64,000 nucleotides of DNA from Puccinia triticina (Eukaryota; Basidiomycota; Pucciniomycetes; Pucciniales; Pucciniaceae), in contig NC_070566.1 in NCBI RefSeq assembly GCF_026914185.1, positions 2,666,001 through 2,730,000 of the forward strand, given 5' to 3'. Numbering within the stretch: the stretch's first letter is position 1; each line of letters opens with the position of its first letter. The position numbers and the translations under genes were made by a program. Below are positions 1 to 64,000 of this stretch, piece after piece. The notes below the pieces were generated by a model that was not told the origin of the DNA, ran no database searches, and saw nothing but the letters and a program-made list of their open reading frames with translations.

Positions 1-2
1 TG

Positions 3-1274
3 ACAGTAGAATTCATTGTAATAGAGGATGCAGTAAGTAAACACTTCATCCTAGGAAATGACTACTTAAATATCTATGGCTTTGACATAACCAATAGCAG
101 AGAAAGATACTTCACTATTGGGAATGACAATAAAAAGAAGAAATTCCTATTTAAATCCAAAGAGCCTTTACCTGTGGAACAAGTAGAAATACAGGATGAA
201 GAAAAAGAAAGATTTGGAAGAGAACAACTAACAGAAGCTAATTTTAATGATAAACTGAGTGTAGATCAACTATTACAGTTACGCAACATGCTGTATAGGA
301 ACAAGACAGCATTTGCATCAGATAAAGAACCACTAGGGGCAGTTATAGGCCACAAAGTGGACATTACATTAAACATTGAGCGCCCATACCCACCTTTGCT
401 AAGGAGACCAGCCTACCCAGCAAGCCCCAGAGCAAGAGAAGAGCTTGCAAAACACTTGGATGAGCTGGTAAGGCTTAATGTCCTTAGAAAAGTAGGGCAT
501 AATGAAGAAGTGGAAATAACCACACCAGTAATTATAACCTACCACAATGGTAAATCACGCATGGTAGGAGATTTCGGTGCACTGAACACCTACACAGTCC
601 CAGACAGATATCCTATACCAACGATACAGGAGACTCTGACTAACCTAGCTAAAGCAAAATACATTACAAGTATGGATGCTTTGAAAGGATTTCATCAGAA
701 TGTAGTAACAGAACGTGCAAGAAAGTACCTGAGAATCATAACACATAAAGGAGTATATGAGTACCTTAGAATGCCTTTTGGAATTAAAAATGCCCCATCA
801 CATTTCCAAAGAATGATGAATACCATCTTCTGTGAAGAACTTGGACTGGGATGGCTAATTATATACATAGATGACATAATTATATGCTCTGAGACTTGGG
901 GAGACCACATGAGCAGAATAGAACTGGTTCTTACAAAGATAATTAATGTCAATATGAAAATCTCCCCGAAGAAATGTGCATTTGGATTTGCAGAAATTAA
1001 AGCACTAGGACACGTAGTTTCAGGACCAGCATTATGCATAGACCAGAATAAAGTAGCAGCAGTGTTACAAAAACCAGCACCTACAAAAAGAAAAGAAATG
1101 CAAAGCTTTCTTGGGTTTGCCAGCTACTATAGACAACACCTAGAAGGCTATGCAGCCATGGCCAGAAGCTTGTATGAGATAGCTTCTAATGATACTGCCT
1201 TTGAAATGACTACAGAAAGACATATGGCATTTGATAAAATAAGAGAACATCTGACTAGAGCACCTCTATTATGA
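3..1274 (+). pseudogene. Ty3/gypsy pol, protease C-terminus plus reverse transcriptase (5' truncated by window edge)
   Basis: The frame is open from the window edge, so the element continues to the left. The first residues look like the end of a retroviral-type aspartic protease (ILGNDYL). A linker follows, then a gypsy reverse transcriptase that copies the element RNA into cDNA: a template-contact segment (VIITYHNGKSRMVGDFGALN), the catalytic YIDD box near 865-876 and the thumb/connection (FLGFASYYRQHL). The frame ends at TGA 1272-1274, yet coding resumes directly in the same frame as RNase H. I therefore read this as one pol gene with a nonsense mutation, compatible with CGA to TGA. The family resembles fungal Tf-type chromoviruses. 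Inactive as it stands unless the stop is read through. Confidence 0.88.
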
Positions 1275-3311
1275 ATGCCAGTTTTCAAGAAACCTTTTGT
1301 ATTATATGTTGATGCCTCAATGGAAGGACTAGGAGCAGCACTCCACCAGTTACAAATCATCAATGATAAACCAGTGGAAGGTCCCATTTGTTTCATATCC
1401 AGACAGCTCAAGAAAACTGAAGCAAGATATGGAGCAAGCCAACTAGAATTCTTATGTTTAGTCTGGGCCCTAGAGAAACTCCACTACTATCTAGATGGAA
1501 GTGTATTTGATGTCATCACAGACTGTATTGCACTAAAATCACTCATCAATATGAAAACCTCTAACAGACATATGCTTAGATGGCAGATATCCATCCAAGT
1601 GTACAGAGGTAACATGACAATAATTCATAAAGAAGGGAGATTGCATAAAAATGCAGATGGACTCTCTAGATGGTCCCTACCAAACACACCAGATAATCCA
1701 GCCTGGGCACCTGAAGACCCAGAGGAACTGCCAATTATGGGAATTAGCATCACTGAACTAGAAGATGAATTCTTTGAGGAAATCAGAAATAGTTACAAAC
1801 AAGACAAGAACTGTACATTACTAGTACAAATATTGTCCAAAACAGATTCAAAGGATGATGACCTGATTGCAGCACTAGGTACAGCATGGAAGAAATCATA
1901 CCAAGAAGGAAGATTTCACCTATTTGACGGTATCATCTACCATAGATCCAAACACACATGTGTACTAACAGTAATGGACAGAGTATTGATCAATACACTA
2001 CTACATGAATGCCATGACAGTACATCATCTGGCCATCTATCTTCAGACAGAACAGAAGACAGAGTAAGAAACCTAGCATGGTGGCCAACATGGCAACAAG
2101 ATGTAGAAACATACTGCACTACATGTGAAAGATGCCAGAGAGCAAATAAAGCAACAGGCAAAAGGTTTGGACATATGATGAAAATAGAAGAACCCACTAG
2201 ACCATGGGAAACATTTAACATGGACTGGGTTACAGGATTACCACCTGGAGGAAAGAGAAACTATAATGCATGTCTAGTTATTGTAGACAGATTTAGTAAA
2301 ACACCTATATTCTTACCATGTCACAAAGATGATACAGCTATGGACACAGCTATAATGATTTGGCAACAAGTGATTTCATGGACAGGACTATTCAAAAATA
2401 TCATCAGTGACAGAGATCCCAAGTTTACATCAGATCTATGGAGAGGACTGTACCGCCTATTTGGCACTAAACTCTCTTTCTCAACAGCCTACCATCCACA
2501 AACAGATGGACTACCAGAGAGAATGATTCAAACCTTGGAAGACATGCTAAGGAGATTCTGTGCCTATGGATTAGAATTTAAAGACTCTGATGGATTTACT
2601 CATGACTGGTTCACACTATTACCAGCCCTAGAACTAGCCTACAGGACATCAACCCATGCATCAACAGGGAAAACACCAGCTATTCTAGACAAAGGATGGA
2701 ACCCCAGACTACCACAAGACAGCCTGAAAAAGGACTTGGTAGAAGTACACCCCACAGCAGCAAGCTTTAAGAACATGCTAGACAAAGCCAGAAAACACGC
2801 CCAACAAAGCATGGACAATGCATTTGAATACAGCAAAGAAAAATGGGACAAAAAGCATAAAGTACCCAGTTTCAAAATAGGAGACTTAGTATTAATATCA
2901 ACCACAAACTTTACTAATATTAAAGGACCTAAGAAACTTAGAAATGCCTTTGTAGGACCATTTGTAGTCAAAGCCTTACACGGACCAAATGCAGTAGAAG
3001 TGGAACTATATGGAGAACTAGAAAAGAAACATCCTACATTCCCAGTAAGCCTACTTAAGCATTATAATGAATCAGATGCTGAATTATTCCCTTTACGCAA
3101 GGAAATACCTGAAGCAGAAGTACCTCCACTTGAAGAATCAGAGGAGAAGAAAATTCATAAGATCTTGAAAGACAAAAAGATCAGAGGAGAGAAAGATAAA
3201 CTATACCTTGTAAGATACAGGAATCCAATTCATGAAGATGAATGGCTACCAGAGAAAGACATCAAAGATGCAGACAAATACCTCAGGAGATTCAGGAACA
3301 CTAAAAAATAA
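1275..3311 (+). CDS. Ty3/gypsy pol, RNase H, integrase and chromodomain
   Basis: This continues the upstream reverse transcriptase frame after its stop. In order it shows RNase H ([14 protein letters not shown] near 1303), an integrase zinc module (HECH...CTTCERC, about 2004-2145), the integrase core with the three acidic residues ([23 protein letters not shown]), a basic C-terminal domain, and a final chromodomain ([16 protein letters not shown]) ending at TAA 3309-3311. Chromodomains direct integration toward marked chromatin, so this is a chromovirus. The 678-residue frame is intact. Separation from the reverse transcriptase by one stop codon makes expression of a full polyprotein doubtful. 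Confidence 0.9.
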
Positions 3312-3330
3312 AGATTGAGTACAATCTTTT

Positions 3331-3343
3331 TAGAGGGGGCGAG
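3331..3343 (+). other. polypurine tract of the gypsy element
   Basis: A purine-rich TAGAGGGGGCGAG lies 20 bp after the pol stop and directly before a TGTCAG LTR start. That is the expected place for plus-strand priming. Confidence 0.65.
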
Positions 3344-3660
3344 TGTCAGCCTTAGAGATACAACAAGTATCCTAAAGTCTGCAAAAAAACTAGTAAACTA
3401 TTTACAAATCCTGAAATATTATTGAATACTAGAGGCCAAGGCGGCTGCGCCGCTGCAGAGCCCACATGCCCAGCCCCACTTTGTTGAGTCAGCAACAGCA
3501 GCTTTTTCACTCAGCAGCAATGGTTTTTTTACTCAGCGGTGGTATTTTATGCAACCATGTTTTTGAATGCTGAATGTACACATTTCTTGAGGTGATACAT
3601 ATGTAATCACCCAGGTTAATGTTTCTGTTGGGCAAAAAAGACTGGCTTTGAAAATATTTA
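3344..3660 (+). repeat. start of the 3' LTR of the left gypsy element (end not located)
   Basis: The LTR begins TGTCAG right after the polypurine tract. The 5' partner is outside the window, so the true end and the target duplication cannot be placed. The interval given is a minimum. Confidence 0.5.
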
Positions 3661-3665
3661 CAGTA

Positions 3666-3863
3666 AGGGTGTTCAAAGTTGAAATCATATTTTTTTCAAA
3701 TCATAAAATCATAAAATCATAACACTTTTGAGTGATCATTTTTTATGTACCATTTTAGAATTGTTGCTCTTTTTTGAGTGATTGGGTGTTACACATTTTT
3801 TTCAGATTAAAATTTTATGAATTTATGGTGTTGTAATTTTATGCAGTCAACTTTGAACACCCC
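3666..3863. mobile_element. Tc1/mariner-like MITE with TA duplication
   Basis: Terminal inverted repeats of about 17 bp (AGGGTGTTCAAAGTTGA; one mismatch between ends) are flanked by TA at 3664-3665 and 3864-3865. The 198-bp AT-rich interior has no coding capacity. The TA duplication suggests Stowaway/mariner mobilisation. Confidence 0.72.
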
Positions 3864-3865
3864 TA

Positions 3866-4391
3866 GTGGTAAATTGTACAACACACTCAACCACTTGAAT
3901 AAGTTTATGTATAAAACAAGACCAAGAACCCCACAGATCTCATAATTGGATCAGCTTGAGCCTACATAGATTGTGTGACCCACAGAGGATGATATGATAT
4001 TCTGATTTTGCCAATTACAGGAAGCAGAACCATCTGAATGATACTGCATCCATTGCCCAACCTTTTAAGGGGGGGGGGGGAAACATTGGCTAAAATGTAC
4101 ATTTCTTTAATTGTTATTTAGATCAATACACAAGGTTCACCATAGACGGGACAGCACTGATCAGCATTGGGAATTTGTTTCCGACAACAGCAGAGGCAAA
4201 TAGAATAAATGGGTACTTGGGCAGGTTGGGAAAATGCTGGGGAGGGCACAGGGATGCTCAGTAAGTTTGGTATGGCGGCCAGGAACCTATGCAGCGGCCC
4301 CAACAATGAGTACCCTTCCTCCTCCCAATGCTGAAACAAATACAAGACATGGAGTGTCTCTGGTAAATTTTTATTCTTGAAGATGGAGACC
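3866..4391. other. no recognisable gene
   Basis: AT-rich sequence with a G homopolymer near 4070-4080. Short frames are present on both strands but none has recognisable motifs. Confidence 0.4.
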
Positions 4392-4394
4392 TAC

Positions 4395-5468
4395 CACTAC
4401 AAACATTTATTATTTTGCCCAAAAAAAAAAAAAAAAGTCAACATGAAAAAAATAAAACCAAAATTTCACTCAGGGGACCAAACTGAGCATGCTGAGCCAA
4501 AAAAATAAAATGTCCCAAACTGAGCAAAAAACATTGGACAATGTTTTGGGATGGTTTTTTTTTCACGGGCCTGACGGGCCTGGAGCGGGTTTGAGCGGGC
4601 CTTGAGCGGGCCTGAGATGGGCCTGCCCCAAAAGCACATTGGGTCAGTATTAAAGAAGTTTTACCTTGCCCTGGGAGCTTCTTGGGCTTTTGATGGGCCC
4701 AAATCTCAACATGGGCTTTTGGTGGTCTAGAAGTATCAACCCGGGCTACTGAATAGCCCATGGGCCTTTGAATTCCCAGAAAGCCCACCATGAGCCCCCA
4801 CATAGCTAATGGGCTCTTGGTGGCCCATGAAGATCCCTATGGGCCAACAGATACTTCCAATGGAAAAGTTCCATCATGGGATCCCATGAGCTTTTTGCTT
4901 CCTTTCTGGGCCACAAAAAGCCCATGGGGAGCTTTTTGGACCACCAAAAGCCCATGAGGATATCTGTTGGCCCATGGAGATCTTCATGGGCCACCAAAAG
5001 CCCATGAGGGTATCTGTTGGCCCATGGAGATCTTCATGGGCTACCAACAACCCATTAGCTATGTGGGGGCTCATGGTGGGCTTTCTGGTAATTCAAAGGC
5101 CCATGGGCTATTCATTGGCCCGGGTTGATACTTCTAGACCACCAAAAGCCCATGTTGAGATTTTGGGCCCATCAAAAGCCCAAGAAGCTCCCAGGGCAAG
5201 GCAAAACTTCTTCAATACTGACCCAATGTGCTTTTGGGGCAGGCCCATCTCAGGCCCGCTCAAGGCCCGCTCAAACCCGCTCCAGGCCCGTCAGGCCCGT
5301 GAAAAAAAAACCATCCCAAAACATTGTCCAATGTTTTTTGCTCAGTTTGGGACATTTTATTTTTTTGGCTCAGCATGCTCAGTTTGTTCCCCTGAGTGAA
5401 ATTTTGGTTTTATTTTTTTCATGTTGACTTTTTTTTTTTTTTGGGCAAAATAATAAATGTTTGTAGTG
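4395..5468. mobile_element. CACTA-ended foldback transposon, non-autonomous
   Basis: The ends are CACTAC and GTAGTG, flanked by a 3-bp duplication TAC (4392-4394 and 5469-5471). CACTA termini with a 3-bp duplication are the hallmark of the CACTA (En/Spm, CMC) superfamily. The two arms, roughly 4395-4850 and 5020-5468, are nearly perfect inverted copies, so the element could fold into one hairpin. The centre holds short direct repeats built around CCCATGGAGATCTTCATGGG. The frames read through the arms are mirror images of each other and are not genes. Confidence 0.85.
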
Positions 5469-5471
5469 TAC

Positions 5472-6156
5472 ATGTCCTATTTTTTGTTTTCAGCCATCAT
5501 ATACACAACAATAGCTAAAAACAAAAAAAATGGGACTTGTAGGCCTACATCTTCAATGAAAAACGTTTACCAAATACACTCCATGTGTCCTCTCCATGTG
5601 TTGTATTTGTTGAGTCCTCCCCCCCCCCCCCCCCCTTGGTTGATGTTTGGAGGTGCCAGGGAGGGGAGAAGGAAGCCCATGAAAGCCAGTATCAGGGTCT
5701 CTGTGGTAGGTTATGATATTTTTACTTGTGGGGGCTTTGAAACAGGGAACTGACACCAAGTTGTAAAACCCCCGCCTTGAGGACAAGCAGATACCTTGAT
5801 TGAGCTGGGGAAATTTGCAATTGCAGGTCTCCTGTATGTGTTCAGGTTGGATACTTGGGGTTTGGCAGAAGCTAGATCTTGTCCTGGTTATCAGTAGTAT
5901 CAGTGAGAGTATAACGGACCATTTGCCAATGGAAGTGTTGGGACAAGGCATGCTTTGAGTCTGACTATAAGAGCTACATTTGGGGCTAGCCTACACAAGC
6001 ATTGATGTTGTTATACCAGCCGCGGTGTTAGTACGACTTACTGACATTTTGGTGCAGGTTTGTGATCCAAGAAATCACGCTCAACTTGAAAGGTTCAGGT
6101 TGAGGAAATTTAGCTATCAAGATACTGAAATATTTCAAGAAACTAAGAAGATATTT
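5472..6156. other. no recognisable gene; C homopolymer
   Basis: Anonymous sequence containing a long C run near 5614-5635. No motif-bearing frame was found. Confidence 0.4.
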
Positions 6157-7460
6157 CTAGTTACATCTGTAACATTCCCTCACTTTGATGGAAAGAACAA
6201 TATGGGGGAAAGACGCACGCCGACGACGCCGGTCTTCTTCTTCCTGAGAGCCCAAGAACTCGGAGACGGGCGAGAGCTGATTGTGGCGTTTGCGGATAGC
6301 GTCGAGACGGGCATTGAAGGCGAGGATGATCTTGACGACGTCCCTAGCCTTGGGGGTCCTGGGCCCGGCGGCGGCGGCGTTGAGCCGGCTGAGGCGCCAG
6401 ACGAGCAGCCGCATGTAGTAGCCGCGGATGCCCGAGTTCCAGTGCAGGAAGAGGTGCTGGAAGACGAGCGGGTCGAGCAGCAGGTCGAGACATAGCGCTT
6501 TCAGCGTCTCCGGCTGCGTCGTCAACCTATCCCAAGAAACCCCCTCGTCAGTTACAAGAAAGAGAGAGAGAAGGGGGAGACGCACGCCTCGAACTGGGAG
6601 TAAATGAAGGCGATGGTGCGCATGACGCAGACGGTGAGGAGGATCCTGCGAGGACGTCGAGGATGAAGGGGAGGTTGAAGAGGGCGAGGGAGAGTCGGAC
6701 GAGGACGGGGGGGCTGGGGAGGTCGTTGAGGAGGAGCGGGGGGGCGGGGGCGGTGTAGAGGACGGTGTAGAGGAGGCCGTCGAGGAAGTCAAGGAGGAGG
6801 AAGACGGAGCGGGTGTTCCACATGGAGGTGCGTTTGGTGATGGCGCGGATCCAGAGGCTGAGCAGGCCGCCGAAGAACTGGCGCCGGCGCGCGCTGTCGT
6901 CCAGTTCTCCCTCCTCCTCCTCCTTCTGCTCCTGGGGGGAGGAGGGAGGCCTGGGCGAGCCGCCGACGATGTCGAGGGCGGTGGAGACCAGCCAACGGTG
7001 GGCGAGCTCGAGCACCTTGGGCTTGGCGCCCATCGCCAGGTTGGCCGACTCGCCCGCATTGAAGCTGCTCGTCGTCGGGCCCAGCGTGGTGACCGAGCGC
7101 AGGCTGCGGTGCACCAGCGAGTCGCACTTGTCCATGAAGGACGCCGAGACCAGCAGGAAGCCCGGCATCGAGATCAGCGTTGACGGGTGCACCACCGGCC
7201 GCGCCTGCGGACGCAGGTAGGTCGCCAGCTGGCGATGGTAGGCCCGGTAGAACGCGAACGGGAGGTCGGAGTCCGACGCCTCGAATCAACCTATCCCAAA
7301 ACACTCAATCAGTCATGCGCGGGGGGCAGGGAGAACGGGAGACGGACCAATTGCCGCTCATCTCGACCTGGATGTTGCCCTCCTGGACGAGCAGATTGTC
7401 CGAGTCGGAGTGTATACTGTTCTTGTTGACAACGCCTCGCCGGTCCAGGCACCGCCGCGG
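6157..7460 (-). pseudogene. 3' part of an intron-containing host-like gene, function not recognised
   Basis: A GC-rich island unlike its surroundings. On the minus strand it reads as one protein split between exons. An N-terminal exon (about 7440-7350) carries VVNKNSIHSDSDNLLVQ. A middle exon (about 7280-6581) carries FAFYRAYHRQLATYL and later SMWNTRSVFLLLDFLDGLLY. The last exon (about 6526-6157) carries FLHWNSGIRGYYMRLLVWRL. The intron at about 6527-6580 is well supported: GTGCGT donor, GGGATAG acceptor and frame kept across the joint. Near 6650 the middle exon must shift by one base to reach that donor, which suggests a one-base deletion or a sequence error. The helical, tryptophan-containing style recalls large conserved fungal proteins (DUF1765-like is one to test). 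I cannot name it. The N-terminus and the upstream intron boundary are unresolved. Confidence 0.55.
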
Positions 7461-9468
7461 AGGTCAGCGTTACATGCAGGGGCGTGGCGGTGGCATGGTA
7501 GTCATGGCTTGATGAATGTGGCGTCGATTTTGCTGAGGGCAATTCCCGATTGTCTATAAAAGAGGACTCCGGGTTGTGTCTTTGTGTCCCCCAGGGCGTC
7601 CTCTGCCGCTTTAATTCCAGCGTGCGGTTCGCCCTCACCCCTCCGCTGTTGCACTTGCGCAGTTTGAGGGGCTAAACTCGTTGGCCCCCCTTTGCATAAT
7701 GCCTTCAATGCGGCGTGCTGGGGGCCATCCACCCACTATTTTAAACCCTGCTAGACAGGGATGGATAGTGGGTCTAGTTTGTGGTGTTTAGATTTTTTGT
7801 TAAGAACACTTTTTTTGTGATTTGCTTTTTTTCGGAAGGGGGAACCCTTGCATTTTTTTTTTTGTAATTTTGTTGATTTGTAGGGGGAACCCTTGATCTT
7901 TCTTTCCGTGTTTCTCTGTCTTTAATAAACTTGGATTCAGAATCCTTTTGAGGGGGGTCACCCACTCAAAGTAACCCCTCATTCCTACTCCTTCATACAT
8001 TTTTTTCATATATGAACATATAGCCATAAAGCGCTCCAAAGAGCAGGAAAACTACATAAAAAATCTTTACATAAATTAAAATACATAAAATTATATTAAT
8101 TAGTAAAGTACCTTTCCCCCATGAAACAGGAACCACGGGTGAGAGTAACACTTAGTACAAATTGATATTACACTTCATATTAAGCTATTTCACATGACAA
8201 TTGGTTATACAAATGTCACGTGTGGGAGTAAGGGAAGTTGTGTAATATTGTACAAATAAAATACCCATAACCAAAGCAGATTACACGTCTACTCTTGGAA
8301 TTTACCCATAGCCAAAACCAATGAGAATATTTCAGCGCCCTCAAAGACCTCTCCAGTATTTAAGGAGGTAATTGATCCACTGGAATTGTCCCCCCAGACA
8401 TTTCACCACCCTTTAACCTGTAAGTTAACTCGTGAAAATTCTCCTCTGGCTTATTAAAGCCACCACTTCCTTTATTTCTGCCCTTTTGGCACGAAACCCA
8501 CTAGATATTAACTCTAAAATTGCCAACATCCCTTATAAGCATTTATTACAGTTAAATCTTTATAAATAGTTGCTGTAAGACTCCCGCCTCTGACGCGCAG
8601 CCAATCAGTTTAAGCGCTTACCAGCTATATCTACGTCAAAACCTTATATATCCCTGTTATTAATAAGTAAACCTTATTAATTACAAATATTCTCCTCTTA
8701 TACAAGAGTGTTTAAACCCTTGTAGTGGCTAGATACCATGTAACAAGTTTGGCACATTATTGCCAGTGTTTTATTTCAGTACAGTTGTAGTACTAGGGCA
8801 AAAACCCTTATTTCTGACGGGTTTTCACCCTGAGTTTCATAAACATAGCTGACACCTATGGTGAAAACCAGGCCAATTTAATGATAAGTTTTACTTGATC
8901 CTCAAGCTTGACCAAAGTTCCTCATATTTTAATTATCATGATTTTTGACCTCTTTGGAAACCCATACCCAGTAGGTTTCTCTGAAACTGTTTTTGTATTT
9001 ATTTTAAGGGCACACACCAAAAAGCTGCCAGTTCTTTTTGATTTGTTTCTATTACACATGGTTAAAACTGTTGGAATTTGAACTTGTTTCCGCTCTCCTT
9101 TTTTCTTGTCAGCCTGTCACATACATGTTAGCTTTCCTTTATGCATGTATGTCTTCCCTATTCATTGTGTTCTTGAGCCCGCACCCACAACTCAAACACC
9201 TTGTATGTAGTCTATTTAAAACTATAAGACTACACAGGAATAAAGCCATCAGTCCTGACCATTCTGTTCCCGTGTGCGCACTTGAGCCCGCCCGCTGTCT
9301 TATCCGCAAAGGAACTTTAGCCCCTTTGAGTAAGTTTCATTGGTTAATTTTTCAGACTTCGTCTGCTATTGGCTAAGCCGACTTTTCCCCTTTCTGCTCT
9401 GCCTTGCTTTGCCTCCGGTTAAAAATCCTTCAAAAACTTTGGATGGAGTGTAGTGATACTGTGGGAAG
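7461..9468. other. no recognisable gene
   Basis: The region turns AT-rich after about 7750. It contains a small hairpin near 7728-7772 (ACCCACTAT ... ATAGTGGGT around CCCTGCTAGACAGGG). No coding motif or RNA gene was seen. Confidence 0.4.
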
Positions 9469-9759
9469 TAGAGCTGGTCCCTAGTACCCGTTGGCGGGTA
9501 ACCGTGGAAGTGCGCAGGCATCCGGTGGAAGCGGGTGAGGGTGTCCAGTCTGGGTCCAAATTCAGGCAGGTACCCGCGCACAAGTTGCCATTCTGCACAG
9601 CTCTGCTTGCCGCTAGTGCCCATTGGCGGGTACTAGGTACCTGTGGGCGGGTACCCATGGAAGTACGCAGGTAATTTCCAGCGGCTGCCAGGTACCAGTG
9701 CGGTTGTCCATTCTGGGTCAAATTTCAGGCAGGTACCCGGGTGCAAAGTGTCAGCTCTA
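9469..9759. mobile_element. hAT-type MITE, TAGAGCTGG family, copy 1
   Basis: Ends TAGAGCTGG and CAGCTCTA are flanked by GTGGGAAG (9461-9468) and GTGGGAGG (9760-9767), an 8-bp duplication with one mismatch. The interior is packed with GGTACC-containing subterminal repeats (variants of GCGGGTACC). The 291-bp length leaves no room for a transposase. Confidence 0.78.
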
Positions 9760-9834
9760 GTGGGAGGTCTGATTTTGCTCTGGTACTATGGTTTGACTTT
9801 GGCGCTGTGGGGCCAACTGTCACAAAACCATGTA

Positions 9835-10440
9835 ACCTGTGTGGGTTTCTGTGGCACATTGTTTCACACAAACTTACGCGCGCGCGTTTGTGTGAAACAT
9901 AGACCATCACCCAGCCATATCATGCCAAGATCAGTGCCCTGCGATCCCAGGGGCAAATTAACTGAATCCTTTAATAATTGTATCTGATTTTCATCCATCA
10001 GTACAGAAATCCTGTTGAGGAGATTTTCTGAATTCATTCACAAACCCTGGGTAATCTGAGGCTCCCCTGGACTTGTCCCAGAATTCTAAATCCCTTGGGA
10101 CAAAATTTTGCAGCTGAAGAATGTGTCACACAAATTTACACATGTGTGCTGGTGTGTCACATTTTTCATCACTGAGCCAAGTGATGCCAACTGGAGTGCT
10201 CATGCAGAGCCAGGGGCTTAGTTGGACCCTTCAAAAATGTTTTATAATGTTCAGCCATATGTACACAAATGATTTTGGGGATATTTTCTGAATTCATACA
10301 CAACTCCTTATTAATATGAGGTTTTTTCCGCTGGAATTTTCCTGGAAATTCAAATATTTTGTGAAAAAAAAATCAGCAGCTAAAGAATGTGACACACAAA
10401 CTTACACATGTATCCTTTTGTGTACCACTAACATATCTCA
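9835..10440. repeat. diverged tandem repeat, unit about 280 bp
   Basis: Two full units and the start of a third can be aligned by shared blocks: a CACACAAA...GTGTGT segment, a CCAGGGGC segment and TTTTCTGAATTCAT. Divergence is high, so this is old. Confidence 0.55.
9858..9897. other. hairpin with alternating CG core
   Basis: The stem GTTTCACACAAAC pairs with GTTTGTGTGAAAC around a CGCGCGCGC-rich loop. It could form a cruciform or Z-DNA. No function is inferred. Confidence 0.55.
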
Positions 10441-10484
10441 AGCTTTTTGGGATTTATAATAAACACATGATGGAATGAAATATA

Positions 10485-10809
10485 TAGAGCTGGCACTTTG
10501 CACCCAGGTACCTGTAGCGGGTGCAGGTACCTTCCTGAATTTTGACCCAGAATAGACACCCGCACCTGCTGGCTGTTACCTGTGTACTTCCGCGGGTACC
10601 CACCCACAGGTACCTAGTACCCGCCAATGGATACTAGCTGAGTAGGGGCAAGCAGAGCTGTGCAGAATGGCAATTTGTGCACAGGTACCTGCCTGAATTT
10701 GGAACCAGACTGGACACCTGCACCCACACCCGGCGGATACCTGCACACTTCCACAGGTACCCGCCTGCGGGTGCCAAGTGCCTGCAACAGATGATAGGGG
10801 CCAGCTCTA
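10485..10809. mobile_element. hAT-type MITE, TAGAGCTGG family, copy 2 (inverted relative to copy 1)
   Basis: Ends TAGAGCTGGC and GCCAGCTCTA lie inside a perfect 8-bp duplication GAAATATA (10477-10484 and 10810-10817). The interior is the reverse-complement relative of the 9469 copy, with the same GGTACC subterminal repeats. Confidence 0.85.
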
Positions 10810-10817
10810 GAAATATA

Positions 10818-11597
10818 TGATTCCTGTGGTAAATACCTTGTTTCTGCCAAGTATTTGATATTGCTTTGCAAGGTAGTTAAAAATGTGTTCTAAAATATTT
10901 CCAGTAATAACTAGAGTCAAGTTGGAGCCAATTTTTAATTGAATTCAACTCCTTTCAAAATTGCTTTCAGCTCAATTGAGCATAAGTTAAACATAAATTC
11001 ATCATGAATTCAGCATACATTGAGGCTCAAGTTCCAGAATATATCTAACAGGGTTCTTAAACAATATTGTGGGATGGCACTTCCACGCAAGTGCCAAGCA
11101 AACTCCCATGGTGAATACTGTAAAAATAATCTGGTCAGTAAGCAAAAAAACAGTTGAAATAAAGAGAATCATATGTACAAATAGAAATCCTGGAAGCGTT
11201 GAGGCAATTTATATAGGGCTAGCGGTGTAGAATGTCCGCCCAATGCAGCACATGCGGGAATGCAGGGGGCGGCTGAGCAAATGCTCAGTCTACATATCCA
11301 AACAATGGGGATAAGCCTGTGTGCTTATGCCTCTGATATGTAGACTGAGTGGAACCTTGAATGTACTGCTGAAGAAAAGCACACGGAAATTCGGCAAACA
11401 GGGGAGCTGCGGAACCAGGGACTTTTTGCGGGGACGGGGGAACCGGGGCTCAAGCCACACTCTGGACAAGTGGACTTACTGGAACGGTTGGAGTAGGACT
11501 TTGGCAGGACTCACAGACGGACTGAATAGTGCGGAACAGCACCAGGTGAACTGGGGAAGCGGATGACGTCTGGACGGACACGCCAGGTAGAGACTGA
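10818..11597. other. no recognisable gene; one long hairpin
   Basis: A perfect 15-bp inverted repeat (CTCAGTCTACATATC and its complement) lies near 11284-11350. The sequence between 11350 and 11600 is more GC-rich and may be a decayed coding or LTR segment, but no motif is recognisable. Confidence 0.35.
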
Positions 11598-11830
11598 GAA
11601 CGCAGTAGAGATGGCCAACGGGACCCGGGTACCTGCCATGATTTTGTATAAACCCCAGATACCCGTACTCGCCGCTGGCACCCGTGCACAGGTACCGCCG
11701 GTACCTGTGGCGAGTCCCACGGGTACCCTTGGCCTGTCCCGCGGTACACTCACTATATTTGAAGTGACTTCAGACAAAAAAAAATTAATTTCAAAGCGAG
11801 TAGTTGTTAGATACAATTTTTCATAAGAAA

Positions 11831-14800
11831 CTAGCTTGGATTACACATTGGATCCGTTTTGTTGGACAAAATCCTGCTTGCATGATCACACTCAATCTTT
11901 GCCTTTCTCTTCAATTTGTTCTTTTTTTCATCTTCAAGCCCATCCTTCCACTTTCTGAGCAAACCGGGGGGGATCAAGTCATTTTTTGAGTAAAAAGCCA
12001 CAGAAATCCTCCTACTGATAGAAACTGGGCTGAGTTAATGTCTTTTTTCCAATACATAATCCCGTCCAAATGAGAAAGCCTGCTCAACATTGACGGAAGT
12101 AGCTAGGTTAAATAACCATCAGATATGCAGACAAGAATGAAGTAAAGTTATAATTGCTTACCTGGGAAACTGAGGACATTGAGGGCCATTTGCACAAGCC
12201 CACCGTGGGTATTTTCAGCACGCTTTTGTTGGATCCACCACTTAAGTGCATTGATTGGGGAGCCATTGTCTAAAATTAGGCCGGAAGATAACCAGATAGC
12301 GAGTGGATCATTTGAGGACTGGCCCAATTGGGCAGCCAATGAAAGCTGTGCAATATGTCCAGTCTTTGGCTGAAAGAATCAGTCGTGAGCAAAGCAAGCC
12401 ATGATTCTATTTGATCAACTAAATAAGCCCACCTTGCTCGACTTTGTTGATTGACTGGAGAGGAGAGAATTGAGTGGAGGCTTGTAGAATGTATTGAACA
12501 TATCACGTGTGAGGCGAAGGACTTCATCGATCCAATTCTTTTCCCAGCCAGCAAACCTTAAGTACTGGTCTTTGAAGGATGGGCAAAGTACTGTTCAAAA
12601 GGTATGCAGATAGGTTTGGATTAGCATAATCAGATGGTATTGAGAGAGAATCAGGAGGACAAGGAACAAACCCATGGCAATGCAATACAATGGCGAGCAG
12701 TCAGTAAGTGTTTAGTATTTATTTGTAAGCTGAAGGCCAAGTCGACATGCATTTCGGAGGACAGGTGGGTATTTGTCATTGTTGCCTTTGATGACACTTG
12801 AAAGATGTTCCGTTATCTCATCTATGAAGACAATGATGTGAGTTAGTCAAGCAGATCCAGACACAGATATTTGGAGTGTCTGTTCATGGAAAATCTGCAG
12901 GATCACAACCAAGTCGCAAGCCAAGTGTATATCAACCTCTTCAATGTGATAGCGCCAAGACAGCCCAAATTTTCGGTCCTTTTGCCAAACAAAGCTGCTG
13001 CGCAAATTAGAATCAGCTTTTGTGTTACATGAACATGTCAGATAAGTTACGTACATTGCCTTCTCACATTGGATGATTGCTTCAAGCTGAGAAAATGTGG
13101 AATTCCATTGTGTTCGGACATCTCTTGGAATGTTGTGAGGTTTAGAGCATTGCATTTCTGCACATAGTTTGATGAACTCAGCCTTGGAGTTGGGAGATTT
13201 GCGCAGCTTGCGAGATATGGAACAGAACTAGGAAGAAGTAATGTGAGATTATGAAAAAAGCAAGATTATTAAATATGTGCAGAGTTCCATTGTTTACCTT
13301 ATTGAGGGTTTGTTTGCATGAAACCAAAGTGTAGAGGTCATTATCTTCCTCCTCATTGCTAAATCCTGGATGTCCGTCATAGATAACTCGGACTCCGACC
13401 CATTGTTGCAGATGAATTCTTCCAAATTGTCACTGTCAGCAAGGTTGCCTTTGGCAGGATCATGTTCCTCACAGATGGAACCCTTGCCCTTGTATCTATG
13501 TTTGCATAAATGATCAGACTCTTATTTGCTTTTTATCAAATAATAAAAGTACTAGCCGGCGGATCTGATTCTCAGCATCCTCATATTCTGATTCCTCGTC
13601 TGAATCCAGATCAGACCCCTGGTTACCAGCCATTTTATTTTGGACTTTCTTGAATGGTTGGAGGATTGACTGAACGATCAAATTCAATATATGTGCAAAA
13701 AATCTGATCCACTGCGGATTGCCTTTGAATCAAGGCCATTTAAACTTTTTCATTGCCGCCACCATTGTCGAGTTATTTGAGGCATTGTCAGCAACAATTC
13801 CACAAATCTGATTAAAAATGGATGATTCAGCAAATCAGCTTGTTAAAATTTCTAGCAAGAACAAGAGGGCTTTGACCTACTTTATCTTGAACATCAAACT
13901 TCTCAACCACCAAGCGCATTGTTTCGGCAAGATATTCTCCAGTGTGACTCCTAGCCAGGCGGACAAAATCCAGTGGCATGGACTCCAGCTCAAATTTTCC
14001 GCCATCCTTCTCAACTAAGCGGTAAATAATTATTCCAAGGATATCCTGACCATTGGGTGACTGCCATGCATCGGCCCCAAGGTACATGGCACCTACATGT
14101 TTCGGACCAACCAGAAATAAGATTATTTGAGAGTCAGTTTTACATCATCACTGAATGGAAATAGAGATGAAATGAACTGTCTACCTTGAAACATCCCGGT
14201 AACTGTCTTGAACTGCAGTGTAGAGCATATGAATTGATCTCAAAACTACCTTCGCCGAAGGCAGGTTTTTAACAACTTTTGGATGGAGAATAGCTTTGTG
14301 GGACTCGTCCGCTAGAGCTGCAAAGGGACGTGCAGCCTCTGCACACCAAATAGCGCACAGTTGGTTTACCTGGAGAAATGATAACAACTTAGGCCCTGTT
14401 TGGGGCCGATATAAATATAGGTGATACAATCATTGGTTAATTCAATGAAAACTACAAAATTCAACATAAAGCCTCCAAATACTTTTTCTAGGCAACCTAC
14501 AATACTGGTCTCTTCAACGATGAAGTCAGATTCAACTGATTCAGCCATATTCAGTACTGTAGTACCATTATATTGCTTTTGACCAAAACAAAGCAATATA
14601 ATGGTATTATGGTGCTGAAGATGGCTGAATCAGTTAAATCTGACTTCATAGTTGATGAGACCAGTACTGTAGGTTTCCTACAAAAAAAATTGGATTCTTT
14701 ATGTTGAGTTTTGTATTTTTTATTGAATTTACAAATGATTATATTACCTATATTTATATTGGCTCCAACCGGGGCCTTAGATTTTGCAACCAGAAATTCA

Positions 14801-15453
14801 GAGAGAGAAACAGAATTTCTGTCACTCACCTCTTCCGAGTCAATGTCACCAGTGCCAAAACCACCATGACCGGCCAGATTTTGATTGCTAGTTGATTCAC
14901 GCAGTTTTTTGAGACATCCAGCGGCATGCTTCAGCAAGTTACTGCAAGACGAGTCGTATGTTGGCCTGTGTATCTTTGTGCTACATCTGAATCAGGAATA
15001 AATGTCAGTAAAAAAAAACACAGAAAGGCTCTCTGGGGGGCTAACGTCTTGCATGGATATGCAATCATGCGCCGTCCCTTCTTCTCAAGTTGTGCTGAGA
15101 GTTCTGGTTTGTGGTAGCTGGAATAGGCCGTACTGATTCCCATGGAGGCAATTTTCTGTGCTTGAACTTTCAGGAATGACATCAAACACCAAATTCAGTG
15201 AGATGAATGAGGTGGAAGAAAGCTTACCAAGCTCTTCATTATCAGTGAGTTCCCAAACGGTACTAGGCTGGCTGGTCCGAGAGGCTTTTATTGGAGAGCT
15301 AGTGGTGGTATCTGAGGCATCATCGTTTGGGACTAAGAGATTGGTATTGACGACATTAGATTGCATTGCTTTGGCCTGACCATCTGACGGTCCTGGAGGC
15401 GAGGATGTTGGTAAAATTGAGGTCTGGCGTGGTCTCTTTCTTGATCGTGTCAT
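11831..15453 (-). pseudogene. hAT transposase (BED zinc finger, DDE, hATC), decayed
   Basis: The start is ATG at 15453 (MTRSRKRPRQ). Minus-strand motifs appear in the hAT order: a BED-like finger (CSNLLKHAAGCLKKL, about 14950-14905), the DDE-domain start (DAWQSPNGQDILG, about 14070), LDFVRLARSHTGEYLAE (about 13980), ADNASNNSTM (about 13795), DVRTQWNSTF (about 13120), and the hATC dimerisation region (WWIQQKRAENTHGG, about 12245; EQAFSFGRDYV, about 12090), ending at TAG 11831-11833. Several short introns split it; clear donors are at ELG|GTAAGC (about 15229) and SFPG|GTAAGC (about 12165). Damage consists of a 385-bp MITE in an exon and an in-frame TAA at 12035-12037 close to the C-terminus. 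The enzyme would excise and reinsert DNA carrying the TAGAGATGG ends. The exon model is approximate. Confidence 0.82.
14392..14776. mobile_element. PIF/Harbinger (Tourist-like) foldback MITE
   Basis: Ends GGCCCTGTTTGGGGC and GGCTCCAACCGGGGCC are flanked by TTA (14389-14391 and 14777-14779). The interior is largely palindromic. Removing the element and one TTA joins the transposase exon in frame (SEFLVAKSK to LLSFLQ), so it landed in a working exon. Confidence 0.85.
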
Positions 15454-15696
15454 GGTGTGAGCTTGAGGTCAGAGGTTTTCTCAAATGTGCCTCCTCCAGA
15501 ATTGGAGAACTCGGCGGCGGGTGCCTGAACGGGCACCTGTGTTGGACACGGGTACTCGCTATTTTTCACACGAATTTCACAGACACGTACCCGTACACGG
15601 CACCCGCGGGGGGGTACCCAAGGACTGGGAAGGGTACCCGCCTGCGGGTGCCGGGTACTGCCAGACGGGTACCCACTGGCCATCTCTAGAACGCAG

Positions 15697-16043
15697 GCTA
15701 GTCAGAGGGTGCGGGAGAACAAGCGTCAGAGATTTGCTAGGCTGGGAAGTGATGCATGCGGAGTTTGACAAGTGCGGGAGAGGGAGTATGCAGACAATGT
15801 CGGCTGGGAGAGGAGTTATGTGAGTGGAGGGAGTGGAGGAATAGGAACCTTTTGGGGGGCTTTTCTCTAGCTCATCATCTTACTACCTATCATACTACAC
15901 ATCTTACGGTATTATTGTGGTTAGAGACTTACTTCCGGAGCTTCTGATTATTGCTACAACACGGAGAGTTTTTACCACCCAAACTTGTTCTTACTTGCTT
16001 ACGGAGTTTTCCTACACGGAAACGCAAAGGCTAAGGCTTACGT
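15697..16043. other. host-side sequence between the hAT and E1
   Basis: No motif-bearing frame. The last four bases (ACGT, 16040-16043) are the left target duplication of the large gypsy element E1. Confidence 0.5.
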
Positions 16044-16709
16044 TGTGGTGGACGGATTGGTACACGCGTAGGATTAAGGCTTTATTGCGCGGGGCGCGCG
16101 CCAGAGGACGTCAAGACTCAAGACATCAAGATTCAAGCCTTCAGCCCTCAAGGCCTCCTCAAGTTCAAAGGCGCCGCGTGGCGCGTCCTCAAGGCGTTTC
16201 AGGTTTTCTTTCCCCTTATCCCTTCTTTTCTCTTGTTTCTTTGTTGATAGATTTGTTTTCCTGTATTTTCTTTTATTATGGTTGCTATTTTCTTTTCTTA
16301 TCTGCGCGTCTTGGTTAGGTCTTGGATGAGGAGGGTTGGTTTTGTTGTTTGTTTTGTGTTCTCTTGTTTTGTTGTAGCGCGCGCGTGCGCGCTAGGTTGT
16401 GATGAGCTGTTGGTTAGATGTCACAAGCTCCAGGGTTTGAGTTCAGTTTGAACTCCGGCTTTGGAGCGGCATGGACCCACTCTGAACCGTATTTTATTTT
16501 TCAATCTTCCATCAAAAATTCAAAGTTTAAGTCTTGGAAATTGTCTGCCCACAAGTCTCCCATCTCAAGTTCTTTACCCCGCAAACGCCAATCTCCTGCA
16601 CCTCTCTGGTTTAGATCACAACCCCGCCGGCAGTATTCCCGGCTCTTTTCTCAAACAAAACCGCCGACGCGCATCTCCAGCCGTCATAAAATCTAAACCC
16701 CCCCCCCCT
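16044..16709 (+). repeat. 5' LTR of E1, left piece
   Basis: Collinear with 61416-62066 of the 3' LTR. It carries 15 extra bases near 16113-16135 and is cut at CCCCCCT by the giant insertion. Confidence 0.88.
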
Positions 16710-17151
16710 CACTGCCAGCATATAAGGCTTGGATGCTTGCATCCCCGTTAATCTGGGGTGCGCGCAACCGATTTAAAATTGGTTGCGCGCATCCGAGGCA
16801 ATCCGCACCCGAGTCAACATCGGGGGACAGCAACCCAAAGGTTTTGCTGTCCGATTCAAAGTCGGCTGCCGGAGCAGCCGAGCCAAAATCAGCATGATGC
16901 CTGACCGATCAATTCAATTCTTCGGTCAGGGGTCAGCCGAGTCAACCTCGGCCGCCACCAACCAAGTAGTGGAAGCTCGGTTGACAGTTCAACCGAGCTT
17001 TCATATGATCGGTCATCCACAACCGATCATATGAAAACTCGGTCGGGGGCCCACCGAGGAAAATGAAAATTGGTGGCTCAATAACCGATGATTTTGAATC
17101 ATCGGTTATTGGCTAATCCGAGGAAACTTTCGCCGGCAGGTTGACCTATCA
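16710..17151. repeat. outer terminal inverted repeat of the giant element, left
   Basis: Matches 51298-51736 in inverted orientation almost base for base. It contains several short internal palindromes, for example AACCGATTTAAAATTGGTT and the ATGATCGGT...ACCGATCAT pair. Confidence 0.9.
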
Positions 17152-17751
17152 AGCTGCTGGCCGAGCAGGTCACCCGGCTGGCCAAGCGGGTTCAGGTACC
17201 TGGTCAGCGAGCAGATCAACCTGCTGGCCAAGCAGGTAAAAGTACCTGCTTGCCGAGCAGAAACAGTTGCAGGTAGCTGCTCCGGCTCAGCCATACCTGC
17301 GCGGCGACGAGCAGGTCTACTCGCCGAGCAGGTACTTCTACCTGCTTGGCCATCAGGATGACCTGCTGGCCGAGCAGGTACAGTTCCATGTACCTGCTCC
17401 GGCTCGGCCAGCAGGTCAACCTGCTGGACAAGCAGGTAACAGCTCAGCAAGCAGGTTAACCTACTCGCCGAGCAGGTTAACCTACTCGCCGAGCAGGTTA
17501 ACCTACTCGCCGAGCAGGTTAACCTACTCGCCGAGCAGGTTAACCTACTCGCCGAGCAGGTACTTTTACCTGCTTGGCCAGAAGGATGACCTGCTCCGGC
17601 GAGCAGGTTGACCTACTCGCAGGTAAAAGCTCGCCGAGCTGGTACATTTACCTGCTTGGCCATCAGGACGACCTGCTCGCCAGCAGCCCCACCTGCTCGG
17701 CGAGCAGCCCAACCTCTGCTCGGCGAGCAGCCCAACCTCTGCTCGGCGAGC
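17152..17751. repeat. subterminal palindromic repeats, left arm
   Basis: Many copies of variants of CAGGTTGACCTGCTGGCC appear in both orientations, with a run of 21-bp units (AGGTTAACCTACTCGCCGAGC) at about 17453-17560. Arrays of short subterminal repeats are typical transposase-binding regions in CACTA elements. The open frames here are by-products of the repeats. Confidence 0.75.
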
Positions 17752-17756
17752 AGCCC

Positions 17757-18601
17757 TGTGAGAATACAGGACCAGACCCCAACCCGCAGCAACCGCATAG
17801 GAAGCTCGCGCGGCAAGACAAAACCCAAACCCAAACCCCAGCTGCTAAGAAAGGTAAGCTTTAAGCCCCTTTCGCAGTCCCAGACCTAACCCAGATCCCA
17901 GACCAAAAGCTAACTGTATCGCTCCGTTGATTGCAGCACCCAAACCTTCATCGGCAGCCACCCCGGCCAAAGCCAAGACAAAGCCAGCGCTAAAGTTCAA
18001 AACCCTGTACGTCCCGAGATAAGATCGCAGCACTTCTAGCAAGGCTGACTCAATCTTGTTCTTTAAACAGAACACTCGCAGAACGACTCGGCAACAAACC
18101 AAAAGACACCCTCCTAGACAGGATCACAAACGGTCTAACGACTGGTAAGTGATCCAACGTCCTCAGACCATAGACATACAAAAAGAAAGTACAACAGCTG
18201 ACTTGAACAAACTTTGTTTGTCAAGCAGACCAAAACAGCACGACAGAGCTCTGCCGCAGGGACAAAACAAAGATCCTAAACTAGCTTCGTCCCGTACTCG
18301 TGAGTTGGAGACCAGACAAGAAAAACAGAAGAGACGTGCGTTCTCATTGCTAACCAATATGGCTGCATGAACCACAGTTAGTTTCCATAACTAAACCTAT
18401 CAGCGAATCCGCACGGAGTTCGTCAAGCTACCACATCCTTGTCTCCCCAGTCAATCCCAGCAACAACTCGAGTCCGCCTCAAGTTGCTTTCAGGTACTAC
18501 ATGCGCAGACCTTCTTGTTTTACATTATAAGTTGTCTCAAGATTTTAGTTGTACTAGTTTCTGATTGGAATAAATCCTTTTCAGTTGCTCCAATTTTTTC
18601 A
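17757..18601 (+). repeat. 5' LTR of the copia element, containing exon-intron-like structure
   Basis: 845 bp, TG...CA. It contains three GT-AG segments (17854-17936, 18007-18070, 18145-18228) separating short open exons that keep one frame. See the matching 3' LTR, where this frame continues from pol. Confidence 0.9.
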
Positions 18602-18615
18602 GATTTACAGTCTCG
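18602..18615 (+). other. primer-binding site complementary to a tRNA-Tyr anticodon arm
   Basis: GATTTACAGTCTCG directly follows the LTR with no spacer. Its complement, CGAGACTGTAAATC, is the anticodon stem-loop of a GTA (Tyr) tRNA ending at nucleotide 40. It does not match a tRNA 3' CCA end. This implies priming by a 5' tRNA half, as known for Drosophila copia with initiator tRNA-Met. Confidence 0.7.
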
Positions 18616-18651
18616 GTTCGCTCAATTTGATCCCCGACCAAGCAACTCGAA

Positions 18652-21600
18652 ATGGCGAACACCAGGAACCAAGGACCAGCCAGCTCCAGCAATAAGGCAC
18701 CCGCATCCCAGAAGAATGACACCTACAGTCCCGACAAGGACCACGTCAACGTGCCTAAATTTGACGGCACCAACTTCCCACTCTGGGAACAAAAAATCAA
18801 AATGCATCTACACCCAAGACGCCTGGAGTCCTACATCAAGGAACCGTTATCAAAAGAACCAGACGATGACAAGCTACAGGGCGCTCTTTGTACCTGTAGC
18901 ATACTAAGTGAAGCCATCTCTAATGCCATCTTCACCAGCGTTATCAATGACGCAAACAAGCAAGACCCCTACGCCATCTGCAACAACATTAAAACCATCT
19001 ACGCCTCGGACTCGCTGCTCTCCGTATTCCAGGTTTGGAATAAGTGGCTCAACATCCAGTATAATAAAGATCTGAACACCTACATTGTCAAGATGGAGGA
19101 AAGTCTAGCCGAATTCAGCTCCCTCGGCCTGAAGGTTCCCGACGAGCTCGTTGGATGCAGAATCGTCGGAAAAATCACCAAAAGACGACCCATGTTGATG
19201 CAGGCCTTATTTGCCAACCTTAAAGCCCTGGCAAAGCCCAAGGAAATTATAGCCAAGCTGAGAGACATTGGCCGTCACAAGACGGCAACAAAGCGCAAGT
19301 TCGTGGAAGACTCAGACCCCTCTCCAACAGCCTTGGCCACTGGACCTAGCCGCAGACCGAAAAAGCCTGCTCATTCGATCATCCGCTGCAGCGGCGGAAA
19401 GCACAACCCTAAAGCTACGACGCACACGGAAGAGAATTGCTGGACAATTCACCCATCTACTCGACCACCTGAAAGACCGCTCGCAGACCAAGGTCGCCCT
19501 GAGAAAAAGCAGCGTACCAACTACCACACAACAGCGGAGGATGAAGAGGAAGAAGCACACCACACCATTGCCCGGCCTTCCTTCACATACAACACAACCA
19601 CACCTGCCAAGCCATTATCGACCATCCTTGACTCGGGAGCGAGCAATCATATGCTCAACTCCCTGCGATACTTCACCAATACCACCCCAGTACACATCAG
19701 TATAGTGACAGGGAGTGGCAAATCCAAGCTTGTGGCTGTGGCGCGCGGCACCGCCAGGATTCACCTGCCTTCAGGCGACCATCTCACTCTCCCAGACGCC
19801 CTTTACGTCCCCAACTTGACGCGGAACCTAGTCTCTATGATGCAACTATTGAACCATCAAGCCACCATACGCGAGAAGGACGGAGCATTCGAGGTTAGGA
19901 TAGATCACAACAGGCCATTCCGGGTTGACATCTCTAACGACCTGCTGGAAATAATCGACGCCAAGCCCTCCTCATCCATGGCAACAAGCTTATCAACCAT
20001 GATTGCGCCAGAACTCTCCACCTTCCAGAAATGGCACAATCGCCTCGGCCACGCCAGCTCAGGGCGCATCGCGCACGCCGTGGACAAGAAGCTATCTCTG
20101 GAGAAGACCCATGCTTGCTCGGCCTGCATGCAGGGGAAGCTCACCCGAGTGCCATGCAACGGATCCTTCAAACCGGCAGATGCTCTGCTGGCCGTTGTGC
20201 ACGCTGACTTAGTCGGACCAATCTCGCCTCCGACGAACGGCGGAGCTAGATATTTCCTTACGCTGGTTGATCAGTTCACGGGACTCATCCACACTGCCAT
20301 CCTCAAGGAGAAAAGCCAGGCAGCTCGAGCTATACTGGACTTCCAAACCTTTTACGAGAAGCAAACCGGCCATCACCTGAAGAAACTAATCTCTGACGGA
20401 GGCGGAGAATTCGTCAACGGCACCCTTGGAGAACACCTCAAATCCAAAGGGATAAAACACAACGTAGCCCCGGCCTACACGCCACAAAACAACGGCCTGG
20501 CTGAGAGGGCCAACCGCACCGTCATCGATATGACCCGTTGCCTGATGATGCAGGCTAACCTAGCACCCGAGTGGTGGGCCGAAGCGGTCCAAATGGCAAC
20601 TTCGACAACCAACTGCCTACCCTCCCTCGGAAAAAGCAAAACTTGCCCGCTGGAACTAATGTTCAAGATCAAGCCAAACATTCATTTCTTCCAACCGTTC
20701 GGATGCCGAGTTTGGATCGTCAAGCCTAAACAGAAGCGAGACACTAAATTCTTGGCAATCTCATGGGAAGGCATCCTTCTCGGCTACAAGAATGATTACT
20801 CCTCGTACAAAGTCTTGCGGCTTGAAGACAAGGCTATCATGACATCAAAGCACGTGCAGTTCGACAAGAACTCATTCCCGGATTGCCCATCCCTCAACAA
20901 AAGCTACACACCGATTGGATCAAACAAACTACCTTCTTTCAAGTTCAACGACCCGCTGCCCTTCGCAGAGGAAGAAGCTGTACCTGGCGAGTTGCAACAG
21001 GAATTTGTCGCTGAACTGGAACAGGAGGAGCAAGATTTCAACCGGATCACCCAACATCTCCGCAAAAACAGCCCAGCCAACTCGACAGCTCCCCCCGATG
21101 CCCCTGCCCTACCAGACTCAACAGACTCACCCCAGCCAGCAGGGCGGCGATACACATGGACGACAGCCCCCCCACCCAAGGAGATCTCAAGCGGAATAGA
21201 CCCCAGCAACATAGTCTCCGGCAAGCGCTCTCGACAGGTGTACCTCATTGAGATTGAAGTTGATCCTAAGAACCATAGACAAGCAATGAGCAGCAAAGAC
21301 CGGGACCACTGGACTCAAGCTGAACAGAAGGAGATTGCCAACATGCTCAAGCATGAAGTCTGGACGGTTCAAGCAAGAATGCACTCCGACAAGCCTATCC
21401 CGTCCACCTGGGCTTACAGGAGAAAGCTTGGCCCAGCCAACGAGGTAATAGAGTTCAAGGCCCGGATCTGTGCGCAAGGCTTCCGGCAAGTGCACGGCAG
21501 GAACTTTAACATTATCTACGCCCCAACGGGAAAGGCCGCCTCGCTCCGACTGCTCATTTCCTTTGCTGTAAACAACAGCCTGAAGATCCATCAGCTGGAC

Positions 21601-22959
21601 GTCAGAAGCGCGTTTTTAACGTGCCCCCTGGAGGAAACGGTAACGCTACTCCCGCCACAGGGGTACGAATGCCCGCCCAACTCTGTCCTTCACCTCAAGA
21701 AGGCTATCTACGGGCTGCGTCAAGCCCCACTTGTATGGTACAAGAGATTGACAGCTTATCTGACTACCCTCGGCTTCCGAATCTCTGTATCCGATCCCTG
21801 CGTTTTCTGGAGAAAGGAGGAGAGCAGTAGGCCAGCCACATGGCTGTTCGCTCACGTGGACGACATAGTCATCGTCAGTCGAGCCCCTGAGGTCTTCAAG
21901 GCCGAAATGGAAAAGGAATTCGATATAAAGTACCCTGGGGAGGCGGAATTTTTGCTAGGAATGAACATCGATCGATTCAAAGGTGGACTTCAAATAAACC
22001 AAACTCAATACATTGAACGGAAGCTAGCCGAATTCAACCTCGAGCGCGAGCACCCAGCCTCCTGTCCCCTCAACCCCAGGGACCGGCTCTCAAAAGCCAC
22101 TGCGCAAGAAATTGAATCCTTCAACAAGCTTAATGTTAACTACCGCGGACTGATCGGCTCCCTCAACTACTTAAGCATCCTCACAAGGCCCGACATCTCA
22201 TTCGCGGTAAGCCAGATTTCTCAATACCTGGAGAGCCCGGGCATTCGGCAATACCAAGCAGCAGTTCAAGTCTTCAGATACCTATCCGGTACCCGTCATG
22301 TTGGGCTCACCTTCAAGCGCTCCGACAATACTCAGCTGAAGGCATTCTCCGACGCCGACTGGGGCAACTGCCCTGACACCAGGCGCTCAACCACCGGGTT
22401 CGTAGTCACCGTTGGCAATCACCTTCTCAACTGGAAATCCAGCAAGCAACCGACGGTCTCCCTATCAACTGCGGAGGCGGAATATAAATCTCTGTCCGAC
22501 TTGGGCAGGGACCTGGCCTGGTTCGCTAGCCTGATCCAAGAGGTCGAGCTGCAGAAGAACGTACAAGACATCGAGGTCGCCGTAGATAACAAAGGGGCAA
22601 TTGACCTAGCAAACAGCGAGACATTGCAGAACAGTTTTAGGACGAAGCACATGAATATCAGGCTTCATTTCGTCCGAGAGCTCATTCTCTTTCGACTCAT
22701 CAAGCTCCACTATGTCAAGACCTCACTTAACGCGGCCGACTTCCTCACAAAATCTCTGGGGAGATCAGTCATCCGTTGTTCCCTTGCGCAATTGAGTGTG
22801 ACGCAAATCTCTGATGTTGCTTCGAATCTCACGACTCGTCGCATGCGAGGCTGTGAGAATACAGGACCAGACCCCAACCCGCAGCAACCACATAGGAAGC
22901 TCGCGCGGCAAGACAAAACCCAAACCCAAACCCCAGCTGCTAAGAAAGGTAAGCTTTAA
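18652..22959 (+). CDS. Ty1/copia Gag-Pol polyprotein, intact
   Basis: 1435 residues in copia order. Gag has a UBN2-like N-terminus (VPKFDGTNFPLWEQKI) and a Cys/His knuckle-like segment (CSGGKHNP...CW). The aspartic protease is LDSGASNHM (about 19628). The GAG-pre-integrase zinc region follows (WHNRLGH...CSACMQGK, about 20033-20140). The integrase acidic residues lie in VHADLVGP, SDGGGEF and NNGLAERANRT. Reverse transcriptase shows QLDVRSAFLTCPL and the active site AHVDD (about 21853), in place of the usual YVDD. RNase H shows DADWGN and STAEAEY. The gene makes virus-like-particle protein and the enzymes for retrotransposition. The last ~35 residues are encoded by the 3' LTR, and the stop at 22957-22959 lies inside a predicted intron donor region. 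Confidence 0.95.
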   Translation: MANTRNQGPASSSNKAPASQKNDTYSPDKDHVNVPKFDGTNFPLWEQKIKMHLHPRRLESYIKEPLSKEPDDDKLQGALCTCSILSEAISNAIFTSVINDANKQDPYAICNNIKTIYASDSLLSVFQVWNKWLNIQYNKDLNTYIVKMEESLAEFSSLGLKVPDELVGCRIVGKITKRRPMLMQALFANLKALAKPKEIIAKLRDIGRHKTATKRKFVEDSDPSPTALATGPSRRPKKPAHSIIRCSGGKHNPKATTHTEENCWTIHPSTRPPERPLADQGRPEKKQRTNYHTTAEDEEEEAHHTIARPSFTYNTTTPAKPLSTILDSGASNHMLNSLRYFTNTTPVHISIVTGSGKSKLVAVARGTARIHLPSGDHLTLPDALYVPNLTRNLVSMMQLLNHQATIREKDGAFEVRIDHNRPFRVDISNDLLEIIDAKPSSSMATSLSTMIAPELSTFQKWHNRLGHASSGRIAHAVDKKLSLEKTHACSACMQGKLTRVPCNGSFKPADALLAVVHADLVGPISPPTNGGARYFLTLVDQFTGLIHTAILKEKSQAARAILDFQTFYEKQTGHHLKKLISDGGGEFVNGTLGEHLKSKGIKHNVAPAYTPQNNGLAERANRTVIDMTRCLMMQANLAPEWWAEAVQMATSTTNCLPSLGKSKTCPLELMFKIKPNIHFFQPFGCRVWIVKPKQKRDTKFLAISWEGILLGYKNDYSSYKVLRLEDKAIMTSKHVQFDKNSFPDCPSLNKSYTPIGSNKLPSFKFNDPLPFAEEEAVPGELQQEFVAELEQEEQDFNRITQHLRKNSPANSTAPPDAPALPDSTDSPQPAGRRYTWTTAPPPKEISSGIDPSNIVSGKRSRQVYLIEIEVDPKNHRQAMSSKDRDHWTQAEQKEIANMLKHEVWTVQARMHSDKPIPSTWAYRRKLGPANEVIEFKARICAQGFRQVHGRNFNIIYAPTGKAASLRLLISFAVNNSLKIHQLDVRSAFLTCPLEETVTLLPPQGYECPPNSVLHLKKAIYGLRQAPLVWYKRLTAYLTTLGFRISVSDPCVFWRKEESSRPATWLFAHVDDIVIVSRAPEVFKAEMEKEFDIKYPGEAEFLLGMNIDRFKGGLQINQTQYIERKLAEFNLEREHPASCPLNPRDRLSKATAQEIESFNKLNVNYRGLIGSLNYLSILTRPDISFAVSQISQYLESPGIRQYQAAVQVFRYLSGTRHVGLTFKRSDNTQLKAFSDADWGNCPDTRRSTTGFVVTVGNHLLNWKSSKQPTVSLSTAEAEYKSLSDLGRDLAWFASLIQEVELQKNVQDIEVAVDNKGAIDLANSETLQNSFRTKHMNIRLHFVRELILFRLIKLHYVKTSLNAADFLTKSLGRSVIRCSLAQLSVTQISDVASNLTTRRMRGCENTGPDPNPQQPHRKLARQDKTQTQTPAAKKGKL

Positions 22960-23696
22960 GCCCCTTTCGCAGTCCCAGACCTCACCCAGATCCCAGACCA
23001 AAAGCTAACTGTATCGCTCCGTTGATTGCAGCACCCAAACCTTCATCGGCAGCCACCCCGGCCAAAGCCAAGACAAAGCCAGCGCTAAAGTTCAAAACCC
23101 TGTACGTCCCGAGATAAGATCGCAGCACTTCTAGCAAGGCTGACTCAATCTTGTTCTTTAAACAGAACACTTGCAGAACGACTCGGCAACAAACCAAAAG
23201 ACACCCTCCTAGACAGGATCACAAACGGTCTAACGACTGGTAAGTGATCCAACGTCCTCAGACCATAGACATACAAAAAGAAAGTACAACAGCTGACTTG
23301 AACAAACTTTGTTTGTCAAGCAGACCAAAACAGCACGACAGAGCTCTGCCGCAGGGACAAAACAAAGATCCTAAACTAGCTTCGTCCCGTACTCGTGAGT
23401 GGGAGACCAGACAAGAAAAACAGAAGAGACGTGCGTTCTCATTGCTAACCAATATGGCTGCATGAACCACAGTTAGTTTCCATAACTAAACCTATCAGCG
23501 AATCCGCACGGAGTTCGTCAAGCTACCACATCCTTGTCTCCCCAGTCAATCCCAGCAACAACTCGAGTCCGCCTCAAGTTGCTTTCAGGTACTACATGCG
23601 CAGACTTTCTTGTTTTACATTATAAGTTGTCTCGAGATTTTAGTTGTACTAGTTTCTGATTGGAATAAATCCTTTTCAGTAGCTCCAATTTTTTCA
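22852..23696 (+). repeat. 3' LTR of the copia element; spliceable extension of the polyprotein
   Basis: The polyprotein frame enters the LTR and meets a stop right after a GTAAGC donor (22949). Removing GT-AG segments 22949-23031, 23102-23165 and 23240-23323 keeps one frame through exons 23032-23101 (APKPSSAATPAKAKTKPALK), 23166-23239 (TLAERLGNKPKDTLLDRI) and 23324 to about 23380. Splicing would therefore give a longer C-terminus. The exon sequence may derive from a captured host gene. Confidence 0.75.
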
Positions 23697-23701
23697 AGCC
23701 C

Positions 23702-24142
23702 AACCTGCTCCGCGAGCAGCATGTCCCTGACCTGCTCCGCGAGCAGGTCAAGCTGCTGGCCGAACAGGTCAACCGGCTGGCCAAGCAGGTACTTGTGCCC
23801 GCTTCGAAGCCGCTACAGGTACCTGCTCGTCGAAAGCACCTGCTTGGCGAGCAGGTCAAATCGCTGGACAAGCAGGTTGGCGAAGCGGGTACAAGTATGT
23901 ACCTGCTCCCTGCTGGCCAAGCGGGTAAACTACAGGTACCTGCTCGGCCAGCAGGACCTGTACTCGCGAGCCCAGCAGGCCAACCTGCTGGCCGAGCAGG
24001 TATTTGTATGTACCCGCTTTGGCAGGAGGTCAACCTGCTGGCCGAGCAAGTTAACGTGCAAGCCAAGCAGGTAAAATTACTGCTTGGCGAGGTGGTCAAA
24101 CTGCTGGCTGAGCACATCAACCGCTGCTTGGAAAGCAGGCCA
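23702..24142. repeat. subterminal palindromic repeats, left arm (continued after the copia)
   Basis: Same CAGGT...ACCTG-type repeats as 17152-17751. Inverted counterpart at about 50916-51297. Confidence 0.75.
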
Positions 24143-24936
24143 AACTGCTGTCCCAGCAGGCCAATCTGTTGTCCCAGCAGGCCAATCTGCTGTCCCAGCA
24201 GGCCAATCTGCTGTCCCAGCAGGCCAATCTACTGTCCCAGCAGGCCAATCTGCTGTCCCAGCAGGCCAATCTGCTGTCCCAGCAGGCCAATCTGCTGTCC
24301 CAGCAGGCCAATCTACTGTCCCAGCAGGCCAATCTGCTGTCCCAGCAGGCCAATCTGCTGTCCCAGCAGGCCAATCTGCTGTCCCAGCAGGCCAATCTGC
24401 TGTCCCAGCAGGCCAATCTGCTGTCCCAGCAGGCCAATCTGCTGTCCCAGCAGGCCAATCTGCTGTCCCAGCAGGCCAATCTGCTGTCCCAGCAGGCCAA
24501 TCTGCTGTCCCAGCAGGCCAATCTGCTGTCCCAGCAGGCCAATCTGCTGTCCCAGCAGGCCAATCTGCTGTCCCAGCAGGCCAATCTGCTGTCCCAGCAG
24601 GCCAATCTGCTGTCCCAGCAGGCCAATCTGCTGTCCCAGCAGGCCAATCTGCTGTCCCAGCAGGCCAATCTGCTGTCCCAGCAGGCCAATCTGCTGTCCC
24701 AGCAGGCCAATCTGCTGTCCCAGCAGGCCAATCTGCTGTCCCAGCAGGCCAATCTGCTGTCCCAGCAGGCCAATCTGCTGTCCCAGCAGGCCAATCTGCT
24801 GTCCCAGCAGGCCAATCTGCTGTCCCAGCAGGCCAATCTGCTGTCCCAGCAGGCCAATCTGCTGTCCCAGCAGGCCAATCTGCTGTCCCAGAAGGCCAAT
24901 CTGCTGTCCCAGCAGGCCAATCTGCTGTCCCAGCAG
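24143..24936. repeat. 21-bp minisatellite, about 38 copies (left arm)
   Basis: The unit is CTGTCCCAGCAGGCCAATCTG, nearly invariant. Because 21 is a multiple of three and the unit lacks stops, five long frames run through it on both strands. These are not genes. The inverted counterpart at about 50800-50905 has only five copies. Confidence 0.95.
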
Positions 24937-25958
24937 GCACCAATTCCACTCACTGAGCTGGAGCAGCATTGTATGCGCAGCACAGCGGTGAGCGCAGCCA
25001 TTTTTTTTTGTAAATGCAGCACTGCAGTTAGCCCTGGGCTTCCCTGCAGTGCAGCGGGCGCAAAGAAAGTGTGGAAGCACAGCATGTGGTGGCTTGGCAA
25101 GTTGGGACCACTGCTCTTATTTTGAAGCATTAGCACAATATTTGTGCTTTTCTTGTGCTTTATAGGGGGGATGAGAAGCGCAGGTATGATGCACGCAGCA
25201 GGAACCCGCTTGAGCTGCCGCTTTTTGGGCTGGCTGTAAAGCAGCCCTCCGCTGCGCTTTGCTTAAACTGTGGTTTTTGAAGCAAAGCAAAGAGCATGCA
25301 ACATTTCTTTAGGCACAAGGGCCAGTCTCTTACCTATTCCAATGAGCAAATGCCCTTTGAACATGGCACATCTTAGGGATGCTCATGTTGCATTTTGTAT
25401 CCAACCTCAATTCTTTCTATTCCCCTTCACTCCACTATTCCTACTTGAATTCACATTCCCCTCCTCCTTCTCCCCCAAATTAAACCATTACATGACATCA
25501 ACCCCATCCCTTGAGAGTCTAGTATGACTAATATACATGACTCAGATAGACAATTGATGACAAGTGCAAGATTGCCAATCAGAGTAATGAGATACATATA
25601 TTTATGCAGCCAAAGGAGGCTACAAGTTAGATACCAGTTTTGGATAAGAATGGTCAGTAGATGAAAGTGGATAGAAGGCCAAGAGCAGCAGAATAGGGGT
25701 GGAAGCCCAAGAGGGGAAAGAAGAGAGGCCATTGGATCAATGGTTATGGTGGGCCGCTACGCTACACTAAACTCCAGGGCATCTTAGCATTAATATAGCA
25801 GAGTTAAAAGTGGCCCTGTTTTCCTGTAGTTTTAAACCAAGCTACTGCCACTGTGCTGTGTCATGCTAAGCTAAAGCGTCTTGAGCGGCAAGATAGGTAA
25901 AATTTTGGCCCGGAATTTGCAGGGTGTTGCCACTGCCAGGCATTTGCAGGGCATTGCG
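24937..25958. repeat. inner arm segment, left copy
   Basis: Inverted copy of 48039-49048 at high identity. It includes the GCAAAGCGCAGCGG-type segment and an AT-rich block with no coding motif. Confidence 0.85.
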
Positions 25959-26154
25959 AGGCAATTGCAGGGCGTTGCCAGGCATTTGCTGGGTGTCGCC
26001 AGGCATTTCCTGGGAGTTTGCAGGAATTGCCAGCAAGGGTGTAAGCGCTGCGCTCCAAAAAGCGCAGCACAGCAGCTTTGGTGGCCGCTGCGCTGCGCTG
26101 AAAGTAGTGGCCACACCCGCTGCACCACCGCTTTTTGGGTCTGGGAAGAAGCGG
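25959..26154. repeat. short GCATTTGC/GCATTGCC array and GC-rich flank
   Basis: A small degenerate array of the 10-bp GGCATTGCCA family, then a palindrome-rich flank ending at GCGG, the target of the next LTR. The right arm lacks this part. Confidence 0.6.
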
Positions 26155-27540
26155 TTTAAGACTCTAAAGTGGTTGTAAAACCCTTTTGCTGAATGGAGAA
26201 GGGGATGATAGAGGTGCAAACTCTGCCCTTCTATACTATCAGATACAAGACCCACCAAGCTAAGCTTGGCAAGTTTTAATCAAGTGATAGGTCTGGTCTA
26301 GTTCCAGATGAGGTTGTTCAATGACAGGTATGTGAAAGATGAGAGAGTTTATAAGGAGCAGAAAGGATGAAAGTTGAATTGATGTTTCTGGTGGGAATTG
26401 AACACAGGCCCTTGAGAGGGTGATATCAAAGGTTGAGAAGAGTGCCTGGGCTGAGAAGGGTATATGTCTCAGTTGGGAGTTGAACCAGGAACCGGGTAAC
26501 TTTCGACAGGAACGTGATATGTCAAGCAGGAGATATGAGAGTTATAAGAGTGAGCTCAGTGGTTATTTGCAAATGTAAGGGCTGTTATGAGGTGTTATAA
26601 GGGTTTTAATAAGGTAATGGTAAGGCTATGGGTGGTATGTAAATAATTGGGGAATACTGAGCTGAGGGAAAAACAACTGGGGGAGAGAGCTCCTTATATA
26701 GACAAATTTGAGGGATTTTAGCTACAAGGGGGACCCTGGATGAGGGATTTTAGCTGGTGGGCTGTGTACAAGTGGTGTCAGAAGATACTAAATACAGGCA
26801 AAAGTGGGGTGAGAAATGAAAGATGATGTGATACTAATGCAAGGAGCGCATAAACAAGGCGGGGAAATGTCAAATACAGGGGTACCTCATGCAAGGGGTG
26901 CATGAGTGGTGTCAGAATAATGCAAGGAGTGCAGAAATGGGGTCAGAAGACTGCAGGCAGCTGCAAGGGGTGCATAAATGAAGCGGGGACATGTCAAATA
27001 CAGAAGAAATGGGGTTGGTCCCCTGCATATGCAGTGGAGATAAGATGGATAGAAAAGAGTATGTGTTTGGCTGGGTCTGATTATGTGTATACCTGGGAAA
27101 AGTGACTTGAGGGGTGTGACAGGTTGATGACTGGGGCTTGCAATGTCCATGAGGGTCCAAGAGGGTGTAACTTTCAATGCAGCGGGGTTCCAGTGACGCT
27201 TTCAGTTGTGACTAGGGGTAAAATTGGCCGTAGAATCCATTTCTGAGGTATTTTTGGTTTTATCTTGAGGCGTATTTGTTGAGATTGTGAAGCCTGTTTG
27301 TAGTCTTTGTATGCTTGTATGTAGATATGCTTCTACCAAGCAGCCCATCACTACTGTCTACCGGCTTCTCACCTGGCCTTCTTCTACTCACTGAATCTAA
27401 TCTATATCTTCACTGTCAAGCCCCTGGCCCTTGATCACTGGTAGCCCCTCAGTTTCAGTCCCTGGTGTCCCTCAACAGTATTGTGAGTAAATATGTAGTA
27501 TAGAAAAAACTTTTGATTTTACACTTTTCCGTCTACCACA
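26155..27540 (-). repeat. solo LTR (minus orientation), TGTGGTAGACGG family
   Basis: Read on the minus strand it starts TGTGGTAGACGG and ends GAGTCTTAAA (mutated CA end). It is flanked by GCGG on both sides (26151-26154 and 27541-27544); AGCGG also fits. Related copies are at 35334-36270 and, interrupted, at 42940-43963. No coding capacity seen. Confidence 0.7.
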
Positions 27541-27858
27541 GCGGGGACCCGTTACTTTTAGCAGTAACACAGCGGAAACATTGTTGCGCTACCGCTTTTT
27601 CAGCTGGCCGCGTAACAGTCCCCCGCTGCCGGCAAAAAAAGTGCAGCACCGTGCAAAGCACAGCTTTTTTGGAGAGCACTGTGTGACACTGAAAGGAGCA
27701 GCCCCGCCCGCTGCGCTACCGCTTTTTGGGTTGGGGAAATATGGGGGCCCACTATTCCCAGCAGTAGCACAGCGTGACTAGCACTGCGCTACCACTTTTT
27801 GGCCTGACTGTGCAGCAGTCCCCCGCTGCACTGCACTAAATGACTGTTTTTGGATTTG
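27541..27858. repeat. inner arm segment, left copy
   Basis: Inverted copy of about 42625-42939, made of CCGCTTTTTGG and GCGCAGC-type repeats. No gene. Confidence 0.75.
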
Positions 27859-29456
27859 CCAGGCATTGCCATGCATTGCCTTGCATTTCCAAGCATTTCC
27901 ATGCATTGCCGTGCATTGTCAGGCATTGCCGTGCATTGTCAGGCATTTCCAGGCATTGTCAGTCATTGCCAGGCATTGTCAGGCATTGCCAGGCATTGTC
28001 AGGCATTGCCAGGCATTGTCAGGCATTGCCAGGCATTGTCAGGCATTGCCAGGCATTGCCAGGCATTGCCAGGCATTGTCAGGCATTGCCAGGCATTGTC
28101 ATGCATTTCCAGGCATTTGCTGGGCATGGACAGGCATTTCCAGGCATTGCCAGGAACTTACCAGGCATTGTTGTGCATTTCCAGGCATTTGCCAGGAACT
28201 TGCCAGGCATTTCCAGGAACTTGCCAGACATTGCCAGGAACTTGCCAGGCATTGCCAGGAACTTGCCAGCCATTGTCGTGCATTTCCAGGCATTTGCCAG
28301 GAAATTGCCAGGAATTGCCGTACATTGCCACACATTGCTGTGCATTGCTAGGCATTCTTCAGGCATTGCCGTGTATTCTCCAGGTATTGTCTTGCATTTC
28401 CCCCATTGCTGTGCATTGCCATGCATTCTCCAGGCATTCCCATGCATTGTGCAGGCATTGCTGTACATCTGCCAGGCATTTCCATGCATTTGCCAGGCAT
28501 TCTCATGCATTGCCAGGAATTGTGGTGCATTTTACAGGCATTTTGGTGCATTTTCTAGGCATTGTGGTTCATTTTCCAGGCATTGTGGTGCATTTGCCAG
28601 GCATTGCCGTGCATTGCCATGAATTTTCCAGCCATTGCTGTTCTTTGCGGTTCATTTCCAGGCATTGCCGTGCATTGCCAGGCATTGCAGTGCATTGCCC
28701 GGCATTGCGCTGCATTGCCAGGCATTGCGGTTCATTGCCCGGCATTGCGCTGCATTGCCAGGCATTGCGGTTCATTGCCCGGCATTGCGCTGCATTGCCA
28801 GGCATTGTGGTTCATTGCCCGGCATTGCGCTGCATTGCCAGGCATTGTGGTTCATTGCCCGGCATTGCGCTGCATTGCCAGGCATTGTGGTGCATTTCCC
28901 GGCATTGCGGTGCATTGCCCGGCATTGCGGTGCATTGCCCGGCATTGCGGTGCATTGCCAGGCATTGCGGTGCATTGCCAGGCATTGCGGTGCATTGCCA
29001 GGCATTGTGGTGCATTTCCCGGCATTGCGGTGCATTGCCCGGCATTGCGGTGCATTGCCCGGCATTGCGGTGCATTGCCAGGCATTGCGGTGCATTGCCA
29101 GGCATTGCGGTGCATTGCCAGGCATTGCGGTGCATTGCCAGGCATTGCGGTGCATTGCCAGGCATTGCGGTGCATTGCCAGGCATTGCGGTGCATTGCCA
29201 GGCATTGCGGTGCATTGCAAGGCATTGCGGTGCATTGCCAGGCATTGCGGTGCATTGCCAGGCATTGCGGTGCATTGCCAGGCATTGCGGTGCATTGCCA
29301 GGCATTGTTGTGCATTGCCTGGCATTGCGCTGCATTGCCAGGCATTGTGGTGCATTTTCCAGGCATTGTGGTGCATTTTCCAGGCATTGTGGTGGATTTG
29401 CCAGGCATTGTGGTGCATTTGCCAGGGCTTGCCGTGCATTTGCCAGGCATTGCCAG
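27859..29456. repeat. 10/20-bp minisatellite GGCATTGCCA, forward orientation
   Basis: A 1.6-kb array. The regular part (about 28880-29300) has the 20-bp unit GGCATTGCGGTGCATTGCCA; the left part is more degenerate. Long frames are open on both strands purely because the unit lacks stops. Confidence 0.95.
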
Positions 29457-29979
29457 CAAGGGTGGGCTACTACGCTATGCTATGCATTAGCGTAGCGGCA
29501 AAAAGCGCCCGCCAATTTTGAGCAGCGTTAGCGCGCTGTTAGCGTCGCTACGCTGCACTAATTTTCAGCGGCGCTAACAGCGCGCCAATTCTTTGTTAGC
29601 GTTAGCGCGCCACTACAGTCGCTACGCTATGCTGCGCTGCGCTACAGCGCTTTCAGAGGAAAAGGTTGCTTTTTTTCCGCTAAAAGCGCTGTAGCGCAGC
29701 GTAGCGCAGCGTAGCGCGCGCTCTTTTGCACCCTGCGTGTGTAGCGTTAGCGCAATTGCGCGCATCTGCGCTAACGCTACACTAACAGCTAAATTAGCTG
29801 CGCACCCTGTGAGCATAGCATTAGCGCAGAGTAGGCGCACTTCTGCTAACGCTACTCTACACCCGGTAACGCTACTCTACAAGTTAGCGGAATTCGGCTA
29901 AAGCTACGCTACAGGTTGGCGGAATTCTTCTACGCTACACCACGCTAACCCTACGGTCAGGGTAGCTGGCCCACCCTTC
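29457..29979. mobile_element. hAT-like MITE in the minisatellite, copy A
   Basis: Ends CAAGGGTGGGC and GCCCACCCTTC are flanked by ATTGCCAG (29449-29456) and AATGCCAG (29980-29987). The 523-bp interior is extremely rich in GTTAGCG and GTAGCG motifs in both orientations and largely self-complementary. Confidence 0.72.
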
Positions 29980-30375
29980 AATGCCAGGAATTGCCAGGTA
30001 TTGCTGTGCATTGCCAGGCATTGCTGTGCATCGCCAGGCATTGCTGTGCATCGCCAGGCATTGCTGTGCATCGCCAGGCATTGCTGTGCATCGCCAGGCA
30101 TTGCTGTGCATTGCCAGGCATTGCTGTGCATTTCCAGGCATTGCTGTGCATTGCCAGGCATTGCCGTGCATTGCCAGGCATTGCTGTGCATTGCCAGGTA
30201 TTGCTGTGCATTGCCAGTCATTGCCGTGCATTGCCGTTCATTTCCAGGCATTGACGTGCATTGCTGTGCATTGCCAGGCATTTCCATGAACTGCCAGTTT
30301 CCAGGCACATCCTGCGCCATAGTGAGTCATTTTCCAGGCATTTTCAAGGCATTGTTGTGCATTTTCCAGGCATTG
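29980..30375. repeat. GGCATTGCCA minisatellite, continued
   Basis: Same family and orientation as 27859-29456, separated from it only by MITE copy A. Confidence 0.9.
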
Positions 30376-30479
30376 ATCCCGGAAAATCTGTGCATGGTTT
30401 CTTCTGCTAGATTTGGGGCTTAGGGTTAGGGAGTTTTTTCCTAAAAAACCTGGGCAAGGCGTGACAATCATCTAGCTCA

Positions 30480-30621
30480 CCCAGATCCCTCGCCAGCTAG
30501 CTCACTCAGCTCCTGCAGCTCCTGCGCCAGCTCACAAAGCTCCCGCGCCAGCTCACGCAGCTCCTGCTCCAGCTCACGCGGCTCCTGCGCCAGCTCATGC
30601 AGCTCCTGCGCCAGCTCACAC
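30480..30621. repeat. 21-bp tandem repeat CAGCTCCTGCGCCAGCTCACG
   Basis: About six degenerate units directly before the inverted-repeat element at 30627. Confidence 0.75.
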
Positions 30622-30626
30622 AGCTG

Positions 30627-33578
30627 TGCAGAGATTACGGTTCCAAACGGATAATGATACCGGTTTTATCAATGCTTTGGGACCGAAGAATCCGGTGGAC
30701 AAAACTCAGTTTGATTCCAAATTCTTTTTGGACATTGTTGTCATCTCTTCTTGTGGGTTTTCAATCATCATCAGATATAACATGCTACATACATTTTTTT
30801 CCTCTCAGAAAATTGCATTCACTTGGTGCTGGGATGAATCCTTGCCCCTGGGGATTCTTTTTGGAATGTATGTATATTGATATATTATTGTATGCCCTCT
30901 TTTGGTTCATGAGGATTGGGAGGCCTACGCAGCAAGGGATCTGTATTAAGTTGGATTGAAGCCTTTTTGTAGCACTATATACAATATGTACCCAGGGAGA
31001 GATATTGCACCTCACGCCTCCAGGGGCCTCCTCTGGTGAAAAGAACCTATCCAGTGGACTAGTCTGACTCAGCATTGGATAGAGTTGACCAATGCCACGT
31101 CGAAAAATCTGACCAGACTAATTTGTTGGAAATGGCATTGGAAGTTTGGCCTATGGCTATGCCGTGTCAGACAAATTCTCTCAAAGGGTAGGTGCCGTGT
31201 GGCATCAGCCTTGTTCTTTGATGCTATGTCAGACTGTAACAGTCTGATTAGATCTAGCTCAGCTGACCAACTGTTCCAGGGTTTTGTGGCCCCTTGGGAG
31301 TTTGTTTAACGGGGTTTTTGCCCCCCTCAATCGAACAATTGGCCAGTACTATCATTGAACCGGCACGGTCCAACATTTCATTGCAGAAAAATAAGTCCAA
31401 TCACATGTTGGACCAAGCAGTTGAGACAACTTGTCCAAAATGGCATCAGAAAACTGTCTGATGCTATGTTGAGCATACCCATCAAACAGGCTTGTCCTGT
31501 AGGAAATTGAGGTCAAGTACTCTATTGCAGCGTAAAAAAAATGCTAATAGTAGTAAAGAACTTGCACAAACAAATAAGAAAACAAATAAAAGATAAGTAG
31601 GAACATAATGGGATAAAAGAGTGAAAACATTATGTACCTTCAGTTGTTCTAGTCCAATCTGCAACTCAAATATTTAGACAATAAAAAGATCTTTTTAGGA
31701 GAGAGAAATAATAACAAGCCTAAGAAAAGAAACAAGATCAATCAGAGTTAGAGAGCAATGAGAGAAGAAAGAAAGACCAGGGGCAGAAGATCGGGTGTAC
31801 CTCCACTTGATTATTTCCGTGATCCTCCTGGATCTTGGCTGTCTAAAGCAAGTGGTAAACATGGATCTAGAAACGGGCAGGTAGGATTTGTTGGCAGTGG
31901 ATTAAGGTATTTTTTTTGGATGCGACAGCGTTTGGGAGTTCGTGGTTCTTGTTGAGTCTGAAGATCTCACACAAGCAATGCGGGGATACAGAAAAACTAT
32001 CAAAAAACGTAAAAATGAAGTATCTTGTATTGGACTGTATTTGCAACAAGACACCAAAGTTTGAGTACATTTGTATAGTATTGGTCTTTGAATACAATAC
32101 AAATAAATAGTATTGGGTGCAAAACAGATACAAATACAGGCAGATACAGATACATTTATTGTATTTGTTTCACCATTGGTCAGAGGGAGTGGTAGGGAGG
32201 TCGTTGGAGGTAAGAAAGAAACACAATGCAAGTTGGGAACTCTCCCCTCAGCCCCAGGGGAACCCCATTGACCCCTCTGAGGAGGAGAGGATCGGGTAGC
32301 TGGACGTCAAGGGCAGGGAAGTCGTCGGGGCTGCCAGGGAGTCGTCTGGGTGGTCAGGAAGTCGTTTGGGTGGCCAAGAAGTTGTTGTAGAGAATAAGAA
32401 GGTTGTTGGTAGGTTAAGAGAGTAGACAACCAATTCCCCCAACATCATCTCCCATAGATTTTTTCATTGCCGCCACAAAATTTTGACTCAACAATGTATT
32501 CCCCCAAGATCCTAACTCTCATGCTTCCTGCTTTGGCCACTGCAGTCACACAATCTTGTGAGGAACAGCGCAGTTGCTTTTGAACCTTGGATCAACTAAA
32601 CCTAAGCCTTATACACGCTTGTTGTCTTCGACATTGGCCGTCGAGCAGGATTTTCTACGCTTCAATCTTTTGCCCTTTGAGTAACCAACTAAACGCTTAA
32701 CTCCCACCACCTCATCTCCCCTTCTCTGGCCACAGATTCTACTTTGCAGTCATAAAACCATATGCTGGCAATTGGAGGCATCCTTTTTTGAGCGTGCTGG
32801 ATCAATGAAACAAAAGTACAACCGGATCACGCAGAAGAAGATAGCCAAACCGACAGAGTTCCTTTGCCGGGGCTTCCCAAAAGAATTTGCTATACGTATG
32901 ATACATTTACACTTCAATTTTTTCCCCTGGGATCTCCCTTTGTTTTCCACTTCAATTTTTTCCCCCTCTCCCTTTATAAATTACCAGAGCAACAATTCTT
33001 TGATTAACCAAACAACTAATTCTCCCAATTAAATCATCATCTCCCGTTCTTTGAACGCTGCGCCAGTTACGCAAATTCTTCCCCCCAGTGGCTTCCTACC
33101 AAGGAGTGGTGCCAACGCTCTTATGCGTTGGGTCATTAGTTTGTTTGATTTCCCACCCCCACTTTCAGGTAGGAATTTTTCCCGGCGACCATTGTTTTCC
33201 CATCTCCCCTCACTCACTCCTGACAAGAAACTGACAGCTTTGGTTTTTGACCTCTCAACAAGATCATGTCCGTCATCTTTGCCCCAAGGATATAGAGAGA
33301 ACTAATTCACAAAAAAGTTTCCCCTTCTGCAACCACTGCAGTGGCACTATTTTCCCAAGAACTGGTGTGGATTGACATGATACTCATCCAAGTCTGTTCT
33401 TTTCCCCATGCCCCCTTCTCTGTTGGGGGCTTCTCCCCTCTCCCTTTTATTCACTAATTACCTAAACATCATTCCCCATTCTTACACCATAGATTCCACC
33501 TGTGGCAATTAAATTCTTTGGTCCCAAACCAATGATAAAGCCGGTATTATGATTGGTTTAGAACTGTAATCTCTGCAG
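30627..33578. mobile_element. 2.95-kb element with ~75-bp inverted ends at the palindrome centre
   Basis: The left end (TGCAGAGATTAC..., 30627 on) and right end (...GTAATCTCTGCAG, to 33578) are diverged inverted copies over about 75 bp, including TTTGGGACC and its complement. A possible 5-bp duplication AGCTG flanks both ends. The AT-rich interior shows no recognisable transposase. Superfamily unknown. Confidence 0.5.
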
Positions 33579-33583
33579 AGCTG

Positions 33584-34439
33584 GATTATCTGTGCTCAAG
33601 CTGGGCCAACCTGCAGTCAGGCCCTAGCTTCAAATCCAGCTAGCGCAATAAATCTGTGATAGTCCAGTTGTTTGCAGCGCAGCTGCAAACCTGCAGAACC
33701 CCCAGGTTGCAAGTTCATGCTAAGAATCAAACTGAAGGTAATTGCAAATTAGATAATTATGTACAAAGAGGGCAAAAAAGACAGAAGGAAAAGGAATATA
33801 CCTGAAGGCAAACACAACAGAGAAGAGCACAACAAAAATGAATGAAGATAGAGGAAGAAAGAAAAGAAGAGCAGACTAAAGAGAACAGGGTCAACGGGAG
33901 GCACATGATACAGAGGAACAAGAGCGCGACATACAACCAAGGAGAATGCTTGATTTGAGGGAGGATTGACTAGCTTTGTGGCTTTGAGGATTTCAAAGAC
34001 GGGTGTGATGACTGTCTTCAGGAGGAATGAATAGTCAGAAAGATTTGATGAGTAGTTGGTGAGACTATTGCTGATGATGTTGAAAAGTTGTTGAGCAGGT
34101 TCCCCAAGGAAAGAGGTAAAATCAAGGAGAAGAGATGATCTTAAGTATGTCGAGGGGAGATGGATTTTGCTGATGGGAAAAGATGAGCAAGACAGATTTG
34201 GAAGGCAAGCAAGCTAGACAACCGAGCAGGTTTGAGCGAGATGAATCAAGATGATGAGCAAGGGAAACAAACTGAGAGACTAGAGGAAAAACAGAGAGAG
34301 TTGTCCAGTTGAGTGACATCAGTGTGACATGTTTGTCACATGATGGAAGCTCAATTTGAGGTGCGGCCTTGACTCTCAACAGTTCAATTCCCACCAGCGC
34401 AACCTGATTATTGGGGGTTAGGGGGCAGGTTTAGGGTTA
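33584..34439. other. no recognisable gene
   Basis: Central, apparently single-copy spacer of the palindrome. Purine-rich stretches occur near 33760-33880. No coding motif seen. Confidence 0.4.
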
Positions 34440-34873
34440 GGAAGTTCCGTGGCATTAGCGTGGAGTAGCGTAGCAGAATTCCGCGAACTTGTAGTATGTT
34501 GTTAGCGGAATTGCTCCTCCTCTGCGCTAACGCTACGCGCACAGGGTGTGCAGCTAATTTAGCTGTTAGAGTAGCGTTAGCGCGGATGCGGGCAATTGCG
34601 CTAACGCTACACACGCAGGGCGCAAAAGAGCGCGCGTTATGCTGCGCTACAGCACTTTTAGCGGAAAAAAGGGCATTTTTTCCGCTGAAGGCGCTGTAGC
34701 ACAGCACAGATTAGCGTAGCGACTGTAGCGGCGCGCTAACGCTAACAGAAAATTGGCGCGCTGTCAGCGCCGCTGAAAATTAGCGCAGCGTAGCGGCGCT
34801 AACAGCGCGCTAAAGCAACTCAAAATTGGCGGGAACTTTTTGCCGCTACACTAACGCGTAGCGTAGTCCCTTG
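34440..34873. mobile_element. hAT-like MITE, truncated copy of the A family
   Basis: Same TAGCG-rich interior and the same CCTTG|CTGGCAAT junction with the minisatellite as copy A. The left end is missing. Confidence 0.6.
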
Positions 34874-35091
34874 CTGGCAATGCACGGCAATGCCTGGCAA
34901 TGAACACCAATGCCTGGAAATGCACAGCAATGCCTCACAATGCAAGGCAATGCACAACAATGCCTGGCAATGCACGGCAATGCACAGCAATGCCTGGCAA
35001 TGCACAGCAATGCCTGGCAATGCACGGCAATGCACAGAAATGCATGACAATGCACGGAAATGCATGGCAATGCACAGCAATGCCTGGAATT
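34874..35091. repeat. minisatellite, reverse orientation (TGGCAATGCC)
   Basis: Same family as 27859-30375 but on the opposite strand, as expected for the right arm of the palindrome. Confidence 0.9.
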
Positions 35092-36547
35092 GAAGGGTGG
35101 GCCAGCTACGCTGACCATAGTGTTAGCGTGGCGTAGCGTAGCAGAATTCCACCAACCTGTAGCGTAGCGTTAGCAGAATTCCGCTAACTTGTAGAGTAGC
35201 GTTAGCAGAATTCCGCTAGCATGTAGAGTAGCGTTAGCGGAATTTCTCCTACTCTGCGCTAACGCTACGCTCACAGGGTGCATAGCTAATTTAGCTGTTA
35301 GTGTAGCGTTAGCGCAGATGCGCGCAATTACGCTGTGGTAGACGGAAAAGTGGAAAAATAAAAAGTTTTTTCTACACCACCTAATTACTCATCATAGGCC
35401 TCAAGATACCATCAAATGGACCCCAGAAATGGATTCTACGGCCAATTTCACCCCTAGTCACCACTGGAAGCACCCCTGGACCCCCTCTAGTGTGGAAGTT
35501 ACACCTCATGGACACCTATCACATGGCCAGCCCCAGTAACCCAGCTGTCACCTGCTTCAACCCAAGTTTCACAGTAGTACACATATACACATCACAGGAT
35601 ACAAACATACATCTCCCTGTCAGGCTACACTTATTACATATTAACTACATACACCCCTTTATATACATAGTATGACATCATTTACACTGTTTCTGCATCC
35701 TCAGACTTTGTGTATACACTAATTCCCCCTGTATGAAAGCTCATGCAGTCTACTGTCACCTCATGCATGCATTAGAAGGTTCTTTTGTATATTCTGACAC
35801 CATCCATGCGCCCCTGAGGGGTTATGACATCATTTGTATCTACTCCCACCAGCTAAAATCCCTCACCCTGTTGTCTAGATTAGCTGAAACCCTAACCCAC
35901 AAGCCCCTTTGGGGCTCCACTTTTGTCTATAAAAGGAGCTCTCTCCACCCCCAGTGGTCTGCTCCCCAGTTTCTCACCAAGAACTCACAAGTCACCCAAC
36001 ACTCATCCACACTCAAATCCTAAAACCCTTATAACAATAAATCAACCCTTATAACAACCATTCAACCCTTATAACAAAGTAATTGAAACACTTACACGTT
36101 GCCAGTCAAACAGATTTCATCTGGAACAGACCAGACCTATCACTTAATAAAACTTGCCAAGCTGAGCTTGGTGGGTCTTGTTGACTGATAACAGAAGGGC
36201 AGAGCTTGCAACTCCATCATACCCTTCACCATTCAGCAAAAGGGTTTCATTACCACTTTTGAGTCTTACAACGCTAATGCTACACACGCAGGGCACAAAA
36301 GAGCGCGCGCTACGCTGCGCAACAGCGCTTTTGGCGGAAAAAAAGGCAATTTTTTCCTCTGAAAGCGCTGTAGCGCAACGCAGCATAGCGTAGCGACTGT
36401 AGCGTCGCCCTAACACTAACAAAGAATTGGCGCGCTGTTAGCGCCGCTGAAAATTAGTGCAGCGTAGCGGCGCTAACGCTGCTCAAAATTGGCGGACGCT
36501 TTTTGCCGCCACGCTAACGTGTAGCGTAGCGTAGTGGCCCACCCTCG
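35092..36547. mobile_element. hAT-like MITE copy B, split by a solo LTR
   Basis: Both minisatellite junctions are the same as for copy A, in inverted orientation: CTGGAATT before and CTGGCAAT after. A and B therefore descend from one insertion duplicated by the palindrome. The MITE sequence resumes after the LTR at 36271. Confidence 0.7.
35334..36270 (+). repeat. solo LTR, TGTGGTAGACGG family
   Basis: Starts TGTGGTAGACGG and ends GAGTCTTACA. Flanked by ACGC (35330-35333 and 36271-36274); ACGCT fits if the first T belongs to the target. 937 bp, diverged from the 26155-27540 copy. Confidence 0.7.
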
Positions 36548-36661
36548 CTGGCAATGCATGGCAATGCCTGTCAAATGCACGGCAAGCCCTGGCAAATGCA
36601 CCACAATGCCTGGCAAATGCACCACAATGCCTGGAAGATGCACCACAATGCCTGACAATGC
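36548..36661. repeat. minisatellite, reverse orientation
   Basis: Short GGCAATGCC-type array between MITE B and the next LTR. Confidence 0.85.
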
Positions 36662-37550
36662 TGTGATGCTTGCCGGTTTCAGGTGCTGGAAATATACGAG
36701 CGAACTAAGTTGGGGCTTCATTGCAGGGAGCCGAAGGGCTATTTATGTTGTAGGAGAACAATAGGGAAGTGACGGCTTGATGAGAATAAGGGGAAGGAAT
36801 GACGCGTCCCATTAGATGGGGCTCTTTGCAAAGTACGAGGACGGACTCGGAGAAGTCAGTCCGAGTAAGGAAATCTAATATACAGGATTGGAGATATATA
36901 AAGTAGCAAGGATCTACAAGATAGATGAGAGCGGCGATGACAATATAGAGAGGCCAAGAGCGGCGGTCCTAGGTAACAGGAGACAGGGCTGAGAGCGGAT
37001 TATAAGTGTATAAGGTGCCTAGTCCTGTACAACAGGGGGGAGAAGCAACGGTGGGTAGTCACGGTACGGTTATCGGTAACGTACCAATATTGTAACGATT
37101 TTTCTCTCGTTACCATTACCGTTAACCGTGACGGAAGTGCGTTACGATATCACACACCCAGGATGTTTGAAATTTGACATCCGTTACAATATCTGCCCGC
37201 ACAGAGGGGCAGATATCGGACTTAATATGATCCAGAGGGGGCCATTTGCCCCTCTTGATCTCGTTAACCGGTGGTTAATGTGTTACGCTACTAGTAACGC
37301 AAGTAACACACAGAAAAAATCAGGCCCGGGATTACAACTGGTTGTTACTATTAGCGCTAACGCCTGAGCGCAGTAACGGCAAGCGTTACGCTACGCAGAT
37401 AACGGTGGTTATCGTAGCGTATCGTAACTACCCACCGCTGGGAGAAGTAGTATAGGAAGGTGGTCGGAGACTGAAGGAGATAGCCAACGGCTATTGCCTC
37501 AAATAGAGCTATCATGGAAGTTACCATACCCGGAAGCGGGGGACTTCACA
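36662..37550 (+). repeat. LTR (TGTGATGC family), copy 1, split by a MITE
   Basis: Starts TGTGATGCTTGCC and ends GGGGGACTTCACA. Its left flank ATGC and right flank CCAG do not match as they stand; see the inversion finding. Copy 2 is inverted at 38351-42419. Confidence 0.72.
37046..37439. mobile_element. hAT-like MITE, CAACGGTGGG family, in LTR copy 1
   Basis: Ends CAACGGTGGGTAGT and AACTACCCACCGCT are flanked by a perfect 8-bp duplication GGGAGAAG (37038-37045 and 37440-37447). The inverted LTR copy at 38440-38470 shows the empty site. Confidence 0.8.
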
Positions 37551-38350
37551 CCAGGAAATTGCCAGGCATTGTTGTGCATTTCCAGGCATTTGCCAGGAAC
37601 TTGCTAGGCATTGCCATGCATTGCCACACATTGCTGTGCATTGCTAGGCATTCTCCAGGAATTGCTGTGCATTCTCCAGGTATTGCCTTGCATTTCCACC
37701 ATTGCTGTGCATTGCCATGCATTCTCCAGGCATTGCCATGCATTCTGCAGGCATTGCTGTGCATTTGCAAGGCATTGCCATGCATTTGCCAGGCATTCTC
37801 ATGAATTTCCAGGCATTGTGCTGCATTTTACAGGCATTTTGGTGCATTTTCTAGGCATTGTGGTGCATCTGCCAGGCATTGTGGTGCATCTGCCAGGCAT
37901 TGCCGTGCATTGCCATGAATTTTCCAGGCATTGCTGTTCTTTGCGGTTCATTTCCAGGCATTGCCGTGCATTGCCAGGCATTGCCGTGCATCGCCAGGCA
38001 TTGCCGTGCTTGCCAGGCATTTCTGTGCATTGCCAGGCATTGCTGTGCATTGCCAGGGATTGCCAGGCATTGCCGTGCATTGCCAGGGATTGCCGGGCAT
38101 TGCCAGGGATTGCCGGGCATTGCCAGGCATTGCCGTGCATTTCCAGGCATTGCTGTGCATTGCCAGGAATTGCCGTGCATTGCCGTGCATTGCCGTGCAT
38201 TGCCAGGCATTGCCGTGCATTGCCGTGCATTGCCAGGCATTGCCGTGCATTGCCGTGCATTGCCGTGCATTGCCAGGCATTGCCGTGCATTGCCGTGCAT
38301 TGCCGTGCATTGCCAGGCATTGCCGTGCATTGCGGTGCATTGCCAGGCAT
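37551..38350. repeat. minisatellite, forward orientation, between two inverted LTRs
   Basis: 0.8 kb of GGCATTGCC units, opposite in orientation to the arrays at 36548-36661 and 42420-42620 that flank the LTR pair. Confidence 0.92.
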
Positions 38351-39050
38351 TGTGAAGTCCCCCGCTTCCGGGTACGGTAACTTCCACAATACCTCTATTT
38401 GAGGCAATAGCCGTTGGCTATCTCCTTCAGTCTCCGACCGCCTTTGTCCACTACTTCTCCCCCTGTGTAACGGACTAGGCACCCTATACACTTATAACTT
38501 ACAAGGGGAAGCCCCCAAATTTGGGGTTCCAGGGGGTGTTAAATTCATAGGGGTTTGTAAATCACAGCAAGGGCATAGCCCCCAAATTTGGGGTTACAGG
38601 GGGTGTGAAAGTCACAGGATGTGAAAGGCCCAAAAGGGAATGGGACAGAGCAAAGGAAATGACATAAAATTTTCAAACCTTTGATGATGCAATTTCAGGG
38701 TGACTATGCATTCAGTCAAAGGAGAAACCAAATTTCAAATGAAAAATAGGTCAAAAATCAACATTTCAAGTGAAAACTGGGTGAAATAAGGGCATTTTAT
38801 TTTGGGAAAAGACACAAAATTTGTTCCTGAAAAAGTAAATATTTGGGAAAATGGTGATGAGAGATACTCAAAAACTCTGAAAATGTGAGGGAAATTCCTT
38901 TTAAAAATTTTTTGAAGTTTATTATGAAGGCTGGCCACTTTCAGGCTGTGGAATCACTACCTTAGTAGTTTGGCTTGACTTGCTTCTTGACAATGCAAAA
39001 CACAGGTTCATGAAGTACAATACCAACATTACCAATTTTAACCTTGAGAT

Positions 39051-40357
39051 TTATTGATTGTGAGGGAGGAGGCCAGATTGACAGGAAATTTCTTGTGTAT
39101 GAGCTTGAAAAGCAGTCCAGACAGCTCCAGACTTATCTGGGTCAGATGTGAAAGGAATGTGACTCCGAGGGATGGGCACAGAATCATTAACTCTGTTACC
39201 TGATATAACTTGTGTGTAAATCACATTTGGGCCCAACCTGGTTCCATTACAAAGTCCCATTGTCCAATCAAGGTTCCTGAGCATGCAATTTGGTCACCTG
39301 TTGGGAGTTTGTAAACTCTTTGATCCACATTTGTAGCATTATAAGTAAGCCTTATTGAGTGATTTGAATTTATTTCAGATGGAACAAATTCAAACTGTTG
39401 CATGAGAGGATATTAATGGTGAAGGATTGTTTAGATTCTTTGCACATAAGTCCTGGAAGTAGATCTTGACCATGAACTCTGTGGTTTTCAAACGCATTTT
39501 CTGTGTCATGTATGTCCAGCTGTAAGAATTTGGGGAATTCCTGTGAAAGTGGAAGCAAACTTCCAATGTTATGGTGAATTGTACCCTTCACCTTGAATGT
39601 ATGGATACCTTCACCTTGGTTGTTGAGTGCATCTCTGGTTGAGGCATTGACTCCAAGAGATGTAAATGTGAAGTTGCTATTTATCAAGTGGATGAATAGA
39701 ATGAGTTGATTTCCCTCAGGTATATTGGGTTGATATGTAATTTTGAAGATCTGAAGCAATTCAGGGGGTGGGGGTGGTTTTTATGAAGTGATCCTGCCTT
39801 GGCGGCAGCAAAGTTAGGTTGTTTATCCTGTGAAGATTATGGCTTGACACTTCACACAACATCTCACTGCCCTCAAAGTTTCTGGCCTGAACCCAGGAGG
39901 CTCAGTCCAACACCATGCATTTGGTCTGTTTACATCATTCTTGGAATATTTCCAAAGGAATGGTTACCTGTGAAATCATGTTCAACCAAATTTCCAGCAG
40001 GAGGATCATTTAAAAATCCTGCTCTTGATATAAACTTGAATCAATTTGTTCCTGAATAAGGCCCAGATCAATTTCAGGTGAGTCATTCCAGTTTGCGGGT
40101 ATTTTCACAGGGGATAGATTTGAAGAATATTCATAAGTTTGAAATGGACTCTGCATATTTCTTGGTGAAGCACTCTGGGAGTTGAGCAAGTTAAAAATAT
40201 ACAACCTGGAGGCGTGTTTGCCATGATTGTTATTTCCATGCTGGGATGGAGATTTGTGTGAGCTGTGTTCAGGTTGGTTTTGTGGTTGAGGATTGAAATT
40301 GTAAGAAGATTCATGATTTAGATGATACTGTATTGAGATTGGTTTTGTGTTTGACAA
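39051..40357 (-). pseudogene. gutted Helitron Rep/helicase
   Basis: Minus-strand pieces read in Helitron order. A Gln/Asn/Ser-rich N-terminus (40357-40010) comes first. A Cys-rich segment (about 39880-39780: CCVKCQ...CCRQGRI) is followed by the Helitron_like_N region (39759-39404: HHNIGSLLPLSQEFPKFLQL, DTENAFENH) and then RLTYNATNVDQRVYKLPTGDQ (about 39345-39290). Next, without the catalytic Rep centre or the helicase Walker motifs, comes a Pif1-type helicase C-terminus (LRNLDWTMGLCNGTRLGPN, 39284 on). A deletion has joined the beginning and end of a rolling-circle transposase; the joint is near 39284 with a frame change. TC and CTRR element ends were not located. Confidence 0.7.
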
Positions 40358-40559
40358 TTGAAATTGTCAGGAGATTCATGATTTTGATGATACTGTGTAT
40401 GCGGGGGTCTGTTGTCAATGTTGATGGAAATTTGGGGATGAAGACCACTCATGATTTGGATTATTTGATTGTTGAGTGTGAGGAAAATCTTGAGGCTGAT
40501 AAATAGAATGTTGGTGCTCCTGTCACAGAGAAAAAGAACATGGGAATGTGAATATTGCT

Positions 40560-41165
40560 GGTAATGATGGGAGGGCAAGAATTGGGCTCCGTTTGGCTGT
40601 CCACAAAAATGTCGGAGCGTAATAAAAAACTTTGCAGATTATTTTTGGGGGGACAGGGGAAATTACGCTATCCGCTGTCCCTGTTTGGCAGCCCACCGGG
40701 CGTCATAAAGTTGACGACAGGAGTTCACGCTCCATTATTCCCCCAGCCATTTGGGATATTTCACCCTGACCCCAAATTTTGCGGTCATAATCGCTCCTTT
40801 TGGCCTCAAATCCGTGCAACTCAATGGCACCCAGACGCAAGAGACCTCCATCCTTGAACCCTCCCCCCCAATCAACCAAGGCTTCAATCCCGCCTCCGCT
40901 TCCTGCCCCAAACAAAGCGAGGCTACAATCACCATCAAGATGATCAGCTTGATGACTTTCTGCTGGCGTTCATCTTGGAAGCGAGGCAAGAGGCGGTTGT
41001 TGTCAAGGGTTGCAGAGCCCAGTGGGGGCATCGTGGCATTGGATTTGAGGAGGAGAGAAGCGCAGGCCGGACTTGTTTTTGAGTGGTGCACCAAACAGAC
41101 AGGACTGCTGTTGCTATATGACGGTGGCCGTCCCAAACGGCCCTCTATAATTGCGTAAGCCCAGT
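40560..41165. other. possible Harbinger-type element, ends uncertain
   Basis: GGGCTCCGTTTGGCTG near 40585 and CCCAAACGGCCC near 41130 look like PIF/Harbinger ends. No clean 3-bp duplication is visible. Confidence 0.3.
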
Positions 41166-41780
41166 AATAATACAAATAAGGTTTATTAAAGCTTATTTGG
41201 ATTATTATGCTGCGGTTTATTACCACATATGACGCTGGGCCTTGATGATAATGGGATTGTTGAGAATGAAGAGAGTGTGAAAGTTGATGATGATGGGATT
41301 GTCAAGCATATATGATGAGGGGAATTATGTAGGTGTTATGATTGCTGAATTCATGCAGATCAATTATCAGTTTAACATTGCTTGAATGGAACTGGTGTCT
41401 GTAAGAGTCCTTTTGAGCAATCTGCTTGAATGGGCTTGATTATTGATGTGTGATAAGAGTCCATTCAAGCAATATGGTTGAGCGGACTCGGTGAAATTTG
41501 ATCACCAAGTCTGCTTGATGAACAGACTTGACAACATGAGTCTGGAGTCTGCTTTAATGAAGTCGCTGGTCTGTTCAAGCAGAAGAGCAAACTCTCTTAC
41601 CAAATCCTTTCAGAGAGTCGAGTCCGTTCAAGCAGAGTCAATTCAGAGGGAACGGACTCTGCATTGAACGGACGCGGTTAATACAAAAAAGTATTGACGC
41701 CGGCGTTACTTGCATACCGACGCCGGCGTTACTCGCATGACAGGTATTTGTACTGGTTTGTTTGGCCCCCAGAGGCCATT
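41166..41780. repeat. short CAAGCAGACTC-type and GACGCCGGCGTTACT repeats
   Basis: Degenerate repeats around GTTCAAGCAGAGTC (41400-41680) and a direct duplication of GACGCCGGCGTTACT near 41696-41735. No gene. Confidence 0.5.
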
Positions 41781-42069
41781 TCTTTAGTTATATGTAGATA
41801 AGCCTCTCTTGGCCCTGTCTCTTGTTACCTATGACCGCCGCTCTCGGCCTCTCTATATTGTCATCGCCGCTCTTGGCTATCTTCTGGATCCTTGCTACTT
41901 TATATATCTCCAATCCTGTATATTAGATTTCTTTACTCAGACTGACTTCTCCAAGTCCGTTTTTGTACTTCGCGAAGAGCCCCATCTAATGGGACTTGTC
42001 ATTTCTTCCCCTTATTCTCATCAAGCCTTCACTTCCCAATTGTTCTCCTACAACATAAATAGCCCTTCG

Positions 42070-42343
42070 TGTTGCAATGAACTAGGTCAGGAAGGACAGA
42101 GCGCGGAAAGAGTAGGTCATTGCAATAAGAAGAAAAGAAAGAGAGAGAAAAGGAAAGACACTAACCTAGGTCAAGAAGGACAGAGCGCGGAAAGAGTGAA
42201 GAAGAGGATTTCCGCGCCTGCCTCCCTGGCCTAGACTACATACAAGCTGAGATGTCACACGCTGTGATATGAGAGGTGAAAGGAAACAAGGAAAGGAAAA
42301 CACAGACAGATGGAAGCATAAAGAAGAAAACAACACCTCAACA
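42070..42343 (-). repeat. small solo LTR (TGTTGAG...CAACA) with duplicated intron-like segment
   Basis: 274 bp with TG...CA ends, flanked by CTTCG (42065-42069 and 42344-42348). LTR copy 1 (36662-37550) shows the empty site. It contains a 32-bp unit twice (42082-42113 and 42166-42197). On the minus strand the first unit ends CTAG and is followed by GTTAGT and a pyrimidine-rich spacer. Confidence 0.85.
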
Positions 42344-42419
42344 CTTCGGCTCCCTGCAATGAAGCCCCAACTTAGCTCGCTTGTATATTTCCAGCACCTG
42401 AAACTGGCGAGCATCACAC

Positions 42420-42624
42420 TGGCAATGCCTGGAAATGCAATGCCTGGCAAGTTCCTGGCAAATGCCTGGAAATGCACAACAATGCCTGGCAAGTTCCAGG
42501 AAATGCCTGGAAATGCCTGTCCATGCCCAGCAAATGCCTGGAAATGCATGACAATGCATGGCAATGCCTGACAATGCACGGCATGCATGGCAATGCCTGG
42601 AAATGCATGGCAATGCCTGGCAAA
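42420..42624. repeat. minisatellite, reverse orientation
   Basis: GGCAATGCC/CTGGAAATGC units; right-arm counterpart of 27859 onward. Confidence 0.85.
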
Positions 42625-42939
42625 TCAAAAAAGCAGTTATTTAGCGCAGTGCAGCGGGGGACCGCTGCGCAGTCAGCCCAAAAAGTGGTAGTGCAGCGCT
42701 AGTCTGGCTGTGCTACTGCTGGGAATATTGGGCCCCCATATTTCCCCAACCCAAAAAGTGGTAGCGCAGCGGGTGGGGCCACTCCTTTCAGTGTCACACA
42801 GCGCCCTCCAAAAAAGCTGTGCTTTGCACGGCGCTGCACTTTTTTTGCCGGCAGCGGGTGAATGTTACGCGGCCAGCTCAAAAAGTGGTAGCGCAGCAAT
42901 GGTTCCGCTGTTTTACCGCTAAAAGTAACGGGTCCCTGC
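42625..42939. repeat. inner arm segment, right copy
   Basis: Inverted copy of 27541-27858. Confidence 0.75.
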
Positions 42940-43963
42940 TGTGGTAGACGGAAAAGTGAAAAAACAAAAGTTTTTTCTATAATACATATTTAATCAAAAT
43001 ACGCCTCAAGAAAACACCAAAAAGACCTCAGAAATGGATTCTACGGCCAATTTTACCCCTAGTCACAACTGAAAGCATCACTGGAACCCCGCTGGATTGG
43101 AAGTTACACCCTCTTGGACCCTCATGGACACGGCCAGCCCCAGTCATCAACCTGTCACACCCCTCAAGTCACCTTTCCCAGGTATACACATACTCAGACC
43201 CAGCCAAACACATACTGTTGGAATCCGCCAACTCTTCTTTGCGGAATGCCTGCGGTACTCCAAGTCCGTCAATGACGTCACGGCTGAGGAGACTTCAAAT
43301 TGAGAGTTTTTGACCACTTTACTTTGATTCCCCTTCTCCGACCTGATTTCCTTTCCCCATCTCGACAACGTCTCTTAACCTTGGTCATGGTCACCGTCAT
43401 CAAGCCTCAGTACACCGCGGTTCTAGTCGAGATCATCAGTCTAGGCGGCTCTTCTACAGCCTTATAAGTCCTAGTGTGTGTGTGGTGTTAAACAGTGCTC
43501 TATTCTAGTGTTCTCATTTAAACTTGTCCCTGTTTCTTTTAGGTAAAATCTTCTTCTATCTTTGCCATCATTGTTTTTCTATTATTCATTTACTGAAATT
43601 TAGTTTCTTTTAGCCTGAAAATTATCACATACTCTTTTCTATCCATCTTATCTCCACTGCATATGCAGGGGACCAACCCCATTTCTTCTGTATTTGACAT
43701 GTCCCCGCTTCATTTATGCACCCCTTGCAGCTGCATGCAGTCCTCTGACCCCATTTCTGCACTCCTTGCATTATTCTGACACCACTCATGCACCCCTTGC
43801 ATGAGGTACCCCTGTATTTGACATTTCCCCGCCTTGTTTATGCGCTCCTTGCATAATTAGTATCACATCATCTTTCATTTCTCACCCCACTTTTGCCTGT
43901 ATTTAGTATCTTCTGACACCACTTGTACGCAGCCCACCAGCTAAAATCCCTCATCCAGGGTCC
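42940..43963 (+). repeat. solo LTR of the right arm, truncated by E2
   Basis: Inverted counterpart of 26155-27540. It starts TGTGGTAGACGG, is interrupted by a solo LTR at 43216-43627, and is cut at CAGGGTCC by gypsy E2. Confidence 0.75.
43216..43627 (+). repeat. solo LTR, TGTTGGAATC...TTATCA
   Basis: 412 bp flanked by CATAC (43211-43215 and 43628-43632). The left arm near 27055-27075 carries the uninterrupted empty site. The TGTTGGAA start is typical of copia LTRs. Confidence 0.9.
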
Positions 43964-46900
43964 TGTAAGGACCTCTGTTAGGTCCTTTACTGCAGTACAG
44001 TATAGTTGATCCGACGGGATCCAGTGGAGTTTGGGCTAGACAAGACCTTGTGTCTTGGACAGATTTCTAGAACCCAACAGTATAAATTGCACAACTAGCT
44101 CAATAGAGGTGAATCAGCTTTTCTCTCCTGTATATACAAAAGGCAAAGGGAAGTGAGAGGAAAAGGGAAGGAAAAGGATAAGAGGAAGTGAAATGGAAAG
44201 GAAGGAGATGGGAAAGGACATACCTAGCTCAATAGAGGTGAATCAGCCTTTCTCTACTGAGCTAGGTAGGTGCGGAGGCGTCAAGACTAAGTGGAGGTGG
44301 TTGCTGATGTAATCAATCCAGGACTGTTGTGTGATACTCGCGTCGAGGTGATTGGCGCAGGCGTCACAGTCTCCCCCCCTATAAAGAAGGAGAAGTCAAT
44401 GTGTCGGGAGGAGCTGGATCAGGGGGGTCTTCGCCGGGGGGGAAGTTGTAGCGTTTGAGTTTTGAAATGTGGAAAACCGGTTGTTGTTTGTCTCCAGCCG
44501 GAAGGGCTAATTCTGCGTTGAGGCTGTGATTGAAGAACTTTAACACTCGGTAGGGCCCTTCAAACCGTTCTTTCAACTTGTTAACACCTGCTTGATGCTT
44601 TCCTCGCCAGTCAGCTGAGTTCAGTAGTGCCCAGTCATCTGGAAGCAGATTTGGGTCTCTGCCTCGGCGTTTGTTGTGTTGTCTAGCTTGTTTAACCCTG
44701 CTAGTCCACAGTGCATCTCAAGCGTCCACCCATGCGCCTTCGCGCATTTTCAGCCAGGTCGCCAGCGCGGTTGGCGAGTCTTCTGCTGCATCGGTGGAGG
44801 GGAACAGTCCCGGCCGTCGTCCAAAGAGAAGTTCGAACGGGCTATACCCTGTAGCTATATTGACTGCCGAGTTAATGGTGAATTCAACAGATGGCAGTGA
44901 TTCAAGCCATTTGGATTGCCGTTTCGCTGTGAAAGATCTCAGGATTTGGCCCACAGTCTTGTTCGTCCGTTCAATCCGGCCGTCAGCTTGAGGATGGAAG
45001 GACGTTGACATATGGAATTTAATGTTCAGTCGGCCCATCAAAGCCCTCCAAAATCGCGAAGTCCAAGCTTTATCTCTGTCGCTAATGATTGACTTCGGGG
45101 CTCCGAACGTTGCCATCCAGCCGCCGAACAATCTGGCTGCGGTCTTCTCTGCCGAGTCTGATTTCAGGACAGGAATAATTCTCATGAACCCCAAGAGGCG
45201 GCAGGTGCAAGTCAATATCATGTCATAGTGTGCCGAGGACTTCAGCGGTCCCACAAAATTGATGGCTAGGTCTGACAGTGGCAATTTCGGGAAGTTAGGG
45301 GTCGCCATTTTTCCTGCTGGGGCTGTGGTCTGCGCTTTCGTGCGCTGGCAGATTGAGCATGACTGTACAAAACGCAAGATATCAATGGTCATCTTTGGCC
45401 AGAAGAAATCGCGGCGTACTTCTGTGAGCGTCTTCACATGTCCGAGGTGGCCGAGCCTTTGGTGGGCTTCATCAATTAGGAAGCGCCGTAGATCTTTGTC
45501 GACTGGGATCACAAGTCGTCCGTCTACAAAGAGAAAACCATTGATATCTGCATAGTTGTCGTGTAGTGGCATTGTGTCCCTCATAGCTTGGCAGAAGGGA
45601 TCATTTTCATACCCCGCCACTACCGCTTTTTTAATACTATCGGAGAGGGTGGTGGATAGTTCCGTTAGGGCTGCAACGCAGGCCACATCCGCTGGCAAGA
45701 TTTCTTTGTGTTTGGCTGTTAGATCCTTTCTTGATAACGCATCTGCGACCGTGTTGTCTTCTCCTTTAATGTAGTTGAAATGCAAATCAAAATTGGCCAT
45801 CAATTCAGTCCATCTTGCTTGACGTTTACTGAGATTTCGCTGTTTAGGAAGGTGAATCAAGGAATGATGGTCGGACATGACATTCACCTTCATTCCTAGT
45901 AACAACATTTTCCACTTTTGTAACGCATGGATGACGGCGAGAAGTTCCTGCTCATGGACCGGATAGTTCCGTTCAGCCGACGTCATCTGATGGGACTCAT
46001 AGGCAATGGGAGAGGCGCCCTTCCAATCCTCACCTTGGAACAGGGCTGCGCCCAACCCGGATCCGCTGGCGTCTGTGAATAACCAAAGCGGGTCGTCGGA
46101 CTTGTAATCCACATTTTTGAGGCATGGCAGTGAAGTCATAATTTTCTTGATGTTTGCGAAGGCCTGCTCTTCCCTTTCGCCCCATCGGAATTCTTTTGGG
46201 TTGAGTTTTGTGCTGGTGAGAGGGTTCAGGGTGCCAATGTATTTCTGGAGGCCCCAGACAAATTTCTTCATCCATTGCATGGTTCACAGGAATCGTTTTA
46301 CACCCTTGGGGGACCGTGGGGAAGGCCAGTTCTGTACGGATTTGATCTTCTCATCATCTGGTTGAATCCCGTTGGCCTAAATCCAATGGCCGAGAAATTT
46401 CACCTTGTTTCGGAAGAGGAAGGTCTTTTTAGGGGAACAATAGAGGTTGGCGGCTCTGATGCGTTCCAGGACCGCTCGGACGTGTACTGCATGTTCGTCG
46501 GGAGACTGAGAGTAGACCACGATATTGTCCAGGTAAACCACACAGAATCTATTGATGAGGTCACCAAGAGCTTCTTCCAATCGGGCTTGATGAGTCGCCG
46601 GCGCATTAGTAAGTCCCATGGGCATGACACACCATTCCATCAGGCCCCATGGTGTCTTCACGGCTGTCAAGGGAATATCTGCTTCGCGCATTCTTGTCTG
46701 AAAGAACGCGTTGGTTTGGTCAATGATGGAGAAAATCTTCCATGTCGCCACTATTCGCACTAGCTCATCAACATTTGGCAGTGGGGCTCAATCCTTCACC
46801 GTCAAGCTGTTCAATCGGCGGTAGTTGCAGACCCACCGGGGCAAGGCGTCCGGGTCTTTTTTGGGAATAATCAGACTTGGGGATGCGTATTGGCTGGATG

Positions 46901-48038
46901 ACCGGCGAATTCGACCGGCTTCTAAGTGTTGTTCCAGGAGTCTTCGCCAAGCCGCCAGATACTTGTGGGGGTAGGGATACTGTTTCTCGTTGATTACAAC
47001 ATTTGGGTTGGTTAAAATTATCCGGTGGCGCACCCTCAAGCTCTCATTCTGCAGTTTCGAGGGGAAGGAGCCATCCGTGAAGAGACCTGCCTCTTCGGCT
47101 TCGTCGGATACTGCGGGTATGTCCGGAGGGAAGAGGTCCTCAAACTCCTTAAGGATCTTTTTTTCAGGGTTGTGTTCAGGGGAAAGGGGTAGTGGGGTTG
47201 TGGAGGCGACGGAAGCCAGTGGGTCCGTCCTGAAGTCGTGAATAAGGATGTTGGTCCGTTGACATTGTAGCGCTCTCCTTTTGCTGAAAACGGCCAAGTC
47301 GAACCGGTGGAGGAACAGCATGCCGAGGATCATGTCGTAATCCCCGTCGATGCAGCCTATCCTCAGTGGGACATTTTCAAATGTTAGGCCTGATCCAGCG
47401 TCCTCTAGGGTGGCCGAGACGAAGTGCCGAATGATCACACGGTCTGAGGAGTTCCCGTGGAGCGCCAGTTGGACTCCAATTGGCCGTGTCAATGGTTCCT
47501 TTTTTAGTTTGGCGGCATCCACGGTATGCGTCTTGATCAGGTCCAGTTCGGACCCTGTGTCTATCATCGCGCGTACTGGCCGTCCATTCAGTTGCAATTT
47601 GATGATCAGTCGGGCCGGCAGTGCCGGTGAGGGAGGGGGGACCATCGTCGAAGACAATAGCCGGGTTCAAGAAAAAAAAAGTGTAAGGACCTCTTTTAGG
47701 TCCTTCACTGCAGTACAGTATAGCTGATCCGACGGGATCCAGTGGAGTTTGGGCTAGACAAGACCTTGTGTCTTGGAGAGATTTCTAGAACCCAACAGTA
47801 TAAATTGCACAACTAGCTCAATAGAGGTGAATTAGCTTTTCTCTCCGGTATATACAAAAGGCAAAGGGAAATGAGAGGAAAAGGGAAGGAAAAGGATAAG
47901 AGGAAGTGAAATGGAAAGGAAGGAGATGGGAAAGGACATACCTAGCTCAATAGAGGTGAATCAGCTTTTCTCTACTGAGCTAGGTAGGTGCGGAGGCGTC
48001 GAGACTAAGTGGAGGTGGTTGCTGATGTAATCAATCCA
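43964..48038 (-). mobile_element. Ty3/gypsy element E2, gag-less
   Basis: Two 357-bp LTRs (43964-44320 and 47682-48038); on the minus strand they start TGGATTGATT and end CCTTACA. By eye they differ at about ten positions (about 97% identity). Only about 25 bp separate the 5' LTR from the protease frame, so gag and the primer site are missing. Flanks GGTCC and ATGCC do not match. Confidence 0.88.
44379..47657 (-). pseudogene. gypsy E2 pol (protease, RT, RNase H, integrase), four stops
   Basis: Single minus-strand frame without frameshifts. It begins with an aspartic protease (IDTGSELDLI, about 47570) and a linker with EKQYPYPHKYL. Reverse transcriptase follows (WVCNYRRLNSLTVKD; VMPMGLTNAPATHQ; active site YLDN, about 46530), then RNase H (LFTDASGSGLGAALFQ, about 46080), an integrase zinc module (HQRLGH...CSICQRTK), the integrase core (ISDRDKAW; PQADGRIERTNK) and a C-terminal barrel (KERFEGPYRVLKFF). 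In-frame stops are at 46788-46790, 46377-46379, 46284-46286 and 44718-44720. The RT box reads YLDN, not YxDD, a further defect. There is no chromodomain. Confidence 0.88.
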
Positions 48039-49048
48039 ATGCCCTGCAAATGCCTGGCCAGTGGCAACACCCTGCAAATTCCAGGGCCAAAAATTTACCT
48101 ATCTTGCCGCTCAAGACGCTTTAGCTTAGCATGACACAGCACAGTGGCAGTAGCTTGGTTTAAAACTACAGGAAAACAGGGCCACTTTTAACTCTGCTAT
48201 GTTAATGCTAAGATGCCCTGGAGTTTAGTGTAGCGTAGCGGCCCACCATAACCATTGATCCAATGGCCTCTCTTCTTTCCCCTCTTGGGCTTCCACCCCT
48301 ATTCTGCTGCTCTTGGCCTTCTATCCACTTTCATCTACTGACCATTCTTATCCAAAACTGGTATCTAACTTGTAGCCTCCTTTGGCTGCATAAATATATG
48401 TATCTCATTACTCTGATTGGCACTCTTGCACTTGTCATCAATTGTCTATCTGAGTCATGTATATTAGTCATACTAGACTCTCAAGGGATGGGGTTGATGT
48501 CATGTAATGGTTTAATTTGGGGGAGAAGGAGGAGGGGAATGTGAATTCAAGTAGGCATAGTGGAGTGAAGGGGAATAGAAAGAATTGAGGTTGGATACAA
48601 AATGCAACATGAGCATCCCTAAGATGTGCCATGTTCAAAGGGCATTTGCTCATTGGCATAGGTAAGAGACTAGCCCTTGTGCCTAAATAAATGTTGCATG
48701 CTCTTTGCTTTGCTTCAAAAACCACAGTTTAAGCAAAGCGCAGCGGAGGGCTGCTTTACAGCCAGCCCAAAAAGCGGCAGCTCAAGCGAATTCCTGCTGC
48801 GTGCATCATACCTGCGCTTCTCATCCCCCCTATAAAGCACAAGAAAAGCACAAATATTGTGCTAATGCTTCAAAATAAGAGCAGTGGTCCCAACTTGCCA
48901 AGCCACCACATGCTGTGCTTCCACACTTTCTTTGCGCCCGCTGCACTGCAGGGAAGCCCAGGGCTAACCGCAGTGCTGCATTTACAACAAAAAAATGGCT
49001 GCGCTCACCGCTGTGCTGCGCATACAATGCTGCTCCAGCTCAGTGAGT
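48039..49048. repeat. inner arm segment, right copy
   Basis: Inverted copy of 24937-25958. Confidence 0.85.
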
Positions 49049-50785
49049 GGAATTGGTACTTCTGGCCTGTTTTTCTCAGACTTTGTCTAGAAATATTGGA
49101 TATTGTATCAGCTCCTATCTAAACATCAATCATTGAGATACATCACACTGTTTGACTTTGGCACATGTTGTGAAGGAATCCAGTTAGAAAATCTAAAGAA
49201 ATCCAGGCCTAGCCCTTTTCCCCTTCTTTCTTTTATCTATGCACGCTCAAGATGCACTTTATTACAATATCCTCACCCAATACATGCTCAATAGGTTCTT
49301 GGTCAAATGTTTTCTTGCTTTTATCTCCTGCCCTCCCCCCAGAATTGTTTCCTTCCCCTGTTATCCCTGCTATCTTTCTTTCAAACTAAAACGCACTGCA
49401 CTGCTGCTTCACAATATCCACTCACGAAATAAGTACAATGAGACCGCTGCAAAGCCGCTTTTCTCAGCCTAAAGCGCTCCTTTTTGCACTACATGTAGCG
49501 CGCTTCGCGCTGTGACAGCGCTGATTCAGTGTGCTGCAAGACACCTAAATATGCCACTGACTCACAAAGCTGAAGCAGAAGTAGGCCTTGAAAACAACTG
49601 AAGATTTTGTTAAGCTGATGTTACATTTCCAGCAGCAAAATGCCATACAAGCAACGGTGGGCCACTATGCTACGCTATTTCAGCGCTACACGTTAGCATA
49701 GCGGCAAAAAGCGCCCGCCAATTTGGAATAGTGTTAGCTCGCTGCTAGCGCTGCTACGCTGCGCTAATTTTCAGCGGTGCTCACAGCGCACCAATTCTTT
49801 GTTAGCGTTAGCGCGCCGCTACAGTCGCTTTTAGCGGACAAAAGGCCTTTTTTCCGCTAAAAGCGCTGTAGCACAGCGTAGCGCGCGCTTCTTTGCGCCC
49901 TGCGTGTGTAACATTAGCGCAATTGCGCGCATCTGCGCTAACACTACACTAACAGCTAATTTAGCTGCGCACCCTGTGCGCGTAGCATTAGTGCAGATGT
50001 GTGCAATTGCGCTAACGCTACGCTAAAAAATAGTGCATTTGTGCTGTGCTACACTACACTAACCGCTATGGTTAGCGTAGCAGCCCACCGTTGATACAAG
50101 CCTACAAGGATTACCAAATGGCGGCAGAATAAATGGCTGGTTGAGAGGAAATGGTGCTCCTCAAAACTGAACCTAGGTAATTACCCACTCCCACTCCACA
50201 CTTGATGTCTAATCATATTGATTTACAGCAATTCTGTACAATGGAGATCTCTTGCCATGCTTCCAGGAGTTTGAATTTGGGATGGAAGGGTTTTGATTAG
50301 ACATGGTGGGTCCTTGCAGGAACAGCAAAGGAGGGGAGGGGGTCTGACCCGTCCGCTAGTGAGAGCTTGGCAAGTGGGGCAATGACTGTTGCACTGACCA
50401 AGGTTGCTGTTGGTTTGGATAGAGATCAAAAATCCGCAGAGTGCAGTGACAGGAAAACTGCTCATACCACTGTGTTACAGCGGTTAATGCCAGAAATGCT
50501 GGCAACTCCGTGTAAATGTGGGGCAGTCCGCAGCAATGCCTTTCAATACCTGGCAAATATCTGGCAATTTTATTTTCCTCTCTCTCATCTCCTTGCGTCA
50601 GCCTCCCACAATTGGCATCTTAGCTCACAGCTGCATACTGGTGTTTCTCATGTCCTGCAAGAAAAAAACCATGCTTGAAAGTTCTATTAGTGAGTTTTTC
50701 CATGTTTTGGTCCATCTCTATAGATCTTACACAATGGAAAGATAAATTGACTCAATTGGGCCAGCAGGTTGACCTGCTGGGATGG
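49049..50785. other. right-arm segment absent from the left arm
   Basis: At 49048 the match to the left arm stops and it resumes at the 21-bp array. The 1.7 kb between has no coding motif and contains the hAT-like MITE at 49652-50092. Confidence 0.6.
49652..50092. mobile_element. hAT-like MITE, CAACGGTGGGC family, copy D
   Basis: Ends CAACGGTGGGCC and GGGCTGC...-type complement GCAGCCCACCGTT are flanked by CATACAAG (49644-49651) and GATACAAG (50093-50100). The TAGCG-rich interior is like copy A. Confidence 0.72.
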
Positions 50786-50799
50786 GCCAGCAGGTTGAC

Positions 50800-50905
50800 C
50801 TGCTGGGACAGCAGATTGGCCTGCTGGGACAGCAGATTGGCCTTCTGGGACAGCAGATTGGCCTGCTGGGACAGCAGATTGGCCTGCTGGGACAGCAGTT
50901 TGGCC
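50800..50905. repeat. 21-bp minisatellite, five copies (right arm)
   Basis: Inverted counterpart of the roughly 38-copy array at 24143-24936. The single variant unit (GAAGG for GCAGG) is third from the same end in both arms. Confidence 0.92.
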
Positions 50906-51297
50906 TGCTTTCCAAGCAGCGGTTGATGTGCTCAGCCAGCAGTTTGACCAGCTCGCCAAGCAGTAATTTTACCTGCTTGGCTTGCACGTTAACTTGCTCG
51001 GCCAGCAGGTTGACCTCCTGCCAAAGCGGGTACATACAAATACCTGCTCGGCCAGCAGGTTGGCCTGCTGGGCTCGCGAGTACAGGTCCTGCTGGCCGAG
51101 CCGGTACCTGTAGTTTACCCGCTTGGCCAGCAGGGAGCAGGTACATACTTGTACCCGCTTCGCCAACCTGCTTGTCCAGCGATTTGACCTGCTCGCCAAG
51201 CAGGTGCTTTCGACGAGCAGGTACCTGTAGCGGCTTCGAAGCGGGCACAAGTACATGCTCGGCCAGCCGGTTGACCTGCTCGGCCAGCAGCTTGATA
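50906..51297. repeat. subterminal palindromic repeats, right arm
   Basis: Inverted counterpart of 23702-24142 and the inner part of 17152-17751. About 0.6 kb of repeats present on the left is missing here. Confidence 0.75.
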
Positions 51298-51736
51298 GGT
51301 TAACCTGCTGGCGAAAGTTTCCTCAACGGATTAGCCAACAACCGATGATTCAAAATCATCGGTTATTGAGCCACCAATTTTCATTTTCCTCGATGGGCCC
51401 CCGACCGAGTTTTCATATGATCGGTTGTGGATGACCGATCATATGAAAGCTCGGTTGAACTGTCAACCGAGCTTCCACTACTTGGTTGGTGGCGGCCAAG
51501 GTTGACTCGGCTGACCCCTGACCGAAGAATTGAATTGATTGGTCAGGCATCATGCTGATTTTGGCTCGGCTGCGGAGCAGCCGACTTTGAATCGGACAGC
51601 AAAACCTTCGGGTTGCTGTCCCCCGATGTTGACTCGGGTGCGGATTGCCTCGGATGCGCGCAACCAATTTTAAATCGGTTGCGCGCACCCCAGATTAACG
51701 GGGATGCACGCATCCAAGCCTTATATGCTGGCAGTG
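51298..51736. repeat. outer terminal inverted repeat of the giant element, right
   Basis: Ends GCTGGCAGTG at 51736, directly followed by the CCT duplication. About 97-98% identical to 16710-17151. Confidence 0.9.
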
Positions 51737-51739
51737 CCT

Positions 51740-51866
51740 CAACGCTACACAAATCACAGCGCTCACTCACGGCCAAGCATCACCAGAGGGCATACGCAAG
51801 CTATTCATTTCTTTTCCATTCCCCTCCCCCAACTGCCGCCGGCCTAGCACCGGATGGAGTTCCTCA
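51740..51866 (+). repeat. 5' LTR of E1, right piece
   Basis: Collinear with 62067-62193; continues 16044-16709. Confidence 0.88.
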
Positions 51867-51868
51867 TT

Positions 51869-51945
51869 TGGTCCCCCAAGCCGGGATCAAACCAGCGACC
51901 TCAAGATTTACAGTCTCGCCAATTTGGACGGTCAGAGACGCTTGG
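51869..51945 (-). other. primer-binding site of E1 extending into a tRNA-Tyr-like sequence
   Basis: Two bases after the LTR, TGGTCCCCCAAGCCGGGATC complements a tRNA 3' end including CCA. The resemblance continues: T-arm GCTGG/CCGGC, variable loop, and an anticodon arm CGAGA-CTGTAAA-TCTTG with anticodon GTA. The D-arm side degrades and the 5' acceptor pairs poorly. Because CCA is included and no tRNA-Tyr intron is present, this looks like a copy of a mature tRNA and not a tRNA gene. Confidence 0.6.
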
Positions 51946-51994
51946 CGGTCTTGGCTTTTTTTAGTGTTCAGCGGCGGAGGCACAGGGAGATAGA

Positions 51995-52117
51995 ATTAAG
52001 TCCTCCCAATTGTGCACCTCCGCGGGTTCTCTACCAAAAAGTTTTTTTTTTTGCAACATTACGTCGCCACGCGTGTGAGCCTTTGAACATCGTCCGTTTT
52101 TCTTTTTTATCTCTCAG
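51995..52117 (+). other. intron-like segment a of E1 (5' UTR)
   Basis: Homologous to segments at 56700, 57096 and 61219 (CTCCCAATTGTGCACCTCCG, then a GCCACGCGTGTGAGC block). It ends in a pyrimidine tract with CTCAG. The expected GTAAGT donor is mutated to ATTAAGT. The gag ATG follows at 52140. Confidence 0.6.
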
Positions 52118-52139
52118 GAGAAATAGCGGCTCTCTTGTA

Positions 52140-53482
52140 ATGGCCAAAACCGCGTCAAGATCATCCAATGGACAGATGGTGAAGATTAAACTGCAGGACA
52201 AGTCCTTAGGTTTTGACGGCTCGAATGTGGAGCGTTTTTTGGCGGACTATTGGTTGGCAGCACAACTTGATGGCGCGTCGGAGACGGACATGGCTCAGCA
52301 GGTGCGGTTCTTCATTCGCACCGCGGAGGTTAAGGATGTTGTTGAGTTTCACAGGTTGTAGGATGTATGCTTTCACACATTTCCTTTCTCTTTCATTTCC
52401 TGTGACATCTATGGTGTAGTGTAGTTCTGGAGCAGCGGGCGCGGAAGTTCCTTTCCTCATCCTTCTTCCCCCATCCGCATCTTGACACCGCATCGTGTCT
52501 CGCTGCTCCAGGTTAGTTTCTCTTCTATTTCTTTCTCTCTTTATTTTTCTCTCTATGTGTGCAATGAATTCCTTATCCTTCCTCGCCCATCCGCATCTCG
52601 ACACCGCATCGTGTCTCGCTGCTCCAGTCATTCACTGCAACAGATGTAGTCGAGACCCTAGACGGATTCGACCCCCCCAACTGGACGCTTCTCAAAGAAG
52701 CGATGCTTTCTCATTGGGGAAAGATAGATATTGCTTGCTTTACAACGCGGGACTTGGAAGATTTGGTTCAAGGGTGGAAGGCCCGGGGAGGCGTCAAATC
52801 GGTGGTGGACTTCCAAGACTTCCGGAAAGCCTGTCAGCCAATTCAGTCTTATCTTTTGCGCAAGGATCATATTGATTCCGTCGAAGAAATCAAGCGGTTG
52901 TATTATCAGTCTTTCTTTCTCGGCCTTCAAGAGCGCATTCGCGACCAACTAATTAAGGACAAGACTATGATCACTACTCAGGACAACAGGTTTAAGCTAC
53001 CGACTTTTGAAATCTTGAAGAAAGCCGTTGAAGAGGTGATGAAAAGTCAGACAGTGCTTACCTTCAAAAGCTCACGCGCCGAGGTTCCGGTTCCTGTCAA
53101 TGCGTTCAAGCAATCTAACGATGTAATGCTCAAAATGGAGACTGATCGTTGCCCCAAGGAAACCCCTAGTCAAGTTAGGGCCCCCGCAACCGTGGATGAG
53201 ATCAAACGCATGCTGCAGTCGTTTGAACAGCGATTGGAGCAGAAGTTTACGGCTCAGGCGAGGCCGTCAACGCCGCGAGGGCCCATGGTCTGCTACTATT
53301 GCCATCGTGAGGGTCACGGACTTGGTCGATGCGCCGAGCTGCAAAAATACAAGGAGGCTAAGTTGGTGGAGCAGCGCGGCGGCAGTTTTTTTTCTTCCAA
53401 ATGGAGCGCTTATCCCAGTGGACAACTCTTGTCCCATTCGACATGTGGTAGCATCCTACAGTCCGAAGGCCGCGACTGCTAG
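52140..53482 (+). pseudogene. gypsy E1 Gag, interrupted by a solo LTR and frameshifted
   Basis: Starts ATG 52140 (MAKTASRSSNGQ). The capsid-like region is cut after FIRTAEVKD by a solo LTR (52340-52642). Deleting that LTR with one target copy joins to VVETLDGFDPPNWTLL in frame. The retrotransposon-gag helical core continues to about 53060, and a CCHC zinc knuckle (CYYCHREGHGLGRC) lies at about 53290-53335. After the knuckle a T8 run (about 53387-53394) shifts the frame, and the apparent C-terminus to TAG 53482 is out of frame. The protein would package element RNA into particles. Confidence 0.78.
52340..52642 (+). repeat. small solo LTR in E1 gag with duplicated intron-like segment
   Basis: 303 bp, TGTTGAGTTTC...CTGCAACA, flanked by GATGT (52335-52339 and 52643-52647). 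A 51-bp unit occurs twice (52461-52511 and 52577-52627). The first copy ends CCAG and is followed by GTTAGT and a pyrimidine tract; the second ends CCAG. 52512-52627 thus has GT-AG ends. Confidence 0.88.
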
Positions 53483-53555
53483 TTCTTCAGAGGCGGAATT
53501 CAGGACGATGTGAGGATCTCTGGACCCATGGCAGCCTCCGTCTATTTCATCCCAA

Positions 53556-54569
53556 TTGTTTTCAGGGGTGTATCAGTCGGACCCCGCAAAGAAGAAGCAC
53601 GAGGCCCCTAAGCCTTTCAAGGCCCCTGTAGTTCCTCCATCTACGTCGCGGCGGCCGCTGCGTAAGGCTTCGGCCCCAAGAGTTGGATCGGACACGGAAG
53701 AAATGGATGTCGAACCGGAGTTATTCGAGCGGATTCCCTCGGCTCCTCCGACTGAGGATGCATTGAAGGACGACCCAGCTGCGCCAGCGGCGCCTAGGAC
53801 AACCCCTAAGGTGCGGTTCAAACGCGGTGTTTCAAAGGACCATCCTAACGCGGTGGATGGCATGCTCAGGAAGATGTTTGACCTTCCGGTGCCTAACGTC
53901 ACCGTGGCCAAGTTGCTAGCGGTGGCCCCGTTGGTGGCCAAAGGAATGAAGAAATGGGTGTCGCGCAGACGCGTGGAGGTCGGGCCGGAGGATCTGAAGG
54001 TGGCTTCTGGGACTCTGGCCGAAGATTCAGAAGGGGAGGGACGAATCGATGGAATGAGGCTCTATTCTTGTCCTCTGGGTCACATGCCCTGCTTGGTGGG
54101 CGACGAGGAGAGCAACGCGCTTCCTCTGATAGATTCCGGCTCGCAGTTGAATCTTATCTCAGATTCAATGGCTAATAAGTTCAACATTAGCCCACGCGTG
54201 AACTTTAGCTTGGCTGTTTACGGGATCGGCAATCAGGCGTGCGAGCTAGTAGGAGTCGCTGAGGACGTTCCTATTCGCGTGGGCAAGACCATTGTAGGCA
54301 CCTGCCATTTCTGGATTACGCGCATGGATGGGCCTCTCATCTTTGGCCGGCCATTTCTGATGGACTTTAACGCGACTCTCAACTTCGACAATCAAGTCGG
54401 CGAGAGGATCCTTTTACCTGATTCGACTGGGCGCAAAATCAAGGTCTTATTATGTTCAGTGGATTCTGGGCGCTGGGAGCGCGAGTTTCCGGGGCATGGA
54501 CGCAGGGCGGTCCTTTCTCATAAAGGAAAGGCTCGCAAGGACCCTTTGGAGGGTCGACATTTTTTGTAG
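53556..54569 (+). CDS. gypsy E1 protease domain region
   Basis: A frame of 337 residues. The first half is Pro/Ala/Glu-rich linker (SAPPTEDALKDDPAAPAAP). The second half is a retropepsin-like aspartic protease: active site LIDSGSQLNLIS (about 54129), flap region and GRPFLMDFNATLNF (about 54348-54390). It would cleave the Gag-Pol polyprotein. It is separated from gag by a frame change at 53387-53394 and possibly a short intron (GTGAGG...TTTTCAG, about 53510-53563) whose frame I could not confirm. Confidence 0.75.
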   Translation: MFSGVYQSDPAKKKHEAPKPFKAPVVPPSTSRRPLRKASAPRVGSDTEEMDVEPELFERIPSAPPTEDALKDDPAAPAAPRTTPKVRFKRGVSKDHPNAVDGMLRKMFDLPVPNVTVAKLLAVAPLVAKGMKKWVSRRRVEVGPEDLKVASGTLAEDSEGEGRIDGMRLYSCPLGHMPCLVGDEESNALPLIDSGSQLNLISDSMANKFNISPRVNFSLAVYGIGNQACELVGVAEDVPIRVGKTIVGTCHFWITRMDGPLIFGRPFLMDFNATLNFDNQVGERILLPDSTGRKIKVLLCSVDSGRWEREFPGHGRRAVLSHKGKARKDPLEGRHFL

Positions 54570-54940
54570 ATCCGGTTGATTTGGGAGGCGGCAGATCTAA
54601 TCTAGAGTCCCAACATCTTGCCGCTGAATCAACTGTATTTCTAGGGACTCATGGGCGCTATTTCTCTCTCTCTTCACGCGTGCATCAAGAAAATCAACTT
54701 CAACTCAAGAAACACGAAAAACAATTAGAAAACGCAAAAAACTCAGAAAAAACGTTTCCTTTGGTTAACCCAGTCTCTTTCGCCAGCTCTTTAAGGGCTT
54801 CTCAAGTTTCTTCCGACTCCTCTCAAGTTTCAGATGCAGTTCAGGCTCCAGGCGGGCCCAAGGGCGGCGATGGTTTTGCGGGAGATTCAGGGGGGAGGGA
54901 TGTTGGTTTTTCTTGCACGTGTGGACCCAAAAAAAAAAGG
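54570..54940 (+). other. E1 protease-RT linker, partial
   Basis: An open, Lys/Gln/Ser-rich stretch (HQENQLQLKKHEKQLENAK) probably belonging to E1. It runs into copia sequence near 54940-54968; the exact junction was not found. Confidence 0.4.
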
Positions 54941-54968
54941 ATCAATTCTAGCGTTCTCTCCCACAACG

Positions 54969-56304
54969 ATGTCGAACGACACAAAAGAGAACCCACCCAC
55001 TCACACCAGCGTCGCTCTCCAACCCTCGACGTCTGCCTCTACCGCGAAGATCTCTACGGCCAGACTTCCGATCCTCAAAGCACCGGGCGCCGACTCCAAC
55101 TTTCTCAATTGGAAAAAGGTTGTCCTCCGGGTGTTTGAATCAGCAAAAGTCAATCATGTCCTCACCCCTGTCGCCGCTAACCTCCGACCCCACACCTGGG
55201 AGGAAGACAATGACCTTGTCTGTGCGGTCCTAGTTCAGATTGTTGATGAAGCAAATCTCCGTCATCTTGCCAACGAAGACAACGCAGCAAAGATATGGGA
55301 CGATCTTTCCCGGGCTCATCAAGACTCCTCGACCGGAGGTCGAGTCTACTGGATCAGGAAGCTGGTGAATGCTCGCATGGAAGGCAGCGACATCAACTCC
55401 CACATCGAGACGTTGGCTAACTACTACGAGCGCTTAAACTCGCTCGTCACTGCCGAAAAACCCCTAACCCCGGACGACGTCCATAACGCTGCTCTTCTCA
55501 GCTTGATTCCCCCCGATTGGCTCCACTGTGTCTCCGCTCTCATGAATCAAGAAGGGGTAAAAACGGAAACAATAGTTTCAGCCCTCAAGAACGAAGCTAT
55601 ACGTCGCGAGTCTCAAGGCGATATTATCTCAGTCTCATCCACCAAAGCCAACTCTTCAAGGCCGCCTCCCTCGTCTAACACGTCCAAAGCTACCAAAGGC
55701 GACTCTTCCAAAAAACCTCGCAGATGCCCGCTGTGCAACAGCGATTCACATGATCTCAACTCCTGCAACAACACCAGGAGGCTCATCGCGGATCATAAAG
55801 CTGCCCAAAAGGCGCGCTGGGAAGCGAGTCAACAAGATAAGCCCTCTACTTCCACCAAACCGGCTGCTCGGGCGGGCAGGACTTGGCTGCTACCTTGGGA
55901 CAATCCCCCCACAAATATGAAGAGGACGGCAAATCAGACTACTCCGGATCCGAAATCGAGGTGACGGCCGGCAACGCAGTGGTTTCTCTCTCCATCCCCT
56001 CCGACCTTCAGCGAGGGGGGGATATCAACATCGACTCGGGCTGCTCAATGTTGATGACGCCGGATATCTCGCAAGTTGATCACCCGAGGCCAGATAGCAC
56101 TCCAGTCAGACTGGCCGATCACTCAGCAGTCGAGGCCTCCCATAAAGGCCTTCTCAGACTACCAATCGCAGGCGACAAGATGGTCAAGTCCCTCGTGGTC
56201 CCAGCACTCCACGAACCTCTTCTCTCGGTGGCAGCCTTGTGCGACGCAGGTCTGACGGTCGTATTCACGAGGAACTCGAAAGAAAGCCGGTATTTTACGT
56301 GCTT
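54969..56304 (+). pseudogene. Ty1/copia gag plus start of protease/GAG-pre-integrase, truncated
   Basis: A plausible start is ATG 54969 (MSNDTKENPP). A copia Gag (UBN2-like) follows: LPILKAPGADSNFLNWKKVV, IWDDLSRAHQ, MEGSDINSHIETLANYYERL. Next is a CCHC-like knuckle (CPLCNSDSHDLNSC, about 55727). A stop at 55962-55964 ends the first frame; the protease-like part (GDINIDSGCSMLM, about 56020) lies in another frame, so one frameshift separates them. The sequence then breaks off after SKESRYFTC exactly where a tRNA-like segment begins. No integrase or RT of this copy is present. Confidence 0.78.
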
Positions 56305-56346
56305 GGCGAGATCGTACGCAGCTGGTAGCGCTCTGGGCTCATAACC
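56305..56346 (+). other. 5' half of an elongator tRNA-Met (CAT), joined to an antisense LTR
   Basis: 42 nt reading GGCGAGA, a D-arm with CAGCTGGTAGCGC, and anticodon arm CTGGG-CTCATAA-CC. It stops after the position equivalent to nucleotide 40 and is followed directly by the end of an antisense LTR. It starts at tRNA nucleotide 1. There is no 3' half, so it is not a gene. Confidence 0.68.
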
Positions 56347-56699
56347 TGATAAGCTGATGACAGCGGGCACGAGGCGGGTCGAGTGTGCGGTGGGTGGGGA
56401 AGGATGTGGATTGCATGGGTAAGACAAATCATCATACAAAGAAGGAAGTGAGGAGAGAGAGAATGAGAAGGAAAGAGAAACAAGAAACAAAAACATACCT
56501 GATGACAGCGGGCACGAGGCGGGTCGAGTGTGCGGTGGGTGTGGAAGGATGAGGAAAAGGTTCTTCCACACCTGCTGTCTCAGGTGTACATGAGGATGTG
56601 TGAAAGGTAACTAACAACAAAGTGACATGTGTGTGGCATACGGACGCGGAGGCGGAAATGGAAAAGAGAGATAAAAACACTATGTGAACTAGCTCAACA
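56347..56699 (-). repeat. LTR (TGTTGAGC...CTTATCA), minus orientation, with duplicated intron-like segment
   Basis: 353 bp, TG...CA. A 53-bp unit occurs twice (56354-56406 and 56499-56551). On the minus strand the first unit ends CATCAG, followed by GTATGT and a pyrimidine-rich spacer. On the left it abuts the tRNA-Met half at the primer-site position. Confidence 0.78.
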
Positions 56700-56811
56700 G
56701 TAAGTTCCTCCCAATTGTGCACCTCTGGGCGTGATGCTCTTAAGTCGTTGAAAACATTACATGCCACACATGTGAGCCCTTCTACCAAACCGCTTTGCTT
56801 CCCCATTCCAG
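56700..56811 (+). other. intron-like segment b of E1
   Basis: 112 nt: donor GTAAGTTCC, the shared CTCCCAATTGTGCACCTC block, pyrimidine tract, acceptor ATTCCAG. Confidence 0.7.
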
Positions 56812-57035
56812 TTGGCCTTTCGCCCTATCAAGCACGCCTCCGGAATGTGGGAAAACTATTGCCGGTTTCAGTTCTTACACGTCTCTGTAATGAGAATAAA
56901 CTAGATGCGTCTTTCGACGTCCTCCGCAACAAGATTAATCTAGTTCAGCTCTGCAACAAGCCTAAACTCCCAAGCCTCCACGACGAGGTAAAACTAATGA
57001 ACCTCTGCGATGAGGTGAAACTAGCGGAATTTTGA
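56812..57035 (+). CDS. E1 exon between intron-like segments b and c
   Basis: Open from the acceptor to TGA 57033-57035. It encodes repeated LC-x-x-x-KL motifs (LCNENKL, LCNKPKL, LCDEVKL), an unrecognised degenerate repeat peptide likely from the E1 pol linker. Function unknown. Confidence 0.45.
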
Positions 57036-57095
57036 ATGGTGGCGGAAGGAGGATTTGTGTATTTTGGGATGACGGAGGGATTGGGAGAACCAAAA

Positions 57096-57207
57096 GTAAG
57101 TTCCTCCCAATTGTGCACCTCCGGGCAAGATGCCACGCTTTCGTCGAAAACACTACCTTGGGCCACACTCATGAGCAAAGCGCTGGTGTTCCCTTCTACA
57201 TTTGCAG
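57096..57207 (+). other. intron-like segment c of E1
   Basis: 112 nt: GTAAGTTCCTCCC donor region, shared blocks as in segments a, b and d, acceptor TTTGCAG. Confidence 0.72.
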
Positions 57208-58481
57208 ATAAGGCGCCTTTTGAAAGCTTTGCAGAGCACCGGACGTGGAGGATGCTTGAATGCAGTCTCAGTGTACGAACTCAGCGGGCGCAAGGGAGCG
57301 TTCTTGTCTTTTGCCGCTAAGTACAAACCGGTGGCAAGGAAGATTAAGCCGGTCAATCAGTCAATGCCGCAAAATCTCAACCCTCTTCTCTGTTGTCCCC
57401 CTCTATCCCGGGATCTTTATCGCTACCTTCCCCGGTCGCTACTCAAGGCAGAGTGACTCCAGAACGTCTTGCAGTGGTTAATTTTGGACCGGAGGGTTGG
57501 TTGCGCCCAGCAGAACTCAATCTCATTAAGAATGTTCTAGCCGAGTGGAACTTGGCTATAGCTTTCACGGAAGACAAACGCGGTCTGTTGAGAGAATCTT
57601 ACGGCCTCCCATATATCATCCCGGTCGTGGAGCACAAGCCATGGCAGAAAAGAAAAATTCTTATTCCAGCGGCGAAGTTGGAAGAGTTCATCAAAGTGGT
57701 TCGTGGGCGCATTGCAACGGGACTTTATGAGCAATCTACGTCAAGTTATACGTCTCCGGTTTTCTGTGTTCTTAAAAGCAACGGGAAAATTCGCGTGGTT
57801 CATGATCTGCAGCCTCTCAATAAAGTGACCATCAAGTATGCGGGCGTTCCGCCGGCCACGGAGGAGTTTGTTGACTCTTTCGCCGGAAGGGCCTGCTACG
57901 GGCTAGGGGATATTATGGGTGGCTACGATGAGCAAGCTTTGGATCCCATCTCTTGGCCTCTGACAACCTTCGATACGCCTCTAGGATGTTTTCAGATTAC
58001 ACGCCTACCTCAGGGAGCTACGAATTCAGTGGCCGTGTACCAGGCGCAAATGGCGTGGATCCTGCAAGAGGAAATTCCTGACCACGCTGGTATATTCATA
58101 GATGATGGGGGGATTAAAGGCCCTGTTTCCGACTACAACAACGAGCTTCTTCCCTGGCACTCTGGAATCCGGCGCTTCATTTGGGAATACGCGACTACTC
58201 TCGAAAGGATCCTCTTCTGCATTGAAGAATCTGGTTTAACAGTTTTGGCTTTGAAGCTGGCGGTGTGCGTCCCGGCCCTGGAGATTGTCGGGCACGTGGT
58301 GTGCAAGGAGGGTTGCAAGATGTCTCAGACCAAGGTGAATAAAATTCTCTCCTGGCCAACACCGGCGAACCCTACGGAAGTGCGTGGATTTTTGGGTGTG
58401 GTGGTTTATGTGTGGATCTTTATACCCCATCTATTGGAGATTTGCCTGCCGCTGCGGCGCCTGATGCGCAAGGACTCGTAG
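57208..58481 (+). pseudogene. gypsy E1 reverse transcriptase
   Basis: A linker (YKPVARKIKPVN, about 57320) leads into the RT after a frame change between about 57390 and 57456. The RT then runs without breaks: a conserved entry block (YTSPVFCVLKSNGKIRVVHD), FQITRLPQGATNS, active site FIDDGG (about 58095) and the connection (VRGFLGVVVYVWIFIPHL). FIDD in place of YxDD occurs in some basidiomycete gypsy lineages, from memory. TAG at 58479-58481 separates RT from RNase H in the same frame. The product would copy the element RNA. Confidence 0.82.
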
Positions 58482-58490
58482 TGGATTTGG

Positions 58491-59232
58491 ATGGAGAACT
58501 GCAAGGCGGCTTTTCAATGCTTAAAGACCATAGTTGGCAAGGATATAGTGTTGGTGAAGATTGCCTATGGATTGGACGCTGGGAAGATCAAGTTGGCCGT
58601 GGATTTGAGTTTTCACGCGGCGGGAGCCGTGCTCACCCAGGAAGATGAGAATGGATTGGACCGGCCGGCTTTGTACGAGTCCTTACTCTTCTCAGACATC
58701 AATTCTCGCTACTCTCAGCCCAAACTCAAGCTTTGCGGTGTGGCACGCGTTCTCAAGAAGGTTCAGAAAATCTTGTGGGGCCAGCATTTTGAGTTGCAGG
58801 TGGACGCCCACTCCCTGATCGAAATGATCAATGCTCCTAGCCTTCCCAACGCGCCTATGACGCGTTGGGTAGCGTTTATTCAACTATTTTCATTTGACAT
58901 TGTACACCGGCCCAGGAAGACTTTCACGATGCCCGATGGACTTTCTCAGCGCCCACAAGGAGACGACGAATCAGACCCCCCCTTGGATTTTGATGAAGAG
59001 GCTCCTCACATTCAAGCACGGCACTCATACGCGATGAGCGCGTTGGACTCGTACACCAGATATCAGCAAGGCTATTGGCGCGACCTCAAGCGCTTTCTGG
59101 CTACTCTGCTCAAGCCCAACGGAATGGACGCAAAAGATTTTGAAGCGCTGAAGCGCCGGTTGTCGGATTTCTTTTTACAAGCCGGAAGATTGATGAAGCG
59201 GGGAAGTCCCCTACCTCGCATTGTATTAACTA
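58491..59232 (+). CDS. gypsy E1 RNase H and integrase linker
   Basis: Continues the RT frame after the stop. RNase H-like fold with VDLSFHAAGAVL, ELQVDAHSLIEMIN and the typical end RPRKTFTMPDGLSQRP (about 58910), then an acidic linker. Coding stops at 59232, where a foldback MITE is inserted; the apparent frame into the MITE is spurious. Confidence 0.8.
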
Positions 59233-60117
59233 GGGGCAGGCTAAATCCACACCAAAAAATTACTTCATCCACTCCAAAAATGGAGTGAACAGTAGTCCAC
59301 TGCAACTTTCATTGGAGTGAACCATAGTCTACTCCAAATTTTGTTGGAGTGAACAAAATTACACTCCAAAAAAGCCTGTTTTTTGGAGTGTACCCATGAT
59401 GCACTCCAAAAATTTTGGAGTGAACCCAATTCCACTCCAAAAATATTTTTTCCAAAGTAAAATGATTCATTTTTTTGGAGTGCACAGACGTTCACTCCAA
59501 ATTTGTTGGAGTGGTTTTCCACAATATTCTAGTGAAAGAATTCAGGGTTCTCAAAGAGGAACAAAACCTTATGTCAGCATCATATGTGTATTTAAAATAC
59601 ATCTAAAATGATGTATGTACAATTCTTTCAGTTTCTACAATGACTAAAACCTTCACCAGAAATAAATTAGGGGGGATTCAATTAGGTTGATTCATCTAAC
59701 CTGCATACTACTGCTATAAAGTTTTCCTGGTACTCCATCCCAAGAACTTGGAATATACATTTTTCAAAGTTACAAGTTTCAATTATACAGATTCCAAATT
59801 GCATTTTTTTTTAAATTTGAGAAGCCTTAATCCACTCCAATAAATTTGGAGTAAACATCTGTGCACTCCAAAAAAAAAAAATGAAAAAATCTCCCTTGAA
59901 AAAATATTTTTGGAGTGGAATTGGGTTCACTCCAAAATTTTTGGAGTGCATCATGGGTACACTCCAAAAAACAGGCTTTTTTGGAGTGTAATTTTGTTCA
60001 CTCCAAAAAAATTTGGAGTAGGCTATGGTTCACTCCAATGAAAGTTGGAGTGGACTACTGTTCACTCCATTTTTGGAGTGGATGAAGTAATTTTTTGGTG
60101 TGGATTTAGCCTGCCCC
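59233..60117. mobile_element. 885-bp foldback MITE with TGGAGTG repeats
   Basis: Long inverted arms beginning GGGGCAGGCTAAATCCACAC are flanked by a perfect 8-bp duplication ATTAACTA (59225-59232 and 60118-60125). Both arms are filled with TTGGAGTG/CACTCCAA motifs every 15-40 bp. Removing it with one duplication rejoins E1 pol in frame. The 8-bp duplication suggests hAT; the ends are atypical. Confidence 0.88.
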
Positions 60118-61222
60118 ATTAACTATCCCGTCAAAACAGCACGAGATACTGACCAGGCTTCACAAGGATTTGGGCCCCAGGGGCTCCACAGAGACATATC
60201 GTCGAGTCGCAGAGCGTTTTTGGTGGCCGTCGTTGAAGGAAGCGGTGGCTAAGTGGTGTAGGAGCTGCGAAGCGTGTCAGAAGAGGGACCTGAGGCGCCC
60301 GCAGGAGCTGCGCTATCCCACTGGCGAGGCTACGGTTTTTGGGCGGGTGTCGATGGCCGCCGTGCATCTCAAGGCTGGAGGCGCGAAGTATTTGATAGTG
60401 GCGCGGGACGACTTCTCAGGCTGGGTGGAAGCCAAAATTCTCAACAACCTGACGTCAGAGGCGGTAGCCTCCTTCTTGCAAGAGAACTGGACGATGTGTC
60501 ACGGTTTGGCTCAGGCGTGTTCGACAGACGGCGGTTCCGAATTCGGTGGTGCGTTAGCTGAGATGTTGCGCGCACTGCCCGGCCAGCATTGCGTATCTAC
60601 TCCTTATTACCCCGAAGGACAAGGCATGGTAGAGCGTGGCCACGGACCCCTCAAGGCGGCTTTGGTGAAGTTGGTGGGTGAGAGCAGAAAAAACTGCCGC
60701 AAATTCCTACCGCTAGTTCTGTTTGCTGATCGGATCTTGACAAAGCGGACCACCGGCTACTCTCCGTATGAGCTAGTTTTCGGCCAGCGGGCCGTCCTGC
60801 CTTTGGATATGGAGATTGAGTCGTACCTGGGCGTGGACTGGGACTCCGTCAAAGATACGGCCGACCTCCTAGCGGCCCGGTCTCGTCAGCTGGAGCGCAG
60901 TGAGGAGACGAGAGGCATCGCATTCAAGAAGATGATGGACGCACAGGGTGACTTGGTTTGATATTGGGAGGAGAAGCACGGCTCAAGGATTCGCGAATCA
61001 CTCAAGCCCGGCAATCAGGTCCTCGCCTACAACCGGTCACTGGAAGTGCAGTGGGGTCAGTTGTTTGCGCACCGATGTAACGGCCCGTATCGCGTCGTGG
61101 AGCAGGTTCAAGGCGGTTCTTATGTCCTGGCGGAACTCGATGGCACGGAGCTCAAGCGCCGCTTCGCCGCGGATCAAGTAAAAAGGTTCTTTTCTTGTGG
61201 GGACATTCTTGACCAGAAGTAA
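60118..61222 (+). pseudogene. gypsy E1 integrase and C-terminus, one stop
   Basis: After the MITE: zinc module with LHKD and CRSCEAC (about 60145-60285), catalytic core with ARDDFSGWVEAK, STDGGSEFGG (about 60525) and YYPEGQGMVERGHGP, then GYSPYELVFGQRA. The second histidine of the usual HHCC is not evident. TGA 60959-60961 interrupts before the C-terminal barrel (LAYNRSLEVQWGQLF; GPYRVVEQV), which ends at the TAA of the GTAAGT donor of segment d. Integrates element cDNA; inactive here. Confidence 0.82.
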
Positions 61223-61346
61223 GTTCCCCTCCAAGTATGCATCTCCCGGGTAGTTACTACCGCGTATTGTCAAAACTCTACTTCTTGCCACGCTCGTGAG
61301 CACCGCGGACGCGCCTGGTTGGTTTCTTTTTGTTCTTCTTTCTTAG
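61219..61346 (+). other. intron-like segment d of E1, overlapping the pol stop
   Basis: 128 nt: GTAAGTTCCCCTCC donor, shared blocks, long pyrimidine tract, TCTTAG acceptor. The unspliced pol stop is the TAA of the donor. Splicing keeps an open frame for about 30 codons, to a TAG inside the 3' LTR. Confidence 0.65.
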
Positions 61347-61415
61347 GGCTTGGATTTTCTTTAGGCACGGGCATTCAACAAGCAGTCTAGGGACAGACTG
61401 CAAGTCGTGGGTGGA

Positions 61416-62193
61416 TGTGGTGGACGGATTGGTACACGCGTAGGATTAAGACTTTATTGCGCGGGGCGCGCGCCAGAGGAAGTCAAGATTCAAGCCTTCA
61501 GCCCTCAAGGCCTCCTCAAGTTCAAAGGCGCCGCGTGGCGCGTCCTCAAGGCGTTTCAGGTTTTCTTTCCCCTTATCCCTTCTTTTCTCTTGTTTCTTTG
61601 TTGATAGTTTTGTTTTCCTGTATTTTCTTTTATTATGGTTGCTATTTTCTTTTCTTATCTGCGCGTCTTGGTTAGGTCTTGGATGAGGAGGGTTGGTTTT
61701 GTTGTTTGTTTTGTGTTCTCTTGTTTTGTTGTAGCGCGCGCGTGCGCGCCAGGTTGTGATGAGCTGTTGGTTAGATGTCACAAGCTACAGGGTTTGAGTT
61801 CAGTTTGAACTCCGGCTTTGGAGCGGCATGGACCCCCTCTGAACCGTATTTTTTTTTCAGTCTTCCATCAAAAATTCAAAGTTTAAGTCTTGGCAATTGT
61901 CTGCCCGCAAGTCTCCCATCTTTAAATTTCTTTACCCCGCAAACGCCGATCTCCTGCACCTCTCTGGTTTAGATCACAACCCCGCCGGCAGTATTCCCGG
62001 CTCTTTTCTCAAACAAAACCGCCGACGCACATCTCCAGCCGTTGTAAAATCTAAACCCCCCCCCCTCAACGCTACACAAATCACCGCGCTCACTCACGGC
62101 CAAGCATCACCGGAGGGCATACGCAAGCTATTCATTTCTTTTCCATTCCCCTCCCCCAACTGCCGCCGGCCTAGCACCGGAAGGAGTTCCTCA
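61416..62193 (+). repeat. 3' LTR of E1
   Basis: 778 bp from TGTGGTGGACGG to GTTCCTCA, followed by the ACGT duplication at 62194-62197. Confidence 0.9.
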
Positions 62194-62197
62194 ACGT

Positions 62198-63360
62198 GGA
62201 CTAGGCAGATCATCTCAGGCTCATTGTGGAGTGCTGAAGAGGTCTTTACGTTGCGGAAACCCAGTGCCGATAACCATTCAAACTCGGAGTTATCTTAGAA
62301 AGGAGGCTTAACACCTATCCTTATCAGGTGTCACACTTTTATCTCGACAGCTTCAGTTAAGCTATAGTACTTGTTAGTTAGCTTTAATCCATATCTGAAG
62401 GTGTTCCTCAATGCTGGAGGGTATTTTAAATCACTGATAACAGTTGATAAGTGCTTGGTGATTTGGTTGATGTAGACTACAATGTTGAATAGGCAAGACT
62501 ATCCAGTGATGGAAAATTGAAGTGTTAACTCCTGGAAAATGCTGAGGACGTGGGCTAAATCACGTGCTAAGTCAATATCAGACTTATCCAAGTGATACTT
62601 GCGCTCAATACCATGTTGCTTATGCTACTGCCACTCAAGGCCGTGAGGATGTGAGATTGCACAGTCAGCAATCTTAAGCTGATACCAAAGTCAATGGAAT
62701 AAGGACAACTTAAATTACAGCATTGAAGAAAAACAGGTTTTATTACTGTGACCAGAACCAGAACTAGAAGATATGCAAAGTTAGTTTAATGTAGATAAAA
62801 AATGAGAGAGTTTTTTTGGAAAGTGATTTTGAGGCATACCACAATGAGAGGAAGATTTTGGAGGAAGCAGAACAGATATACTGAAGAACACTAGATCAAA
62901 GAGGTTCAAGTAGTAGACACTGTAAAAAAGAAGAAGAAGGTCAATGGAGGATCGGGAGATTAGTCTTGAGGTTGATGATTAGTTGGTGAGTTTATTGCTT
63001 TTCTCACCAAATTGGAAAGAGCCAATTGATGTATTTGAGGGATAGAGAGGGCGCAACAAGAACGACGGAGGACAAGCTTGATGTGAGTTCAATAAGATTT
63101 TTTCGGCAATGAGAGTTGATTAAGAGGGGGATGAGGGATAGGAGGAAGAGAAGAAGGGAAGGAAGGAACCAAAGTCAAAGCAAGAACTTGAGAGGTAGCA
63201 AAGGCCAAGCAGAAGGGGCAATGGAGATAGTAGGTCGGAGGTGTGACTGGGGAGAACTGAGGACAAAGTCTTCTAAGGATTGGTGGAGAGTGAGAGAAAG
63301 ACCCATTTTTATATTCAAGGAAGAGACAGGCCAACTTGTGGTTTTGAGATATGTGGCATT
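62198..63360. other. no recognisable gene
   Basis: Moderately AT-rich; the right flank of E1. A short CTTATCAGGTG-type segment occurs near 62320. No coding motif. Confidence 0.4.
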
Positions 63361-63367
63361 GAGTGTT

Positions 63368-63735
63368 TCAGGAATGTAGGAAGAGGCTGAACTGAGTGTT
63401 GAACCGTTGACCCGAGTGGGAGAGATTTTCAGAATGTGTTTTGTTGCTTGGAGGAGATGGACAAGAAGGAGAGCAGAGCGGGGAGCGGAGCAGGAAGTCA
63501 GAGCAGAGCACCTGGATCATTGAGAGCGGAGTGCAGGGAGAATTCCAACAAGCATCACAGCAAATGATGCTTTTGAGTTGAGCAAACAATGAGTTCCACC
63601 AAGTACGTACATCTCTTTCCACACTGTGAGGAGTCTGACACTTGTGCTTTTGACAAATTGCAACAAACTCCACCCTCAAATTAGGAGAGAATTGTAACTT
63701 CTTAGCAATGGCTCAAAACTGTAGAAACGAGATGG
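63368..63735 (-). pseudogene. hAT transposase fragment
   Basis: The minus-strand reading contains VEFVAICQKHKCQTPHSVER and DVRTWWNSLFAQLKSI, clearly related to the corresponding region of the hAT at 13200-13090 (EFIKLCAEMQCSKPHNIPRD, DVRTQWNSTFSQLEAI). A stop (TGA, about 63682) and missing flanks mark it as a remnant. Confidence 0.65.
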
Positions 63736-63805
63736 TAAGTTTAAATGAGGGAGTGTTCATGCTGTGAAGAAATTTACCTTTGCCAGTGTGAGTTTGCATC
63801 TATTA

Positions 63806-63929
63806 GGGGGTTTCAAAGTAGACCCACGTGTGCATGCAGGTCACTTTGCATAACCCAGTTTTGCGGGGAGACTGCAAGTTGACGTTCAAAATTTGAGTTT
63901 AATGCCGGCTTGCCTTACTTTGAAACCCC
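63806..63929. mobile_element. small MITE, GGGGTTTCAAAGTA ends
   Basis: 14-bp inverted ends (GGGGTTTCAAAGTA / TACTTTGAAACCCC) are flanked by TTA (63803-63805 and 63930-63932). About 124 bp, no coding capacity. A TTA duplication fits Harbinger; TA would fit mariner. Confidence 0.7.
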
Positions 63930-64000
63930 TTATATATATTGGTTGTATAGGTATCTCTTTTGTCTTCTTCACTTGCTTGTTCAATGTCAGCTATGCTGAG

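What the first reader, a model, noticed from the sequence alone, without database searches (positions are those of the whole stretch)
16710..51736. A 35-kb palindromic element with CACTG ends and a 3-bp target duplication, inserted as one unit
Both outer ends are complementary (CACTGCCAGCATATAAGG). CCT is duplicated on each side. Deleting the insertion restores a gypsy LTR collinear with its partner at 61416-62193. The arms run, with interruptions, for well over 10 kb and carry subterminal CAGGT-ACCTG palindromes and minisatellites. CACTA-superfamily elements have such ends and duplications but are rarely tens of kilobases of inverted repeat without a transposase. This may be an undescribed class of giant foldback transposon.
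Basis: partly seen in the sequence, partly recalled or inferred. Interest (0 to 1): 0.92.

Follow-up and report, generated by a model that had tools for sequence, protein, structure and literature searches.

The report
Giant coding-poor fold-back CACTA-like transposons
The 35-kb stretch is a real jumping element, one of a family of very large inverted-repeat transposons in this genome; two relatives look like mirror-image dimers of a smaller element that went on to jump as one piece.

Summary
The insertion is real. Window 16710-51736 has 478-480 bp terminal inverted repeats (96.5% identical), a CCT duplication, and interrupts an LTR that is whole at 61416-62193. It is not unique: two more copies on other contigs match it at 93-99.8% in successive blocks over nearly the whole length, with their own 3-bp duplications and unrelated flanks. 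Pairing 84 related ends gives 32 convergent pairs of 5-91 kb (random mean 2.2); 28 of 32 have an exact 3-bp duplication. The arms are shorter than claimed: six collinear blocks, 3.2 kb aligned. No transposase was found inside. Ends, duplication size and subterminal repeats fit a non-autonomous CACTA/EnSpm-like family moved in trans, but no transposase-coding partner with these ends was found. New here: two 26-27 kb relatives look like mirror-image dimers of a 14.5-kb monomer. Both have 3-bp duplications and share one centre, so one dimerisation was probably followed by transposition of the dimer. This suggests how the window element's palindromic interior arose; that step is inferred.

The parts
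16710..51736 (.). giant CACTA-like element E1 (35,027 bp)
   Evidence: end motif, CCT duplication, restored LTR; near-full-length copies on contigs C12 and C5
16707..16709 (.). target-site duplication CCT, left
51737..51739 (.). target-site duplication CCT, right
16710..17187 (+). left terminal inverted repeat
   Evidence: 96.5% to 51257-51736 inverted
51257..51736 (-). right terminal inverted repeat
17162..17753 (.). subterminal cluster of CTGCTCG/CGAGCAG palindromes
   Evidence: 19 motif positions listed here; tandem units
17756..23696 (+). nested Copia element: LTRs 17756-18601 and 22851-23696 (99.2%), open polyprotein frame 18631-22956, duplication AGCCC
   Evidence: a single LTR at the same site in copy E2
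23748..24281 (+). arm block b, left
   Evidence: 96.7% to 50757-51295 inverted
50757..51295 (-). arm block b, right
24134..24938 (.). 21-bp minisatellite, 38 units (right-arm counterpart 50783-50909, 6 units)
24939..25956 (+). arm block c, left; 76-90% relatives inside G-type elements
48037..49057 (-). arm block c, right (98.7%)
26731..27065 (+). arm block d, left (98.2% to 43626-43963)
43626..43963 (-). arm block d, right
27058..27277 (+). arm block e, left (95.0% to 42997-43216)
42997..43216 (-). arm block e, right
27478..28062 (+). arm block f, left (87.1% to 42419-43002)
42419..43002 (-). arm block f, right
27856..29456 (.). 10/20-bp minisatellite TTGCCAGGCA (also 29990-30282, 34874-35087, 36548-36661, 37558-38352, 42438-42625)
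43964..48038 (-). nested, broken gypsy element with LTRs 43964-44320 and 47682-48038 (97.5%), lying between right-arm blocks d and c
   Evidence: same spacing of blocks c and d in all three copies
16044..16707 (.). left part of the interrupted host LTR
   Evidence: 95.2% to 61416-62065
51737..51866 (.). right part of the interrupted host LTR
   Evidence: 97.7% to 62064-62193

Best explanation
The window element is a non-autonomous, CACTA/EnSpm-like cut-and-paste transposon of about 30 kb (35 kb with its Copia insert). A transposase supplied in trans recognises the CACTGCCAGCAT ends, probably helped by the many CTGCTCG-CGAGCAG sites just inside them, and moves the whole block, making a 3-bp duplication. 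Shown: end motif, 3-bp duplications, near-identical copies at unlinked sites that share their nested retroelements, clustering of the palindromic motif at the ends. Inferred: the transposase type, that it acts in trans, and the role of the motif. The fold-back interior most likely arose because the two ends are long inverted repeats. After a break or excision, repair invades the wrong (inverted) end and copies the interior a second time in mirror orientation. Relatives look like the stages: both ends of one type (C15, C5), mirror-image dimers of a 14.5-kb monomer (C13, C5) that then transposed, and in F3 copying that ran outward into the flanking DNA. That E1 itself is an old, decayed product of this process is inferred.
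For: Ends and duplication. Family: 32 convergent pairs from 84 listed ends against a random mean of 2.2, maximum 7 in 1000 trials; 3-bp duplications in 28 of 32. E1, E2, E3 collinear over nearly the whole length, blocks c and d around the gypsy insert equally spaced, 500-bp flanks unlike each other; Copia in E1 and E3, a single LTR of it in E2. Palindromic motif within 2 kb of an end: 23 of 31 in E1, 44 of 49 in F1, 46 of 61 in G1; 6 in 29 kb of window outside the element. Dimers: C13:349663-376910 holds two 6,701-bp matches reported as 100% to the 14.5-kb element G1, in opposite orientation; C5:1411483-1437659 holds two such matches of a 1,401-bp probe; duplications TGG and GAG; centres alike, 96.6% over 1,974 bp. 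F3: flanks inverted and 99.8% identical over the 1 kb compared, mirror-symmetric to the base at an LTR 9.3 kb out on each side. Block c was found once in G1 and twice, mirrored, in each of E1, E2 and E3.
Against: No element was found that has these ends and codes for a transposase: scored hits to the CACTA transposase family (PF02992) lie inside only 2 of 32 pairs. The one in E4 has a different palindromic motif on both sides, so looks nested; the other (C5:6864420) lies in the long insertion that splits a G-type monomer. Four pairs lack an exact 3-bp duplication. In E1 no end-like sequence was found in 24939-48036, and arm divergence is uneven (0.9-8.6%; chi-square 64.9), so one clean dimerisation does not explain E1; blocks d and e also resemble a repeat at a locus that is not one of the giants. 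E1 has block c in the opposite arm orientation to the C13 and C5 dimers. The C5 dimer rests on one interior probe, the end pieces and the centre, because the 6.7-kb probe listed no full-length interior match there (39 of 1594 candidates scored).
Confidence: 0.75

Rival explanations
1. E1 moves itself: an autonomous giant with an intron-split or unknown transposase in its unassigned interior.
For: Several kilobases of the interior (for example 30.3-34.5 and 38.4-42.4 kb) have no assignment; genes may be split by introns, and only ten frames were scanned.
Against: Seven non-retroelement frames gave no Pfam match. In the translated comparison of F1 frames (positions 2.7-16.2 kb) with E1, the part of the output that was not cut showed only subterminal and minisatellite sequence in common.
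Confidence: 0.1
2. The mirrored interior of E1 is not a duplication: the same dispersed repeats inserted in both halves in opposite orientation.
For: Blocks d and e match L039, a locus that is not one of the giants, at 90-93%; uneven arm divergence.
Against: Six blocks lie in the same nested order on both sides. Matches to block c of 94% or more were all in E1-E4 or 4 kb inside an E-type end at C9:3746625 (40 of 163 candidates scored), and its G-type relative is mirrored in the C13 and C5 dimers.
Confidence: 0.25
3. Another superfamily with 3-bp duplications (for example PIF/Harbinger) rather than CACTA.
For: 3-bp duplications are not unique to CACTA (canonical Harbinger has 3 bp, PMC12730594 passage); no CACTA transposase is tied to these ends.
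Against: CACTG ends and subterminal repeats; EnSpm in rusts is described with CAC..GTG ends and 3-bp duplications (PMC12730594, passages).
Confidence: 0.1
4. Assembly artefact or segmental duplication.
For: Large palindromes are prone to misassembly; F3 flanks are mirrored, and E2 has a 349-bp inverted copy of its left flank beyond its right end (95.7%).
Against: Exact 3-bp duplications at 28 of 32 sites and interrupted LTR restored; three E copies on three contigs whose flanks do not resemble each other.
Confidence: 0.04

Closest known systems
CACTA/EnSpm superfamily; EnSpm of rusts (PMC12730594, passages read)
   Same: CAC..GTG ends, 3-bp duplications (passages); subterminal repeats (soybean Tgmt*, PMC2613891, abstract)
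   Different: No transposase found; half of the 32 pairs exceed 35 kb, against a 20.5-kb coding soybean element (PMC2613891, abstract) and 16-20 kb red-algal ones (PMC6431247, passage)
Galileo / Foldback elements of Drosophila (PMC3573991, passages read)
   Same: Long ends with tandem repeats; extension of the ends by copying the interior in inverted orientation is proposed there by the same logic
   Different: P superfamily, 7-bp target sequences; longest ends 1.26 kb in the passage read; here 26-27 kb dimers that appear to have transposed
double Ds of maize (recalled; no paper read for it)
   Same: Inverted dimer of a TIR element
   Different: hAT superfamily, one element inserted in another, few kb (recalled)
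Starship, Maverick/Polinton and other giant transposons (recalled; review PMC6431247, passages)
   Same: Tens of kilobases mobile as one unit
   Different: Those carry their own recombinase or integrase and genes; duplication size differs (recalled)

Membership tests
CACTA/EnSpm | Ends begin CACTA or CACTG, inverted | tested here: met
   CACTG at both ends of 32 of 32 pairs; the pairs were found by this motif
CACTA/EnSpm | 3-bp target-site duplication | tested here: met
   28 of 32 pairs exact
CACTA/EnSpm | Subterminal short repeats in both orientations | tested here: met
   CTGCTCG/CGAGCAG concentrated within 2 kb of the ends in 3 of 3 long elements examined (E1, F1, G1); the fourth (C14, 5.2 kb) is too short to tell
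CACTA/EnSpm | TNP2-type transposase in a family member with the same ends | tested here: inconclusive
   PF02992 hits inside 2 of 32 pairs only, both apparently within nested sequence; 150 of 179 candidates scored and end lists incomplete
Foldback / Galileo | Long TIRs with tandem repeats | tested here: met
   1.2-2 kb repeat-containing ends in F1, F2, G1
Foldback / Galileo | 7-9 bp target-site duplication | tested here: not met
   3 bp; 7 bp for Galileo from PMC3573991, 9 bp for FB recalled
Starship | Tyrosine-recombinase captain gene at one end, no TIRs | tested here: not met
   TIRs present; a captain gene was not searched for; definition recalled
Maverick/Polinton | 6-bp duplication, polymerase and integrase genes | tested here: not met
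   3-bp duplication; apart from the nested retroelements no such gene among ten frames; definition recalled

The most novel reading that the evidence does not exclude
A self-enlarging class of transposon: TIR elements whose long, repeat-filled ends make repair copy the element onto itself in mirror image, giving 26-35 kb palindromic transposons that stay mobile and go on to transpose with their nested cargo. The minisatellites inside would be expanded transposase-binding sites.
Probability: 0.35. Interest if true: 0.78.

Novelty: new variant of a known kind. Interest (0 to 1): 0.62.

Why it matters
Cut-and-paste transposons are commonly held to lose mobility as they grow (general knowledge, no call). 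Here precise 3-bp duplications at 28 of 32 pairs with a median length of 35.5 kb, and near-identical E copies that share whole nested retroelements, show that coding-poor elements of about 30 kb kept inserting; for some other pairs part of the length was added by later nesting. The two mirror-image dimers with a shared centre suggest a route from a 14-kb monomer to a 27-kb palindrome, and that the product can still insert. That makes the origin of fold-back elements testable by comparing haplotypes or isolates. The 32 pairs span 1.13 Mb, so they also matter for genome size, assembly and annotation.

Tried and rejected
Searched the genome for an autonomous partner with Plavaka, TNP2 and KDZ profiles: 29, 150 and 185 matches (for KDZ not all listed), none tied to these ends; only 2 of 32 pairs contain a scored TNP2 hit. 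The ATTTGG end subfamily (623 ends, 100 listed) looked like a candidate carrier, but the one locus fetched holds a 216-bp MITE with its own duplication TCT. Other ends pair at 198, 216, 216 and 241 bp (read by eye), and of the 151 TNP2/Plavaka places entered one lies within 15 kb of the 100 listed ends. I therefore set aside the 43 rows of that subfamily before pairing ends. A look for further subfamilies gave 45 places, mostly with MITE-like ends.

The resemblance of the minisatellite unit to the end motif is weak: 6 of 2000 shuffles reach it with the first 12 bases, 79 of 2000 with 23; chosen after the fact.

Ongoing gene conversion between the E1 arms since the copies spread was tested and is not supported for the right arm. 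Right-arm differences between copies (0-0.5%) are below the left-right differences within a copy (0.6-8.6%); left arms differ by 0-2.1% between copies, in the terminal repeat as much as left from right.

The random control used a nominal length for contigs whose length I did not have. One search gave an output that was cut.
Full report
WHAT WAS CHECKED. The two ends are complementary: 16710-17187 pairs with 51257-51736 at 96.5%. CCT stands on both sides. The left flank aligns to 61416-62065 and the right flank to 62064-62193, so the two flanks meet in one LTR collinear with the partner LTR. The arms were overstated. Apart from minisatellites, six inverted blocks lie in mirrored order, 3.2 kb in all, over 11.4 kb on the left and 9.3 kb on the right.

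THE GENOME. The window is C9:2666001-2730000 of a 122.8-Mb genome in 18 contigs. Size and contig number fit a Puccinia triticina haplotype (121.6-123.9 Mb in PMC12210899, passages read; 18 chromosomes recalled).

THE FAMILY. A search with the first 442 bases gave 96 matches (lower bound; 40 of 414 candidates scored), many as convergent pairs. Two are close copies. E2 (C12:2637655-2673681) matches in blocks of 94-99.8%, with duplication TTA. E3 (C5:5267584-5305491) matches in main blocks of 93-99.4%, with duplication CAA, and its left end is split by about 2.7 kb. These figures leave out extra cross-matches of 83-88% between minisatellite arrays. The 500-bp flanks of E1, E2 and E3 do not resemble each other. 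A fourth, E4 (C2:1941162-1994010, AAA), matches only in part. The 26-bp end pattern with up to 3 mismatches matched 106 + 110 times, with 0 for the reversed control (100 rows listed). After setting aside 43 rows of a MITE subfamily and adding the fully listed G-type search, 84 ends remained. Of neighbouring ends within 120 kb, 32 are convergent pairs of 5.2-90.5 kb and 9 have other orientations. Random placement gave a mean of 2.2 and a maximum of 7 in 1000 trials, with approximate contig lengths. The median pair length is 35.5 kb.

TARGET-SITE DUPLICATIONS. All 32 pairs were read at both ends. Ten were read (9 exact), twenty (18 exact), and two (1 exact; the left end of C3:7171294 is). The total is 28 of 32. 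The binomial chance at 1/64 is 9e-47. Misses: C7:1248296, C9:4311430, C18:3082382 and F3 (C12:1648269). At E4 the sequence is a run of A, so its match is weak evidence.

WHAT IS INSIDE E1. A Copia element lies at 17756-23696, with LTRs 99.2% identical (7 of 846 differ) and AGCCC on both sides. E2 holds a single LTR at that site, so Copia was there before the copies separated. A broken gypsy element lies at 43964-48038, with LTRs 97.5% identical (9 of 357 differ), precisely between right-arm blocks d and c. Blocks c and d are the same distance apart in all three copies. The element therefore spread with its nested passengers. Ten frames were scanned with Pfam: three are retroelement proteins, and seven have no match at E up to 1. 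Listed hits of Plavaka, TNP2 and KDZ do not fall inside E1 (150 of 179 TNP2 and 150 of 350 KDZ candidates were scored, and the KDZ list was cut).

AGE ORDER. Between copies the right arms differ by 0-0.5% (0 of 984 for E1-E3 in block c) and the left arms by 0-2.1%. Left against right within a copy is 0.6-8.6%. So, judged by the right arm, the mirrored structure is older than the spread of the copies and has not been evened out since; the left arms diverge more, and for the terminal repeat as much as left from right. Arm divergence is uneven between blocks (chi-square 64.9, 5 d.f., E1 values): e and f are older, or b to d were evened out earlier. The outer four blocks (30 of 2090) do not differ significantly from the gypsy LTR pair (9 of 357, Fisher 0.16) or the Copia LTR pair (7 of 846, Fisher 0.21).

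LARGE RELATIVES AND THEIR CORES. F1, F2 and F3 (16.3-17.1 kb) are 98-99.8% identical over most of their length and 91-94% near the ends. F5 (43.2 kb) is an F1-like core at 92-98% with extra sequence in it. The 90.5-kb pair on C5 is a G-type monomer split by a long insertion. So part of the size is nesting. Long ends: 1.2-1.35 kb in F1 and F2, about 2 kb in G1. The motif CTGCTCG/CGAGCAG is concentrated there.

MIRROR-IMAGE DIMERS. G1 (C2:6738162-6752650) is a 14.5-kb monomer (AAC duplication). A 6,701-bp probe from it matches C13:354450-361150 on one strand and C13:364787-371487 on the other, both at a reported 100%, inside the 27.2-kb pair C13:349663-376910. A 1,401-bp probe does the same in C5:1411483-1437659; the longer probe listed no full-length match there (39 of 1594 candidates scored). 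The outer subterminal pieces at all four dimer ends are of the 'right' type at 99%. The fetched C13 centre (2.4 kb) holds no CACTGC; the C5 centre (2.5 kb) holds one CACTGC near its far edge, away from the join. The join lies within subterminal and 42-bp repeat sequence. The two centres align in the same orientation at 96.6% over 1,974 bp across the join. Duplications are TGG and GAG. One dimerisation followed by transposition explains this best.

OUTWARD COPYING. F3 has no duplication. Its flanks are inverted copies of each other: 99.8% over the 1 kb compared, and continuous with end repeats that are also 99.8% alike, against 93-94% in F1 and F2. A flank probe finds mirrored LTR partners at 1639008 and 1673797 (99%), whose midpoint equals the midpoint of F3 exactly. 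Repair that copied outward from one end would do this; misassembly is the alternative.

MECHANISM. Shown: insertion as units. Inferred: an EnSpm-type transposase in trans, and enlargement by repair that uses the wrong, inverted end as template. The same logic was proposed for Galileo end extension (PMC3573991, Discussion passages), on a scale of hundreds of bases. For E1 the inference rests on block c: found once in the monomer and mirrored in E1, E2 and E3. Against it, E1 has the opposite arm orientation to the dimers, no end remnant was found in 24939-48036, and divergence is uneven.

KNOWN OR NEW. Rust EnSpm elements with CAC..GTG ends and 3-bp duplications are in print (PMC12730594, passages), and CACTA is listed among rust TIR superfamilies (PMC12210899, passage). 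My searches (listings, plus passages or an abstract of five papers) showed no giant or palindromic member in rusts, but cover only the open-licence library, and supplements were not readable. I rate it a new variant of a known kind.

Noticed in passing
G000 C2:4924760-4924975 (L039) and 623 ends genome-wide: A MITE of about 0.2 kb with ends CACTGCCAGCATATTTGGCTGGGATG, whose first 76 bp are about 80% like the giant element: apparently one clan spanning 0.2 to 90 kb.
   Followed up: partly
G000 C7 (two), C11, C12, C14, C15, C2 pairs of 44-54 kb: Seven of the eleven pairs of 43-54 kb (read by eye) hold an 86-87% relative of one LTR 8.8-10.2 kb inside one end: perhaps a further giant lineage that spread with a nested retroelement.
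   Followed up: no
C3:1963897, 1973632, 1983367: Three MITE-type ends spaced exactly 9,735 bp on one strand: probably a tandem array.
   Followed up: no
C5:660613 and C2:6752650: KDZ transposase hits begin about 415 bp outside an end of this clan at both places.
   Followed up: no
window 16710-51736: The left half of E1 differs more from E2 and E3 (about 1%) than the right half (mostly under 0.7%) outside minisatellites; unexplained.
   Followed up: partly
L015 652-1000 and L018 (right flank of E2): The left flank of E2 has a 349-bp inverted copy (95.7%) starting 151 bp beyond the right end, although E2 has a TTA duplication.
   Followed up: partly
window 4395-5468 and 59233-60117: Two shorter inverted repeats (461 columns 97%; 290 columns 93%), perhaps small TIR elements.
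   Followed up: no
L041 6928-7877: Another end pair CACTGCAAGAAAAACTCTAGAAAC about 950 bp apart: perhaps a second CACTG-ended family.
   Followed up: no
L040: A TNP2 gene region inside E4 with palindromic TGTACGCGCGTACA motifs on both sides: perhaps a different CACTA-type element with its own subterminal palindromes.
   Followed up: partly
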